Shown: piece by piece, positions 1 to 49,455 of the stretch
Numbering within the stretch: position 1 is the first letter of the stretch
Layout of the letters: the number at the start of each line of letters is the position of its first letter
Assembly: GCA_014879565.1 (NCBI GenBank)
Contig: JACSRW010000037.1
Location: forward strand, 1 to 49,455
Reading direction: 5' to 3'
DNA length: 49,455 nt
Source of the DNA: Chitinophagaceae bacterium
GTDB lineage: Bacteria; Bacteroidota; Bacteroidia; Chitinophagales; Chitinophagaceae
Translations under genes and position numbers: made by a program
Notes under the pieces: model-generated
Seen by the model: the letters and a program-made list of their open reading frames with translations, nothing else
What the model was told of the DNA's origin: nothing
Databases searched by the model: none

Positions 1-192
1 GATATCCGCAGGCAGATTTTCCGCTTTCTCCGCCAGTTCCTGTACATAGTTCTCCCCGAAATCCCTTTGTCCCAGTTCATATAAGGCCAGGATATCTTCA
101 ACCGGTTTGGTCTTGGAGACCGCCACCATGGTTACATTTTTTTCCTGCAATTCCCTGAGTATGGAGATATATGCTTCTTTATTTACTGCCAT
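1..192 (-). CDS. yggS: YggS-family PLP-binding protein, N-terminal part (runs off the left edge)
   Basis: The first 64 codons are visible; the rest lies outside the window. The translation contains VAVSKTKP, where the lysine is the usual pyridoxal-phosphate Schiff-base residue of the YggS/PROSC/YBL036C family, followed by DFGENYVQEL, a hallmark of the family. These proteins are single-domain alanine-racemase-like barrels that buffer and distribute PLP in the cytoplasm; no catalytic activity is established. The ATG at 190-192 sits 7 bases after a TAACTTTG promoter box, which supports this start. The acyl-CoA dehydrogenase upstream on the same strand ends in a hairpin terminator, so this gene probably has its own transcript. 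Identification is firm despite the truncation. Confidence 0.88.
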   Translation of the reverse strand, partial: MAVNKEAYISILRELQEKNVTMVAVSKTKPVEDILALYELGQRDFGENYVQELAEKAENLPADI

Positions 193-199
193 AGCTGTA

Positions 200-207
200 C
201 AAAGTTA
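200..207 (-). promoter_or_regulatory. Bacteroidota -7 box (TAACTTTG) of yggS
   Basis: Perfect match to the TAnnTTTG element read by the Bacteroidota primary sigma factor. It ends 7 bases before the yggS ATG, so the expected transcription start is at or next to the start codon. The region where a -33 element would lie coincides with the T-tract of the upstream terminator. Confidence 0.6.
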
Positions 208-224
208 CCGCAATTACATGGTCA

Positions 225-258
225 TAAAAAAAGCCTGCCCGCTGTTGCTGACAGACTT
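225..258 (-). terminator. Rho-independent terminator of the acyl-CoA dehydrogenase gene
   Basis: On the minus strand an 8-bp stem (AAGTCTGT pairing with GCAGGCTT, including G-T pairs) is followed by a run of seven T. It lies 26 bases after the dehydrogenase stop codon and just before the yggS promoter. Confidence 0.7.
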
Positions 259-283
259 ATTACTTTATACCAGTGTTTAATCG

Positions 284-1438
284 TTATTTCAGAATACTCC
301 GGCTGATCACAATCCGCTGCACTTCACTGGTACCTTCATAAATCTGGGTGATCTTGGCATCCCGCATCAGACGCTCCACATGGTATTCTTTTACATAACC
401 ATAACCGCCGTGAATCTGTACGGCTTCGGTGGTGGTCCACATGGCCGTTTCCGAGGCAAACACTTTGGCCATCGACGAAGAAAGCGCATAATCACTACCG
501 TTATCTTTATCCCAGGCTGCTTTCAGGCAGAGCAGACGCGCGGCCTCGGTCCGGGTGGCCATATCGGCCAGTTTGAAAGCCACGGCCTGATGGTTCATAA
601 TTTCCGTTCCGAAGGCTTTACGGGTTTTGGCGTATTCCCGGGCAAGTTCATACGCGCCGCTGGCAATCCCGAGGGCCTGGGCCGCTATGCCGATCCGTCC
701 GCCAGCCAGGGTTTTCATTGCGAATGTGAATCCAAAACCATCGGCCCCTACCCTGTTTTCCTTCGGCACTTTTACATCGGTGAACATGACCGTATGGGTA
801 TCACTGGCCCGGATACCCATTTTATTTTCTTTGGCCGCGACCGTTACCCCCGGCCAGTGCTTTTCCACAATAAAGCAATTGATGCCCCGGGAACCTTTGG
901 CAGGATCGGTCTGCGCGATCACCAGGTACACCGATGCGGAACCACCGTTGGTAATCCAGTTCTTCGTACCGTTGAGTAAATAATAATCCCCCTTGTCTTC
1001 TGCCGTTGTGCGTTGTGAAGTGGCATCACTGCCTGCCTCCGGTTCACTGAGCATAAAAGCCCCTATATATAATTCACCATCCTTTTCTCCCTGTGCCAGG
1101 GGGGTCAGGTAGTTTTGTTTTTGTTCTTCGGTCCCGAATTCCTGTAAACCGTAACATACCAGACTATTGTTCACACTCATACACACACTTACACTGGCAT
1201 CAATCTTACTGATTTCTTCCATCGCCAGCACATAACTGATCGTATCCAGACCCGATCCGCCATATTCAGGTTTTACCATCATACCCATAAAACCCAGTTC
1301 CGCCAGTTTTTTGATCTGTTCTTTCGGAAACTGCTGTTTCTCATCCCGTTCAATTACCCCGGGCAAACATTCCTGCCGGGCAAAATCACGGGCTGCCTGA
1401 CGGATCATCTCCTGTTCTTCATTCAGTTGAAATAACAT
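284..1438 (-). CDS. Acyl-CoA dehydrogenase
   Basis: A 384-residue flavoprotein of normal length for the short/medium/branched-chain acyl-CoA dehydrogenase family, catalysing alpha,beta-dehydrogenation of acyl-CoA in fatty-acid or branched-chain amino-acid breakdown and passing electrons to ETF. Visible marks are MLSEPEAGSD and KNWITNGG in the middle domain (FAD/substrate binding), the helical C-terminal domain with IHGGYGY, and the YEGTSEVQR motif near residues 367-375, whose Glu368 is in the catalytic-base position of the short- and medium-chain enzymes. The start codon follows a perfect TATCTTTG box by 36 bases, and a 14-base dyad lies in that leader. No ETF or thiolase gene is adjacent, so the chain-length preference cannot be read from context. 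Confidence 0.95.
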   Translation of the reverse strand: MLFQLNEEQEMIRQAARDFARQECLPGVIERDEKQQFPKEQIKKLAELGFMGMMVKPEYGGSGLDTISYVLAMEEISKIDASVSVCMSVNNSLVCYGLQEFGTEEQKQNYLTPLAQGEKDGELYIGAFMLSEPEAGSDATSQRTTAEDKGDYYLLNGTKNWITNGGSASVYLVIAQTDPAKGSRGINCFIVEKHWPGVTVAAKENKMGIRASDTHTVMFTDVKVPKENRVGADGFGFTFAMKTLAGGRIGIAAQALGIASGAYELAREYAKTRKAFGTEIMNHQAVAFKLADMATRTEAARLLCLKAAWDKDNGSDYALSSSMAKVFASETAMWTTTEAVQIHGGYGYVKEYHVERLMRDAKITQIYEGTSEVQRIVISRSILK

Positions 1439-1456
1439 ATGATAATTTTTACTATT

Positions 1457-1470
1457 CTAACAAGTGTTAG
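1457..1470. promoter_or_regulatory. Inverted repeat at the predicted transcription start of the acyl-CoA dehydrogenase
   Basis: CTAACA and TGTTAG form a perfect 6-bp dyad around a 2-base centre. It begins 4 bases downstream of the -7 box and covers the predicted start site, a typical place for a repressor operator. The regulator is unknown; a TetR-type fatty-acid sensor is only a guess. Confidence 0.4.
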
Positions 1471-1474
1471 GAAA

Positions 1475-1482
1475 CAAAGATA
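1475..1482 (-). promoter_or_regulatory. -7 box (TATCTTTG) of the acyl-CoA dehydrogenase gene
   Basis: Perfect TAnnTTTG match on the minus strand, 36 bases before the ATG at 1436-1438. This gives a leader of about 30 bases, longer than most in this window. Confidence 0.6.
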
Positions 1483-1574
1483 GGGGCTGGAATAATATTA
1501 CAAAGTCTTCCTGAAATTTGTGCATAAAAAGATGCGCTATATTAAACAGACATAAGCTGTTAGCAAATTTGGAC

Positions 1575-1582
1575 TACCTTTG
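1575..1582 (+). promoter_or_regulatory. -7 box (TACCTTTG) of ccmE
   Basis: Perfect TAnnTTTG match, 17 bases before the ccmE ATG. It probably drives ccmE and ccmF together, since no comparable box is seen in the 42 bases between them. Confidence 0.6.
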
Positions 1583-1599
1583 CCGGGCAAACAATTACC

Positions 1600-2016
1600 A
1601 TGAAGAAAATACATATCATTCTGCTGGTGCTGGTGGCGGGTTCAATCGCGGTGCTGATGAGTTTTCTGAAAACATCCAGTACCTATGATACGATTGAAAC
1701 AGCCATGGCCAAGCCCGGCAAATTCGTACACCTGATGGCCAAACTGGACAAAACCCAGCCCATTGAATACGATGCGGTGAAAAATCCCAATTTCCTGAGT
1801 TTTACGGCTGTTGACAGTACCGGCAAATCCATGAAAGTGATTTACCGCAATGCCAAACCGGATAACCTGGAACTCAGCGACAAACTGGTACTGAAAGGCA
1901 AATACACCGACGGCTTGTTTGACTGCCAGGACATCCAGACCAAATGTCCTTCCAAATACAAGGAAGAACAGGCCAAAGGCGGCACACATCCCGGCAATAT
2001 TCCTCAGAGCAAATAA
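1600..2016 (+). CDS. ccmE: Cytochrome c maturation heme chaperone CcmE, CxxxY type
   Basis: A 138-residue membrane-anchored protein: one N-terminal transmembrane segment (about residues 4-22), then an OB-fold domain with TVDSTG-like strands and LVLKGKY. CcmE binds heme covalently and delivers it to the CcmF heme lyase on the outer face of the cytoplasmic membrane. In classical CcmE the heme ligand is a histidine in an HxxxY motif; here the equivalent segment reads CPSKY, with Cys116 and Tyr120, which is the CxxxY variant described for Desulfovibrio and archaea. A further cysteine is at 109. The tail is hydrophilic. The neighbour 42 bases downstream is ccmF, which supports the assignment. Confidence 0.9.
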   Translation: MKKIHIILLVLVAGSIAVLMSFLKTSSTYDTIETAMAKPGKFVHLMAKLDKTQPIEYDAVKNPNFLSFTAVDSTGKSMKVIYRNAKPDNLELSDKLVLKGKYTDGLFDCQDIQTKCPSKYKEEQAKGGTHPGNIPQSK

Positions 2017-2058
2017 TCAGTACCGGCATAACCGGACATTGACTACAAAAACCAAGGC

Positions 2059-4530
2059 ATGGACTATATCGGCGAACAGCTTCTCCCCGGACAACTCGGA
2101 CATTTCTTTATTATACTTTCCATGGTCGCGGCCCTGCTCGCTTCCGTTGCTTATTTCTTATCGGCACAGGCCAAAAATCCGGGTGATGAAAACGCCTGGA
2201 AAAAACTGGGGCGTATCGCCTTTCTCACCCAGGTCTTTTCCATTTTCGCAGTTTTCGGACTGCTCTTTTACATCATCCATAATCACCTGTTTGAGTATCA
2301 TTATGCCTGGAAACACAGCAGCCGTTCCCTGGAATTAAAATACCTGCTTTCCTGTTTCTGGGAAGGCCAGGAAGGGAGTTTCCTGCTCTGGAGTGCCTGT
2401 CATGCCATTCTCGGCAGTATCCTGATCAAACGCAGCGGACAATGGGAAGCTCCGGTGATGTCGGTACTCAGTATTACACAATTTGCCCTCGCCACCATGG
2501 TGGCCGGACTTTATATATTCGGGTGGAAGATGGGGTCCAATCCCTTTATCCTGCTGCGCGACAGCGGAGTCTTTGACAATGCCCCGGCCATGCATGTCAA
2601 TTTTGACATTAACCAGCCGGTGCGGCCCGATTATCTCCAGTCTGTTACCGATGGCAATGACCTGAATCCCCTCCTTCAGAATTACTGGATGGTGATTCAT
2701 CCTCCCTTCCTCTTTATGGGTTTTGCCTCCACTACCATACCTTTTGCTTTCGCCATGGCGGGTCTGTGGAAAAAACAATACGGGGAATGGACCAAACCGG
2801 CTCTTCCCTGGGCCTTATTCTCCGCCGCTGTACTGGGTGTGGGGATTATGATGGGTGGCATGTGGGCCTACGAATCACTCACTTTTGGTGGTTACTGGGC
2901 CTGGGACCCCGTGGAGAATGCCTCCCTGGTACCCTGGATGATCGGTATTTCCGGCATACATACCCTGCTGATCTACCGGCACAGCGGACACTCCCTCCGG
3001 GCCACCTACCTCTTTTTTATTCTTTCGTTTGGCTTTGTTCTCTATTCTACTTTTCTGACCAGAAGCGGAATTCTCGGGGAAGCCTCGGTACATGCGTTTA
3101 CTGATCTGGGTATGAACTGGCAGCTCTCGGCCTTCCTCTTTGCATTTACCATTCCGCCACTGATTTATTTTGCCAGGAATTACCGCAAAATCCCATCCGT
3201 TCAGCAGGAAGAAAATATATCCTCCCGTGAATTCTGGATTTTCATCGGCGCCCTCGTTTTTTTCCTTTCCGCCATCGTGATTATCGGACAGACCTCCACC
3301 CCGGTGCTGAATAAAGTCCTGGGCACGAATATTGCCCCGCCGGAAGATGCCGAATTCTCCTATAACAGTATCCAGATTTATGTGGCCATCATTGTAGCCG
3401 CCCTGACCGCTTTCTCCCAGTACCTGCGGTATAAGGATACGCCCCGTGCTTTTTTCTGGAAAAAAATGCTGATCCCCGGTATCATTACCCTGGTTTTCTG
3501 TGCGCTTTTCCTCCTGCTGGGGGACATTAAATATGACCGGAAAGGTCCGGTTTTCAACGGTTCTATCTGGCTGGCTGTCTTCTGCAGTATCTATACCATT
3601 GTGGCCAACTTCTCCTATATCTGGCTGGGTTTAAAAGGAAAACTCCGGCTTTCCGGCGGTTCTGTGGCGCACGTGGGTTTTGGCATGGTACTGCTGGGCA
3701 TCCTGATTTCCTCTTCCAACAAGGATATTCTTTCCAATAATATCGGCGGCATACCCGCTCCCCTTGCAGAAGGAGAAAATCCCCGGGAAAACCTTACCCT
3801 GATCAAGGACATGACCGCCAATATGGGCCGGTATTCCCTGACCTATCTGGGCGACTCAGCTCATCCTAAAAAAGAACAATGGTATTATAAAATCAGGGTA
3901 AAAAGCAACGACGGGAAAGAAGATTTTGTGTTGATGCCGAATGCCTTTGTTAATTATAAGGGAAATGAAGGGCTGATGGCCAACCCCGATGCCCGCCATT
4001 ACTGGGATCACGATGTATTTGCCTATATCACTTCTGTTCCCAATCCCGATAATGCAAAAGATACCGCCAGTTTTAAACCTTATACCCGCAAACCCGGCGA
4101 TTCTCTTTTCTACAGCAACGGATATATTGTGATCAATGAACTGAAAAGAAGGGACAGCGTACCGGAAGATCTCTTTGGAAAAGAAGGATTTCTTTATGAA
4201 CTGCCCTTAACAATTCACTCCAAAACCGGATCCATTTATACTGTCACCACCCATCTGGCCAATGCCAAAACCGGGTATTTTGCCCTGCCTGATACAGTGC
4301 CTTCAGAAAGCCTGGTGCTGCAGTTGCAGAAAGTGAATCCCGATCAGACCATGGAACTGGGGGTAAAAGAATCGGGTGCTGTGATGAAGTATGTCACACT
4401 CAAGGCCTACCGCTATCCCATGATCCGTCTGCTCTGGTACGGGGTATGGATCACAGCTATAGGTATCCTGATCAGCATGGTACACCGCATCCGGATGAAC
4501 CGCCGGAAGAGCCAGGAACAAACAGTTTAA
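2059..4530 (+). CDS. ccmF: Cytochrome c heme lyase subunit CcmF
   Basis: A large polytopic membrane protein of 823 residues in the CcmF/CcsA heme-handling superfamily. The tryptophan-rich WWD-type motif is clear at about residues 276-292 (FGGYWAWDPVENASLVPW), flanked by conserved histidines in surrounding loops (for example WMVIHPPFLF). Many transmembrane helices occupy the first two thirds; after about residue 540 a large periplasmic domain follows, closed by a final transmembrane helix near residues 795-812. It ligates heme from CcmE onto apocytochrome CxxCH motifs. Its length is greater than the proteobacterial average of about 650 because of the periplasmic part. It follows ccmE in the same orientation and is probably cotranscribed with it. 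Confidence 0.92.
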   Translation: MDYIGEQLLPGQLGHFFIILSMVAALLASVAYFLSAQAKNPGDENAWKKLGRIAFLTQVFSIFAVFGLLFYIIHNHLFEYHYAWKHSSRSLELKYLLSCFWEGQEGSFLLWSACHAILGSILIKRSGQWEAPVMSVLSITQFALATMVAGLYIFGWKMGSNPFILLRDSGVFDNAPAMHVNFDINQPVRPDYLQSVTDGNDLNPLLQNYWMVIHPPFLFMGFASTTIPFAFAMAGLWKKQYGEWTKPALPWALFSAAVLGVGIMMGGMWAYESLTFGGYWAWDPVENASLVPWMIGISGIHTLLIYRHSGHSLRATYLFFILSFGFVLYSTFLTRSGILGEASVHAFTDLGMNWQLSAFLFAFTIPPLIYFARNYRKIPSVQQEENISSREFWIFIGALVFFLSAIVIIGQTSTPVLNKVLGTNIAPPEDAEFSYNSIQIYVAIIVAALTAFSQYLRYKDTPRAFFWKKMLIPGIITLVFCALFLLLGDIKYDRKGPVFNGSIWLAVFCSIYTIVANFSYIWLGLKGKLRLSGGSVAHVGFGMVLLGILISSSNKDILSNNIGGIPAPLAEGENPRENLTLIKDMTANMGRYSLTYLGDSAHPKKEQWYYKIRVKSNDGKEDFVLMPNAFVNYKGNEGLMANPDARHYWDHDVFAYITSVPNPDNAKDTASFKPYTRKPGDSLFYSNGYIVINELKRRDSVPEDLFGKEGFLYELPLTIHSKTGSIYTVTTHLANAKTGYFALPDTVPSESLVLQLQKVNPDQTMELGVKESGAVMKYVTLKAYRYPMIRLLWYGVWITAIGILISMVHRIRMNRRKSQEQTV

Positions 4531-4594
4531 CCTTTTGCAAACAGCCTTTTGCCGCTTTTCCCTGTCCTGTACTGGGAAAACCCGCCCCTTTGAC

Positions 4595-4602
4595 TAATTT
4601 TA
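4595..4602 (+). promoter_or_regulatory. Probable -7 box (TAATTTTA) of the DUF4294 gene
   Basis: Seven of eight positions match TAnnTTTG. It ends 7 bases before the ATG at 4610 and would give an almost leaderless transcript, as at other genes here. Confidence 0.4.
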
Positions 4603-4609
4603 TACCGGC

Positions 4610-5311
4610 ATGCGGCGCCTTTGCAGACATATTACCCTGACCATCTTTCTTTCGGGAATGGGATTGTGGCTTCCCGCCCAGGTGGTATTGCCCGAGCCTG
4701 CAGCGGATTCAACTGATTATGCCCTTCAGTTTATGAAGGAGCAACGCAAAAAATGGGGCCCGAATGACACAATCATTTTACCCGCTATCTGGTATCAAAA
4801 TGAAATAGTGAATTACAAGGAAATGGAAATGGCCTGGGTATCCAACCTTTCCCCTGAAAAACTCCGCAAATACATAGAAGAATGGACCCGTTTACGCAAT
4901 GCTGTTTATGTTACCTACCCCTATGCCCGGATTGCAGGCGCCACCATCAATGAAATTAACCTGAATATGCAGGGCGTAAGCGGCCGGAAAGCCCGGAAAG
5001 AAATAATCAAGACCCGGGAAAAAGAACTGAAGAAAGAATTTACAGAGCCCCTCACCAACCTCTCTGTATACCAGGGCAAAATTCTGATGAAACTGATCAA
5101 CCGGCAAACCGGCAACAATTGCTACGAGATCATAAAGGAATACAAAGGGGGGCTGAATGCCCGCTTTTACCAGACTGTGGCCTTTTTTGTCGGGGGCAAC
5201 CTGAAACAGGAATGGGATCTGGCCAAAAACAAAATTGACCGGGATATTGAAAATATTGTCCGTGAAATTGATGGTACCTGGTATGGCAACCCCTACCGTA
5301 ACCGCTACTGA
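4610..5311 (+). CDS. DUF4294 domain-containing exported protein
   Basis: A 233-residue protein with an N-terminal signal peptide (cleavage expected after the alanine near residue 23, LWLPAQ). The body matches the Bacteroidota-restricted DUF4294 family as I remember it: a tract around residues 60-110 with LPAIWYQNEIV, VYVTYPYARIAGATINEIN, then a charged helical region (residues 115-150) and LSVYQGKILMKLINRQTGNN. Its function is unknown. The ATG lies 7 bases after a near-consensus -7 box. It sits between the cytochrome c maturation genes and bshB1; no functional link is evident. Confidence 0.82.
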   Translation: MRRLCRHITLTIFLSGMGLWLPAQVVLPEPAADSTDYALQFMKEQRKKWGPNDTIILPAIWYQNEIVNYKEMEMAWVSNLSPEKLRKYIEEWTRLRNAVYVTYPYARIAGATINEINLNMQGVSGRKARKEIIKTREKELKKEFTEPLTNLSVYQGKILMKLINRQTGNNCYEIIKEYKGGLNARFYQTVAFFVGGNLKQEWDLAKNKIDRDIENIVREIDGTWYGNPYRNRY

Positions 5312-5336
5312 CGAGTCAACTCTCCCCTGAAACAAA

Positions 5337-5344
5337 TAACTTTG
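5337..5344 (+). promoter_or_regulatory. -7 box (TAACTTTG) of bshB1
   Basis: Perfect TAnnTTTG match, 21 bases before the bshB1 ATG. Confidence 0.6.
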
Positions 5345-5365
5345 CCCGGTTAAAAAGCGTAAAAA

Positions 5366-6103
5366 ATGAAAGTGGATATCCTCGCAATCGGCGTGCATCC
5401 CGATGATGTGGAACTTGGCTGTTCCGGCACCCTGATCAATGAAATTAATAAGGGTAAAAAAGTGGCCATCCTCGATCTGACCCAGGGTGAACTCGGCACA
5501 CGCGGCACTGTGGAAACCCGTTATGAGGAAGCCGCCCGGGCCGCCATGATTATGGGTATACATGCCCGCGAAAACCTGAAAATGCGGGATGGCTTTTTCC
5601 GGAATGATGAAGAACACCAGCGGCTGCTGATCGCGGCGATCCGTAAATACCGGCCTTCTATTGTCATTGGTAATATTCTGCGTGACCGCCATCCGGATCA
5701 TGGCCGGGCCGGGAACCTGATCGGCGACAGCTGTTTTCTATCCGGACTGGCCAAAATTGAAACCCTGGATGAAACGGGAAAACCGCAGGAAAGATGGCGG
5801 CCTGCCTATGTCCTGCAATATATCCAGGACTGGTACCATGAACCCGACTTCCTGATTGACATCAGCGCCGTATTTGAGCAGCGGATGAAAGCAATAGAGG
5901 CATACAGTACGCAATTTTATACCGGTCCGGCAAGCCAGGATGGCCCCCAAACCTATATTTCCAAACCCGGCTTCCTGGATTCCGTAATTGCCCGTGCCCG
6001 CATGTTCGGTAAACGAATCGGGGTGGAATATGCGGAAGGTTTTCTGAGTGAAAAGAAACTGGGGCTGCAGAACCTGGATGCCCTTATTCTGAATGAAACC
6101 TGA
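5366..6103 (+). CDS. bshB1: Bacillithiol biosynthesis deacetylase BshB1
   Basis: A 245-residue PIG-L/LmbE-fold zinc hydrolase that removes the acetyl group from N-acetylglucosaminyl-malate, the second step of bacillithiol synthesis. The metal-binding HPDDVELGC motif starts at His11 and a second histidine motif, RDRHPDHGRAG, lies near residue 112. The segment LTQGELGTRGT around residues 38-48 is typical of BshB1. Length is normal. The partner bshC lies at 28872-30473; bshA is not in the window. It has its own promoter box and is not obviously in an operon. Confidence 0.93.
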   Translation: MKVDILAIGVHPDDVELGCSGTLINEINKGKKVAILDLTQGELGTRGTVETRYEEAARAAMIMGIHARENLKMRDGFFRNDEEHQRLLIAAIRKYRPSIVIGNILRDRHPDHGRAGNLIGDSCFLSGLAKIETLDETGKPQERWRPAYVLQYIQDWYHEPDFLIDISAVFEQRMKAIEAYSTQFYTGPASQDGPQTYISKPGFLDSVIARARMFGKRIGVEYAEGFLSEKKLGLQNLDALILNET

Positions 6104-6182
6104 TGACAAATCGCTATATGTCAGACTGCAGTCAATTTCTTACTAATCACCTGTTTTATCATCAATTACAGGCGTTATTTAT

Positions 6183-6190
6183 TAACTTTG
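6183..6190 (+). promoter_or_regulatory. -7 box (TAACTTTG) of the fatty-acid desaturase
   Basis: Perfect TAnnTTTG match. It lies 19 bases before the TTG at 6210 and decides that start, since there is no suitable in-frame ATG nearby. Confidence 0.6.
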
Positions 6191-6209
6191 CGCTTTAAAT
6201 ATCTGTCAC

Positions 6210-7280
6210 TTGGTACATCTGCCCAAATTCCCGGGAGCCACTCCCTCTTTTCACGCTGAACTCAAAAAAAGGATTAATGATTATTTCCGGGAGACCGGAA
6301 AAGCCTATACCGGTAATTTTCAGCTCTACTTTAAAGCCATCCTGCTGGTAACAGCCTACCTGGCCATCTATACCCACCTGGTATTTTATACGCCTGTAAC
6401 CTGGCTGGCAGTCCTGGAATGTATTGTCCTTGGCGGACTCACCGCCGCTATAGGCTTTAACATTATGCACGACGGTATGCATGGCAGTTTTAGTAAACAC
6501 AAGTGGGTGAATGCCCTTGCCGGACTGTCGCTGAATTTTCTGGGCGCGAATAACTTTATGTGGAAGACCAAACACAATATCATTCACCATACCTATACCA
6601 ATATTGACGGCATGGATGATGATATTGAAGCCAGGCCTCTTCTTCGTCTCTGCGACACACAGAAGTATTATAAAATACACCGCTTCCAGCACTGGTATTT
6701 CTGGGCGGCTTATTCTCTCTTGTATATCTGGTGGGTTTTTGTCACCGATTATAAAAAGTATTTCCAGAAAAGAATTGGTGAGATTCCCCTGAAGCCTATG
6801 CATTTCTGGGACCATGTTTCCTTCTGGGGCTTCAAGCTGCTCTATATCGTGGTTTTTGTGCTGATCCCCATCTGGCAGGTTGGTTTTGGCGCCTGGCTGG
6901 GAGGTTTCCTGATTTTCGGTCTTTTTGCCGGATTTGTACTGAGTATTGTATTCCAGCTGGCTCATACCGTGGAAGACACCCAATTCCCTCATGCCAACCA
7001 GGAGCATAAAATGGAAGATGAATGGGCCATCCACCAGTTACGCACCACCGCCAATTTTGCCACTAACAACAAAGTGATTTCCTGGCTTCTGGGTGGGTTG
7101 AATTTCCAGGTAGAACACCACCTGTTCCCCAAAATCTCCCATGTGCATTATCCCGCCATCAGCCGCATCGTCCGGAAAGCCTGCGCTGATTTCAATATCC
7201 GGTATATTGAATACCCGAAAATGCGGGTGGCCGTAGCCTCCCATGTGCATCATCTGAAGAACCTGAGCCGGAAGGGATAG
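6210..7280 (+). CDS. Membrane fatty-acid desaturase, TTG start
   Basis: A 356-residue integral membrane di-iron desaturase of the front-end/linoleoyl-CoA (DesA3/FADS-like) type without a cytochrome b5 domain. The three histidine boxes are all present: HDGMH (87-91), HNIIHH (122-127) and QVEHH (300-304, with the Q typical of front-end enzymes). Hydrophobic segments occur at about 41-60, 66-86, 163-180, 207-222 and 228-250. The reading frame opens with TTG; the next in-frame ATG is deep inside the first histidine box region, so TTG is the likely start and the promoter box 19 bases upstream agrees. It probably introduces double bonds into membrane acyl chains. The exact regiochemistry cannot be read from sequence. 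Confidence 0.9.
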   Translation: MVHLPKFPGATPSFHAELKKRINDYFRETGKAYTGNFQLYFKAILLVTAYLAIYTHLVFYTPVTWLAVLECIVLGGLTAAIGFNIMHDGMHGSFSKHKWVNALAGLSLNFLGANNFMWKTKHNIIHHTYTNIDGMDDDIEARPLLRLCDTQKYYKIHRFQHWYFWAAYSLLYIWWVFVTDYKKYFQKRIGEIPLKPMHFWDHVSFWGFKLLYIVVFVLIPIWQVGFGAWLGGFLIFGLFAGFVLSIVFQLAHTVEDTQFPHANQEHKMEDEWAIHQLRTTANFATNNKVISWLLGGLNFQVEHHLFPKISHVHYPAISRIVRKACADFNIRYIEYPKMRVAVASHVHHLKNLSRKG

Positions 7281-7290
7281 GATCAGATTA

Positions 7291-7318
7291 GTTAGCAGTT
7301 AGCAGTTAGTAGTTTGAA
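7291..7318. repeat. Heptamer array GTTAGCA x3-4
   Basis: GTTAGCA, GTTAGCA, GTTAGTA, GTTTGAA follow one another in exact 7-base phase, 10 bases after the desaturase stop codon. This is one of the family of short-period arrays in the spacers of this window. Confidence 0.75.
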
Positions 7319-7330
7319 GGTAGCGGGACT

Positions 7331-7354
7331 TTCCGGGAGTGGCTTCCCCCGGAA
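7331..7354. other. Hairpin in the desaturase-agmatinase spacer
   Basis: TTCCGGG and CCCGGAA form a 7-bp stem with a 10-base loop. There is no T-run after it on either strand, so it may be a Rho-independent structure or an mRNA 3'-end stabiliser. The rest of this 173-base spacer shows a weak TAACTTGC element about 24 bases before the next ATG and nothing else clear. Confidence 0.4.
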
Positions 7355-7453
7355 GCTGCTCAGCCAGTCAGCTTATCAACCGGTAACGGGTTCAACATTT
7401 CAATCCTGGCATTCATTTTCCGCTTAACTTGCACTGTTTTTCAATTTTAACCG

Positions 7454-8497
7454 ATGGTTGACCTATCCGCCTACGACCCTAACAGTGTCAGTAATCCCAA
7501 TAACAATATTTTCGGGCTGCCCACAGACGAGGAATCTGCCCGCCTGGTCATACTACCCGTACCCTGGGAGGTAACGGTGAGTTATGGGGCCGGAACAGCC
7601 CGCGCCCCGGAAGCCATTCTAAAAGCCAGTTACCAGGTTGATCTTTTTGATCCCGAAATGCCGGATGCCTGGAAAAATGGTTTTTATATGCGGCCGGTTG
7701 ACCGGAAAGTGCTGATGAAAAGTGATTACCTGCGCAAAGAAGCGGAACTATACATTGATTATATTTCCAAGGGTGATGATGTAAATGCCAACCAGTTTAT
7801 GTGCAAAACCCTCCGGGAGGTAAACGAGGGCGGGCATTACCTGACTGAATGGATGCGAGAACAAAGCAGGGCCCTGCTGGAGCAGGGAAAACTGGTAGCC
7901 GTACTGGGCGGGGATCACAGTGTACCCCTGGGCTATATGAAATCCATCGGGGAGAAATACGGCGATTTCGGTATTCTGCAGATTGACGCCCATTGTGATC
8001 TGCGTGATACCTATGAAGGGTTTAAACATTCCCATGCCAGTATTATGTATAACGCGCTGCAGGAAGTACCCCAGTTGCAACGGGTGGTACAGGTCGGGTT
8101 GCGGGATTACAGCCAGGTGGAATGGGATTATATCGCAAACAGTAACTTTAAAGTAATCGCTTACCTTGACCGCGAAATCAAGGAACGGCAGTTTAACGGG
8201 GAAACCTGGAAACATATCGCGGAAGAAATCATCAGCCAGTTGCCCGAGCAGGTGTATATCAGTTTTGATATTGACGGCCTTGACCGTAAACTCTGTCCCC
8301 ATACCGGCACCCCGGTACCCGGTGGTTTTGAACTGGAAGAAGTCAATTTTATGCTCAAAACACTCCGGATGAGCGGCAAAAAAATCATCGGTTTTGATCT
8401 TTGTGAAGTGGGAGTGAGTGACTCCGACTGGAATGCCAATGTGGGCGCCCGGGTCCTGTTTAAGTTATGTAATCTGCTGGTTACTTCCCAAAGCTGA
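7454..8497 (+). CDS. Agmatinase/arginase-family ureohydrolase
   Basis: A 347-residue ureohydrolase with complete binuclear manganese motifs: GGDHS (His155), DAHCDLRD (Asp178, His180, Asp182) and SFDIDGLD (Asp272, Asp274). The HTGTPVPGGF segment after the last motif resembles agmatinases rather than arginases, so hydrolysis of agmatine to putrescine and urea is the best guess, with formimidoylglutamase as an alternative. An N-terminal extension of about 40 residues precedes the core. A small membrane protein gene begins 4 bases after its stop, suggesting co-transcription. No arginine decarboxylase or hut gene is nearby to settle the substrate. Confidence 0.85.
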   Translation: MVDLSAYDPNSVSNPNNNIFGLPTDEESARLVILPVPWEVTVSYGAGTARAPEAILKASYQVDLFDPEMPDAWKNGFYMRPVDRKVLMKSDYLRKEAELYIDYISKGDDVNANQFMCKTLREVNEGGHYLTEWMREQSRALLEQGKLVAVLGGDHSVPLGYMKSIGEKYGDFGILQIDAHCDLRDTYEGFKHSHASIMYNALQEVPQLQRVVQVGLRDYSQVEWDYIANSNFKVIAYLDREIKERQFNGETWKHIAEEIISQLPEQVYISFDIDGLDRKLCPHTGTPVPGGFELEEVNFMLKTLRMSGKKIIGFDLCEVGVSDSDWNANVGARVLFKLCNLLVTSQS

Positions 8498-8501
8498 ATA
8501 C

Positions 8502-9068
8502 ATGCCGGTTAATGCCGATTATATTATCAGCCTCCCCAATAAAAAGACCCGGTTATATGATATTATGGGTTGGATACTGCTTGGTCTTCATATGACGGGG
8601 TTTCTCTATATTCTTTTTACTACAACAGAAAAAGATAAATGGAGTGCTTGCGGCTATGCGCTGAGCCTGCCCCTGGTATACTTTATCCTGGAGTATTTTT
8701 TGCTTAAAAAAAAGCGGGAATTTCACGGGTTGAAATTCAGTCTGGCCACCCTGCCGGCCATCTGGTATTTCAAGTTTGACTATGTGTATATCGGACTGAT
8801 TACACTTGTACTGAGTATACTGTACTTTATCGCCCGCCGCTCATTCAGAATCTTATTTACCGGACAGTATATAATTTACCCCTCCTTTCCCGGCCGTAAA
8901 ATAAAATGGAACGAGCTCAGCAACCTGATTCTTAAAGACGGTCTGCTCACCATTGACTTCAAAAACAACAAACTAATTCAGCAGGAGATTGATGTGAATA
9001 ATGAAGTGGATGAAAAGGAGTTTAATGTTTATTGCCTTGAGAAAATAGGAAAGAAATTTGAAAGTTGA
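8502..9068 (+). CDS. Small membrane protein, PH-like tail possible
   Basis: Not recognised by family. The ATG at 8502, four bases after the previous stop, gives 188 residues; an upstream extension in frame overlaps the hydrolase gene and is unlikely to be translated. Hydrophobic helices are visible at about residues 18-42, 52-70 and 78-113, followed by a soluble C-terminal half with alternating strands (KWNELSNLILKDG, LLTIDFKNN) that resembles bacterial PH-like domains of membrane proteins. The C-terminus is rich in lysine and glutamate. The only functional hint is its coupling to the ureohydrolase gene. Confidence 0.7.
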   Translation: MPVNADYIISLPNKKTRLYDIMGWILLGLHMTGFLYILFTTTEKDKWSACGYALSLPLVYFILEYFLLKKKREFHGLKFSLATLPAIWYFKFDYVYIGLITLVLSILYFIARRSFRILFTGQYIIYPSFPGRKIKWNELSNLILKDGLLTIDFKNNKLIQQEIDVNNEVDEKEFNVYCLEKIGKKFES

Positions 9069-9093
9069 AGAAAATTTAAATTCAATACGAATC

Positions 9094-9177
9094 CCCCACT
9101 CCCCACTTACCACTCCCCACTTACCACTCCCCACTTACCACTCCCCACTTACCACTCCCCACTTACTACTTTCAACT
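9094..9177. repeat. Twelve-unit heptamer array (CCCCACT/TACCACT)
   Basis: Eighty-four bases in unbroken 7-base phase: one extra CCCCACT, then CCCCACT and TACCACT alternating four times, then CCCCACT, TACTACT and TTCAACT. Every unit ends in ACT. The last unit touches the -7 box of the radical SAM gene directly, so the array occupies the -33 region of that promoter. It has no spacers and is not a CRISPR. Confidence 0.92.
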
Positions 9178-9185
9178 TATCTTTG
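9178..9185 (+). promoter_or_regulatory. -7 box (TATCTTTG) of the radical SAM gene
   Basis: Perfect TAnnTTTG match, 6 bases before the ATG at 9192. Transcription would start at or beside the start codon. The heptamer array lies immediately upstream. Confidence 0.65.
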
Positions 9186-9191
9186 CCCCAA

Positions 9192-10493
9192 ATGTCACTG
9201 CCCCATTCCCCCTATATCCTTTACTCCGATGGTAAAGGCAATATTTTTGAAGACACCAGTCTTTATGTAACCGGCCGCAGCGGCTGGGACGCCCTTCCCG
9301 TACCGGAGGATGAATGGATTGAACTGCCGGATGGGGGTTCACTCTATGAACTGCCCGGCAGACGTGGTATTGGCATTGATGTGGAAACTGGTGAAATGCG
9401 CTTATGTGAAAAAGGATGGGCTGTCGCTGCCTTTATTCCCCCGGCACACACTGGTTTTTATATCGCCGCTTATGAAAGCGCGCCGGACGCTCCTACCCTG
9501 CCGCTTTTTTGTTATACCGCCGCAGGCTGGCACGATGATAAATTTTATGTGCCCGCGGTAAGAATTGAACCGGATATCCGGCAGGAGTGTGCCGGATATG
9601 AAGCGGAGAAAGTGCAGGCTGGCGCCATGGACCTGCTCAAACATTATCCGCATAACCGGCTGGTGGACCACCTGATGAATAACTGCGCCCTCACCTATCA
9701 TTGTCCGGCTGCCCGTAATTTTGCCCTTGGCCGCTGGGAATGCCCGGTACCGGCCTCCCCTGCCTGTAATGCCAATTGTGTGGGCTGTATTTCCCTGCAA
9801 CCGGATGAAGAACCGATCGTATCCACCCAGGACCGGCTGAGCTTTAAACCCACGGCGGAAGAAATCGTTGAATTCACCGTACCCCACCTGGAAACCGCCC
9901 CCTATCCCATCATCAGTTTCGGACAGGGCTGTGAAGGAGAACCCCTCCTGATGTGGGAAACCATCCGCGAAGCGATTATTGAGATCCGTAAACACACGAA
10001 AAAAGGGAGCATCAATATCAATACCAATGGCTCCAACCCGGATGCCGTAAAGCAACTCTGCGAAGCGGGACTCGACTCCATCCGGGTCAGCACCAATTCC
10101 GCCCGCCGGGAAATCTATATGCCGTATTACCGGCCCAATAATTACGATTTTGACGATATCATTGAAAGCCTGAAAGTAGTGACCCGCTACGGCGGCTGGA
10201 CCTCCATCAACTATTTTGTTTTTCCGGGCATGACGGATTCCGTGGCGGAATACGAGGCCTTGCGCAAACTGATCCGGGATACCGGGCTGAAAATGATCCA
10301 GTGGAGGAATTTCAATATTGACCCCGACTGGTATCTCGGCAAAATCGGGGTAACTGATACCGGGGAGTGTATGGGGGTTAAACAGCTCCAGGAACTGATC
10401 CGGGAGGAATTTCCGCATTTACGCTATGGCTATTTTAACCCGCCGATAGAACGTATCAAAGGCGATTTTGACCGGGATTTTGCCCATTTCTGA
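9192..10493 (+). CDS. Radical SAM protein with long cysteine-containing N-terminal region
   Basis: A 433-residue cytoplasmic protein. The radical SAM 4Fe-4S motif CNANCVGC (Cys192, Cys196, Cys199) comes unusually late, after about 190 residues with no recognised fold. Three more cysteines lie just before it (165, 171, 184) and could hold an auxiliary cluster. Downstream features of the radical SAM barrel are FGQGCEGEPLL (the GGE-like motif, about 236-246), SININTNGS and the DSIRVSTNSA strand. No SPASM tail is seen at the C-terminus. An in-frame TTG 9 bases upstream lies inside the promoter box, so the ATG at 9192 is preferred. Substrate unknown; a tonB-like gene and folC follow on the same strand but with their own promoters. 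Confidence 0.85.
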   Translation: MSLPHSPYILYSDGKGNIFEDTSLYVTGRSGWDALPVPEDEWIELPDGGSLYELPGRRGIGIDVETGEMRLCEKGWAVAAFIPPAHTGFYIAAYESAPDAPTLPLFCYTAAGWHDDKFYVPAVRIEPDIRQECAGYEAEKVQAGAMDLLKHYPHNRLVDHLMNNCALTYHCPAARNFALGRWECPVPASPACNANCVGCISLQPDEEPIVSTQDRLSFKPTAEEIVEFTVPHLETAPYPIISFGQGCEGEPLLMWETIREAIIEIRKHTKKGSININTNGSNPDAVKQLCEAGLDSIRVSTNSARREIYMPYYRPNNYDFDDIIESLKVVTRYGGWTSINYFVFPGMTDSVAEYEALRKLIRDTGLKMIQWRNFNIDPDWYLGKIGVTDTGECMGVKQLQELIREEFPHLRYGYFNPPIERIKGDFDRDFAHF

Positions 10494-10620
10494 AACCTGT
10501 CCCGCGTTTTTTTATAATCTTAACAATTTTGAGGCACAGATGTATGCAAGTTGCACAGGGTTTGCATCGTTAATAACACCTGTGAATAAAGAACAGGGTT
10601 ATTCGTCACCAATCATTGTA

Positions 10621-10628
10621 TAGATTTG
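10621..10628 (+). promoter_or_regulatory. -7 box (TAGATTTG) of the TonB-like gene
   Basis: Perfect TAnnTTTG match. It excludes the in-frame ATG at 10630, which would lie inside the promoter, and favours the ATG at 10648, 19 bases downstream. Confidence 0.6.
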
Positions 10629-10647
10629 TATGCATAACAGTTTAACC

Positions 10648-11520
10648 ATGTCAGCCACCCTCGAAGCACAGCAGCGTTCAAAAGCCGCCCTGATTACGGC
10701 AGGCTTTGCCCTGTTTATGGTATTGCTGATGTTTTTGCTGAAATGGAAACTGCCTGTTTTTGACACTCAGGAGCAGTTTACCGGCATTGAAGTGGAACTG
10801 AACCTGCCTCCTGATCCGCCAGTTCCGCTGGAAGACGGCGGTGGCGGCGGTGGCAACCCTGTTCAGGCAGCCGGAGACCCTGGGGTGGCCCAGGCCGCTC
10901 CCCTTCCTCCCGGTACCAACGAAGCATCGCAGGATGTGAAGGAAACGGATGATAACAGCAACAGTCCCGCCATAAGCAAACCGGTGGCTATAACCAAACC
11001 TAATGCCACCAAAATCACCAATACCTCCAATACGACGAAGGAAGTAAAAACAGTGAGTAATCCTGCGCCTCCTCCCCCCAAACCCAAAGCGGTTATGGGA
11101 CAAACAACAGCCGGCACAGGTAAAGGAGGCGGATCAGCGGAAAATTATGAACGTAGCGGGGGAAGCGGTACAGGGGCCGGTGTAGGTAACGGATCAGGAG
11201 TGGGGGGCGGTTCTGGCAGTGGCATCGGCGGCGGGAACGGGTCCGGTACAGGCCCGGGTAACGGACCAAGAGTAACCAGGGGCGACCGGAAAATTGTCCG
11301 CACTTACTCATTTGAAGGAGATCTGGATAAAGCCACCATTTATGCTAATGTCAACGTATCTCCTGATGGTATCGGCAGTTTTGAAAGTATTGCCAAAGGC
11401 TCCACCCAGAACAGCAGCGCCTATAAGGAAGCGATCATCCGTTACCTACGCAATATCCGGTTCGACAAATCAGACCATGAATCAAAGGTAACGGTGCAGT
11501 TTAATTTCCGCGTGAACTAA
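10648..11520 (+). CDS. TonB-like energy transducer with glycine-rich linker
   Basis: A 290-residue protein built like a TonB: a cytoplasmic start, one transmembrane helix (about residues 16-34), then a proline- and glycine-rich periplasmic linker (PPDPPVP, a GGGGGG tract, and a long Gly/Ser/Thr-rich region at about 155-215), then a small C-terminal domain starting near KIVRTYSFEGD with strands ending in VTVQFNFRVN. It would couple the proton-motive force to outer-membrane receptors, or act in a Tol-like role, working with ExbB/ExbD, which are not in this window. A position next to folC is, from memory, common in this group. The C-terminal domain is divergent, so 'TonB-like' is safer than TonB. 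Confidence 0.75.
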   Translation: MSATLEAQQRSKAALITAGFALFMVLLMFLLKWKLPVFDTQEQFTGIEVELNLPPDPPVPLEDGGGGGGNPVQAAGDPGVAQAAPLPPGTNEASQDVKETDDNSNSPAISKPVAITKPNATKITNTSNTTKEVKTVSNPAPPPPKPKAVMGQTTAGTGKGGGSAENYERSGGSGTGAGVGNGSGVGGGSGSGIGGGNGSGTGPGNGPRVTRGDRKIVRTYSFEGDLDKATIYANVNVSPDGIGSFESIAKGSTQNSSAYKEAIIRYLRNIRFDKSDHESKVTVQFNFRVN

Positions 11521-11568
11521 AGAAGTCGTTCCGTTATACCGGCCAGGCACGAATTAATCGGTCTGCCC

Positions 11569-11576
11569 TACTTTTG
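11569..11576 (+). promoter_or_regulatory. -7 box (TACTTTTG) of folC
   Basis: Perfect TAnnTTTG match, only 4 bases before the GTG at 11581. The spacing is the same as at purK, so the GTG is taken as the start and the mRNA is probably leaderless. Confidence 0.6.
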
Positions 11577-11580
11577 CAGC

Positions 11581-12879
11581 GTGAATTATACCGAGACACT
11601 TGACTATCTTTTCGGCCGTCTGCCCATGTTCAGCCGGATAGGGGCTGCAGCTTACCGCAAGGATCTTACCAATACCCGGACGCTTTGTGAAGCGCTTGGA
11701 CAGCCCCATCTTCAATTTCCCGCGGTTCATATTGCCGGTACCAACGGGAAGGGTTCGGTAAGTCATATGCTGGCGGCCGTTTTTCAGCAGGCCGGTTATA
11801 AAACGGGACTTTATACCTCTCCGCATCTCAGGGACTTCCGGGAGCGGATAAAAATCAACGGGAAAATGGTGCCGGAGTCTTTTGTCATCCGGTTTACGGA
11901 ACAAATCCGTCCCCTCGCGGAAAAAATCAATCCCAGTTTTTTTGAAATCACCGTTGCCATGGCCTTCGCGTATTTCGCGGAAGAAAAAACGGATATCGCC
12001 ATTATTGAAACAGGGATGGGGGGGCGTTTTGACAGTACCAATATTGTAACCCCCGAACTTTCCGTAATTACCAATATCGGGTTTGATCATATGCAGTTTC
12101 TGGGTGACAGCCTGGAGCAGATCGCTTTTGAAAAAGCAGGTATCATCAAGTCCGGCGTACCGGTTGTCATCGGCGAAGTATTACCGGAAACCCGGCCGGT
12201 TTTTGAAAAAGCAGCGGAGGAAAAGCAAAGTCCTTTGTCTGTTGCCGCTAAGGAAAGACAGGTCCTCAACTGGGAATGGAAACAACATTTGCTGCGGGTG
12301 GAAGTGGCGGACCCTCATCATGCTGATCACAACTGGTACGAACTGGATTTGCCGGGCATTTACCAGTGTAAAAACCTGCTGACCGTGCTGGAGGCCTTGC
12401 ATATACTGCGCAAAAAAGGCTGGATGCTTGACGGCGAGCAGGTACACATGGCGTTGCGGCATACCAAAAAAATGACCGGCTTACACGGCCGCTGGGAAAT
12501 TATTGCTGAAAACCCGGCCCTGGTACTGGATGTGGCCCATAACCCGGATGGGATAAAACAGTTGTTGCAACAGGTGGAGCTGACCCCGCATGAGCAGTTA
12601 CATATTGTTCTGGGGGTGGTGAAGGACAAAGATGTAAGCACATTGCTGCGTTTGCTTCCCGTTTCCGCCCGGTATTATTTTACACAGGCAGCCATTCCCC
12701 GTGCGCTGCCGGCTGATGTTCTCGCTGCAGAGGCAGCTACAAACGGGCTGGAAGGTGCTGTTTTCCCGGATGTGAATCTGGCAATCCGGGCCGCCCGCAG
12801 TCAGGCCGGGGCTGCTGATCTGATAGTGGTATGCGGCAGTATTTTTTTAGCCGGTGAAGTGGATGCCGGGAAAATATAG
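11581..12879 (+). CDS. folC: Folylpolyglutamate synthase / dihydrofolate synthase FolC, GTG start
   Basis: A 432-residue Mur-ligase-type enzyme that joins glutamate to dihydropteroate and extends folate polyglutamate tails in the cytoplasm. The ATP-binding P-loop GTNGKGSV is at about residues 51-58; further marks are TSPHLRDFRERI (substrate loop), IIETGMGGRFDSTN (about 139-152), ITNIGFDHM and, in the C-terminal domain, LDVAHNPDG. Length is normal. The GTG start lies 4 bases after a perfect promoter box. It follows the TonB-like gene by 60 bases. Confidence 0.95.
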   Translation: MNYTETLDYLFGRLPMFSRIGAAAYRKDLTNTRTLCEALGQPHLQFPAVHIAGTNGKGSVSHMLAAVFQQAGYKTGLYTSPHLRDFRERIKINGKMVPESFVIRFTEQIRPLAEKINPSFFEITVAMAFAYFAEEKTDIAIIETGMGGRFDSTNIVTPELSVITNIGFDHMQFLGDSLEQIAFEKAGIIKSGVPVVIGEVLPETRPVFEKAAEEKQSPLSVAAKERQVLNWEWKQHLLRVEVADPHHADHNWYELDLPGIYQCKNLLTVLEALHILRKKGWMLDGEQVHMALRHTKKMTGLHGRWEIIAENPALVLDVAHNPDGIKQLLQQVELTPHEQLHIVLGVVKDKDVSTLLRLLPVSARYYFTQAAIPRALPADVLAAEAATNGLEGAVFPDVNLAIRAARSQAGAADLIVVCGSIFLAGEVDAGKI

Positions 12880-12928
12880 CCAGTAAAAAAATAACAAAAG
12901 GAAAAGCACTTACCCCCTGTAAACCGGG

Positions 12929-12960
12929 CAACTTTTCAACCTGTCAACCTCTTAACTAGT
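12929..12960. repeat. Octamer array CAACNTNT running into the NUDIX stop codon
   Basis: CAACTTTT, CAACCTGT, CAACCTCT and TAACTAGT follow in exact 8-base phase. The last unit contains the stop codon of the NUDIX gene (12956-12958). Confidence 0.65.
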
Positions 12961-13504
12961 ACCTCAACTCCCCCATTCTTTCCAGTCCGTACAGAATACA
13001 ACTCACATGCATAGACTGCAGCAGCTGGTTGCTGCGGAGCAGGTTTTTCAGTTCTTCAACGGTAACTTCCAGCACTTCAATTTCTTCGTTTTCGTCCAGT
13101 TGCTGGCTGCTGGTTTTACGGCCGCCGCGGGCCAGGAACATGTGCAACAGGTTGGAATTGGTGGAAGGGTTAGGGGATATTTTTCCCAGGTAATCATAAC
13201 TGCTGAAGCTATAGCCGGTTTCTTCCCGCAGTTCCCGGGCAATGGCTTCCTCGAGATTGGTATCTGTATCATCCACACAACCACCGGGTATCTCAATACA
13301 GGTTTCACCCAGGGCATGCCGGTACTGTTTCACCAGCACTATTTTCCCTTCTTCCGTCACAGGAAGCGCCCCTACCCAGGTGGAGAAATCATACACATAA
13401 TAAGGGTCAACGATCTTTCCCTCCGGGGTAAGACAGCGCTCGCGGCGCACCTTAAACCAGCGGTCGTTAAAGAGATATTCGGAGGAGAGGGTTTGCCATT
13501 TCAT
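12956..13504 (-). CDS. NUDIX hydrolase, ADP-ribose pyrophosphatase-like
   Basis: A 182-residue NUDIX protein. The NUDIX helix-loop-helix is at about residues 74-98: GG, then a two-acid turn, then RELREETG (90-97), with Glu94 and Glu95 as metal ligands. The first half of the box has one extra residue compared with the textbook spacing and lacks the usual first glutamate. The overall layout, with an N-terminal beta domain (residues 1-45) and KQYRHALGE before the box, resembles ADP-ribose/nucleoside-diphosphate-sugar pyrophosphatases. The ATG at 13502-13504 is preferred over an upstream in-frame start, which would translate the heptamer array. It is the last gene of the fbp-to-NUDIX run but separated from its neighbour by 114 bases of repeats. 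Confidence 0.88.
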   Translation of the reverse strand: MKWQTLSSEYLFNDRWFKVRRERCLTPEGKIVDPYYVYDFSTWVGALPVTEEGKIVLVKQYRHALGETCIEIPGGCVDDTDTNLEEAIARELREETGYSFSSYDYLGKISPNPSTNSNLLHMFLARGGRKTSSQQLDENEEIEVLEVTVEELKNLLRSNQLLQSMHVSCILYGLERMGELRY

Positions 13505-13508
13505 AACG

Positions 13509-13536
13509 GTGAATAGTGAGTGGTGAATATTGAGTG
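13509..13536. repeat. Heptamer array (GTGAATA/GTGAGTG) before the NUDIX start
   Basis: GTGAATA, GTGAGTG, GTGAATA and TTGAGTG in exact 7-base phase (minus strand: CACTCAA, TATTCAC, CACTCAC, TATTCAC). It ends 4 bases before the NUDIX ATG, where the ribosome-binding region would be. Confidence 0.8.
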
Positions 13537-13580
13537 GGGTGCCGGACAACTCTTTCTGCTTTGCTTTTGCGGGGAAGCCG

Positions 13581-13622
13581 CCTTAACCTCAACCTCAGCC
13601 TTAACCTTAGCCTTATCCTCAT
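13581..13622. repeat. Hexamer array CCTYAN x7 at the DinB gene end
   Basis: CCTTAA, CCTCAA, CCTCAG, CCTTAA, CCTTAG, CCTTAT and CCTCAT in perfect 6-base phase. The last unit overlaps the stop codon of the DinB-type gene. It is the only pure hexamer array seen in the window. Confidence 0.8.
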
Positions 13623-14158
13623 CCCCACCCCATCCGTTCCCGCAGGCTTGTCACATGCGCCACATGGTGTTTGCCATGCCAGGCATAGAGACCCAGCAGG
13701 TACCATAAACGCATGGTGCGTTTGTGTTCGGGATGATAAATGGTTCTGTTGTTCCACTCTTCGTCTTTTACATATTTTAATGTTTCATACAAACGGGCGT
13801 GTACCGCATGCAGGATTGTGAGCGACAGGTTCACCGGCAGTTTTTGTACATCGTTCAGTTCAGCCCATAACTTTTCGTCGTAGGGTTTGATGCTGGGATT
13901 GTCTTCCGTTAAACCCAGTTTAAAGCGGATATAGGCATTCATATGACTATCGGCCACATGATGTACCAGTTGCTGCACCGTCCAGCCCCCTTCCCGGTAA
14001 GGCGTGCGCAATTGGGCTTCATCCAGGTTAAGGATGGCATTTTCCAGTTGCAGGGGCAAAAATTTCAGATCGGCCAGCCATTCCACTTTTTGCTCTATGG
14101 AAAAGGGTTTGGGTTCGTAGAGGCCGATGGGATAACGGGGATCAGCGGTAAGCGGCAT
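13619..14158 (-). CDS. DinB-fold YfiT/BstA-type protein
   Basis: A 179-residue member of the DinB/YfiT superfamily, four-helix metal-binding proteins. The likely metal ligands are His67 (in LVHHVADSH) and His161 and His165 (in WHGKHHVAH). The N-terminal stretch DPRYPIG and the GGWTVQQLVHHVADSH motif are typical of YfiT. YfiT (BstA) of Firmicutes has been reported as a bacillithiol S-transferase, and this genome carries bshB1 and bshC, so a bacillithiol-dependent conjugation role is plausible here but inferred. The stop codon overlaps a hexamer repeat array. The FKBP gene lies 4 bases upstream on the same strand, suggesting an operon. Confidence 0.85.
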   Translation of the reverse strand: MPLTADPRYPIGLYEPKPFSIEQKVEWLADLKFLPLQLENAILNLDEAQLRTPYREGGWTVQQLVHHVADSHMNAYIRFKLGLTEDNPSIKPYDEKLWAELNDVQKLPVNLSLTILHAVHARLYETLKYVKDEEWNNRTIYHPEHKRTMRLWYLLGLYAWHGKHHVAHVTSLRERMGWG

Positions 14159-14162
14159 AAAA

Positions 14163-14600
14163 TTATTTTACGACCTGAATCAGTTCTACTTCAAATACCA
14201 GGGTGGCGCCTCCGGGAATATCCGAACCGGCGCCCCGGTCGCCATAGGCAAGATGTGAAGGTATCCAGAGCCTCCAGTGACTGCCCTCGTTCATCATGGG
14301 CAGGGCTATCTGCCATCCCTTGATGAGAGCGGTGAGCGGTGCTGAAAAGGGCTGTCCTCTTTTGAACGAATTATCAAACTCTTTTCCATCCAGCAGGGAC
14401 CCTTTATAATGAGCTTTTACGGTATCTCTTAACTGCGGACGGCTGCCGGTTCCTTCCTTCAATACCTCGTATTGAATACCTTCCGGTAATTCCTGCACCC
14501 CGGGTTTGCCGCGGTTTTCATCCATGAAGGCCTTACCGGCCTGCTTCTGGTTTTCAACTTTCCCCTTCATAAATTCTCTCAGTTTGTTTTGTATACTCAT
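14163..14600 (-). CDS. FKBP-type peptidyl-prolyl isomerase
   Basis: A 145-residue cytoplasmic FKBP of the FklB/Mip type: a short charged N-terminal helix (residues 1-35) and one FKBP domain (about 40-144) with VKAHYKGSLLDGKEFDNSF, the GWQIALPMMNEG loop and PSHLAYGDRGAG. There is no signal peptide. It catalyses cis-trans isomerisation of proline peptide bonds during folding. It lies 26 bases downstream of the ABC ATPase and 4 bases upstream of the DinB-type gene, so all are probably on one transcript. Confidence 0.92.
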   Translation of the reverse strand: MSIQNKLREFMKGKVENQKQAGKAFMDENRGKPGVQELPEGIQYEVLKEGTGSRPQLRDTVKAHYKGSLLDGKEFDNSFKRGQPFSAPLTALIKGWQIALPMMNEGSHWRLWIPSHLAYGDRGAGSDIPGGATLVFEVELIQVVK

Positions 14601-14626
14601 ATTGCATTTACGGTTTCTTTCTCCTG

Positions 14627-15388
14627 TTAATCTTCCCGGAGGGAATGACCCGTCAGACTGATAAATACATCTTCCAGGTTGGCCATCTTCATTTCTTTGG
14701 GCCTTTCAAACCCGGAAGCCACCAGGTTATCAATCAGTTTATCCGGTGTATCCAGCGCTATAATCCGCCCCGCGTCAATAATGGCCACCCGGTCGCAAAG
14801 GTATTCGGCCTCATCCATATAATGGGTGGTGATAATAACGGTGGTGCCCCTGGCGCGGATATTCCGTACCAGTTCCCAGAGACTGCGCCGGGCCTGCGGG
14901 TCCAGTCCCGTGGTGGGCTCGTCCAGAAAGATGATCCGGGGTTCATTGATCAGGGTGGTGGCCACGGAAAACCGCTGTTTTTGCCCCCCGCTGAGTTCTT
15001 TTACCTGGGCTTTGGCCTTATCCCGCAGGTTGACCATATCCAGCAATTCCATCGGATCCACTTCCCGGTTGTACAAACCGCAAAAAAGTTCGATCAGCTG
15101 CAACAGGTTCAGCCCGGGATAATACCCGCTGGTTTGCAACTGTACGCCGATGATTTTTTTGATCTCGTGGGGTTCTTTATCCAGATCAAATCCATCCACG
15201 ATCACTGTGCCGCTGGTTTTGGGCCGAAGGGTTTCAATAATTTCCAATGTAGTGGATTTGCCGGCTCCGTTCGGTCCCAGCAGGCCGAAAATCTCCCCCT
15301 CTTTTACCTCAAAGGAGATACCTTTTACGGCCTGGAACTGACCGTAATTGCGGACAAGATCCTTTACTGTTATAATTGTTTTGTTCAT
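14627..15388 (-). CDS. ABC transporter ATP-binding protein (ABC-2 type)
   Basis: A 253-residue ATPase with Walker A GPNGAGKST (about 39-47), signature LSGGQKQR (about 139-146), Walker B IIFLDEPTTGLDP and an H-loop ITTHYMDEAE. The DEAEYLCDRVAIIDAGRI segment is typical of the DrrA/NatA-like family that drives ABC-2 exporters. No permease gene is adjacent, so the transported substrate is unknown. Its ATG overlaps the fbp stop codon by four bases (ATGA), which implies translational coupling to fbp. Confidence 0.93.
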   Translation of the reverse strand: MNKTIITVKDLVRNYGQFQAVKGISFEVKEGEIFGLLGPNGAGKSTTLEIIETLRPKTSGTVIVDGFDLDKEPHEIKKIIGVQLQTSGYYPGLNLLQLIELFCGLYNREVDPMELLDMVNLRDKAKAQVKELSGGQKQRFSVATTLINEPRIIFLDEPTTGLDPQARRSLWELVRNIRARGTTVIITTHYMDEAEYLCDRVAIIDAGRIIALDTPDKLIDNLVASGFERPKEMKMANLEDVFISLTGHSLRED

Positions 15389-16395
15389 CCGTTTAAATAC
15401 GATTCCAGTTCTTCCATCATCAGCCGGCTGCCTACAAAAAAAGGTGAGCGCTGATGTAATTCAGTTGGCTGTACATCCAGGGTGCGGATGATGCCGTTGG
15501 TCGCTTTTCCGCCGGCCACAGTCACAATAAAGGCAAATGGATTACACTCATACAACAGCCGAAGTTTTCCTTTCGGCTTATCCGTCGTGCCGGGATACAT
15601 AAATATCCCTCCCTTAATCAGGTTGCGGTGCACATCCGATACCATACTGCCGATATAACGCTGGGTATAGGGGCCCCCGTTTGCTTTCGTTTTCTGCTGG
15701 CAGGCCTGTATATAATTCCGCACTTTTTCATCGTACTGGAAAAAATTTCCGTGATTCACCGAATATATTTTCCCTTTCTCCGGGCATTTGATATCCGGGT
15801 GACTCAGGGTCCATTCCCCGATTGAAGGGTCAAGGGTAAAACCGTTCACCCCCCGGCGGGTTGCATAGACCATCATGGTGGAAGAACCGTAAACGATATA
15901 ACCCGCGGCCACCTGCTGGTTGCCGGGCTGCAGAAAATCTTCCTGCTGCACACGGGTACCGATCGGGGTTACCCGGCGGTACACGCTGAAGATGGTACCA
16001 ATGGACACATTCACATCAATATTCGCACTGCCGTCCAGCGGATCAAAGAGGCAGACATATTTCGAGTTCATGCTCTTCTCGTCATCAAAAGCCACAAAAT
16101 CATCCAGTTCCTCTGAAGCTATTCCCGCACAGGCAATGCCGTGGTGTAAAACCCGGGTAAACTGGTCATTGGCATAAATATCCAGTTTTTTTACTTCCTC
16201 ACCCTGCACATTGATTGTACCGGCATCACCCAGGATGTCAACCAGCCCGGCCTTATTCACTTCAGTATTGACCCTTTTGGCTGCCAGGCCGATATTCCGC
16301 AACAGGTGAGATAATTCACCGGTGGCCTGCGGAAAATCCCGCAGCTGCTGGATCGTGAATTCATCGAGTGTCTGTACTTGACGGTTGATATTCAT
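15385..16395 (-). CDS. fbp: Fructose-1,6-bisphosphatase, class I
   Basis: A 336-residue class I enzyme (usual length 330-340) that hydrolyses fructose 1,6-bisphosphate in gluconeogenesis. Metal and substrate motifs are DPLDGSANIDVNVSIGTIFSVY (shown in part by FDPLDGSANIDVNV, centre near residue 115), GYIVYGSSTMMVY and the MYPGTTDKPKGKLRLLYECNP region near residue 265. The ATG at 16393-16395 is preferred; an upstream TTG in frame lies within the promoter box. It is divergent from the aspartate kinase gene and overlaps the ABC ATPase gene by 4 bases. Confidence 0.96.
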   Translation of the reverse strand: MNINRQVQTLDEFTIQQLRDFPQATGELSHLLRNIGLAAKRVNTEVNKAGLVDILGDAGTINVQGEEVKKLDIYANDQFTRVLHHGIACAGIASEELDDFVAFDDEKSMNSKYVCLFDPLDGSANIDVNVSIGTIFSVYRRVTPIGTRVQQEDFLQPGNQQVAAGYIVYGSSTMMVYATRRGVNGFTLDPSIGEWTLSHPDIKCPEKGKIYSVNHGNFFQYDEKVRNYIQACQQKTKANGGPYTQRYIGSMVSDVHRNLIKGGIFMYPGTTDKPKGKLRLLYECNPFAFIVTVAGGKATNGIIRTLDVQPTELHQRSPFFVGSRLMMEELESYLNG

Positions 16396-16413
16396 ATGGG
16401 CTTGTTTACCCGA

Positions 16414-16421
16414 CAAATGTA
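16414..16421 (-). promoter_or_regulatory. -7 box (TACATTTG) of fbp
   Basis: Perfect TAnnTTTG match on the minus strand, 18 bases before the ATG. It probably drives the fbp-ABC-FKBP-DinB run. Confidence 0.6.
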
Positions 16422-16479
16422 AGGCTTTGTACCCTGCTTTAAAAGGGGGCCGAAAAGGCTTCTGAAAGCGAATAATACC

Positions 16480-16487
16480 GACATTTG
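16480..16487 (+). promoter_or_regulatory. Probable -7 box (GACATTTG) of the aspartate kinase gene
   Basis: Seven of eight positions match TAnnTTTG. It lies 22 bases before the ATG and is divergent to the fbp box about 60 bases away. Confidence 0.4.
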
Positions 16488-16509
16488 CGCGATCAATCCG
16501 GAAAAAATT

Positions 16510-17775
16510 ATGAAGGTCTATAAATTCGGCGGCGCTTCGGTCAACAGTGTGGAACGGATTCAGAACCTCGCCCGTATCCTCCAGGAAGAAAAAAAGGAAA
16601 AAATCATGGTGATCATCTCCGCCATGGGAAAAACCACCAATGCCCTGGAAAAGGTGGCTGATGCTTTTTTTGCCGGCAAAAGACAGGAATCACTGAATCT
16701 TTTTGAAGCCATAAAACAACAGCATCTGCAGGTGGCCCGGCATCTGCTGGTAACACATTACCTGGCCTGTGAAAACAGGTTGCGGGATTTTTTTACCGAA
16801 GTGGAATGGCTGCTGCATGACAAGCCGGTAAGGGACTATGATTATTATTATGACCAGGTGGTCTGTTCCGGCGAACTTTTTTCCACCAGTATCATCAGCG
16901 CATATCTGAATGAGTGCGGAATTGACAACCAGTGGCTGGATGTACGGGATATTTTCCGGACGGACAACGATTTCCGGGATGCCGCAATAGACTGGGAGGT
17001 TACCCGGGAGCATATAATCCGTTTGGTACTCCCCGCTTTTGAAAAAAAAGATATCCTTCTCACCCAGGGCTTTATCGGTGCGACAGCGGAAAATGAAAGC
17101 ACTACACTCGGACGGGAAGGAAGCGATTACAGTGCCGCGGTATTTGCACACCTGCTCAATGCCGAAAGCCAGACCATCTGGAAGGATGTGGTATCGGTGA
17201 TGAATGCAGACCCCAAACAGTTTCCCGATGCGGTGCCTCTGCCGGAGCTCAATTACAATGAAGTGATTGAAATGGCCTATTACGGCGCGCAGGTCATCCA
17301 CCCAAAGACTATCAAACCCCTTCAGAACAAAGGCATCCCGCTTTATGTAAAATGTTTCCTTGACCCCTCTCTGCCTGGCACCGTCATACACAACCGGCCT
17401 CTTCCTCCCCTGCCGCCGGTGATTGTTCTTAAGGAAAACCAGGTTATGCTGGAAATGTCATCAAGGGATTTTTCCTTTGTGGGTGAACAGCATGTAGGGC
17501 AACTTTACCATCTTTTTGAACAACTCCACATCAAACCCAATCTCACACAAAACGGAGCGATCAGTTTTCTTTGCGTGATGGATGACCGGAAGGAGAAAAC
17601 GGAGAAGCTGGCCCTTGCAGCAGCTGCTTTTCTGGATGTGCAGGTGGTAAAGGGATTATCCTTGCTTACGATCCGGCATTATAAAGAAGACATTATACAA
17701 AAACTCACACAGGGAAAAATTATTTTGCTGCGGCAGCAGACAAGGGATACAGTACAATTCCTTATCGGAGAGTAG
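16510..17775 (+). CDS. Aspartate kinase, monofunctional
   Basis: A 421-residue enzyme that phosphorylates aspartate, the first step to lysine, threonine and methionine. The amino-acid-kinase domain starts with KFGGASV (residues 5-11); GREGSDYSAA (about 201-210) and the WKDVVSVMNADP segment (about 226-237) belong to the active site. The C-terminal part (about 300-421) has the layout of two short ACT-type regulatory domains, so feedback control by an end product is likely. There is no homoserine dehydrogenase fusion. It stands alone, divergent from fbp. Confidence 0.93.
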   Translation: MKVYKFGGASVNSVERIQNLARILQEEKKEKIMVIISAMGKTTNALEKVADAFFAGKRQESLNLFEAIKQQHLQVARHLLVTHYLACENRLRDFFTEVEWLLHDKPVRDYDYYYDQVVCSGELFSTSIISAYLNECGIDNQWLDVRDIFRTDNDFRDAAIDWEVTREHIIRLVLPAFEKKDILLTQGFIGATAENESTTLGREGSDYSAAVFAHLLNAESQTIWKDVVSVMNADPKQFPDAVPLPELNYNEVIEMAYYGAQVIHPKTIKPLQNKGIPLYVKCFLDPSLPGTVIHNRPLPPLPPVIVLKENQVMLEMSSRDFSFVGEQHVGQLYHLFEQLHIKPNLTQNGAISFLCVMDDRKEKTEKLALAAAAFLDVQVVKGLSLLTIRHYKEDIIQKLTQGKIILLRQQTRDTVQFLIGE

Positions 17776-17784
17776 TTTTATTGA

Positions 17785-17886
17785 CGGGAAGGCGGAGAAA
17801 CGGGAAGCTTTTTATAACAGAGCCCTTTAGTCCGGAATATTTTTTTGCAAATCGGGAAGATGTTTATGGACGGGTAAGCGGGAATT
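17785..17886 (+). repeat. Octamer array CGGGAARN, left flank of the GxxExxY gene
   Basis: CGGGAAGG, CGGAGAAA and CGGGAAGC are contiguous at 17785-17808. After a 44-base gap of no evident structure, CGGGAAGA (17853), then a 10-base insert, CGGGTAAG (17871) and CGGGAATT (17879) follow. The last unit ends one base before the GxxExxY stop codon. The same octamers occur in the opposite orientation on the other side of that gene. Confidence 0.75.
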
Positions 17887-18282
17887 TTATCTTAGGCAGA
17901 ATCTTTGGGTTCCCTCTTTAATTGTTGGAGAATTGAAGTTTATTAGAAATCCGACTTTCTTTTCTGCCAATCGCAAATAACTAAGTACCTGTGCCTGATA
18001 AACAGGATGTATTATTTCTGCTGCCTTAATCTCACATACAATGCGTTCTTCAACCAATACATCAATTCTTAATCCTTCATCAAATACCCTATCATCATAA
18101 ATGATGGGTAATTGAACTTGCCTCCTGAAAAAAATAGCTTTTTTGGATAATTCATAACAGAAGCAAACCTCACATATTTTTTCAAGCAAACCCGGCCCCA
18201 ATTTTTTGTGTACTTGGAATGCGGCATCCATTATTTCCCTGCAGAGACGCTCTTCTGTGTGAGTTAAAATATACATAGACAA
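17887..18282 (-). CDS. GxxExxY protein, PD-(D/E)XK-like
   Basis: A 131-residue protein of the GxxExxY family (PDDEXK_3 type), function unknown. The name-giving motif reads GLLEKIC at about residues 31-37, so the tyrosine is replaced by cysteine. The nuclease-like core is visible as LRIDVLVEERIVCEIKAAE: Asp74, then Glu and Lys of the E-x-K motif near 84-86. The gene is visibly A+T-richer than its surroundings, and octamer arrays of one family flank it in inverted orientation, both of which suggest transfer or cassette-like mobility. No partner gene and no clear promoter box were found. Confidence 0.85.
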   Translation of the reverse strand: MSMYILTHTEERLCREIMDAAFQVHKKLGPGLLEKICEVCFCYELSKKAIFFRRQVQLPIIYDDRVFDEGLRIDVLVEERIVCEIKAAEIIHPVYQAQVLSYLRLAEKKVGFLINFNSPTIKEGTQRFCLR

Positions 18283-18361
18283 GGTTTGTAACCCGGAATT
18301 TAAAGGATTATTTTACACCATTTTTTTTCAACTCCCCACCCTCTTTAAGTCATCTTTTACC

Positions 18362-18410
18362 CCTTCCCGCTTTCCCGCCTCCCCCATCTTCCCGTTTACC
18401 CGTTTACCAT
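18362..18410 (-). repeat. Octamer array CGGGAARN (inverted), right flank of the GxxExxY gene
   Basis: Read on the minus strand: ATGGTAAA, CGGGTAAA, CGGGAAGA, a 9-base insert, CGGGAAAG and CGGGAAGG. CGGGAAGA and CGGGAAGG are identical to units of the left array, and the near-identical CGGGTAAA/CGGGTAAG pair also matches. The left array runs on the plus strand, so the two form imperfect inverted flanks around about 450 bases. Confidence 0.75.
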
Positions 18411-18479
18411 CTCAGTTCTCATTGTCTTCCCACCCAGCGTTTTACACAGCTGTGCATAAGAAACAGCATGGTTTTTGCG

Positions 18480-18487
18480 TATCTTTA
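18480..18487 (+). promoter_or_regulatory. Possible -7 box (TATCTTTA) of the L,D-transpeptidase gene
   Basis: Seven of eight positions match TAnnTTTG and the sequence is identical to the box before the efflux operon. It lies 62 bases before the ATG; an overlapping alternative is TAAGATTTG at 18490-18498. Confidence 0.35.
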
Positions 18488-18549
18488 CATAAGATTTGCG
18501 GATAGTAAACAATCAAAATTTTATTTATCCGTTGAAGCGGAAACCGGAT

Positions 18550-19761
18550 ATGCGCAGCTCCCTTATTTTTCTGATCCTCAGTACTCTGGCAAGTGTCTCT
18601 TTGGCACAGCCTTCTCCCGGTCCCGGGCGGGGTGGGGCTAATTTTTTCTCCTTTATTGAATACCAGAAAAGCTTTCCCCGGCCTGGTGAAGCGCTTGAAA
18701 GGAAGGAGGATACATTACGCAAACAGTTCGAAGCCCAAAAACTGGCCTGGCCGGCCCGTTACCTCTATATCCGTTCATTTAAATACGACAGCCAGCTCGA
18801 AGTATGGGTAAAAAATGAAAGGAGTGAACCTTTCCGTCTTTTTAAAACTTATAAAGTTTGTGCGCTGGCCGGCTCTCTGGGACCCAAGCGGATGCAGGGT
18901 GATTACCAGGTGCCGGAAGGTTTTTACTATATCAATGAATTCAATCCCAAAAGCAATTATTATCTCTCCCTTGGGCTGAACTACCCCAATGCCTCCGATA
19001 AACTGCTGAGTGATTCACTTAAGCCGGGCAGCGAAATTTATATACACGGCAGTTGTGTAACGGTTGGCTGTATCCCCATTACCGACCAGCAGATTGATGA
19101 ACTGTATATTCTTGCGGCCCATGCCAAGGACCAGGGACAGGATTTTATTCCGGTTCATATTTTTCCTATCCGGTACAATGTGGACAAGAGCGTGAAGTAC
19201 CTGGAAAGCCTGGCCAAAGATGATCCGGAATTAAAACGTTTTGCAGAAAGACTGGAAGACGCATTTGACTACTTTGAGAAATACCACCAGTTGCCGGTGG
19301 TCATGATCAGCCCCAAAGGGGATTACCTGATTAATGATGCCGCTCCCAAAAAAACGATCAAACCGCTCAACACGGAAACAGCAAAAGCCAGTGTAATGAA
19401 ACCACCAGCCGCACACCGGTACCGCAACCTGGAGCAGGTGGCAGATGCCGTACACCAGTGGCCGCAGTTTCCCGGAGGCGGTGAGGCTTTTATGAAATAC
19501 CTCGACAAACTTGGCCATGAAATGGCCTCTGAATTACCCAGGGGCATCAGCAAAGTATTTGTACAGGTAGAATTTGTGGTGGATACCGATGGGGTACCGG
19601 TAAACTTTAAAATACTGAAAGGGCTCAAAGACGCCGATGACTTTAACGACGAACTGATCAGCCGCCTCGAAAAAATGGGAACCTGGAAACCAGCCCTGCT
19701 GAACGATAAAGCCGTTGCCAAAAAAATGATCCAGACGATTACGGTAACAGCCGCTCATTAG
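18550..19761 (+). CDS. Exported L,D-transpeptidase with a TonB-like C-terminal domain
   Basis: A 403-residue exported protein. The start at 18550 gives a good signal peptide (cleavage expected near residue 19, SLAQ). Residues about 70-210 form a YkuD-type L,D-transpeptidase domain with IYIHGSCVTVGCIPITD, where His166 and Cys174 are the expected catalytic residues; such enzymes cross-link peptidoglycan or attach proteins to it. After a linker (about 265-295), residues about 304-401 resemble a TonB C-terminal domain: QFPGGGEAFMKYL, KVFVQVEFVVDTDG and MGTWKPAL. That combination is unusual. The second domain may bind a periplasmic or outer-membrane partner. The gene stands alone and faces hppD. 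Confidence 0.88.
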   Translation: MRSSLIFLILSTLASVSLAQPSPGPGRGGANFFSFIEYQKSFPRPGEALERKEDTLRKQFEAQKLAWPARYLYIRSFKYDSQLEVWVKNERSEPFRLFKTYKVCALAGSLGPKRMQGDYQVPEGFYYINEFNPKSNYYLSLGLNYPNASDKLLSDSLKPGSEIYIHGSCVTVGCIPITDQQIDELYILAAHAKDQGQDFIPVHIFPIRYNVDKSVKYLESLAKDDPELKRFAERLEDAFDYFEKYHQLPVVMISPKGDYLINDAAPKKTIKPLNTETAKASVMKPPAAHRYRNLEQVADAVHQWPQFPGGGEAFMKYLDKLGHEMASELPRGISKVFVQVEFVVDTDGVPVNFKILKGLKDADDFNDELISRLEKMGTWKPALLNDKAVAKKMIQTITVTAAH

Positions 19762-19900
19762 AATTTCCGGCATATTGTTCGCTCTTCGTGATACCCGTCT
19801 CCTGTATCCCTTCTACGAACTACTGCCTCCGGGCTGCTCCACATATCGGAACTTTCTGTGTTTTCCAAATCTTCCGGGTTTAATGACTACTAACTTCTAA

Positions 19901-19949
19901 CTCCCGTCTCCCGTCTCCTGTCTCCCGGCTCCCATCTCCCGGCTCCCGC
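19901..19949. repeat. Heptamer array CTCCCGT x7 in the spacer before the hppD stop
   Basis: CTCCCGT, CTCCCGT, CTCCTGT, CTCCCGG, CTCCCAT, CTCCCGG and CTCCCGC in exact 7-base phase. It ends one base before the hppD stop codon, between two convergent genes. No separate terminator was found in this 189-base spacer. Confidence 0.85.
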
Positions 19950-19950
19950 C

Positions 19951-21084
19951 TCACAAATTCCCCCTCAACTCCTGCTCTCTTTCAATAGCCTCAAACAGCG
20001 CTTTGAAATTCCCCTTACCGAAGCTTTTGGCGCCTTTACGCTGGATAATTTCAAAGAATAAGGTTGGCCTGTCTTCCACCGGTTTGCTGAATAACTGCAG
20101 CAGGTAACCTTCATTATCCCGGTCAACCAGGATCCCGAGTTCCTTGAGGGGTTCAAGGTCTTCATCAATATGTCCGACCCGGCTAAGCAGGTCATCGTAA
20201 TACGTTGTAGGCACTTTCAGAAATTCAACCCCGCGGTTCCGGAGGGCGGTGACCGTTTTAACAATATCATTTGTGGCGAGTGCCACGTGCTGGCAGCCTT
20301 CTCCATTGTAAAAGTCAAGGTATTCCTCCACCTGGCTTTTTTTCTTGCCTTCCGCTGGTTCATTGATGGGGAATTTGACAAACCCGTTGCCGCTGCTCAT
20401 TACTTTACTCATAAGCGCGGAATATTCAGTGGAGATATCCTCATCATCAAAAGAAAGGATATTTTTAAAACCCATGACATCCTCATAAAATTTTACCCAG
20501 GGATTCATCTGGTTCCAGCCTACATTCCCCACGCAATGATCCACATACAGTAAACCGGTATCTTCCGGCTGATAAAAGGGATTAGACCAGGGTTTATACC
20601 CCGGCATAAAGGCGCCGTTGTAATTCTTTCTTTCAATAAAGAGGTGAACGGTATCGCCGTATGTATGAATACCGCTCATGACCAGTTCGCCATGTTCATC
20701 ACTGAGCCGCAGGGGCTCCATATAAGAACGTGCGCCTCTTTTAGTAGTTTCCTCCCAGGCGCTGACCGCATCCGGCACCCGCAGGGAAAGAGCCTTTACC
20801 CCGTCGCCGTGTTTATAAATATGATCGGCAATCGGATTACCGGTCCTCAGCGGGGTGGTTAATACAAAAGTGAGTTTGTGCTGTCGTACAGCATAACTGG
20901 CGCGGTCTTTAATACCGGTTTCAGGTCCGGCATACGCGAGTGCCTGAAAACCGAAGGCGCTCATATAGAAATGGGCTGCCTGTTTGGCATTACCTACATA
21001 GAATTCTACATAATCCGTGCCCTCCAGGGGCAGGAAATCGGGACTGACAGACTGGTTCTTTTCGCTGGTTTTTGTAGCTGACAT
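19951..21084 (-). CDS. hppD: 4-Hydroxyphenylpyruvate dioxygenase
   Basis: A 377-residue non-heme iron dioxygenase that converts 4-hydroxyphenylpyruvate to homogentisate in tyrosine breakdown. It has two vicinal-oxygen-chelate domains. The iron ligands are in VDHCVGNV (His, about residue 181), CQHVALAT (His, about 264) and LFFEIIQRKG (Glu, about 343). The C-terminal tail KSFGKGNFKALFEAIEREQ is typical. The 72 bases upstream contain a small hairpin (GCCTT/AAGGC at 21094-21106) next to the start and no TAnnTTTG box. The nearest one is at 21257-21264, so the transcript may begin there and include a short ORF. Confidence 0.96.
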   Translation of the reverse strand: MSATKTSEKNQSVSPDFLPLEGTDYVEFYVGNAKQAAHFYMSAFGFQALAYAGPETGIKDRASYAVRQHKLTFVLTTPLRTGNPIADHIYKHGDGVKALSLRVPDAVSAWEETTKRGARSYMEPLRLSDEHGELVMSGIHTYGDTVHLFIERKNYNGAFMPGYKPWSNPFYQPEDTGLLYVDHCVGNVGWNQMNPWVKFYEDVMGFKNILSFDDEDISTEYSALMSKVMSSGNGFVKFPINEPAEGKKKSQVEEYLDFYNGEGCQHVALATNDIVKTVTALRNRGVEFLKVPTTYYDDLLSRVGHIDEDLEPLKELGILVDRDNEGYLLQLFSKPVEDRPTLFFEIIQRKGAKSFGKGNFKALFEAIEREQELRGNL

Positions 21085-21156
21085 AATTAAGTTGCCTTTT
21101 TAAGGCGGATTTTAGCGGTTAATAAGAGAGGAAAAATACCGGGCCGGGTTGAAATG

Positions 21157-21252
21157 TCAAACCGGCTGACTGTCCATGGCCAGCGCCTGCATCAGGAAAG
21201 AGAAATGCCCGCGCTGATCGCCAAAGGTTTTATGGGGGTAATCGGGTATCAC
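21157..21252 (-). CDS. Possible 31-codon ORF upstream of hppD (GTG start)
   Basis: GTG at 21250-21252 lies exactly 4 bases after a perfect TAGATTTG box, the same geometry as folC and purK. The frame runs 31 codons to TGA at 21157-21159, 72 bases before hppD. The peptide begins MIPDYPHKTFGDQRG and holds three Phe and one Tyr, which would suit an aromatic-responsive leader, but that is speculation. It matches no family I know. It may instead be a remnant of a longer gene or chance. Confidence 0.35.
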   Translation of the reverse strand: MIPDYPHKTFGDQRGHFSFLMQALAMDSQPV

Positions 21253-21256
21253 CCGG

Positions 21257-21264
21257 CAAATCTA
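21257..21264 (-). promoter_or_regulatory. -7 box (TAGATTTG) upstream of the short ORF and hppD
   Basis: Perfect TAnnTTTG match on the minus strand, divergent to the purK promoter. A GCCGGCCGGC palindrome lies between the two boxes at 21293-21302. Confidence 0.55.
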
Positions 21265-21305
21265 TAAAAAAAGAAAATTCTGCTTCACCCCTGCCGGCCG
21301 GCTTC

Positions 21306-21313
21306 TATCTTTG
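21306..21313 (+). promoter_or_regulatory. -7 box (TATCTTTG) of purK
   Basis: Perfect TAnnTTTG match, 4 bases before the purK ATG. Transcription is predicted to begin at the start codon. Confidence 0.65.
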
Positions 21314-21317
21314 CCGC

Positions 21318-22457
21318 ATGAAAGTTTCGCCAAAAATTCCGCAAATCGGTATCCTCGGAGGTGGCCAACTGGGCCGGATGCTGCTCCAGGCCGCCGCTAA
21401 TTACCCTGTTCATGTTCATGTACTGGAAAATGATACGGAATGCCCGGCAGCTCATCTCAGCCAGGTATTTACAAAGGGAGATATCCGGGATTTTGAAACA
21501 GTATACAACTTCGGAAAAAATTTAGATGCCATCACCATAGAGATTGAAAATGTGAACGTTGAGGCGCTTGAAAAACTGGAAATTGAAGGCGTGCGTATAT
21601 TCCCCCGCCCCGCTGTTTTGCGGACCATTAAGAATAAAATTCTCCAGAAAGAATATTACCGCTCGCACCAGATTCCGACCGCGGAATTCCTGGTTACGGA
21701 AAACCGGCGCGACCTGGAGGAGGCTGCAGATTTTCTGCCTGCCGTACATAAGATTGGCGAAGGGGGTTATGATGGTAAAGGGGTTCAGCTGCTTTACGGG
21801 AAAGAGGACCTTGGAAAAGGATTTGATGCGCCTTCTGTGCTGGAAAAAATGGTGCCGGTTCATAAAGAAATCGCACAAATGGTGGCCATTAATGAAAAGG
21901 GTGAAACCGCCCTTTACCCGCCCGTAGAAATGCTATTTGACCCGGAACTGAACCTGCTGGATTATCAGCTTTGTCCTGCCGAACTGAGCACGCAGACCCT
22001 TAGCCGGGTAGAAGCCATTGCCCTTTCAGTAGTGAAGAATTTTAACTCCCCGGGCATTTTTGCGGTTGAAATGTTTGTGGATAAAAACGGCGATGTGCTG
22101 GTGAACGAAACCGCCCCCCGGGTACATAACAGCGGGCATCATACCATTGAAGCGCATTTTTCCTCCCAGTTTGATATGCTCTGGCGGCTGATCCTCGGGT
22201 ATCCGCTCGGCAATACGGAAGCCATTCTCCCTTCCATTATGATCAACATTATTGGTGCCGAGGGATGCAGCGGAGATGTGTATTACGAAGGACTGGAAGA
22301 AGTCCTGAAAACCAGTAACGCGTTTGTGCATCTGTATGGTAAAAAACAGACCAAACCTGGCCGGAAAATGGGACATGTTACAGTGCTGAGTGCCGACAAA
22401 CAGGATTTGCTGCACAAATCAAACCGGATCCGTAAAACCCTGCTGCCAAAAGCCTGA
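21318..22457 (+). CDS. purK: 5-(Carboxyamino)imidazole ribonucleotide synthase PurK
   Basis: A 379-residue ATP-grasp enzyme that carboxylates aminoimidazole ribonucleotide with bicarbonate and ATP, giving N5-CAIR for PurE in purine synthesis. The N-terminal nucleotide-binding loop GILGGGQLGRML is at about 12-23; the ATP-grasp part includes KIGEGGYDGKGV (about 149-160), FAVEMFVDKNGDVLVNETAPRVHNSGH (core ETAPRVHNSGH, about 268-278) and the EAHFSSQFD segment. Length is normal. Its pathway partner purE follows only after a three-gene efflux operon. Confidence 0.96.
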   Translation: MKVSPKIPQIGILGGGQLGRMLLQAAANYPVHVHVLENDTECPAAHLSQVFTKGDIRDFETVYNFGKNLDAITIEIENVNVEALEKLEIEGVRIFPRPAVLRTIKNKILQKEYYRSHQIPTAEFLVTENRRDLEEAADFLPAVHKIGEGGYDGKGVQLLYGKEDLGKGFDAPSVLEKMVPVHKEIAQMVAINEKGETALYPPVEMLFDPELNLLDYQLCPAELSTQTLSRVEAIALSVVKNFNSPGIFAVEMFVDKNGDVLVNETAPRVHNSGHHTIEAHFSSQFDMLWRLILGYPLGNTEAILPSIMINIIGAEGCSGDVYYEGLEEVLKTSNAFVHLYGKKQTKPGRKMGHVTVLSADKQDLLHKSNRIRKTLLPKA

Positions 22458-22549
22458 TCCGCTTATCAAAATTTCCAACCGCTTATAATTCAACTCCCCC
22501 GGTGAAGGTTCGGGAGGAAATTGACGTCTAATACCCGGCGATTATCAAG

Positions 22550-22557
22550 TATCTTTA
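22550..22557 (+). promoter_or_regulatory. Possible -7 box (TATCTTTA) of the efflux operon
   Basis: Seven of eight positions match TAnnTTTG, 29 bases before the adaptor gene ATG. The octamer is identical to the one before the L,D-transpeptidase gene. Confidence 0.4.
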
Positions 22558-22586
22558 ACCCCTGATTACCAATTGCCACGAACGAA

Positions 22587-23648
22587 ATGAGAAAGATCAG
22601 TTTATCCGCCTTTGTCCTGTTATCGCTGGCCCTGCTATCCTGCGGCGAAAAGAAAAACAAAATTCAGCCTCCCCAGGCCGGTGGTCCCGGTGCCAAAATG
22701 CCGCCCATGAAAGTGGACGTTTATGTCGTAAAACCCGAATCTTTCGGCGAATCCATTGAAGTACCCGGTACAATTGTGGCCAATGAAAATGCAGAAATCC
22801 ATCCGGAAGTTTCTGGCCGGATCGTACAACTGAACCTGGCAGAAGGCCGGCTGGTAAGCAAAGGCACCCTGCTGGCAAAATTGTATGACGGGGATCTGGT
22901 GGCCCAACTGAAAAAACTGCAGGTGCAACTGGCCCTGGCTGAAAAAACGGAAGAAAGACAGTCGCAGCTCCTGAAAATCCAGGGGATCAGCCAGCAGGAT
23001 TACGATATCAGCCTCTTGCAGGTAAATAATCTCAAAGCGGATATCGGGATTATTCAGACCAGTATTGCCAAAACGGAAGTAAGGGCCCCGTTCAGCGGAA
23101 GACTCGGACTGCGCAATATCAGTATCGGCGCCTATGTTTCACCGGTTTCGGTGATCGCGGTGATCAACCAGACTGATCAGCTGAAACTTGACTTTACTGT
23201 TCCGGAAAAATATACCGACCGCATCAGCGTTGGACAGCCCGTCACCTTCAGTTTTGAAGGATCGGAGAAAAAACACAATGCACGAATAATAGCCACCGAA
23301 TCCAATGTAACCGAAAACACCCGCAGCCTCACCGCCCGGGCCCAGGTGCTGGAAAAGGATAAAAACCTGCTTCCCGGCGCTTTTGCAAAAGTGCAACTGC
23401 GCTTTGCTCCCGATCCCAATGCCTTATTGATACCCAGTCAGGCGGTGATCCCACAGGCAAGGGGCAAAAAAGTTATACTCGCCCAAAACGGACAGGCCCG
23501 GTTTACCGATATAACCACCGGAGTAAGGGACTCATCCAGGGTACAGGTACTGGAGGGCGTAAAAGCAGGTGATACGGTAGTGGTTACGGGATTACTCAGT
23601 CTGCGTCCCGATGCGCCGGTTCAGGTGGGAAAGATCATTAATAAATAA
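22587..23648 (+). CDS. RND efflux periplasmic adaptor lipoprotein (AcrA/MexA-like)
   Basis: A 353-residue membrane-fusion protein. The N-terminus has a lipoprotein signal with lipobox LLSC, so Cys19 is expected to be lipidated and anchored. The barrel-sandwich/lipoyl halves are around residues 50-95 and 155-185 (EIHPEVSGRIVQLNLAEG, EVRAPFSGRLGLRNISIGAYV), separated by a short alpha-hairpin (about 100-150). The beta-barrel and membrane-proximal domains follow. It links the inner-membrane pump to the outer-membrane channel. It is the first gene of a tight operon, 3 bases before the pump gene. Confidence 0.94.
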   Translation: MRKISLSAFVLLSLALLSCGEKKNKIQPPQAGGPGAKMPPMKVDVYVVKPESFGESIEVPGTIVANENAEIHPEVSGRIVQLNLAEGRLVSKGTLLAKLYDGDLVAQLKKLQVQLALAEKTEERQSQLLKIQGISQQDYDISLLQVNNLKADIGIIQTSIAKTEVRAPFSGRLGLRNISIGAYVSPVSVIAVINQTDQLKLDFTVPEKYTDRISVGQPVTFSFEGSEKKHNARIIATESNVTENTRSLTARAQVLEKDKNLLPGAFAKVQLRFAPDPNALLIPSQAVIPQARGKKVILAQNGQARFTDITTGVRDSSRVQVLEGVKAGDTVVVTGLLSLRPDAPVQVGKIINK

Positions 23649-23651
23649 GGT

Positions 23652-26600
23652 ATGAATATATCCGCATTAAGTTTACAGCGACCGGTACTGGCCATCGTGA
23701 TGAACATCATCATTGTTTTGTTTGGCATTATCGGCTTCAAATTCCTGGGAGTGCGGGATTACCCGGCTATTGATCCGCCGAATATCAGCGTTCGGACATC
23801 TTATCCCGGGGCCAATGCCGATATTATTGAAACGCAGATTACGGAACCCCTGGAAAAAGCCATCAACGGGATTGCCGGGGTGAAAAATATCACCTCCAGC
23901 AGCAGCAACGGAAGCAGTAATATCAATGTGGAATTTGAACTGAGTGTGGACCTGGAAGCCGCTGCTAACGATGTGCGGGATAAAGTATCACAGGCACAGC
24001 GCTCGCTGCCGTCTGATCTGGACGCCCCGCCGGTAGTAAGTAAGGCGGATGCCACTTCTGATCCCATCCTTTCCATGACGGTGCAAAGCAATACCCGGAA
24101 CCAGTTGCAGATGACGGAATACGCGAATAATGTACTGGTGGAAAGGCTGCAGACGATCCCGGGCGTGAGCGGCATTCAGATATGGGGAGAGAAGCGGTAT
24201 GCGATGCGGGTATGGATTGATCCCTCCAGACTTATTGCTTACAGTGTCACCGCCGGAGATGTGCAGGCTGCCCTGCTCCGGGAGAATGTGGAACTGCCCT
24301 CGGGAAAAATTTACGGTAATGCCACCGAGCTGACTGTTCGCACATTTGGCCGGCTGAATACAGAAGAGGAATTCAATAACCTGATCGTCAAAAATGTGAA
24401 TGGTGCTGATGTAAGGCTGAAAGATGTGGGCGAAGCTGTACTGGGCCCGGAAAACGAGGAAACCGTCTTAAAGGGTAATGGCATCCCAATGATTTCCCTG
24501 GCCGTAATCCCCCAGCCCGGATCAAATTATGTGGCTATTTCAGATGAATTCTATAAGCGGCTGGAACAGATTAAAAAGGATGTTCCGGAAGATGTAAAGA
24601 TCAATATTGCGCTTGACCAGACCAAATTCATCAAGAAGTCCATTCTTGAAGTGGAAGAAACCCTGATGATCGCTTTCCTGCTGGTGGTGATGATCATTTA
24701 CGCTTTTTTCCGCGACTGGATTATCGCCCTGCGGCCCCTGATAGATATTCCGGTTTCGCTCATTGGCGCCTTCTTTATCATGTACCTGATGGGATTTACC
24801 ATCAACGTACTTTCGCTGCTGGCAATTGTACTGGCAACAGGACTGGTGGTGGATGACGGAATTGTGGTAACGGAAAACATCTATAAGCGGATTGAACGGG
24901 GTATGAATAAATACCAGGCCGCGCTGGAAGGATCAAAAGAAATCTATTTCGCGGTTATTGCCACCTCCATCACCCTGGCGGTGGTTTTCCTTCCCATCAT
25001 CTTCCTGCAGGGGTTTGTCGGAAGGCTGTTCCGCGAATTTGGTATCGTAGTGGCCGGCGCGGTTCTTATTTCCGCATTTGTATCGCTGACACTGACTCCG
25101 GTACTCAATGTAAAACTCACCCGCCGCAATCCTTCCAAACATCCCTGGTTCTATACCAAAACCGAACCTTTCTTCCGCTGGATGGAAAGCAGCTATGAAA
25201 AAGCCCTGCGCCGTTTTATGGGTTTTCGCTGGATGGCCCTGCTTATCCTTGCTCTTTGTGTAGGAGCCATCTTTTATATCGGTGGCGGACTGAAATCTGA
25301 ACTGGCCCCGATGGAAGACCGCAGCCAGTTCCGTTTGCAACTCACCGCTCCGGAAGGTACTTCTTTTGAGTCCATGGATAAATTTGTTAACCGGCTGAAT
25401 AACCTGATGATGGATTCCGTTCCGGAAAGAGACATGGTACTCAGTGTTACTTCTCCCGGTTTTACCGGTTCCGGAAATGCCAATACCGGCTTTGTACGGG
25501 TTACACTCGTGCCGCCGGATGAACGGGTGCGTTCCCAGTCAGATATTGTAAAGATGATCAATAAAAACCTGCCCCGGTACAATGAAGGCAGGGCCTTTGC
25601 GATAGAGGAACAAACCATATCCGTCAACCGACGCGGCGGGCAACCGGTAGCTTTTGTTATACAGAATAATAATTTTGACAAGCTAACGAAAATATTACCC
25701 CAGTTTCTTGAAGAAGCCAAACAAAGTAAAGTTTTGCTCAACGCGGATGTGGACCTCAAATTCAATAAACCTGAACTCCGGGTGGAAATTGACCGTCTGA
25801 AAGCAGCACAACTTGGCGTAACGGTCAACGATATTTCCCAAACCCTGCAACTTGCCTACAGTAACCGGCGGCTGGGATACTTCACCAAAGATGGCAAACA
25901 ATACCAGGTGATGGGGCAGGTGTCAAGAAATGACCGGGATGAACCAAATGATCTGAAAACACTTTTTGTACGAAACAGCCGGGGAGAGCTGATCAGCCTG
26001 GACAACCTGGTACATGTCAGCGAATCCAATACGCCGCCGACTATTTACCATTTTAACCGTTATAAGTCGGCTACCATTTCGGCCGGTCTTCAGCCCGGCT
26101 TTACTATCGGCGATGGAATAGAAGAGATGGAACGAATAGCGGACAAACTGCTGGATGAAACTTTCGCCACCTCGCTTTCCGGCTCTTCACGCGATTTTAA
26201 AGAAAGCAGCAGTAATACCAGTTTTGCCTTCCTGCTGGCCCTGGCCCTGATCTTCCTGATCCTGGCGGCCCAGTTTGAAAGTTTTATTGATCCGCTGATC
26301 ATCATGTTTACCGTACCACTGGCCATTGCCGGTGCCGTTATATCTCTTTCCCTGTTTGGCCATACGCTGAACATATTCTCCCAGATCGGCATGATTATGC
26401 TGATCGGGCTGGTAACTAAAAACGGCATCCTTATAGTGGAGTTTGCCAATCAGAGCCGGCTGAAAGGCATGAAAAAAACAGACGCGGTTATTTATGCCTC
26501 CACACAGCGGTTAAGACCCATCCTGATGACCAGCCTGGCCATGTCGCTCGGCGCCCTGCCCCTGGCCCTTTCCCTGGGGGCGGCAGCTACAAGCCGGATC

Positions 26601-26771
26601 CCGCTGGGTGTGGTAATTGTGGGAGGAATTATGTTCTCCCTCCTTCTTACCTTATTTGTAATTCCAGCTATGTACTCCTTCCTTTCAGGGGTACATAAAC
26701 GGAGTGAAGTGGAACAATTTATTCATCAACCAACAAGCCAGCCGGTACAGCCGCTGGCCGGACAAGCCTGA
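23652..26771 (+). CDS. RND multidrug efflux permease (AcrB-like, HAE-1)
   Basis: A 1039-residue inner-membrane proton antiporter of standard RND length. It has transmembrane helix 1 at about 11-28, a first large periplasmic loop (about 30-335), six helices with VVDDGIVVTENIYKR (about 400-414, carrying the proton-relay aspartates in TM4), a second periplasmic loop (about 560-865) and the final helices with GIMLIGLVTKNGILIVEF-type sequence around 910-930. The HAE-1 class points to amphiphilic drugs, dyes, bile salts or endogenous lipids as substrates rather than metals. The gene is flanked tightly by its adaptor and TolC partners. Confidence 0.96.
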   Translation: MNISALSLQRPVLAIVMNIIIVLFGIIGFKFLGVRDYPAIDPPNISVRTSYPGANADIIETQITEPLEKAINGIAGVKNITSSSSNGSSNINVEFELSVDLEAAANDVRDKVSQAQRSLPSDLDAPPVVSKADATSDPILSMTVQSNTRNQLQMTEYANNVLVERLQTIPGVSGIQIWGEKRYAMRVWIDPSRLIAYSVTAGDVQAALLRENVELPSGKIYGNATELTVRTFGRLNTEEEFNNLIVKNVNGADVRLKDVGEAVLGPENEETVLKGNGIPMISLAVIPQPGSNYVAISDEFYKRLEQIKKDVPEDVKINIALDQTKFIKKSILEVEETLMIAFLLVVMIIYAFFRDWIIALRPLIDIPVSLIGAFFIMYLMGFTINVLSLLAIVLATGLVVDDGIVVTENIYKRIERGMNKYQAALEGSKEIYFAVIATSITLAVVFLPIIFLQGFVGRLFREFGIVVAGAVLISAFVSLTLTPVLNVKLTRRNPSKHPWFYTKTEPFFRWMESSYEKALRRFMGFRWMALLILALCVGAIFYIGGGLKSELAPMEDRSQFRLQLTAPEGTSFESMDKFVNRLNNLMMDSVPERDMVLSVTSPGFTGSGNANTGFVRVTLVPPDERVRSQSDIVKMINKNLPRYNEGRAFAIEEQTISVNRRGGQPVAFVIQNNNFDKLTKILPQFLEEAKQSKVLLNADVDLKFNKPELRVEIDRLKAAQLGVTVNDISQTLQLAYSNRRLGYFTKDGKQYQVMGQVSRNDRDEPNDLKTLFVRNSRGELISLDNLVHVSESNTPPTIYHFNRYKSATISAGLQPGFTIGDGIEEMERIADKLLDETFATSLSGSSRDFKESSSNTSFAFLLALALIFLILAAQFESFIDPLIIMFTVPLAIAGAVISLSLFGHTLNIFSQIGMIMLIGLVTKNGILIVEFANQSRLKGMKKTDAVIYASTQRLRPILMTSLAMSLGALPLALSLGAAATSRIPLGVVIVGGIMFSLLLTLFVIPAMYSFLSGVHKRSEVEQFIHQPTSQPVQPLAGQA

Positions 26772-26778
26772 TTTGGGT

Positions 26779-28113
26779 ATGCGATTAATACACTATTTCC
26801 CGGCCATTATTTCCCTTTTAATTACGGTTGCTACCCCGGCACAGCGGATGCTATCCCTGGAAGAAGCCATAGCCACGGCCCTGGAGAACAATTATGCCAT
26901 CCGCTTATCCCGGAATGATTCCCTGCTTGCCGGCCTGAACTACAGTTACCGTAACGCTGCTTTTTATCCCACCCTGAATGCCAACAGCAGCCTCTCCTTT
27001 AATAACAACGACCAGCGGCAGAAATTTTCAGATGGCACCACCCGGGAACGGAATAATGTAAAATCAAATAACCTGTCGGCTGCTCTTTCCCTGAACTGGA
27101 CACTGTTTGACGGCATGAAAATGTTTGCCACCCGGGATAAGCTGGAGGAATTTGTACGACTGGGTGAACTGGGGATTAAAACACAGGTGGTGAATACCGT
27201 TGCGGAAGTTATCAATACCTATTACAATATCGTCCGGCTCAAACAACAGGTTAAGGCGGTGGATGAACAGATCTCCATTAATGAAGAAAGAGTAAAACTC
27301 GCCGAATACAAACTGGATATCGGTGTCGGGGCCAAACCGGATGTATTGCAGAGTAAAGTGGACCTGAATGCCCAAAAGGCCCTGAAACTGGAACAGGTAC
27401 GTTCCATCGAACAGCAAAAAGAAATCCTCAACCAGCTTATATACGGGAAAACCGGCCCGGATGCCGCCTCTTCTTTTTATGAAGTAAGCGATTCTATACC
27501 TATCAATACAGCCCTGGTGCTGGGTGATTTTGAAGCAGGTCTGGAGAAAACAAATCCCCAGCTTCTGCTGGCACAAAAAAATGTGGATATTGCCCGGCTG
27601 ACCCTGAAGGAAAATAAGGCAGAACGCTTTCCCATAATCGGGTTTAACTCAAATTACAACTTCAGTAAAACAGACAATAAGGCTGTGGTGAATCCCTTCC
27701 AGCCCTTATTCAGCAGGAATAAGGGAATTAACTACGGGTTAACGGCCAGCATACCCATATTTAACCGCTACAATGTAAAAAGACAGATCCAGCAGGCGCA
27801 GATTGAAATCAGTTACCAGCAACTGGTTTATGAAAACCAGCTATCACAGATCCGGCTGGGAATCCTGAACGCGTATAAAAATTATGAACAGCAGAAACAG
27901 GCACTGGCCCTGGAAGAAGACAATATCAAACTGGCCCGTGAAAATGTCAACATAGTATTACAGGTATACAAGCTGAACTCCACCACCCTGATCCAATTAA
28001 AAGAAGCACAGCTCAGCCTTCAGCAGGCTTATAACCGGCTGATTGCCGCCCGGTATAATGCTAAACTGGCGGAAACGGAACTGATGAGACTGAAAGGTGA
28101 ACTCGTAAAATAA
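26779..28113 (+). CDS. TolC-family outer-membrane efflux channel
   Basis: A 444-residue outer-membrane factor. The ATG at 26779 gives a signal peptide (cleavage near residue 21, ATPAQ) and starts 7 bases after the pump stop codon; a longer frame upstream overlaps the pump gene and is rejected. The body shows the two-fold OEP repeat: LSLEEAIATALENNYAIRL near the N-terminus, long coiled-coil helices (about 140-220 and 350-440), and NFSKTDN-type strands between. It forms the exit duct of the tripartite pump. The spacer after it contains a T-run (ccccctttttat) without a convincing stem, then a heptamer array. Confidence 0.93.
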   Translation: MRLIHYFPAIISLLITVATPAQRMLSLEEAIATALENNYAIRLSRNDSLLAGLNYSYRNAAFYPTLNANSSLSFNNNDQRQKFSDGTTRERNNVKSNNLSAALSLNWTLFDGMKMFATRDKLEEFVRLGELGIKTQVVNTVAEVINTYYNIVRLKQQVKAVDEQISINEERVKLAEYKLDIGVGAKPDVLQSKVDLNAQKALKLEQVRSIEQQKEILNQLIYGKTGPDAASSFYEVSDSIPINTALVLGDFEAGLEKTNPQLLLAQKNVDIARLTLKENKAERFPIIGFNSNYNFSKTDNKAVVNPFQPLFSRNKGINYGLTASIPIFNRYNVKRQIQQAQIEISYQQLVYENQLSQIRLGILNAYKNYEQQKQALALEEDNIKLARENVNIVLQVYKLNSTTLIQLKEAQLSLQQAYNRLIAARYNAKLAETELMRLKGELVK

Positions 28114-28189
28114 GTATGAATAAAACGTCAAGAACCAAATAAAAAGAACCAGGGCCCCCTTTTTATAAGAATCGCAAGGTTGAAAATTG

Positions 28190-28320
28190 GCTCTTTTGTT
28201 CTTGGTTCTTGGCTCTTGGTTCTTGGCTCTTGGTTCTTCGGTTCTTGGTTCTTGGCTCTTTGGTTCTTGGCTCTTGGTTCTTCGGTTCTTGGCTCTTTGG
28301 TTCTTGACTCTTGGTTCCTC
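28190..28320. repeat. Heptamer array GTTCTTG/GCTCTTG upstream of purE
   Basis: About 18 units of GTTCTTG, GCTCTTG, GTTCTTC or GCTCTTT. Most are in 7-base phase, with a single extra G or T inserted after some units. The array ends 10 bases before the purE -7 box, so it covers the -33 region. On the minus strand it translates to a repetitive NQEPRTK-like peptide that is not believed to be made. Confidence 0.9.
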
Positions 28321-28330
28321 AAAAAATCAG

Positions 28331-28338
28331 TAGTTTAG
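28331..28338 (+). promoter_or_regulatory. Probable -7 box (TAGTTTAG) of purE
   Basis: Seven of eight positions match TAnnTTTG, 18 bases before the ATG. The same TAnnTTAG variant precedes the AGMO-like gene at 39681. Confidence 0.45.
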
Positions 28339-28356
28339 CAGCCTCAAAAAAACAAA

Positions 28357-28875
28357 ATGGCAACAGCTCCTCTCATCGGCATTATTATGGGCAGCGACAG
28401 TGATCTGAACGTGATGCAGTCAGCCGCTGATATTTTAAAACAGTTTGGCATTCCGCATGAAGTAACCGTTGTATCTGCCCACCGTACACCACACCGGATG
28501 ATTGAGTATGCGGAAAAAGCCAGGGAAAGGGGACTGAAGGTCATTATTGCCGGAGCCGGCGGAGCTGCTCATCTCCCGGGTATGGTTGCAGCGGTAACCA
28601 CCTTACCGGTAATCGGGGTACCCATCAAATCGTCCAACTCTATTGACGGCTGGGATTCGGTGCTTTCCATCCTTCAGATGCCGAATGGAGTTCCGGTGGG
28701 TACAGTAGCGCTCAATGCCGCCAAAAATGCCGGAATTCTGGCTGCTGAGATTCTGGGCACTGCGGACGAAAGCATTGCGCTCAAAATTGCGGCTTATAAG
28801 AACGAGATGAATAATGAAGTGATCGCCAAAGTGGATAAACTACGTCAGGAAGGATGGGAAAATAAATTTGATTAA
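28357..28875 (+). CDS. purE: 5-(Carboxyamino)imidazole ribonucleotide mutase PurE
   Basis: A 172-residue class I PurE that moves the carboxyl group of N5-CAIR to C4, making CAIR in purine synthesis. [13 protein letters not shown] (about 6-18), SAHRTPHRM (about 43-51, with the catalytic histidine) and [15 protein letters not shown] (about 64-78) are all typical. It is the partner of PurK at 21318. Its stop codon overlaps the bshC stop codon on the other strand. Confidence 0.97.
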
Positions 28876-30473
28876 TCCCCTGTCAGTATCACAAATTCCT
28901 GTTCAAATACAGGGGCATGGCGGTACAGTTCATCCAGTAACATAGCCCCCCACCTGGCATAATAATAACTGAAATTTTCTGTCCGCTCCTGTAATCCCCC
29001 GCCGGGAAACAAATGTTCTTTTATCGCTTCCACCTGCCTGCGCTGCGTGGTGAATTTTCTTTTTTCAGCCCGTAACATTTTCTTCTCCAGTGCGGTCAGC
29101 CCGGCTGCTGCTTTCACCCGTAAGGCTTCCACATTTGCTGCTAATGTAGGATCCACCGCTGTTGCCTGTTTCTTCAACGCCGCATACAGGAGTTCCAGTT
29201 CAGCCAGTTGTCCGTTAAGGGTTAATTCATGATTTGTTTCTTTCTCCACCAGCCGGTTAAGCAGTTTTTCTGCAGGTAAAAAAAAATCTTCTGCTGTAAA
29301 CCCTGTTTTTGAAATTTTCTCCTTCCATTTATTCTCCAGCAACAGGCAGGAATTGCGGAGCAGAAGCAGGGGGAACGGGACTTTATGATGGACAAATAGC
29401 GCTTTTAGCTGCAGCCAGTAAGCCAGTTCGCCGCCTCCGCCAATAAACACGATATTAGGCAAAATGGTTTCTTCATAGAGTCCCCGTAAAATGACATTGG
29501 GACTGAAGCGTTCGGGAAATGTTTCCAGTTCCCTGAGTATTTCCTCTTCCGTAAATCGGATTTCAGTATCCACTACCCTGTACGCGCCATCCTTTTTCTC
29601 AATCCGGTTCCGGATATCGTCTTTGAGATAAAAAAGATTTATATCCCGGGCAGAGGCCTGGACTTTATACCCCGCCTGCTGAAGGGCCATCCCGGTTTCC
29701 TCCACGATAGCAACGGAAGTCTGCGCCAGGAGTTCTTCCCGGAACACCGGAATCATTTGTTGTTTCAGCAAAGCGGCATCAGGCAATAATACCAATAATC
29801 CGTAACGGGCATACAAGCCATGTATAAACCGGAATGTTGCTTCCTGAACCGTCCGGCCTTCCTGGTAGGCTTCTCTGAACCGGCCTGCCAGTTCTGCTCC
29901 GGAAGGCAACCCACCAATCTGACCTTCCAGTTTACGAATCAGGGCAGTTATCTCTTTATCCAGTTTCATCCGGCCAACAGCTCCCTTTTGCCTGGTTAGC
30001 CATTGGTAATTTTCACCCTGAACCCGGAAATGATTTAACTCGGCAAAATCGGCATCCTCTGAACCCATATAATAAACCGGAACAAAATGTTTATCAGGAA
30101 AGGCTCTTTTCAGATCATCCGCCAGGCGGATGGCATGTATGATTTTATAGTGAAAATAAAGCGGACCGGTGAACAGGTTATTCTGATGGGCAGTGGTCAC
30201 CGTAAATGTATCCGGGGAAAGCAGGGCTTCTATCTGAGTCTGAACCGGACTGTCTGCAGCCAGGTCACCATATTGTTCACGGAGAGCCTGTACGAGCAGC
30301 GGACGGTTCCCCCCGAATGCGGCTCTTTCCTCCATCATCCGGGCGGCGCCCGCTAACGTTGGCGCATAACCGAAAAATGGCCGGAGGGCTGCTGCCTGGT
30401 CGACATAATCGTTCGCAATGGCTGAAAATGCAGCGGTTTGACGGTAAGGAATGCGGACAGCGGTAAAACTCAT
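28872..30473 (-). CDS. bshC: Bacillithiol synthase BshC (cysteine-adding enzyme)
   Basis: A 533-residue protein of the BshC family, proposed to add cysteine to glucosaminyl-malate in the last step of bacillithiol synthesis. The Rossmann-like core shows [25 protein letters not shown] ([14 protein letters not shown], about residues 90-103) and [33 protein letters not shown] near residue 345 and a long C-terminal coiled coil (about 410-490) are also typical. The start at 30471-30473 has a good Shine-Dalgarno (GGAGG) and a promoter box directly upstream. The stop overlaps that of purE by four bases. bshB1 is 23 kb away. Confidence 0.93.
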
Positions 30474-30482
30474 AAAATCCTC

Positions 30483-30490
30483 CAAAATTA
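30483..30490 (-). promoter_or_regulatory. -7 box (TAATTTTG) overlapping the bshC ribosome-binding site
   Basis: Perfect TAnnTTTG match, 9 bases before the ATG. The last G is also the first base of a GGAGG sequence, so transcription would begin at or inside the potential ribosome-binding site. Confidence 0.55.
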
Positions 30491-30538
30491 CTGAGAATCA
30501 ACAATACTCTTCCCGTAAGGTTGAAAACCCGGAAAAAA

Positions 30539-31792
30539 TCAGGGTTTTCTCTCCACGTTAAAAGCCTTAATATCCATACTTGAAGGCAAACGGTTCACCA
30601 GTTCACTGACCAGTTTACCTGTACCGGCTCCCAGGCTTAATCCCAGCATCGAATGGCCGGTAGCCAGTGTCAGGTTTTCGAATTTTCTCACCCGGCCGAT
30701 ATAGGGCAAACCATCGGCCGAACAGGGCCGGTAACCATACCATATTTTTTCCCGTGAAGGCAACGGTACCTCAAATTCCGGATAATATCTTTTTACAGCA
30801 TCCAGGATCCCCTGTACCCGGTTCATTCTGGGCGGTGTACGGTGTGAAGTAATTTCCATTGTCCCGCCGAAACGGATTTTGTTCCCATCCATGGGCGTAG
30901 TTGCCACCCGCCCCTCGACCAGGATGGATGGATAATTCAGTTTATACGGAGAATCTTCCAGGGTAACCGAATAACCCCTGCCCGGCATCAGGGGCAGATT
31001 GATGCCAAGCAGTGCAGCGGTTTGCCGGCCCCAGGAACCGGTTGCCATCACCACTTCATCTGCCGGAAAGTCGCCTTTGGCTGTCCGGACTTTTTTGATC
31101 TTTCCCTGCCCTGTTTCAAAACCGGTGAGTTCCGCCCCTGCTTCCAGTTTTACACCAGCAGCCAGGAGGAAGGCACGCAACTGCCCCATCAGTTTATTGG
31201 GATAACAATGCGCATCGCAACGGAAAAAAAGGGCCCCGATCGCGTTGATAGCAGTCCCTGGCTCCATCCGGCCCAGCTCCTCCCTGTTGAGCATAACCGT
31301 ATCTGTGAGTCCCAGCTCATGCGCTTTATGCAGGGTATGCCGGGCATGTTCTGCCGCAGCTTCTGTCTGGAATATTTCAAGTAACCCCTTGTGTTCATAA
31401 GAGAAATCCAGACCCGGCAACTTATTCCACTCTTCATATTCCTGCCGGCTGAGCAGTGCTATATCCCGCAAAGGAATAGCCGCCGCTTCCACCTGCCGGG
31501 TATTGGCACTGCGTATAAACTTCAGTCCCCAGCTGATAAGATTCCAGTCAAGCCGTGGTTGCACATAAAAAGGACTCTTGCTGTTCCACATCCACTTCAA
31601 TCCCAGTTTTACAATTCCCGGAGTAGCAAGGGGTATAAAATGTGAAGGACAGATATATCCCGCATTGCCATAGGAACAGTTATCCTGGAAATCGCTCTTA
31701 TCCAGTACGGTTACTTCCCATCCCGCTTTACGTAAATACAGAGCGGAGCTCAGTCCGATAATTCCTCCGCCGATTATTACAACCTGACTCAT
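30539..31792 (-). CDS. FAD-dependent D-amino-acid dehydrogenase, candidate D-hydroxyproline dehydrogenase
   Basis: A 417-residue DadA/DAO-type flavoenzyme. The FAD-binding GGGIIGLSSALYL motif is at about residues 7-19; the C-terminal end has YGYRPCSADGLPYIGR and the ATGHSMLGLSLGAGTG FAD-contact loop. DadA-like enzymes oxidise D-amino acids to imino acids. Since the same run begins with a 4-hydroxyproline 2-epimerase, cis-4-hydroxy-D-proline is the likeliest substrate, with other D-amino acids as the alternative. The start at 31790-31792 lies 1 base after the stop codon of the glutaminase-like gene, so it is the last gene of the operon. A frame extension upstream overlaps that gene and is rejected. 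Confidence 0.85.
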   Translation of the reverse strand: MSQVVIIGGGIIGLSSALYLRKAGWEVTVLDKSDFQDNCSYGNAGYICPSHFIPLATPGIVKLGLKWMWNSKSPFYVQPRLDWNLISWGLKFIRSANTRQVEAAAIPLRDIALLSRQEYEEWNKLPGLDFSYEHKGLLEIFQTEAAAEHARHTLHKAHELGLTDTVMLNREELGRMEPGTAINAIGALFFRCDAHCYPNKLMGQLRAFLLAAGVKLEAGAELTGFETGQGKIKKVRTAKGDFPADEVVMATGSWGRQTAALLGINLPLMPGRGYSVTLEDSPYKLNYPSILVEGRVATTPMDGNKIRFGGTMEITSHRTPPRMNRVQGILDAVKRYYPEFEVPLPSREKIWYGYRPCSADGLPYIGRVRKFENLTLATGHSMLGLSLGAGTGKLVSELVNRLPSSMDIKAFNVERKP

Positions 31793-31793
31793 C

Positions 31794-34205
31794 TTATTTG
31801 ATTTTATTCCATTGTTGCTGCAGCATCCGGATAAAGTACCCCCCCACCACACTTCTGGCCTGAAAGCCTGTCTGTCTGCCGGTTGTGGTTTCATGCCAGT
31901 CCGTCATCGGTACCCTGTCAGGCGTTTCTGCTGCAAAATTAACCAGGGGGCTTATGAATAATGAAAAAGTTTCCATGTCATCCGCCAGGCAGGCAGTCCA
32001 GCAAATCCAGTCCGATTTGGTATAGCTCCGCCGGCTGTCTAATGGCAAACCGTATTTCTGTTGTTTCCCCAGGTAAAAGGTAATTTCTTTTTTGTATACA
32101 GAAGGGGGGAACAGATCCAGATCCAGTAATTTATCCCAAACCAGGTTATATTTCTGACTCCATGTTTTGCCCTTTTCAAAAGTGAGGGCGTAATGGTCTC
32201 CGGCATCAGCCATTTCCATCCATCGGCTGGCATAATCGCGGGCAATAGCTTTACATCTGTCTGCCTCTTCTGTTAGTCCCAGCCCCGCCGCCATCTGTGC
32301 ATAAGAGCCGATTCCTATGATTGCTTTCAGGGAGAGATTGGCATTCCGGGCCAGATGACCGGCAAAATCATCCGTACATAACTGGTTGACCGGATCCAAT
32401 CCGTCCTTCACAAGAAACTCCACCCACTGACTGAGTATCTTCCAGTGTTTACGGGCAAAATCAAATTTTTTTTCCGCCTTACAGATGGCAGCGGTCAGTA
32501 TTACCATATTTCCGGCCTCTTCCACCGGCATATCTTCCGGATAGGTCTGCCCGTTGGCCAGCGGATAGGTACCGAGATCATGTGCCGGAAAGGGTTTGCT
32601 CCATTTACCCGATTCACTGTAATACATAATGGGTTCTACCATCCCTTTCAGCAGATCGGGATTATAAAGCAGGCTTAAAGGAGCAGAGGGATAGGTAACA
32701 TCCACGGTCCAGATGGAACCATTGCTGAAATTCTCCTTTTGCGGAAAAAGGATTTCATTCGCCGGCCCTCTGACCAGTTTATGCGCGGCCAGTGACTGAC
32801 GGTAAGCCAGCACACAAAGCCGGGCATATGCTTCACCACCGGCTTTTTCGGCATCTGCAAAAAGTTTACGGTCAAAATTATCACAGCGGTCAAGCACTGC
32901 TGTTGACTCCCGGTACGCCGCTGCAAGCAGGGATTCCATAACGGGGTATTTTTTCTTCCACCAGGGCTGCAGATTTTTTCCGAAATACTGGATAGAAAAA
33001 AGATCGTCGTAGGCCAGCAGGATGGTACCCGGCATGGGCAAATCGCCGGTCTTACCAAAATCAACTCTTGTTTCTGTAAAACCGGACAGTTTGTACCCGG
33101 GCAAAGTCGGTTCCGGGCTGAGTTTATACTTGCCGTTATTCTCCACCGCCAGGTACACATAACCCCAGTCAATCCGGACATCATCCCCCTTTGTTTTCAA
33201 CACCGGCTGTTCTCCCGTGCCGGTTTTAATAAACTGCAGATTACCCGCACGCCCCTTTGTTTTTTTAAGCGGCACCGGTTTTTTATTCCTGGCCAGATCG
33301 TCTGACTGCAGGAAATACAATGACACATCGTGTTTCTTTTCATCCAGTGACTGAACTGTGAAATGAATATAACTGACCGGTCTTGAGAGCAGATCCGGAT
33401 CTGTTGCCAGTAAAGGAGAAACAAAATCACAGGCCAGGAAAACAGGTCCGCACTGAAAACCGTATTTTGTCTTGGTGGCGGTCATTTCCACCCCGTTCTG
33501 TATGGCAGGAATTATACCCGGCAGCAATTTTTTTGCTGCCAGCCCTGCATCGAGCCAGGCATAACCACCGGTATTGGTACAATGTATGGCCAGCAGGTTT
33601 TTCCCCTTCCTGAGTAAAGAACGGAATCTGTCTGCTAACGTAAAATACTTCAGGTCACTGGTGTAACAATCTGTACAGGAAAAAATCTGCTGGCCGTTCA
33701 GGTATACTTCGGCATCATCATCGTGCCTTAATTGCAGCAGCAACTGATCTGTAACTTCTTCAGCCAGCTCAAAGGTTCGTCTCACCCAAATTTCATTCCC
33801 TTTCCACGCTGTGGCGGCATTATTTTCCCATCCGCTGCCAAAAGGCATATTTCCGTTTTTCCATTTCGCATCATCAAAATCTTCCTTCATCCAGTTTTTA
33901 CCGGGTTTGGATTCAATATAACGGCAGTCCACAGGCATTTCTGCACCAGAGGCTACTATAGTTTTTACCGGATAAGCCGGCTGACCCAGAAAATTATACA
34001 ACTTCCCGTCCACACGCAGCAAACCCAGCAGGGAATGTTCTGCCCCGGTCCAGTGCCGGGTGACCGACTCATTCAGCTTATCTGAAACACTCCAGATACT
34101 AAAATAGGGATCATGGGTTATTAAGGGAAAGGCTGGCGCTTTGGTAACCTGTGCAGAAACCAGCTGGCTCATAACCAGCATTACAAACAAAAAACACGTT
34201 CTCAT
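31794..34205 (-). CDS. Exported GtaA-like glutaminase-family protein (DUF4964/5127/4965/1793)
   Basis: An 803-residue exported protein; a signal peptide ends near residue 18 (LVSAQ). The likely domain order is a short DUF4964-like start (ITHDPYFSIWSVSDKLNES, about 28-46), a galactose-binding-like beta-sandwich insert (about 105-215: DFDDAKWKNGNMPFG, LRHDDDAEVYLNG), then the DUF5127/DUF4965/DUF1793 parts with an (alpha/alpha)6-type end (about 455-800: SYTKSDWICWTACLAD, VPMTDWHETTTG). Fungal GtaA is a secreted glutaminase, but most bacterial members are untested and may be glycosidases. It lies between GH127 and the dehydrogenase in the same run, separated from GH127 by a heptamer array. Confidence 0.82.
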   Translation of the reverse strand: MRTCFLFVMLVMSQLVSAQVTKAPAFPLITHDPYFSIWSVSDKLNESVTRHWTGAEHSLLGLLRVDGKLYNFLGQPAYPVKTIVASGAEMPVDCRYIESKPGKNWMKEDFDDAKWKNGNMPFGSGWENNAATAWKGNEIWVRRTFELAEEVTDQLLLQLRHDDDAEVYLNGQQIFSCTDCYTSDLKYFTLADRFRSLLRKGKNLLAIHCTNTGGYAWLDAGLAAKKLLPGIIPAIQNGVEMTATKTKYGFQCGPVFLACDFVSPLLATDPDLLSRPVSYIHFTVQSLDEKKHDVSLYFLQSDDLARNKKPVPLKKTKGRAGNLQFIKTGTGEQPVLKTKGDDVRIDWGYVYLAVENNGKYKLSPEPTLPGYKLSGFTETRVDFGKTGDLPMPGTILLAYDDLFSIQYFGKNLQPWWKKKYPVMESLLAAAYRESTAVLDRCDNFDRKLFADAEKAGGEAYARLCVLAYRQSLAAHKLVRGPANEILFPQKENFSNGSIWTVDVTYPSAPLSLLYNPDLLKGMVEPIMYYSESGKWSKPFPAHDLGTYPLANGQTYPEDMPVEEAGNMVILTAAICKAEKKFDFARKHWKILSQWVEFLVKDGLDPVNQLCTDDFAGHLARNANLSLKAIIGIGSYAQMAAGLGLTEEADRCKAIARDYASRWMEMADAGDHYALTFEKGKTWSQKYNLVWDKLLDLDLFPPSVYKKEITFYLGKQQKYGLPLDSRRSYTKSDWICWTACLADDMETFSLFISPLVNFAAETPDRVPMTDWHETTTGRQTGFQARSVVGGYFIRMLQQQWNKIK

Positions 34206-34224
34206 AACACCCAGTTTAATATAC

Positions 34225-34287
34225 CCTTACTCATTATTTATTACTCATTATTCATTACTCATTATTCATTACTCTCCACTCACCCCT
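34225..34287. repeat. Nine-unit heptamer array (CATTACT/CATTATT)
   Basis: CCTTACT, CATTATT, TATTACT, CATTATT, CATTACT, CATTATT, CATTACT, CTCCACT and CACCCCT in exact 7-base phase. It begins 20 bases before the ATG of the glutaminase-like gene and ends 3 bases from the GH127 stop codon. It fills almost the whole spacer between these two genes. Confidence 0.9.
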
Positions 34288-34290
34288 CCC

Positions 34291-36252
34291 CTAATAATTC
34301 AGCTTCACATCCGCAATTTTCACCGGCAGCCATACCTGCATTTCATTTTTACCCCGGTTGGCCCAGGCATAATAAGGAATAGCCGTAATTTCTTTTTTCT
34401 CAGTGTACAGCGATTCACCGTCCCCGCTCACCTGGATAACTGGTACCAGGGCCTTTAATACTTTTACCGGTTCATCCAGTATTTTGGAGTCAGACAACCG
34501 GAATGCTGTTTTGTCGGGGATCACCAGGTTCCAGGCCTTTCCATTATTATCCGCACCTTCCACACAATATACCAGGGGACCCCGTTGCAGGGCAATACGT
34601 CCCTGGTTTTGTTTTATTTCATTCCGGGCCTGTATCATTTTTACTTCCATTGGCAGTTCCAATTCCACCACATCTCCTTTTTTCCAGGTTTGTGCAACAA
34701 GCATGTAACCGTCTTTCACCGTATACGTAACTTTTTTCCCGTTAACCGAAATAAGGGGCATGGCGGCAGATCCGTATTTTGTTGTGTAAAGTCCCCCGGG
34801 TACGATTTCATTGCTACACCAGCCGGGCAGCCGGAGGTACAGATTGAAATTTGATTTTTTGGCCGGCTCAATCACCAGTTTTACATATCCGTCCCAGGGA
34901 TAATTTGTCTCCTGGCGGATGGTTACCGGAACTTGGTTCACCTGTAATGCAACATTGCTGCAGGTATACAGATTTACAAATACCGAGTTTTCCGCTTCCG
35001 CATATACATAGTTCCCGAGAGAGGCTACCAGCCGGGCGATATTTGCCGGGCAGCAGGCTGTACCAAACCATTCACGGCGCTGGTGTTGTCCGCGGGATGC
35101 CAGCGGATTGCCATAGAAGAAACGGTCGCCACTGAGGCTGAGACCGTCAAGCGCCCCGTTATATAAACTTCTTTCCAGTACATCCATATACATCGCCTGT
35201 CCGGTCAGCGCGTTCATTCTTTGGTTCCAGAAAACCATTCCAACAGAAGCACAGGTTTCGCAATACGCATGTTCATTGGGCAGGTCATAATCCACACTGA
35301 AGCCTTCATTGCTTCCGGCCGATCCGATACCGCCTGTGATATACATATTCCGGTGTACCACATCCTCCCATACTGTTTTCATAGCCCGGATATATCCCGA
35401 ATCCCCGGTATGTGCCGCTACATCAGCAGCCCCGGTATACATATACATGGCCCGAACCGCATGCCCGGTTATCTGTGTCTGTTCTTTAACCGGCAGCAGA
35501 TCCTGTGCATAGGCGGTATCTTTCCAGTCAGTCCAGGTATACCCTTTGGCCAGTTTGCGTCCCCGCTGATCCAGCAGCCAGTCGGCCAGCCGCAGATAGC
35601 GTTGCTCACCGGTAACATCAAAGAGTTTCACCAGTGCCAGTTCCAGTTCCTGGTGCCCGGTAACCCAATTCCGTTTACCAGGGCCAAAGAGGCTGTCAAA
35701 ATGGTCAGCCCAGCGTATGCATACCTCTAACAGCTTTCTTTTACCGGTAACATTGTAATACGCCACCCCAGCTTCAAGCATATGCCCGGCATTATAATCT
35801 TCGTGCATGCTCATATCGGTATAACGGTCTTTCAGCCCTTTGAGTGTATACCAGGTATTCAGGTAACCATCGGGCAACTGGGCAGCCGCAATTTTGTCAA
35901 TCCATTCATCACATTTTTTTTCCAACGTGGTATCGGGATGCGTTTTCAGCGCGTACGCCATTGCCTCAAGCGCCTTAAATACATCGCTGTCATCATAAAA
36001 AATACCTTCATGTTCTTCCCCCAGCTTCCGGGCTACTTTCTCAAAATTCCGGATACGTGCCGTGGCGGTTTCGGTCTGGTAGATACAGGCAGCCAGCGTG
36101 GCTGTAGCGACTTTATCTATTTTGGGTTTCCAGAATCCACCAGTAATATCCACCCGGGAGAAATTAACAAACCGGTATTTCCCCCCACTCATTTGCGCCG
36201 GAAGAATAGTATGAATCAGCAGGGTGATAAACAGAATCAATACTTTATTCAT
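34291..36252 (-). CDS. GH127 beta-L-arabinofuranosidase (HypBA1-like)
   Basis: A 653-residue exported glycoside hydrolase of family 127 (DUF1680), with a signal peptide ending near residue 20. The catalytic set known from Bifidobacterium HypBA1 is intact. Glu316 (in GSNEGF) is the acid/base position, Glu332 and Cys334 (in YCETC) are zinc ligands, and Cys400-Cys401 (in GTACCPAN) are the nucleophile and third zinc cysteine. HypBA1 removes beta-L-arabinofuranose from hydroxyproline-linked arabino-oligosaccharides of plant cell-wall glycoproteins. Other GH127 members act on different sugars, so the substrate is inferred from the hydroxyproline-processing neighbours. It starts 10 bases after the MBL gene stop. 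Confidence 0.92.
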   Translation of the reverse strand: MNKVLILFITLLIHTILPAQMSGGKYRFVNFSRVDITGGFWKPKIDKVATATLAACIYQTETATARIRNFEKVARKLGEEHEGIFYDDSDVFKALEAMAYALKTHPDTTLEKKCDEWIDKIAAAQLPDGYLNTWYTLKGLKDRYTDMSMHEDYNAGHMLEAGVAYYNVTGKRKLLEVCIRWADHFDSLFGPGKRNWVTGHQELELALVKLFDVTGEQRYLRLADWLLDQRGRKLAKGYTWTDWKDTAYAQDLLPVKEQTQITGHAVRAMYMYTGAADVAAHTGDSGYIRAMKTVWEDVVHRNMYITGGIGSAGSNEGFSVDYDLPNEHAYCETCASVGMVFWNQRMNALTGQAMYMDVLERSLYNGALDGLSLSGDRFFYGNPLASRGQHQRREWFGTACCPANIARLVASLGNYVYAEAENSVFVNLYTCSNVALQVNQVPVTIRQETNYPWDGYVKLVIEPAKKSNFNLYLRLPGWCSNEIVPGGLYTTKYGSAAMPLISVNGKKVTYTVKDGYMLVAQTWKKGDVVELELPMEVKMIQARNEIKQNQGRIALQRGPLVYCVEGADNNGKAWNLVIPDKTAFRLSDSKILDEPVKVLKALVPVIQVSGDGESLYTEKKEITAIPYYAWANRGKNEMQVWLPVKIADVKLNY

Positions 36253-36262
36253 CTTTCTTAAT

Positions 36263-37240
36263 TTATAAATTGATCAGCATACCTTCTTCTGCTGCCCGGA
36301 ATCCGGCTGACCGCAATTGTTCCTTTTCTTCAGAAGTTTTTTTCAGCAGCGGATTACTGTGATTAAAGTGGATAAAATGGATCCGTTGCTTCAGCGAATC
36401 CGGCAAATGGGAAAGACGCCATACTGTTTCTTCTACAAAGGGATGGGGTACTTCCCGCATATCTCTGCCCGGCAGTTCCCCATTGCGGTAAAAAGTCCCG
36501 TCTATAAATAAAAGGTCATACTCATTTACCATTGCACCGATATCCCTGTCCCATTTGTCCCATTTATCAATATCCGGCAGGTAAAGAATTTTTTTCGCGG
36601 GTCCCTCCACTGCAAAACCAACGGTTTCGGAGAATTCATCCCGGTGTGGGACAAGGATCGGTCTTACCCGGAGAGAAGGATTGAGTGCAAAGGAACTGTC
36701 GCTCCGGAGTGGCAGCAGCCGGATATTCCGAAGCCCGATCAACTGACTCCAGGGACCATTATGCCGGAGAAAGGAATCCATCCGGGGCATGGCATATACC
36801 GGAATATCGGCAGCACCCTGCACTTCCCGGCCGAATTGCATTAGCCCTGTATAATGTCCGGTATGCGCATGGGTCAGTAAGATACCGTCAGGTGTATAAT
36901 CAGGGGCCAGCGGGAGATAATGCTGCAGATTTTTTAACTGAACGGGCAGATCGGGTGTGGCATCCAGCAACCAGTATTGTCCTGCTTTCCGGTCTACAAG
37001 GGCCAGGCAACTTACATATTTGCGGGTTTCTTTTTTATTCCAGTAAGCGGCACAACAGCTGCTTTCACATCCGGTCTGCGGATATCCTGCATCCTGTGTT
37101 ATGCCCAGCACCACCAGAAACTGATCCGGCAGTATACTTTCCGGAAGATAAGAGGTTTTCCGGTCCGACCTGAAGTTAAGCAGGGCGGCACTGAGCAGCA
37201 GTATTCCCACCAGGAATATCCTGAACCATCTTGAATTCAT
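36263..37240 (-). CDS. Membrane-anchored PqqB-like metallo-beta-lactamase-fold hydrolase
   Basis: A 325-residue protein with an N-terminal membrane anchor (about residues 7-22) and an MBL fold of the PqqB-like type. The start of the fold, LGITQDAGYPQTGC (45-58), and the metal motif THAHTGHYTGL (His124, His126, His129) are clear; the usual aspartate of HxHxDH is a glycine. Further histidines occur in VPHRDEF and FNHSNPLL. Several cysteines cluster at 58-63 (CESSCC). No PQQ genes are near, so a PQQ role is unlikely; the substrate is unknown. The gene starts 1 base after the Gfo/Idh stop, which implies co-translation. Confidence 0.82.
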   Translation of the reverse strand: MNSRWFRIFLVGILLLSAALLNFRSDRKTSYLPESILPDQFLVVLGITQDAGYPQTGCESSCCAAYWNKKETRKYVSCLALVDRKAGQYWLLDATPDLPVQLKNLQHYLPLAPDYTPDGILLTHAHTGHYTGLMQFGREVQGAADIPVYAMPRMDSFLRHNGPWSQLIGLRNIRLLPLRSDSSFALNPSLRVRPILVPHRDEFSETVGFAVEGPAKKILYLPDIDKWDKWDRDIGAMVNEYDLLFIDGTFYRNGELPGRDMREVPHPFVEETVWRLSHLPDSLKQRIHFIHFNHSNPLLKKTSEEKEQLRSAGFRAAEEGMLINL

Positions 37241-37241
37241 A

Positions 37242-38576
37242 TCAGCCTGTTTTCGGAATTTTATACCCATTATAATAAGGAGCGGCCAGGTAACGGCGGT
37301 TCACTTTTTCATCCGTGAATCGCTGTCTGGCCGGGTCCCATTCCAGTCTCTTCCCGGAGCGGAAAGCAATATTGCCCATCTGGCTCAGGATGGCGATATG
37401 AGAAGCATCCCGGATGGAACACTTCAGCTCGTCCATTTTCCGGTTACGTATCACTGTTATAAAATTCTCCATGTGTTTATCCAGTCCGTTATCCGAAGAT
37501 TTCTTCCTTTCTGCCTTTACTTTTTGCGGACTCCGGGTTTCTTCCCATACTTCCCAGCCTCCCCGGTCAAGCTCCAGGGTACCATGATCTCCCACAAAAG
37601 CAATGCCGTGGCTTTTATTATACAGCCCGTTTTCCAGCCCGATCGTGTGATCCCAGCTCAGGGTAAACCGGTCAAACTGGTAAAGCGCGGTCATAGTATC
37701 CGGCGTTTCCTGGGGGGATGCGGGGTCGCCGAAATTACCTCCAAGGGCGCTGATTGTTTTCGGTACGGTGGCCTTCATGCCCAGCAAGGCATAGTCAAGG
37801 AGGTGTACCCCCCAGTCAGTCATCAGGCCACCTGCATAATCCCAGAACCAGCGGAACGTAAAATGAAACCGGTTGGCGTTAAAGGGTCTTGATTTTGCCG
37901 GTCCCAGCCAGCGCGAATAGTCAACACCGGGTGGAACCGGTGAATCCGCCACATAGGGAATCGGCTTTTTCCATCCCACATAACACCAGACTTTTACCGA
38001 ACGGATATTGCCCAGCTGACCACTGTGTACAAAATCAATGGCTTCCCGGAAATGCTGCTGACTGCGCTGCCACTGACCTGCCTGCACCACCCGGTTATAT
38101 TTTTCCTGTGCACTGATCATCACCCGGCATTCTTCAATGGAATTCCCCACTGGTTTTTCTACATAAATATCTTTGCCTGCCTCACAGGCATCCACCATTT
38201 GCAGGCAATGCCAGTGATCAGGCGTTGCAATAATCACCGCATCTATATCCTTTTGTTCCAGCAGGGCCCTGTGATCATTATATGTTTTCACCCTGCCGGC
38301 GTCAATTTGCATTGCTGCCAGTTCCCCCATTCTTTTATCCAGCACATTCCGGTCAATATCGCAGAGCGCTGCCAGGTTTACGCCCGGAATTTTTAAAACA
38401 GCCTTGAGGTTAGACCAGCCCATCCCGTTTACACCGATCACCCCGATATTCACCTGGTCAGAAGGTGCCACCCGGTTACGGAATATGGCAAACACATCAT
38501 GGCCGAACGATGAACCGATAAGTGTTCCCGCAGTTAAGGCTGAAGCCTGGAAGAGAAATTTTTTACGTGAACTCAT
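37242..38576 (-). CDS. Gfo/Idh/MocA-family oxidoreductase, probably exported
   Basis: A 444-residue NAD(P)-dependent sugar-type oxidoreductase. The N-terminus SRKKFLFQASALTAGTLIG looks like a Tat signal with an RK in place of the twin arginine, followed by a hydrophobic stretch. The Rossmann fold begins VNIGVIGVNGMGWSNL; EKPVGNSIEECRVM carries the conserved EKP motif, and GGLMTDWGVHLLDYALLG is typical of the secreted Bacteroidota members often grouped near GH109. Substrate unknown; the neighbourhood suggests a sugar derivative from plant glycoproteins. The start at 38574-38576 lies 36 bases after the epimerase stop. Confidence 0.88.
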   Translation of the reverse strand: MSSRKKFLFQASALTAGTLIGSSFGHDVFAIFRNRVAPSDQVNIGVIGVNGMGWSNLKAVLKIPGVNLAALCDIDRNVLDKRMGELAAMQIDAGRVKTYNDHRALLEQKDIDAVIIATPDHWHCLQMVDACEAGKDIYVEKPVGNSIEECRVMISAQEKYNRVVQAGQWQRSQQHFREAIDFVHSGQLGNIRSVKVWCYVGWKKPIPYVADSPVPPGVDYSRWLGPAKSRPFNANRFHFTFRWFWDYAGGLMTDWGVHLLDYALLGMKATVPKTISALGGNFGDPASPQETPDTMTALYQFDRFTLSWDHTIGLENGLYNKSHGIAFVGDHGTLELDRGGWEVWEETRSPQKVKAERKKSSDNGLDKHMENFITVIRNRKMDELKCSIRDASHIAILSQMGNIAFRSGKRLEWDPARQRFTDEKVNRRYLAAPYYNGYKIPKTG

Positions 38577-38598
38577 ATTAAACAATTTTAACTGTTTC

Positions 38599-38621
38599 CT
38601 GTTACCCATTGCCTATAACAC
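38599..38621. repeat. Short heptamer trace (GGTAACA/GGCAATG) at the epimerase stop
   Basis: On the minus strand TGTTATA, GGCAATG and GGTAACA follow one another in 7-base phase. GGCAATG and GGTAACA are the same heptamers as in the array at 43911-43952, 5 kb away. The trace covers the epimerase stop codon. Confidence 0.55.
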
Positions 38622-39623
38622 CTGGAACCCATACGCATACGGGTCATCATCCTTATCAATCCATATCGTATTGTAGCCATAAATCCTGGCCCACCCTTCC
38701 ACCGAAGGCCGGATAGCGGGCAGGCCATTGATTTGAAGTTCCTCCTCTATTCGGCCTGTAAATGTGCTGCCAATGATACTTTCATGTATAAACAGTTCCC
38801 CTTTCTTAAGTTTGCCCTTTGCATACCATTGTGCCATACGCGCACTTGTACCTGTACCGCAGGGTGACCGGTCAATGGCTTTATCTCCGTAAAAAACAGC
38901 GTTGCGTGCCGTGGAAACAGGGTTCAGCACGGCTCCGGTCCAGAGGATATGTGAACAGCCGCGAATGGTGGCATCTTCCGGATGAATAAAGGAATAACGG
39001 GCATTGATGTCTTTTCTTAATTCGCGGGCCCATGCAATGAGTTTATCTGCTGTATACTGTTCAATTCCCCGGAAATTCTTCTGGACATCCACAATTGCGT
39101 AAAAATTTCCGCCGTAAGCCACATCCACAACCAGTTCTCCCAGTTCCGGACATTCAGCTGTCAGTTCTGCACTATGGAGAAATGAAGGCACATTCGTTAG
39201 CCTGACTGATTTCACTTTTCCGGTTTCCTGTTCCTGTTCATACCGGATCTTAACCAGGCCAGCCGGAGCTTCCATCCTGATTTCACCGGGAATACGGGGC
39301 TGTACCAGCCCCTCTTCCACCGCAATGGTGACAGTGCCGATCGTTCCGTGACCACACATAGGCAGACAGCCGCTGGTTTCTATAAATAGAACCGCAACAT
39401 CATTGGCAGGATCGGCAGGCGGATAAAGGATACTTCCGCTCATCATATCATGCCCCCGGGGTTCAAACATGAGACCGGTTCGTATCCAGTCATACACCCG
39501 CAGGAAATGCTGTCGCTTTTCACTCATGTTCTTCCCCTCCAGCAAGGGCCCTCCTTCCTTTACCAGCCTGACCGGATTCCCGCAGGTATGCGCATCAATA
39601 CAGGTGAATAGGTGTTTTGACAT
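38613..39623 (-). CDS. 4-Hydroxyproline 2-epimerase (proline racemase family)
   Basis: A 336-residue cytoplasmic enzyme of the proline racemase family. Both catalytic cysteines are present: Cys90 in MCGHGTIG and Cys255 in DRSPCGTGTSA. This makes it an epimerase or racemase and not the related trans-3-hydroxyproline dehydratase, which has threonine in the second position. The N-terminal CIDAHTCGNPVRLV and FEPRGHDMMSGS are typical of 4-hydroxyproline 2-epimerases, which convert trans-4-hydroxy-L-proline to the cis-D form. It is the first gene of the minus-strand run that ends with the dehydrogenase. The start at 39621-39623 is preferred over in-frame upstream codons. No clear -7 box was found. 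Confidence 0.9.
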   Translation of the reverse strand: MSKHLFTCIDAHTCGNPVRLVKEGGPLLEGKNMSEKRQHFLRVYDWIRTGLMFEPRGHDMMSGSILYPPADPANDVAVLFIETSGCLPMCGHGTIGTVTIAVEEGLVQPRIPGEIRMEAPAGLVKIRYEQEQETGKVKSVRLTNVPSFLHSAELTAECPELGELVVDVAYGGNFYAIVDVQKNFRGIEQYTADKLIAWARELRKDINARYSFIHPEDATIRGCSHILWTGAVLNPVSTARNAVFYGDKAIDRSPCGTGTSARMAQWYAKGKLKKGELFIHESIIGSTFTGRIEEELQINGLPAIRPSVEGWARIYGYNTIWIDKDDDPYAYGFQVL

Positions 39624-39642
39624 GTTTACAGCTTGTTGCGGG

Positions 39643-39677
39643 CTAACCATTGCCCATTACACAATATCCATTCTCTT
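39643..39677. repeat. Degenerate heptamer array next to the AGMO-like promoter
   Basis: CTAACCA, TTGCCCA, TTACACA, ATATCCA and TTCTCTT in 7-base phase; four of the five units end in CA. It ends 3 bases before a probable -7 box. On the minus strand it includes GGCAATG and GGTTAG, relatives of the arrays at 43911 and 7291. Confidence 0.5.
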
Positions 39678-39680
39678 TCC

Positions 39681-39688
39681 TAAATTAG
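39681..39688 (+). promoter_or_regulatory. Probable -7 box (TAAATTAG) of the AGMO-like gene
   Basis: Seven of eight positions match TAnnTTTG, 15 bases before the ATG. It is the same TAnnTTAG variant as before purE. Confidence 0.4.
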
Positions 39689-39703
39689 CGGCAAAGCTTG
39701 CCG

Positions 39704-40987
39704 ATGGAAACCTACGGAAAGATACTACTCATTGCCATGCCAGCCTTCCTGGTGCTGGTACTTTTTGAAAAATGGTGGGGCTGGAAGAAGGGTTTTGATA
39801 CCGTCCGCAATATGGATATGATCTCCTCCCTCAGTTCGGGTATTACCAATGTAACCAAATCTGTACTGGAACTGACCATTGCTATCGGTATTTACCCTTT
39901 CATGCTGGAGTACCTGGCCCTCACCCGGATTGAGAATGTGGTGCTGGTTTATCTGATCACTTTTATCATTCTTGATTTTAACGGATACTGGGTGCATCGC
40001 TGGAGCCATGAGATTAACCTGTTCTGGAACCTGCATGTGATTCATCACAGCAGTGAGGAATTTAACCTGGCCTGCGCCCTGCGGCAGAGTATTTCAGCAT
40101 TTTTTAATCTCTTTACCATTCTGCTTTTACCCGCCGCCCTGCTGGGGATACCCGAACAGGTGATCGCCACGGTGGCCCCCCTCCATTTATTTGCCCAGTT
40201 TTGGTACCATACCCGCCATATCGGTCGTATGGGTTTCCTGGATAAGATTCTGGTTACCCCCAGCCATCACCGGGTACACCATGCAGTCAATCCCGAGTAT
40301 ATGGATAAAAACCTGTCACAGATATTTATTGTTTGGGACAAACTCTTCGGCACCTTCCAGGAAGAAAGGGATGACATCCCTTGTGTGTACGGGATTACAA
40401 GGCCTGCCAGGACCTGGAATCCCATCAAAATCAATTTCCAGCATCTCTGGCTGATGATAAAGGATGCCTGGAGGACCCGCCGCTGGGCGGATAAGTTTAC
40501 CCTTTGGTTCCGTCCGACGGGCTACCGGCCACCGGATGTGGCCCAAAAATACCCGGTGTACAAAATTGAAGACGTGTATCATTTTGAAAAATATGATACC
40601 AGAACCTCACCGGCATTCAGCAGCTGGGCCTGGATTCAGTTAACCATGCTGCTGCTTTTTATCAGTTATCTTTTTGGAAACATCGCGTATATAAATAACC
40701 TTAACAGTACCTATATCTACTGGTATGGCGCATTTGTTTTCCTGAGCGTATATGCATTAACGGAGCTGATGGACCGGCATCCAAAGGCCATTTTCTGGGA
40801 AGGATTAAGGACAGCGCTGGGCCTGTATTTCCTGTACGACCAGCGTGACTGGTTCGGAGCTTCGTTCTGGTGGTCACCGGTAATGACAGCCATTGCTGCA
40901 TATTTTATTATTTCCCTGCTCGTAACCGGGTGGTTTGTGGCCAGGCATAAAAAAGAAGACAGGCCTGAAACAAGCCTGTCTGACTGA
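39704..40987 (+). CDS. Sterol desaturase/fatty-acid hydroxylase superfamily protein, AGMO-like
   Basis: A 427-residue integral membrane di-iron enzyme. The histidine motifs are WVHRWSHE (about residues 107-114), NLHVIHHSSEEFN (about 121-133) and SHHRVHH (about 188-194). The order and the long C-terminal membrane half (helices at about 310-330, 340-360, 372-392, 400-420) resemble alkylglycerol monooxygenase (TMEM195) rather than plain sterol desaturases. The likely reaction is oxygen-dependent hydroxylation of a lipid; the substrate is unknown. The ATG at 39704 is preferred to a TTG two codons upstream. Its last codons contain the terminator hairpin of the convergent SPFH gene. Confidence 0.88.
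   Translation: METYGKILLIAMPAFLVLVLFEKWWGWKKGFDTVRNMDMISSLSSGITNVTKSVLELTIAIGIYPFMLEYLALTRIENVVLVYLITFIILDFNGYWVHRWSHEINLFWNLHVIHHSSEEFNLACALRQSISAFFNLFTILLLPAALLGIPEQVIATVAPLHLFAQFWYHTRHIGRMGFLDKILVTPSHHRVHHAVNPEYMDKNLSQIFIVWDKLFGTFQEERDDIPCVYGITRPARTWNPIKINFQHLWLMIKDAWRTRRWADKFTLWFRPTGYRPPDVAQKYPVYKIEDVYHFEKYDTRTSPAFSSWAWIQLTMLLLFISYLFGNIAYINNLNSTYIYWYGAFVFLSVYALTELMDRHPKAIFWEGLRTALGLYFLYDQRDWFGASFWWSPVMTAIAAYFIISLLVTGWFVARHKKEDRPETSLSD
40949..40981 (-). terminator. Terminator of the SPFH gene, inside the 3' end of the AGMO-like gene
   Basis: AGACAGGC and GCCTGTCT form a perfect 8-bp stem with a 9-base loop at 40957-40981. Only on the minus strand is it followed by a T-rich run (TTCTTTTTT), so it should stop transcription from the SPFH gene, whose stop codon is 50 bases away. 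It lies within the coding sequence of the convergent gene. Confidence 0.7.
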
Positions 40988-41031
40988 GAAATGCTGCAGG
41001 AAACCAATACGTACCGTTTCCTGGATTTGCG

Positions 41032-41973
41032 TTATTTTTCTGCTCCGGCCTGTTTGACCATCAGCGCCTGAATTTGCTTCATAGTCCCCTCCATGCCATC
41101 AGGACTGCCATCGAGGAAAATGACATTCCCTTTGCCATATTCCGCGAAATTTTTAATGGCTTCTGTCCACATACTGAAAAGGATCACATTGGTATCAAGA
41201 TTGGCCTGTTTCATTTGTTCGGCCGCTTCGGTCATACCCCGGGCAACTTCCTGACGGAAGAGTGCCACCCCCTGTCCGCGGAGACGGGCTGCTTCTTTTT
41301 CCGCTTCGGCAGAAATTTTAATCGCATTACCTTCTGCTTCGGCTGATTTGGTTTTGGTAATCAGCAAGGCCTGTCCCTCATTCTCCGCTGCGGCCTTCAG
41401 GTTATTGGAGGCCACCACCTTACTCATGGAATCAAGAATCATCTTATCAAAAGTGATATCATTGATCTGGAGGTCCTGCAGGTGATACCCCCAGGTTTCA
41501 AGCGTATGATCAATTTCAGCCTTTACATATTCCACGATTTCCCGGCGAAGTCCAAGGATTTCTGCCTGTTTTTTGGTTGCAACAAAAGAGCGGATATTCC
41601 CTTCAATTGTCCGGATAAGGGCCTGCATGAGGTCTTTATCGGCAATAAACTTAAATGCCACTTTTTTTATCGTTTCCTCTTCCGCGTTCTGAACGGAATA
41701 GAGCAGCATACTTTTAAAATACACATTTGCCTGGTCAGCCGTAACAGCCTGGAACTCGAGTTCCACCGAACGGTTCTGAATGGACACTTTTTTATACACC
41801 TGTTCAATCAGGGGTATTTTAAACCGGAGGCCGGGTGTGGCAATACGCTGGTATTTACCAAACATGGTAATAACGCCGATATAGCCCTGGTTGATGGTAA
41901 AAAGTCCGCTGAAAAAAATGAAAAGGATCACGAGAATCCACCAGTTGGAAGAAAGCCAGTTTGCGAAATCCAT
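41032..41973 (-). CDS. SPFH/band 7 domain membrane protein
   Basis: A 313-residue stomatin/prohibitin-type protein: one N-terminal transmembrane helix (about residues 10-27), an SPFH domain (about 28-200: NQGYIGVITMFGKYQRIATPG, VTADQANVYFK) and a long alanine/glutamate-rich coiled coil (about 200-270: AEAEGNAIKISAEAEKEAARL). Such proteins form large ring or raft-like assemblies in the membrane and often protect or position proteases and other enzymes. There is no NfeD or FtsH neighbour. The gene ends convergently with the AGMO-like gene; its terminator lies inside that gene. Confidence 0.92.
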   Translation of the reverse strand: MDFANWLSSNWWILVILFIFFSGLFTINQGYIGVITMFGKYQRIATPGLRFKIPLIEQVYKKVSIQNRSVELEFQAVTADQANVYFKSMLLYSVQNAEEETIKKVAFKFIADKDLMQALIRTIEGNIRSFVATKKQAEILGLRREIVEYVKAEIDHTLETWGYHLQDLQINDITFDKMILDSMSKVVASNNLKAAAENEGQALLITKTKSAEAEGNAIKISAEAEKEAARLRGQGVALFRQEVARGMTEAAEQMKQANLDTNVILFSMWTEAIKNFAEYGKGNVIFLDGSPDGMEGTMKQIQALMVKQAGAEK

Positions 41974-42001
41974 AATGCAAGTTTTAGGTTAAGGAAAATA
42001 G

Positions 42002-43249
42002 TTATGCTTTTTCTTCATAGATGCAGGCCAGGTGAACCATGGTTTCCACCGCCTTGTTCATATCCTGCACGCTGATAAATTCATGTTTGGAATGGATGGC
42101 CTGTTCCCCGGCAAAAAGATTGGGACAGGGCAGACCCATAAATGACAGGCGGCTGCCGTCGGTACCACCCCGGATACTCTCCATTTTCAGGGTGAGACCC
42201 GCCCGTCCGATTGCTTCTTTGGCATTATCCACCACCTGCGGATGGAGGTCCAGTACTTCTTTCATATTCCGGTACTGCTCGGTGACAAGAAATTCAAAGG
42301 AAGCGCCGGGATAGGTGCGCATCCGCTCTTCAATCTGGGTGCGCAGATAGTCTTCCTTTTTACCCAGCCCCTCTGTTTCAAAATCCCGAATAATAAACTC
42401 AATGCTGCATTTTTCCGCAATGCCTTCCACCCGTACCGGGTGAATAAATCCCCTCCGGCCATCGGTTGACTCCGGGGAAAGACGGTCTTTAGGGAGTGCC
42501 GCCAGAATTTCACCGGCAATCTTAAGGGCATTGATCATTTTTCCTTTGGCATAACCGGGATGGGCTATTACTCCATGAATGGTGACCAGCACACCGTCGG
42601 CGCTGAATGTTTCGTCCTCCAGCGAACCCGCATCTCCGCCGTCGAGGGTATACCCGAAATCGGCCCCCAGTTTGGCCAGGTCTACATGGGCGGTGCCTCT
42701 GCCTACTTCCTCATCGGGCGTGAAAAGCAGTTTAATGGTGCCGTGTTTTACTTCCGGATGCTGAACAAGAAAATGAGCCATATCCACGATTTCGGCCACA
42801 CCGGCTTTATCATCCGAACCCAGTAAGGTAGTACCGGAAGCGGATATAATATCATGCCCCTTCAGTTTGCTGAGATAGGGATAATCAGTCATCCGCAATA
42901 TCTGCGAAGGATCATCCGGCAGCACAATATCCTGGCCCTGGTAATTGGCATGCAAAATTGGTTTTACACCGGTTCCGCTGCAGTCAGGAGCGGTATCCAT
43001 ATGTGCACAAAAACAGATGACAGGCACTTTTTTCCGGGAGGTGGCAGGAATAGTAGCGTACACATATCCCCATTCATCAAGCTGCGCATCTGTCAGGCCC
43101 ATGGCCTGCAGTTCCGCAACCAGTATTCGTCCCAGGTCCATTTGTTTGGCAGTAGTCGGCGAACTGGCAGATTGGGGATCACTTTGGGTATCGGTCTGCA
43201 CATAGCGGAGAAATCGCTCCGCAGCCGTAAATCGGTAATTTTCAAACAT
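42002..43249 (-). CDS. pepT: Peptidase T (tripeptide aminopeptidase)
   Basis: A 415-residue M20-family zinc aminopeptidase that removes N-terminal residues from tripeptides in the cytoplasm. Metal-site motifs are CFCAHMDTAPD (about residues 77-87), SDDKAGVAEI (about 144-153), LFTPDEEVGRG (about 179-189) and, at the C-terminal end, LFAGEQAIHSKHEFIS. The dimerisation domain includes SIEFIIRDFETEGL. The ATG at 43247-43249 fits the family N-terminus (FTAAERFLRYVQTDTQSD); a much longer frame upstream overlaps the promoter of the next gene and is rejected. Confidence 0.95.
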   Translation of the reverse strand: MFENYRFTAAERFLRYVQTDTQSDPQSASSPTTAKQMDLGRILVAELQAMGLTDAQLDEWGYVYATIPATSRKKVPVICFCAHMDTAPDCSGTGVKPILHANYQGQDIVLPDDPSQILRMTDYPYLSKLKGHDIISASGTTLLGSDDKAGVAEIVDMAHFLVQHPEVKHGTIKLLFTPDEEVGRGTAHVDLAKLGADFGYTLDGGDAGSLEDETFSADGVLVTIHGVIAHPGYAKGKMINALKIAGEILAALPKDRLSPESTDGRRGFIHPVRVEGIAEKCSIEFIIRDFETEGLGKKEDYLRTQIEERMRTYPGASFEFLVTEQYRNMKEVLDLHPQVVDNAKEAIGRAGLTLKMESIRGGTDGSRLSFMGLPCPNLFAGEQAIHSKHEFISVQDMNKAVETMVHLACIYEEKA

Positions 43250-43267
43250 GTTCTTTTGAATGGGTAC

Positions 43268-43275
43268 CGAAGATA
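43268..43275 (-). promoter_or_regulatory. Possible -7 box (TATCTTCG) of pepT
   Basis: Seven of eight positions match TAnnTTTG on the minus strand, 18 bases before the pepT ATG. Confidence 0.35.
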
Positions 43276-43324
43276 CGACGAAATAAGGGCCGGATTTCTG
43301 CTTGCGGGAAAGAAAGATTTTGCC

Positions 43325-43333
43325 TACCTTTTG
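43325..43333 (+). promoter_or_regulatory. Possible -7 box (TACCTTTTG) of the membrane protein gene
   Basis: Resembles TAnnTTTG with one extra T, 21 bases before the ATG at 43355. Confidence 0.35.
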
Positions 43334-43354
43334 ACAAACCAAAAAACCAACAAC

Positions 43355-43915
43355 ATGAAAAAATGGCTTATTGGCACCCTGGTCGGTGGCATCATTCTTT
43401 TTGCATGGCAATTTCTTTCCTGGACGGTTTTGCAATTTCATGAAGCCGAAGCCAGGTACACCCCTGCGCAGGACAGTATTCTGCAGTACCTGTCATCCCA
43501 GTTTAAGGAAAACGGCACCTATATGCTGCCCACCACAGCGCCGGGCGCTTCTGCCGAAGAAATGGAGGCCCTGGGAAGTAAAATGCATGGCAAACCCTGG
43601 GCCACGCTTACCTATCGTACCAGTTACGATCATGGCATGACCCGGCCTATGATCCGGGGCTTTCTGGTTGACCTTTTTCTTGTATTCTGCCTGATATATA
43701 TTCTCACCCGGGGTGGCATACCGCCAGCCATGCGGGTCTTCGCCGGTTCGGTGGCAGTGGGGTTACTGAGTTTTCTGTACGGCCCCTACACCCAGCATAA
43801 CTGGTTCCAGACCCCGACTGCAGATTTGCACGGACACCTGATTGATGCACTGGTTGCCTGGGGGCTGGTCGGCCTATGGCTGGGATGGTGGTTGAATCGG
43901 GGTAAGAGTAGGTAA
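43355..43915 (+). CDS. Small membrane protein of unknown family
   Basis: Not recognised. 186 residues with an N-terminal transmembrane helix (about 5-23), a periplasmic part of about 75 residues (about 28-100, including QDSILQYLSSQF and YMLPTTAPGASAEEME), then three helices at about 102-120, 126-144 and 162-180. The start at 43355 is chosen for its promoter and because the longer frame would run through the pepT gene. The last codons overlap the first unit of a heptamer array. A bidirectional terminator follows. Confidence 0.75.
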   Translation: MKKWLIGTLVGGIILFAWQFLSWTVLQFHEAEARYTPAQDSILQYLSSQFKENGTYMLPTTAPGASAEEMEALGSKMHGKPWATLTYRTSYDHGMTRPMIRGFLVDLFLVFCLIYILTRGGIPPAMRVFAGSVAVGLLSFLYGPYTQHNWFQTPTADLHGHLIDALVAWGLVGLWLGWWLNRGKSR

Positions 43916-43952
43916 CAGGCAATAAGCAATGGGCAATTGGCAATTGGCAATG
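43911..43952. repeat. Six-unit heptamer array (GGCAATN)
   Basis: GGTAACA, GGCAATA, AGCAATG, GGCAATT, GGCAATT and GGCAATG in exact 7-base phase. The first unit contains the stop codon of the membrane protein gene. It ends 3 bases before a terminator. Confidence 0.9.
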
Positions 43953-43955
43953 GAT

Positions 43956-43995
43956 AAAAAATAAAGGCTGAGCAGACGCTCAGCCTTTATTTTTT
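43956..43995. terminator. Bidirectional Rho-independent terminator
   Basis: A perfect 18-bp stem (core TAAAGGCTGAGC pairing with GCTCAGCCTTTA, flanked by six A and six T) encloses a 4-base loop AGAC. It serves the convergent membrane protein and SlyD-like genes. Confidence 0.93.
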
Positions 43996-44012
43996 ATTTT
44001 AATCAGATCTGT

Positions 44013-44468
44013 TTAAGGCATGATAATCAGCGGACTACCTCCTTTAATCTCAACCAATTCAAGATCAAAAATAAGATCCTTCCCGGCCAGGGGGTGGTTG
44101 GCATCCAGCATTACCGCAGTTTCTTTTATTTCTGTTACGGTTACCTGGAATTGCTGACCCTGACCGTCAGACATCACCAGGGGCATACCGATTTCCACTT
44201 CCATTTCGGCCGGGAACCGGTCTTTGGGCATTTCAATTACCATATCCGGGTTCCGGGGGCCATACGCCTCCAGAAAGGGAATGTTGATCGTTTTTTTCTC
44301 ACCAACGGCCATCCCTGTAACTCCCTCATCAAATCCCTTGATCACCATACCGCTACCCACTTCAAATTCGAGCGGTTCTCTTCCTTCGGAAGAATCAAAG
44401 GTTTCACCGGTGGTCAGACGGCCATGGTAATGTACCCTGATCGTATCCCCGCTTTTTACTTGTGACAT
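44013..44468 (-). CDS. SlyD-like FKBP-type peptidyl-prolyl isomerase
   Basis: A 151-residue FKBP with the SlyD layout: an FKBP half (VHYHGRLTTGETFDSS at about 12-27, VIKGFDEGVTGM at about 42-53), an inserted chaperone (IF) domain (about 70-125) and the return strand LDANHPLAGKDLIFDLELVEI (segment near 121-141). It lacks the histidine-rich metal-binding tail of E. coli SlyD. It is expected to be a cytoplasmic folding catalyst and chaperone. A weak TACCTTGC element lies about 30 bases upstream. It shares the terminator at 43956-43995 with the converging gene. Confidence 0.92.
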   Translation of the reverse strand: MSQVKSGDTIRVHYHGRLTTGETFDSSEGREPLEFEVGSGMVIKGFDEGVTGMAVGEKKTINIPFLEAYGPRNPDMVIEMPKDRFPAEMEVEIGMPLVMSDGQGQQFQVTVTEIKETAVMLDANHPLAGKDLIFDLELVEIKGGSPLIIMP

Positions 44469-44589
44469 ATCGCTAATTTTTATTAATTATTTAAGGTGCA
44501 AGGTAGGTGAATTCCTCCAATGCAGCCATTTTATTATCCCGTTGCGTCTCTTGGTTTTTTTAGTATTTTCCTGTTCTTAAATCAAGTTT

Positions 44590-45840
44590 ATGCGTTATAC
44601 CCTCTTCCTGTTTCTGTTCATTTTTTTGCAGGCCGGAGCCCAGCCAACCGCTCCCCGGATCACACCGGGAGCAGAACGTCTGTCTGTATACCTGCCGCTG
44701 ATCAAGGGAAAAAAGCTGGGAATCTTTGCCAACCAGACTTCCATGGTTGGCAATACCCACCTGGTGGATACGTTACGAAAACTCGGCGTTCATATTTCCG
44801 TCATTTTCGGACCGGAGCATGGCTTTCGGGGTACCGCAGATGCCGGAGAGAAAGTCAGCAATTATAATGATCCCGCAACAGGAATTCCGGTAGTTTCCCT
44901 TTATGGCCCCAAAAGAAAACCGGACGCAGATGACCTGAAAGATGTGGACATCCTTGTATTCGATATCCAGGATGTGGGGGTTCGTTTTTACACTTTTATT
45001 TCATCCCTGGAGGAGTTTATGGAAACTGCATTTGAAAACGGTATTCCCTTCTTGCTTCTGGACAGGCCAAATCCGAACGGACATTATGTGGACGGGCCGG
45101 TGCTGGACAGGAAGTACCGTTCTTTTGTGGGAATGCAGCCGGTTCCGGTAGTCTATGGTATGACGATTGCCGAATACGCCATGATGATCGCGGGTGAACA
45201 ATGGCTGTCGGATAAGGCAAACGCCCGCTTTGCCTATTACAGAAACGCGCAAAATTCAGCCGATACGCCTTTCCATTTCCAGGTGATTAAATGTGCCAAT
45301 TACACACACAAAAGTTACTACGAATTACCTGTAAAGCCCTCCCCCAATTTACCGGATATTCAGTCCATTTACCTTTACCCTTCCACCTGCTTCTTTGAAG
45401 GCACAGTATTAAGCGAAGGAAGGGGTACGTCCCGGCCTTTCCAGTTATTTGGCCACCCCTCTCTTCCAAAAAATCTTTTTTCTTTCACTCCCCAACCCAA
45501 TGAGGGAGCAAAAAAATCCAAATGTTATGGCCAGCGCTGTTATGGATGGGATCTGGGCGGAATACCGGAAGATGTACGGGCTAAAGTTAATAACCGGCTG
45601 CAGTTAAAATGGCTGCAGGAAGCCTGGCGTCTTTTTCCGCAAAAAGACAGCTTTTTCCTGTTGCCTAAATCGGGAAATATGGAGCAGTCCTTCTTCACCA
45701 AACTGGCCGGTAATAATGAATTATGGCAACAAATCCGTGATGGCAAAAAAGAAGAAGAAATTCGCCGGAGCTGGGAACCCGGACTAACAAAATTCAAAGA
45801 AATCCGGAAAAAATACCTGCTGTATACTGACTTTGAATAA
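44590..45840 (+). CDS. Exported DUF1343 protein, NamZ-type exo-beta-N-acetylmuramidase
   Basis: A 416-residue exported protein with a signal peptide ending near residue 17 (QAGAQ). It belongs to DUF1343, whose Bacillus member NamZ (GH171) releases N-acetylmuramic acid from the ends of peptidoglycan fragments. The signature parts are GIFANQTSMVG (about 44-54), FGPEHGFRG (about 73-81, with Glu76 as a likely catalytic residue), GVRFYTFISSLEE and LLDRPNPNG; YPSTCFFEGT and SEGRGTSRPF follow. It probably takes part in cell-wall recycling or scavenging. No amidase or MurNAc kinase gene is nearby, and no clear promoter box was seen. Confidence 0.88.
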   Translation: MRYTLFLFLFIFLQAGAQPTAPRITPGAERLSVYLPLIKGKKLGIFANQTSMVGNTHLVDTLRKLGVHISVIFGPEHGFRGTADAGEKVSNYNDPATGIPVVSLYGPKRKPDADDLKDVDILVFDIQDVGVRFYTFISSLEEFMETAFENGIPFLLLDRPNPNGHYVDGPVLDRKYRSFVGMQPVPVVYGMTIAEYAMMIAGEQWLSDKANARFAYYRNAQNSADTPFHFQVIKCANYTHKSYYELPVKPSPNLPDIQSIYLYPSTCFFEGTVLSEGRGTSRPFQLFGHPSLPKNLFSFTPQPNEGAKKSKCYGQRCYGWDLGGIPEDVRAKVNNRLQLKWLQEAWRLFPQKDSFFLLPKSGNMEQSFFTKLAGNNELWQQIRDGKKEEEIRRSWEPGLTKFKEIRKKYLLYTDFE

Positions 45841-45873
45841 AAGGTACCACAGCACCGTTTTACACCGGGATAA

Positions 45874-46491
45874 TTATTTTACCAGCTGCATCTTAACGGC
45901 CGTCCGGATCAGGGCGGCAATATTCTTGGCTTCAAATTTAGCCAGCAGGTTTTTGCGGTGGGTATCCACTGTGGTGACACTGACAAAAAGTTTCTGAGCA
46001 ATTTCATTATTGGTCAGGCCATCCGCTATCAGTTCCAGCACTTCCTTTTCCCGCCGGGTCAGGACGACCGGCTGATGTGTATTATCTCTCAATGCATGAG
46101 AAGCTTCATCGCTGAGATATGTTTTTCCCCGGCTGACCAGACTGATCGCTTCTGTCAGCTCTTCCTGGGTCGCATTCTTCAGCACATAACCGGAAGCGCC
46201 GTTTTCCATCATCCTTTGTATAAAACTCTGCTGATTAAAAGTGCTCAGGCCAATAACAAAAACTGAAGGATATAATTGTTTTACCTCCCGGCAAAGATCA
46301 ATCCCGCTCATATCAGGCAGGTTAATATCCATCAGCAGCACATCCGGCTGTTCTCTGCGGAGAAAAGCGAGACAAGAGGCAGCTGACTGGGCATGCCCGG
46401 ACCACTCAATCCCTTTTTCAGCCTGCAACAGGGAGCGGATTCCTTCTATGACCATATAATGATCATCAACTATAAAAACTTTGGTTGCCAT
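45874..46491 (-). CDS. NarL/FixJ-type response regulator
   Basis: A 205-residue regulator with a receiver domain (about residues 3-118; acidic pair Asp9-Asp10, phospho-acceptor Asp55 in LLMDINLPD) and a LuxR-type helix-turn-helix (about 142-200; [22 protein letters not shown]). It is the DNA-binding output of the sensor kinase encoded just upstream: its ATG overlaps the kinase stop codon by one base, so the two proteins are made together. Target genes are not evident. Confidence 0.95.
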
Positions 46492-48443
46492 CAGAGGTTA
46501 AATTCAATGTTAACAGAAGTACCGTTGCCCGGGGCCGATTGCACATCCATTTTACCTTTCAGGTATTCCACCCTGCTCCGGATATTAATCCATCCAATTC
46601 CCTTGATGTCCTGTAAAATTACAGGATTAAATCCTTTTCCGTCATCCTCTACGGTTACATTAATACCGGTTCCGGTCCGGCTGAGTTGCACGATTGCTGT
46701 TTTGGCTGCTGCATGTTTCATGGTATTGTTGATCAGTTCCTGAACGATACGGTAAATAGCGATCGCGGTGCTTTGTTCTACGTGCATCAGCTCCATACCG
46801 AATGACTGATAAACCACCTGCAGGGCGCCACTCCGGTTGATATCTTCGCAAAAATCTCGCAGGGCAGTATCCAGCCCGAACTTCACCAGGGCCTCCGGCA
46901 TCATATTATGCGCCACCCTCCGCATTTCCTTTATTGAACTGTCAAGCATATCCATACTCCGCTCAAATGCCTGTGCATTCTCCGGTGTCATGATCAGGTT
47001 TCCTTTCATCGTATTGAATGAATATTTAATTCCGGATAACATCCCGCCCAGCCCATCGTGCAGTTCTCGTGCCAGCCTGCTCCTTTCCTGTTCTTCCCCC
47101 TTTAAAACTGCTTCTGTAGCTGCCAGTTGTTTTTCAGCTTCCAGTTCCTGGATCCGCTGCTGCTGCAACTGCCGGGCATGCCGGTAATTGCGGTAAAGGA
47201 GAAAACCCAGTAAAACCAGCATCAGCGCGCCGCCCGCGAGAATATAGTTCAGCAGGTTCTTCCGGCTGATAACCAGTTGCTGAAGTTTTTTCTGTGCTTC
47301 CAGCTCCCGGATCTTTGCTTCCTTTGCGGCTGTTTCATATTTTTTTTCCAGGTCTAGTGTGGTTTTCTGCACCATCTCATTTAAAATGGTATCAGCCAGC
47401 TGTGTACTGAGCCGGGCGTATCGCTCCCCCGCTTTCATATCCTGCATGGAATACGACAAATTGGACAAGTGCGCATATAACTTTTGCCGCTGATCCCTGA
47501 AGTCGTACCGGATAGCCAGGGCCAGTGCACTGTCGGCAAACCATTTTGAAAGGGGATAGTTTTGTATAAACTGATAATGAAAGGAAAGTCCCTTGAGCGC
47601 AATGGCTTCACTTTCTGTAAGCCCCAGTTCCCGGGAAATCTTAAGCGCTTTCTCCATCAGCGGTTTTATTGCCATAAAATCACCTTCCTGGACGAGCAGA
47701 TCCCCGAGGTTCAGGTACTGGGTGGCTTCCATATTCATGTCGCCGGTTTCCTTTGCAATGGACAAAGATTCCCGGAAACAGGCAGCCGCTGAATCTGCAT
47801 GATTGAGATGGGTATATATCAGCCCCATATTATTCAATGCCATTCCAAGCAGAGGCTTATTGCCTGTTTTGCGTAAACCGGAAACAGCCAGCCTTCCGTA
47901 TACCAGCGCCTTGTGATACTGTTTCATCCCGGTGTAGAGATTCTGGAGAATATCATTCGCCTGAGCTTCAATCCTTTCATTTTTATAGGGAGCAAAATAT
48001 TTTTTTCCTTCTTCGTAATACGCTACCGCCTTTTCATATTCCTCTTTCAACCGGTATGAACTGCCCGTATTGAACAGTGTTTTTGCCAGGGTAAAATGGT
48101 CGCCGAGTTCTCTCGCAAGGGCTACTGATTCCAGGTTTAAAGCCAGCGAAGAATCATAATAACCCTGCTGGTTCAGCACAAACGTATAATTCGTATAAAA
48201 CCGGATCAGCCCTGGTTTAAAATTCAGCCGCCGGCTGAGTTCCCGGGCCGCTTTGTAGTAATATTTAGCAAGCCCCGGATCACTCCCTTCATACTGCTGA
48301 CCAAGATTAATATACAACTGCACTTTATTGGTATCCTCAGCCGCTGAAGGCAGAAGCCGCAAGAGGCTGTCCAGGTTCATCAGTTCCTGGGCACCTGCAT
48401 TAAACCAGAATGCCAGCAGCAGCGGTAATATCAGTCGCTTCAT
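46491..48443 (-). CDS. TPR-containing sensor histidine kinase (HisKA_3 type)
   Basis: A 650-residue exported-sensor kinase. A signal peptide (cleavage near residue 18) is followed by about 330 residues of tetratricopeptide-like helix pairs (from about residue 40; for example [22 protein letters not shown] split over 202-223), a coiled coil (about 360-395), one transmembrane helix (398-417), a second coiled coil (about 425-450), the HisKA_3 domain with phospho-acceptor His462 in [10 protein letters not shown], and an HATPase_c domain (N-box [18 protein letters not shown]). This is the typical Bacteroidota TPR sensor; the signal is unknown. It is translationally coupled to the regulator. A TTTATTTG element on the minus strand, 23 bases before the ATG, may be its -7 box. 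Confidence 0.94.
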
Positions 48444-48598
48444 GAAGAAAAGTATTATACACTATACAAATAAAGAGAAAACGACAGGTCCTCCGGCTCC
48501 CGGTTTTCAGGGATTTTAATCATACGCAGGAATTCCTGTTTTTCCGGGATAAAAAAGACCAGCCAACCAGGAGATATTTACATCCTAAAAATCAAGTT

Positions 48599-49455
48599 AT
48601 GAAAAAAATCTTCATCTTAAGCCTGTTGCTGGTTTCTGCACTGCTGACTGTTGCACAGTCCGGCCGGGTTCGCATCACTTTTGCGGGTTTTGACTGTTTC
48701 CGGGAAACCTGGGATGATATCCTGCAGGCCGATGGCAAAGGGGATGAGGTGTATTTCAATTTTGGATTTACCCTGGCTGACCGGAATGGCAATACGAAGC
48801 TGAGTTATGAAAAAAGAACACAGGTCTATGGCGATGCCACCGGGTCTTTTTCCAACCGGATCAGTGCCGGTTCCTGCACCGACCTTTTTGGAGGTGCCCG
48901 GGGAGGTATTAAAGCAGGAGATACATACCGGTGCAACGATATTGTCGGGGAATATGACCTCGCCGACGGAGATATCCTGACAGTGGTGCCTACTGCCTGG
49001 GAATATGATCCCATCGCCGATAACTTAAACTCCTTTACAAGCACGATCGGATCTGTCTACAATACATTGAACCGTAAAATTGGCCCCTGGGCACTGGCTG
49101 TAAACGTTCTCACCGGTAATGTAAACGGATTAATTTTCCAGGGCACCACACTTGGCCTCAGTAAAATAATGGCAGGAGGCGACCAGGGAGAACTGGGCAA
49201 ACCGGGTACCCGGCCGATTGGGATGGAAAAATATGGCGCCTTTAATTTTAAAGGACTCGCCATGCCGGTTTCAAAACTGGTACAGATCGCAGGCAGCAAT
49301 ATGGGATATGGAAATGGAGTGATTGCCGTTAATTATGACGAGGTGGCTGTGGGGAATACCCGGGATCATGGCAATTATTCAATACTACTTAAGATTGAAT
49401 TTTTCCCCCGGCAAAATCAAAATACACAGGGCGCCCCTCCGCCTCCTCCGCCTCC
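48599..49455 (+). CDS. Exported protein of unknown function (C-terminus beyond the window)
   Basis: An open frame from ATG at 48599 to the right edge, 285 codons without a stop, so it is partial. It has a clear signal peptide (cleavage near residue 19, LTVAQ). The mature part is beta-rich with VRITFAGFDCFRETWDDI near its start, two further cysteines (about 85 and 104) and a glycine-rich middle. The last visible residues are a run of prolines (APPPPPP), encoded by CCT/CCG codons, which may begin a linker to another domain. I do not recognise the family. It is divergent from the sensor kinase gene. Confidence 0.75.
   Translation, partial: MKKIFILSLLLVSALLTVAQSGRVRITFAGFDCFRETWDDILQADGKGDEVYFNFGFTLADRNGNTKLSYEKRTQVYGDATGSFSNRISAGSCTDLFGGARGGIKAGDTYRCNDIVGEYDLADGDILTVVPTAWEYDPIADNLNSFTSTIGSVYNTLNRKIGPWALAVNVLTGNVNGLIFQGTTLGLSKIMAGGDQGELGKPGTRPIGMEKYGAFNFKGLAMPVSKLVQIAGSNMGYGNGVIAVNYDEVAVGNTRDHGNYSILLKIEFFPRQNQNTQGAPPPPPP

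Follow-up and report, generated by a model that had tools for sequence, protein, structure and literature searches.

Period-7 tandem arrays of changing vocabulary and shared polarity at gene edges in a Chitinophagaceae genome

Heptamer arrays in the window and across the genome

The 49,455-nt stretch analysed here (the window) carries seven tandem arrays of 7-nt units in its intergenic spacers, along with hexamer and octamer relatives, two weaker traces, a copy of a dispersed element and a strong hairpin (Table 1). The GTTAGCA array begins 9 nt past the stop of a plus-strand gene (6210–7280), with its purine-rich strand reading into the spacer. The CCCCACT/TACCACT array reads with its pyrimidine strand toward the start of a plus-strand gene (9183–10493); it takes up almost the whole spacer, so that it has no clear side and does not enter the polarity test. 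The CTCCCGT/CTCCCGG array extends to the stop side of a minus-strand gene (19951–21084) and has GGG tracts on its complement. The GTTCTTG/GCTCTTG array follows the dispersed element and lies between a TolC-family gene and purE, while the GGCAATT/GGCAATG array is directly adjoined by the hairpin. No known RNA family was detected in the window at gathering thresholds. Genes were called with a home-made hexamer-score caller rather than taken from curated annotation, and this caller missed at least one small ORF (17887–18282).

Table 1. Repeat features of the window (TRF, Tandem Repeats Finder; shuffles, comparison with shuffled spacers)
Feature	Position	Strand	Evidence or placement
GTTAGCA heptamer array	7290..7314	+	TRF, shuffles
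CCCCACT/TACCACT array, 14-mer alternation	9094..9170	+	TRF, shuffles
Octamer relative (CCTGTCAA)	12916..12950	+	TRF; lag 8 p = 0.004
GTGAATA/GTGAGTG array, left spacer edge	13508..13537	+	TRF, shuffles
Hexamer array CCTTAA/CCTTAG	13581..13619	+	TRF; right edge of the spacer holding 13508..13537
Octamer relative CCCGTTTA	18391..18408	+	TRF; lag 8 p = 0.008
CTCCCGT/CTCCCGG array	19901..19952	+	TRF, shuffles
Copy of dispersed ~84-nt element: CAAGAACC... arm, core, ...GGTTCTTGG arm	28129..28212	+	
GTTCTTG/GCTCTTG array	28187..28317	+	TRF, shuffles
ATTACTC/ATTATTC array	34227..34274	+	TRF, shuffles; 3′ edge of minus-strand gene 34291–36252
Weak trace	38599..38623	+	lag 7 p = 0.020, lag 6 p = 0.014
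Weak trace	39643..39675	+	lag 7 p = 0.024
GGCAATT/GGCAATG array	43918..43953	+	TRF, shuffles; after stop of plus-strand gene ending at 43915
Strong intrinsic-terminator-like hairpin, 22-bp stem, 4-nt loop	43952..43999	+	fold

Tandem Repeats Finder recovered all seven arrays named in the initial annotation, one of them (GTGAATA/GTGAGTG) as a 14-mer with 2.1 copies, and also the hexamer and octamer relatives proposed there. When the spacer of each array was compared with 1000 dinucleotide shuffles of itself (smallest possible p = 0.001), six of the seven reached p = 0.001 at lag 7 and the seventh (13505–13618) did so at lag 14, with p = 0.03 at lag 7. Lags 5, 6, 8, 9 and 16 fell below p = 0.05 only in 13505–13618 (lag 6, p = 0.001, from its hexamer array; lag 5, p = 0.028) and in 28114–28356 (lag 8, p = 0.010). 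The two fainter traces do show lag-7 identity, but weakly, and at 38.6 kb lag 6 is equally good. Both may be decayed arrays, since repeats are present in the orthologous spacers of relatives: 8/9-mers at 38.6 kb (by eye) and full CCACTCA/CCCCACT-type heptamer arrays at 39.6 kb in G047, G012 and G004.

The same preference is found in 849 kb of this genome, so the repeat system is more extensive than the initial annotation showed. With shuffles as the null, spacer runs of at least 8 numbered 50 at lag 7 (1.6 in shuffles), 65 at lag 14 (2.1) and 27 at lag 21 (2.4), against 4 (2.6), 6 (2.2), 17 (2.0) and 0 (1.6) at lags 5, 6, 8 and 9, and 23 (2.1) at lag 16. Period 7 leads clearly, lags 5, 6 and 9 lie near expectation, and a period-8/16 class is smaller yet real. 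The claim that random sequence would not favour period 7 in this way therefore stands, as spacers exceed their shuffles at this period and period 7 exceeds 5, 6, 8 and 9. Lag-7 runs occur at 75 per 100 kb in spacers vs. 2.8 in coding sequence, and the first 400 kb still held 22 of them with the window left out. Period 7/14/21 excess was found in three clade members, this genome (G000), G047 and G012. Conversely, lag-7 and lag-14 excess was absent from the sample of G039, a same-genus control (G+C 38% vs. 49%), and outside the clade, samples of G267 (120 kb) and of G511 and G608 (48 kb) showed no period-7 excess despite GAGTAAT matches in these genomes. The G039 sample also has an unrelated lag-21 excess (8 vs. 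1.0), which traces to 21-nt repeats at two loci.

Position and polarity of arrays at gene edges

The survey of position excluded arrays shorter than 20 nt, with G+C below 20%, with lag-7 identity below 50% or lying for the most part within called genes, which left 82 arrays in four species. The G000 stretches came from large contigs in which matches had been found beforehand. The G012 and G004 stretches, and some of those from G047, were selected because they contained matches or matched the window. Array densities may therefore be overestimates, a bias to which polarity and period shape should be less sensitive. Arrays lie close to genes: 71/82 are within 50 nt of one, and the median distance to a gene is 16 nt vs. 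31 nt for random placement (p = 0.0005; 62/82 arrays with enough free spacer). The polarity test was restricted to clear-sided arrays no further than 50 nt from a gene, of which there are 61, and in 57 of these pyrimidine-rich RNA enters the adjacent gene (45:3 at stops, 12:1 at starts). Counted by spacer the figure is 50/54, and 43/47 in spacers contributing one array. Array polarity relative to the gene edge is independent of gene strand. Without the clear-side filter, 62 arrays point inward and 9 outward (40:6, 11:3, 9:0 and 2:0); a first count over 449 kb with looser filters gave ratios of 30:3 close to edges and 3:4 at greater distance, and outside the clade 6 were inward and 1 outward. 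We found no description of polarity of this kind in Bacteroidota in the open-access literature searched. The interpretation in the initial annotation is partly supported, and it missed this gene-edge polarity, the most informative property of the arrays.

Clear-sided arrays are found mostly after stops (48 vs. 13 at starts), and in codirectional spacers 26/35 sit at the stop rather than before the start. Arrays occur in 22/93 convergent, 41/468 codirectional and 5/168 divergent spacers. The entering RNA averages C 0.34, T 0.34, A 0.22 and G 0.10, with C exceeding G in 56/61 arrays and 1.9 YC steps per 10 nt; G is at most 15% in 50/61, C at least 25% in 45/61, and both hold in 40/61. This strand carries 0–0.56 ATG/GTG per 100 nt (TTG not among the counted starts) and 0–0.45 Shine-Dalgarno-like runs, compared with 5.9–8.8 and 2.6–3.5, respectively, on the strand leaving the gene. 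General edge composition does not account for the polarity, as array-free edges in three clade samples are unbiased at stops (46.7–47.5%) and only slightly biased at starts (56.6–63.9%). R-loop or transcription-driven orientation was likewise rejected: under it the sense strand should be rich in purines at either end of a gene, and the start side shows the reverse. Directional growth of arrays from the gene edge was rejected as well, their proximal and distal halves being equally regular (26 arrays, p = 0.45).

Word turnover and candidate explanations

The arrays are degenerate microsatellites of changing vocabulary. The 82 arrays have a median length of 30 nt (at least 70 nt in 9/82) and comprise 38 consensus words, of which the commonest, GAGTAAT, which has no G-tract, accounts for 17 arrays. 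The initial view that each spacer has its own word did not hold up, since the same words turn up elsewhere in the genome, in its sister species and in further families of the phylum; GAGTAAT matches in 27/395 genomes and a control word of the same composition in 1/395. Orthologous places in different species carry different words: the 13508..13537 locus has GTGCCGG at the same edge in G047, and the 34227..34274 edge has CCACTCA-type arrays in G004 and G012 and a short trace in G047. One array family is common in only 4/42 same-genus genomes. Orthologous spacers are longer where an array is present, as between TolC and purE (243 nt in the window vs. short spacers in G004 and G047) and elsewhere (206 vs. 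55 nt; 149/269 vs. 47 nt). In 26 comparisons of orthologous spacers, at the array threshold applied, both members carried an array in 2, one member alone in 2 and 3, and neither in 19, which is not a significant correlation (p = 0.15); a few G000 spacers enter twice, each with two relatives.

We favour, at roughly even confidence, an explanation in which slippage grows polarised heptamer microsatellites and selection sorts them by position and polarity at gene edges. Replication slippage and out-of-register exchange would favour 7-nt steps and extend short runs of certain words; words would spread between spacers, and loci would persist as wording and copy number turn over. With one genome per species, the variation seen is that between species. 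The pattern of arrays outside genes and rarely between divergent genes suggests that selection tolerates or keeps them only there. Orientation would be kept almost only where the entering RNA is C/T-rich, G-poor and nearly without ATG/GTG and Shine-Dalgarno-like runs; the strand that exits the gene has more ATG/GTG, more GGAG-like runs and more stop codons. Arrays would then act as neutral-to-mildly-useful filler under a strict orientation filter rather than as fixed-sequence binding sites. A start-signal filter easily explains the start side, and less obviously the stop side, where polarity is equally strict. Blind slippage does not predict that particular words recur across families. Loss of mismatch repair was rejected as a trigger, MutS1 being matched in 42/42 same-genus genomes (34 above cut-off). 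Loss of the SbcCD hairpin nuclease was rejected as well: 0/42 genomes were above cut-off (25/42 weak matches) and only 8/14 of the control set were, so it cannot single out the array species.

A possible, if unlikely, alternative, and the boldest one, is a Rho fence, in which the arrays are modular rut-like sites on transcripts invading genes: antisense read-through at 3′ ends, and at 5′ ends read-through from upstream. Rho would be loaded by RNA that is C/T-rich and G-poor, with YC steps spaced roughly 5 nt apart, and would halt the invading transcript, and since the exact word would be irrelevant, turnover of words at fixed places would be allowed. Rut sites are about 70–80 nt of little-structured RNA with more C than G. 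The arrays share that C excess and little structure (folds from window and sample spacers), with two C-rich window spacers nearly unfolded (34191–34290 at 0.0 and 9069–9182 at −0.4 kcal/mol). Rho is encoded, and the entering-strand composition and the frequency of arrays between convergent rather than divergent genes are consistent with such a role. The arrays are however short, those in codirectional spacers mostly sit at the stop instead of before the start, and GTTCTTG words and a few others (5/61) break the C>G trend.

It is decidedly unlikely that the arrays form a hairpin device, in which bidirectional intrinsic terminators of convergent gene pairs are lengthened by paired arrays (a GAGTAAT arm and an ATTACTC arm) and polarity is simply that of the hairpin arms. 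Double-arm elements of ~135 nt exist in a family common in four species, with an inner CCCTCCG...CGGAGGG-like stem and outer stem pairs that change together (9/15 loci shown, by eye). Motif hits of the G000 sample fall in convergent spacers in 6/8 cases, 5 of these with detected arrays, and for 16/38 arrays the spacer also contains a reverse-complement partner (14/38 under a stricter null). Yet 22/38 lack such a partner, polarity persists in single-array spacers, GGGAGAC arms face CACTCAC arms rather than their complement in two spacers, and the strict inner motif has zero hits in 360 kb of G047. Two arms within an element resemble each other no more closely than arms taken from different elements (11 elements, permutation p = 0.40), and the idea that arms are copies of one another was rejected on this test. 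A 7-nt-stepping nucleic-acid-binding protein, proposed for TAACTGA repeats by MacGregor 2015 (PMC4679880), would suit a fixed period with variable words and the recurrence of particular words across families. We consider it very doubtful that the present arrays are multi-copy sites for such a candidate protein, as 38 words in 82 arrays and differing words at orthologous loci are ill-suited to one protein.

More improbable still is that the arrays form the termini of mobile palindromes, REP/MITE-like elements whose movement depends on a transposase. REP/RAYT palindromes are dispersed, extragenic and able to pair into hairpins, and the arrays resemble them in these respects. In this genome 36 copies of the ~84-nt GTTCTTG element were aligned, frequently arranged in tandem with a spacing of ~101 nt, and family A elements are 75–81% alike between loci. 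Y1 transposases match in 4/4 array species, and a heptamer array lies 1.2–2.7 kb from the Y1 gene in 5/10 fetched Y1 stretches, among them L167 (G012) and L169 (G004), which appear to be the same locus and whose bounds were drawn to take in a known array. Y1 genes also match in 14/38 genomes without notable family A arrays, however, palindromes directly flanking Y1 genes are other sequences in several of the ten stretches (by eye), and words change in place at orthologous loci; a RAYT/REP origin was rejected on the first two of these grounds.

Comparison with known heptamer repeats

Heptamer repeats in Bacteroidetes, and elsewhere this gene-edge geometry, are already known. The suggestion that heptamers were undescribed in Bacteroidota is contradicted by MacGregor 2015, who reports TAACTGA direct repeats in spacers, some mixed with other heptamers, in genomes including five Bacteroidetes, and describes arrays in one species for which its relative shows no evident counterpart (PMC4679880). 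The present arrays are likewise direct heptamer repeats in spacers, but TAACTGA is absent from their 38 words on both strands, and they mostly follow stops, whereas TAACTGA in the main Beggiatoaceae genome lies mostly just upstream of starts (PMC4679880). The likeness first drawn to heptameric cyanobacterial STRRs is borne out by a genome-wide intergenic period-7 system; like the three tandem heptamers of one Calothrix genome (as cited in PMC4692102), several heptamers share a genome here, in a different lineage.

The closest geometry is that of Rehm et al. 2015 (PMC4692102), who describe G4-forming heptamer repeats, GGGAATC in Xanthomonas and GGGGA(C/T)T in Nostoc, mostly within 50 nt of an ORF; their G-rich strand is the sense strand where they follow a stop and the antisense strand where they precede a start. 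The purine strand of the present arrays follows the same edge geometry, adding a third phylum. In contrast to the one G4-forming motif type per organism and preference for codirectional spacers described there, our arrays use dozens of words, most without GGG tracts, and are most frequent between convergent genes. Only the GGG-bearing words could give G4. The geometry holds for words that have no G-tract, so a G-quadruplex explanation is not needed. The same source notes that the bacterial heptamer excess has been known for years without an established cause. A broader conjecture, which we consider quite unlikely, is that several phyla keep a word-independent fence at gene edges, where C/T-rich, G-poor, nearly start-free entering RNA would most likely load Rho and so truncate invading antisense or read-through transcripts, and interchangeable words would churn by slippage with the fence itself persisting; cyanobacterial STRRs, the G-rich Xanthomonas and Nostoc repeats and the present arrays would then be one class, with G-quadruplexes incidental. 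This genome separates changing word from constant geometry, tangled in the earlier examples, and makes the choice between transcription into gene edges and an orientation filter on slippage products directly testable.

Period-7 arrays in the spacers

The window corresponds to contig C33 of G000, a genome of 3.43 Mb in 44 contigs that is 99.5% complete. The named collection contains three proteins related to the window's BshC (53–55% identity), each from a member of Chitinophagaceae and two from Lacibacter, so the host is probably a Bacteroidota bacterium close to this family. The initial annotation had described seven heptamer arrays here and a preference for period 7. Tandem Repeats Finder recovered all seven, each above shuffles of its own spacer with period 7 or 14, and the spacer excess of period 7 was borne out genome-wide. 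We sampled DNA of this genus (849 kb of G000; 360 kb, 104 kb and 20 kb of the array-bearing species G047, G012 and G004; 200 kb of the control species G039), called genes with a simple caller and compared spacer runs of at least 8 matches at a given lag with shuffles. Lag-7 runs number 50 versus 1.6 shuffled in G000, 31 versus 0.9 in G047, 12 versus 0.3 in G012 and 2 versus 0.7 in G039. Lags 14 and 21 follow the same trend in the first three; a lag-21 excess in G039 (8 versus 1.0) stems from two loci with 21-nt repeats.

The preference over other lengths also stood in G000, where lags 5, 6 and 9 stay close to the shuffled counts and the excess at lags 8 and 16 is real and smaller; G012 has some lag-8 runs (6 versus 0.2). 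Octamer repeats GGGGTTGA/GAAGTTGA at C1:177310 belong to this period-8/16 class, which has its own genome-wide excess. GTTCTTG-type matches lie at the ends of contigs C18, C19, C25 and C9, three contigs ending inside one and the fourth 20 nt beyond, so such arrays may be interrupting the assembly and may be longer than the contigs show.

Spacers and other located features of the source genome
Contig	Positions	Strand	Feature
C1	36711-36933		Spacer of one similarity group
C1	169876-169992		Spacer, same group
C1	177310-177543		Spacer, same group
C28	36891-37015		Spacer, same group
C28	197092-197140		Spacer, same group
Window	13505-13618		Spacer with GTGAATA
Window	17887-18282	-	PDDEXK_3 family ORF (PF13366, E 7.6e-37), 131 aa, inside long octamer-repeat spacer
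Window	18550-19761		YafK/DpaA-like gene (match below curated cut-off), inverted in place in G047 with neighbour order kept
Window	28129-28212		Copy of family D unit
Window	34191-34290		Spacer with ATTACTC/ATTATTC

Arrays at gene edges are polarised

Most filter-passing arrays (71/82) have a gene no more than 50 nt away, and the 62 whose spacers leave enough room for the comparison have a median distance of 16 nt versus 31 nt under random placement (p=0.0005). Arrays are most frequent in convergent spacers (22/93), followed by codirectional (41/468) and, rarely, divergent ones (5/168); 26/35 clear-sided arrays in codirectional spacers sit at a stop. In 57 of the 61 arrays that fall inside the 50-nt limit and have an unambiguous side, the purine-rich strand points out of the gene into the spacer, independently of gene strand. 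This polarity holds at stop codons (45/48) and start codons (12/13), and when counted by spacer (50/54, or 43/47 for spacers contributing one array). Array-free spacer edges in three clade samples give 46.7–47.5% at stops and a slight tilt, 56.6–63.9%, at starts.

The RNA that would enter the gene from the spacer averages 34% C, 34% U, 22% A and 10% G across arrays, with ATG/GTG and Shine-Dalgarno-like runs nearly absent. Six arrays break this composition trend, two of them GTTCTTG words that are pyrimidine-rich without C exceeding G.

Words, dispersed elements and orthologous places

The 82 arrays, from four species, yield 38 consensus words, the commonest being GAGTAAT (17), GAAGTAC (6), AGTTAGT (6) and GGGAGAC (5). 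GAGTAAT arrays occur in 60/248 genomes of the order (at most 3 mismatches in 24) and in 27/395 genomes and 18/170 genera phylum-wide (at most 2 mismatches), many positive genomes having just one or a few matches. The GAGTAAT pattern is unchanged on reversal, so the control built into the search says nothing about it; GGATTAA, a control word of the same composition, is found in 1/395 genomes. Its mirror image AATTAGG, of identical composition, forms arrays in about 26/395 (hand count of control columns), and favoured words are thus direction-specific. One GTTCTTG-type and one GAGTTAT array were read in G375, which belongs to a different family of the class. By contrast, GAGTAAT matches in G267 and G511/G608 are not accompanied by a period-7 excess in the DNA sampled from them (120 kb and 48 kb, respectively). 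Together, these results indicate that certain heptamers are favoured, with strong arrays patchy.

One double-arm element used as query gave 53–74 matches per genome in G000, G004, G012 and G047. Of the remaining 38 same-genus genomes (42 in all), G008 had a single match and 37 had none, making the double-arm family a trait of a few species; arrays of other words were sampled, among these 38, in G039 alone. Two dispersed families look like terminator- or palindrome-like units with attached arrays. Family A (about 135 nt) has GAGTAAT and ATTACTC arms, and 9 of 15 displayed loci have a visible inner stem resembling CCCTCCG...CGGAGGG; its motif has 8 matches in the 849-kb sample, 6 in convergent spacers (5 of these with detected arrays), and none in the 360-kb G047 sample. 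Family D, aligned from 36 copies, is a unit of about 84 nt between AAGAACC and GGTTCTT arms, often tandem every ~101 nt. Pairing as a cause of polarity was rejected, because one arm of a family A element is not a copy of the other and 22/38 tested arrays lack a significant complementary partner in their own spacer.

Y1 (RAYT-like) transposase genes in the fetched stretches L165, L166, L168 and L170 (from G012, G004 and G047) adjoin their own palindromes, AACCCC...GGGGTT or GCACCCC...GGGGTGAG, in tandem series in L170; this REP-like system is distinct from the heptamer arrays. SbcD (TIGR00619) has no match over cut-off in the 42 same-genus genomes, with controls passing in 8/14.

Words differ at orthologous places. 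The edge at which the window has ATTACTC/ATTATTC is occupied in G004 and G012 by CCACTCA-type arrays and in G047 by a short trace of CACTCAC, with an orientation shared by all; GTGAATA is replaced by GTGCCGG in G047 at an identical edge; and the TolC-purE spacer holds GTTCTTG in the window, a short AGTTAGT-like array in G004 and almost nothing in G047. Across 26 automatic comparisons, arrays were present in both partners in 2, in G000 only in 2, in the relative only in 3 and in neither in 19, a correlation that is not significant (Fisher p=0.15). In the 5 one-sided cases the array-less partner holds related-looking motifs, read by eye and post hoc. A longer array in one partner usually goes with a longer spacer there, suggesting that arrays grow by insertion.

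Possible origins and published heptamer repeats

Period, placement, polarity, differing words at the same places and longer spacers with longer arrays are observed. We rank first, with about even confidence, a plain reading in which replication slippage would generate arrays and selection on orientation would sort them; ordinary avoidance of start signals leaves the stop-side polarity unexplained. Loading of Rho on the gene-entering strand, as a putative fence against such RNA, would account for the start side, the stop side and the changing words, and the genome encodes Rho. However, the arrays are short and many lie behind stops in codirectional spacers, and we rank this second, as unlikely.

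Tandem repeats across prokaryotes were treated by Huang and Mrazek in 2014 (PMC4060949) and by a 2025 survey (PMC12699852); the passages of these two works give no description of the polarised heptamer pattern found here. MacGregor 2015 (PMC4679880) reports TAACTGA heptamers in Beggiatoaceae, cyanobacteria and five Bacteroidetes. Rehm et al. 2015 (PMC4692102) describe GGGAATC repeats in Xanthomonas and GGGGA(C/T)T in Nostoc that mostly keep within 50 nt of a gene, after stops on the coding strand or before starts on the non-coding one, and that are under-represented where genes diverge. The authors consider G-quadruplexes, identify no regulatory role and pass on the proposal that the 7-nt preference mirrors the stretch of DNA that the polymerase contacts. 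Our arrays share that placement but differ in their many changing words, mostly without G-tracts, and in belonging to a third phylum. As far as our searches show, what is new is polarity across so large and changing a word set, mostly free of G-tracts, in a third phylum and with words that differ at orthologous places.
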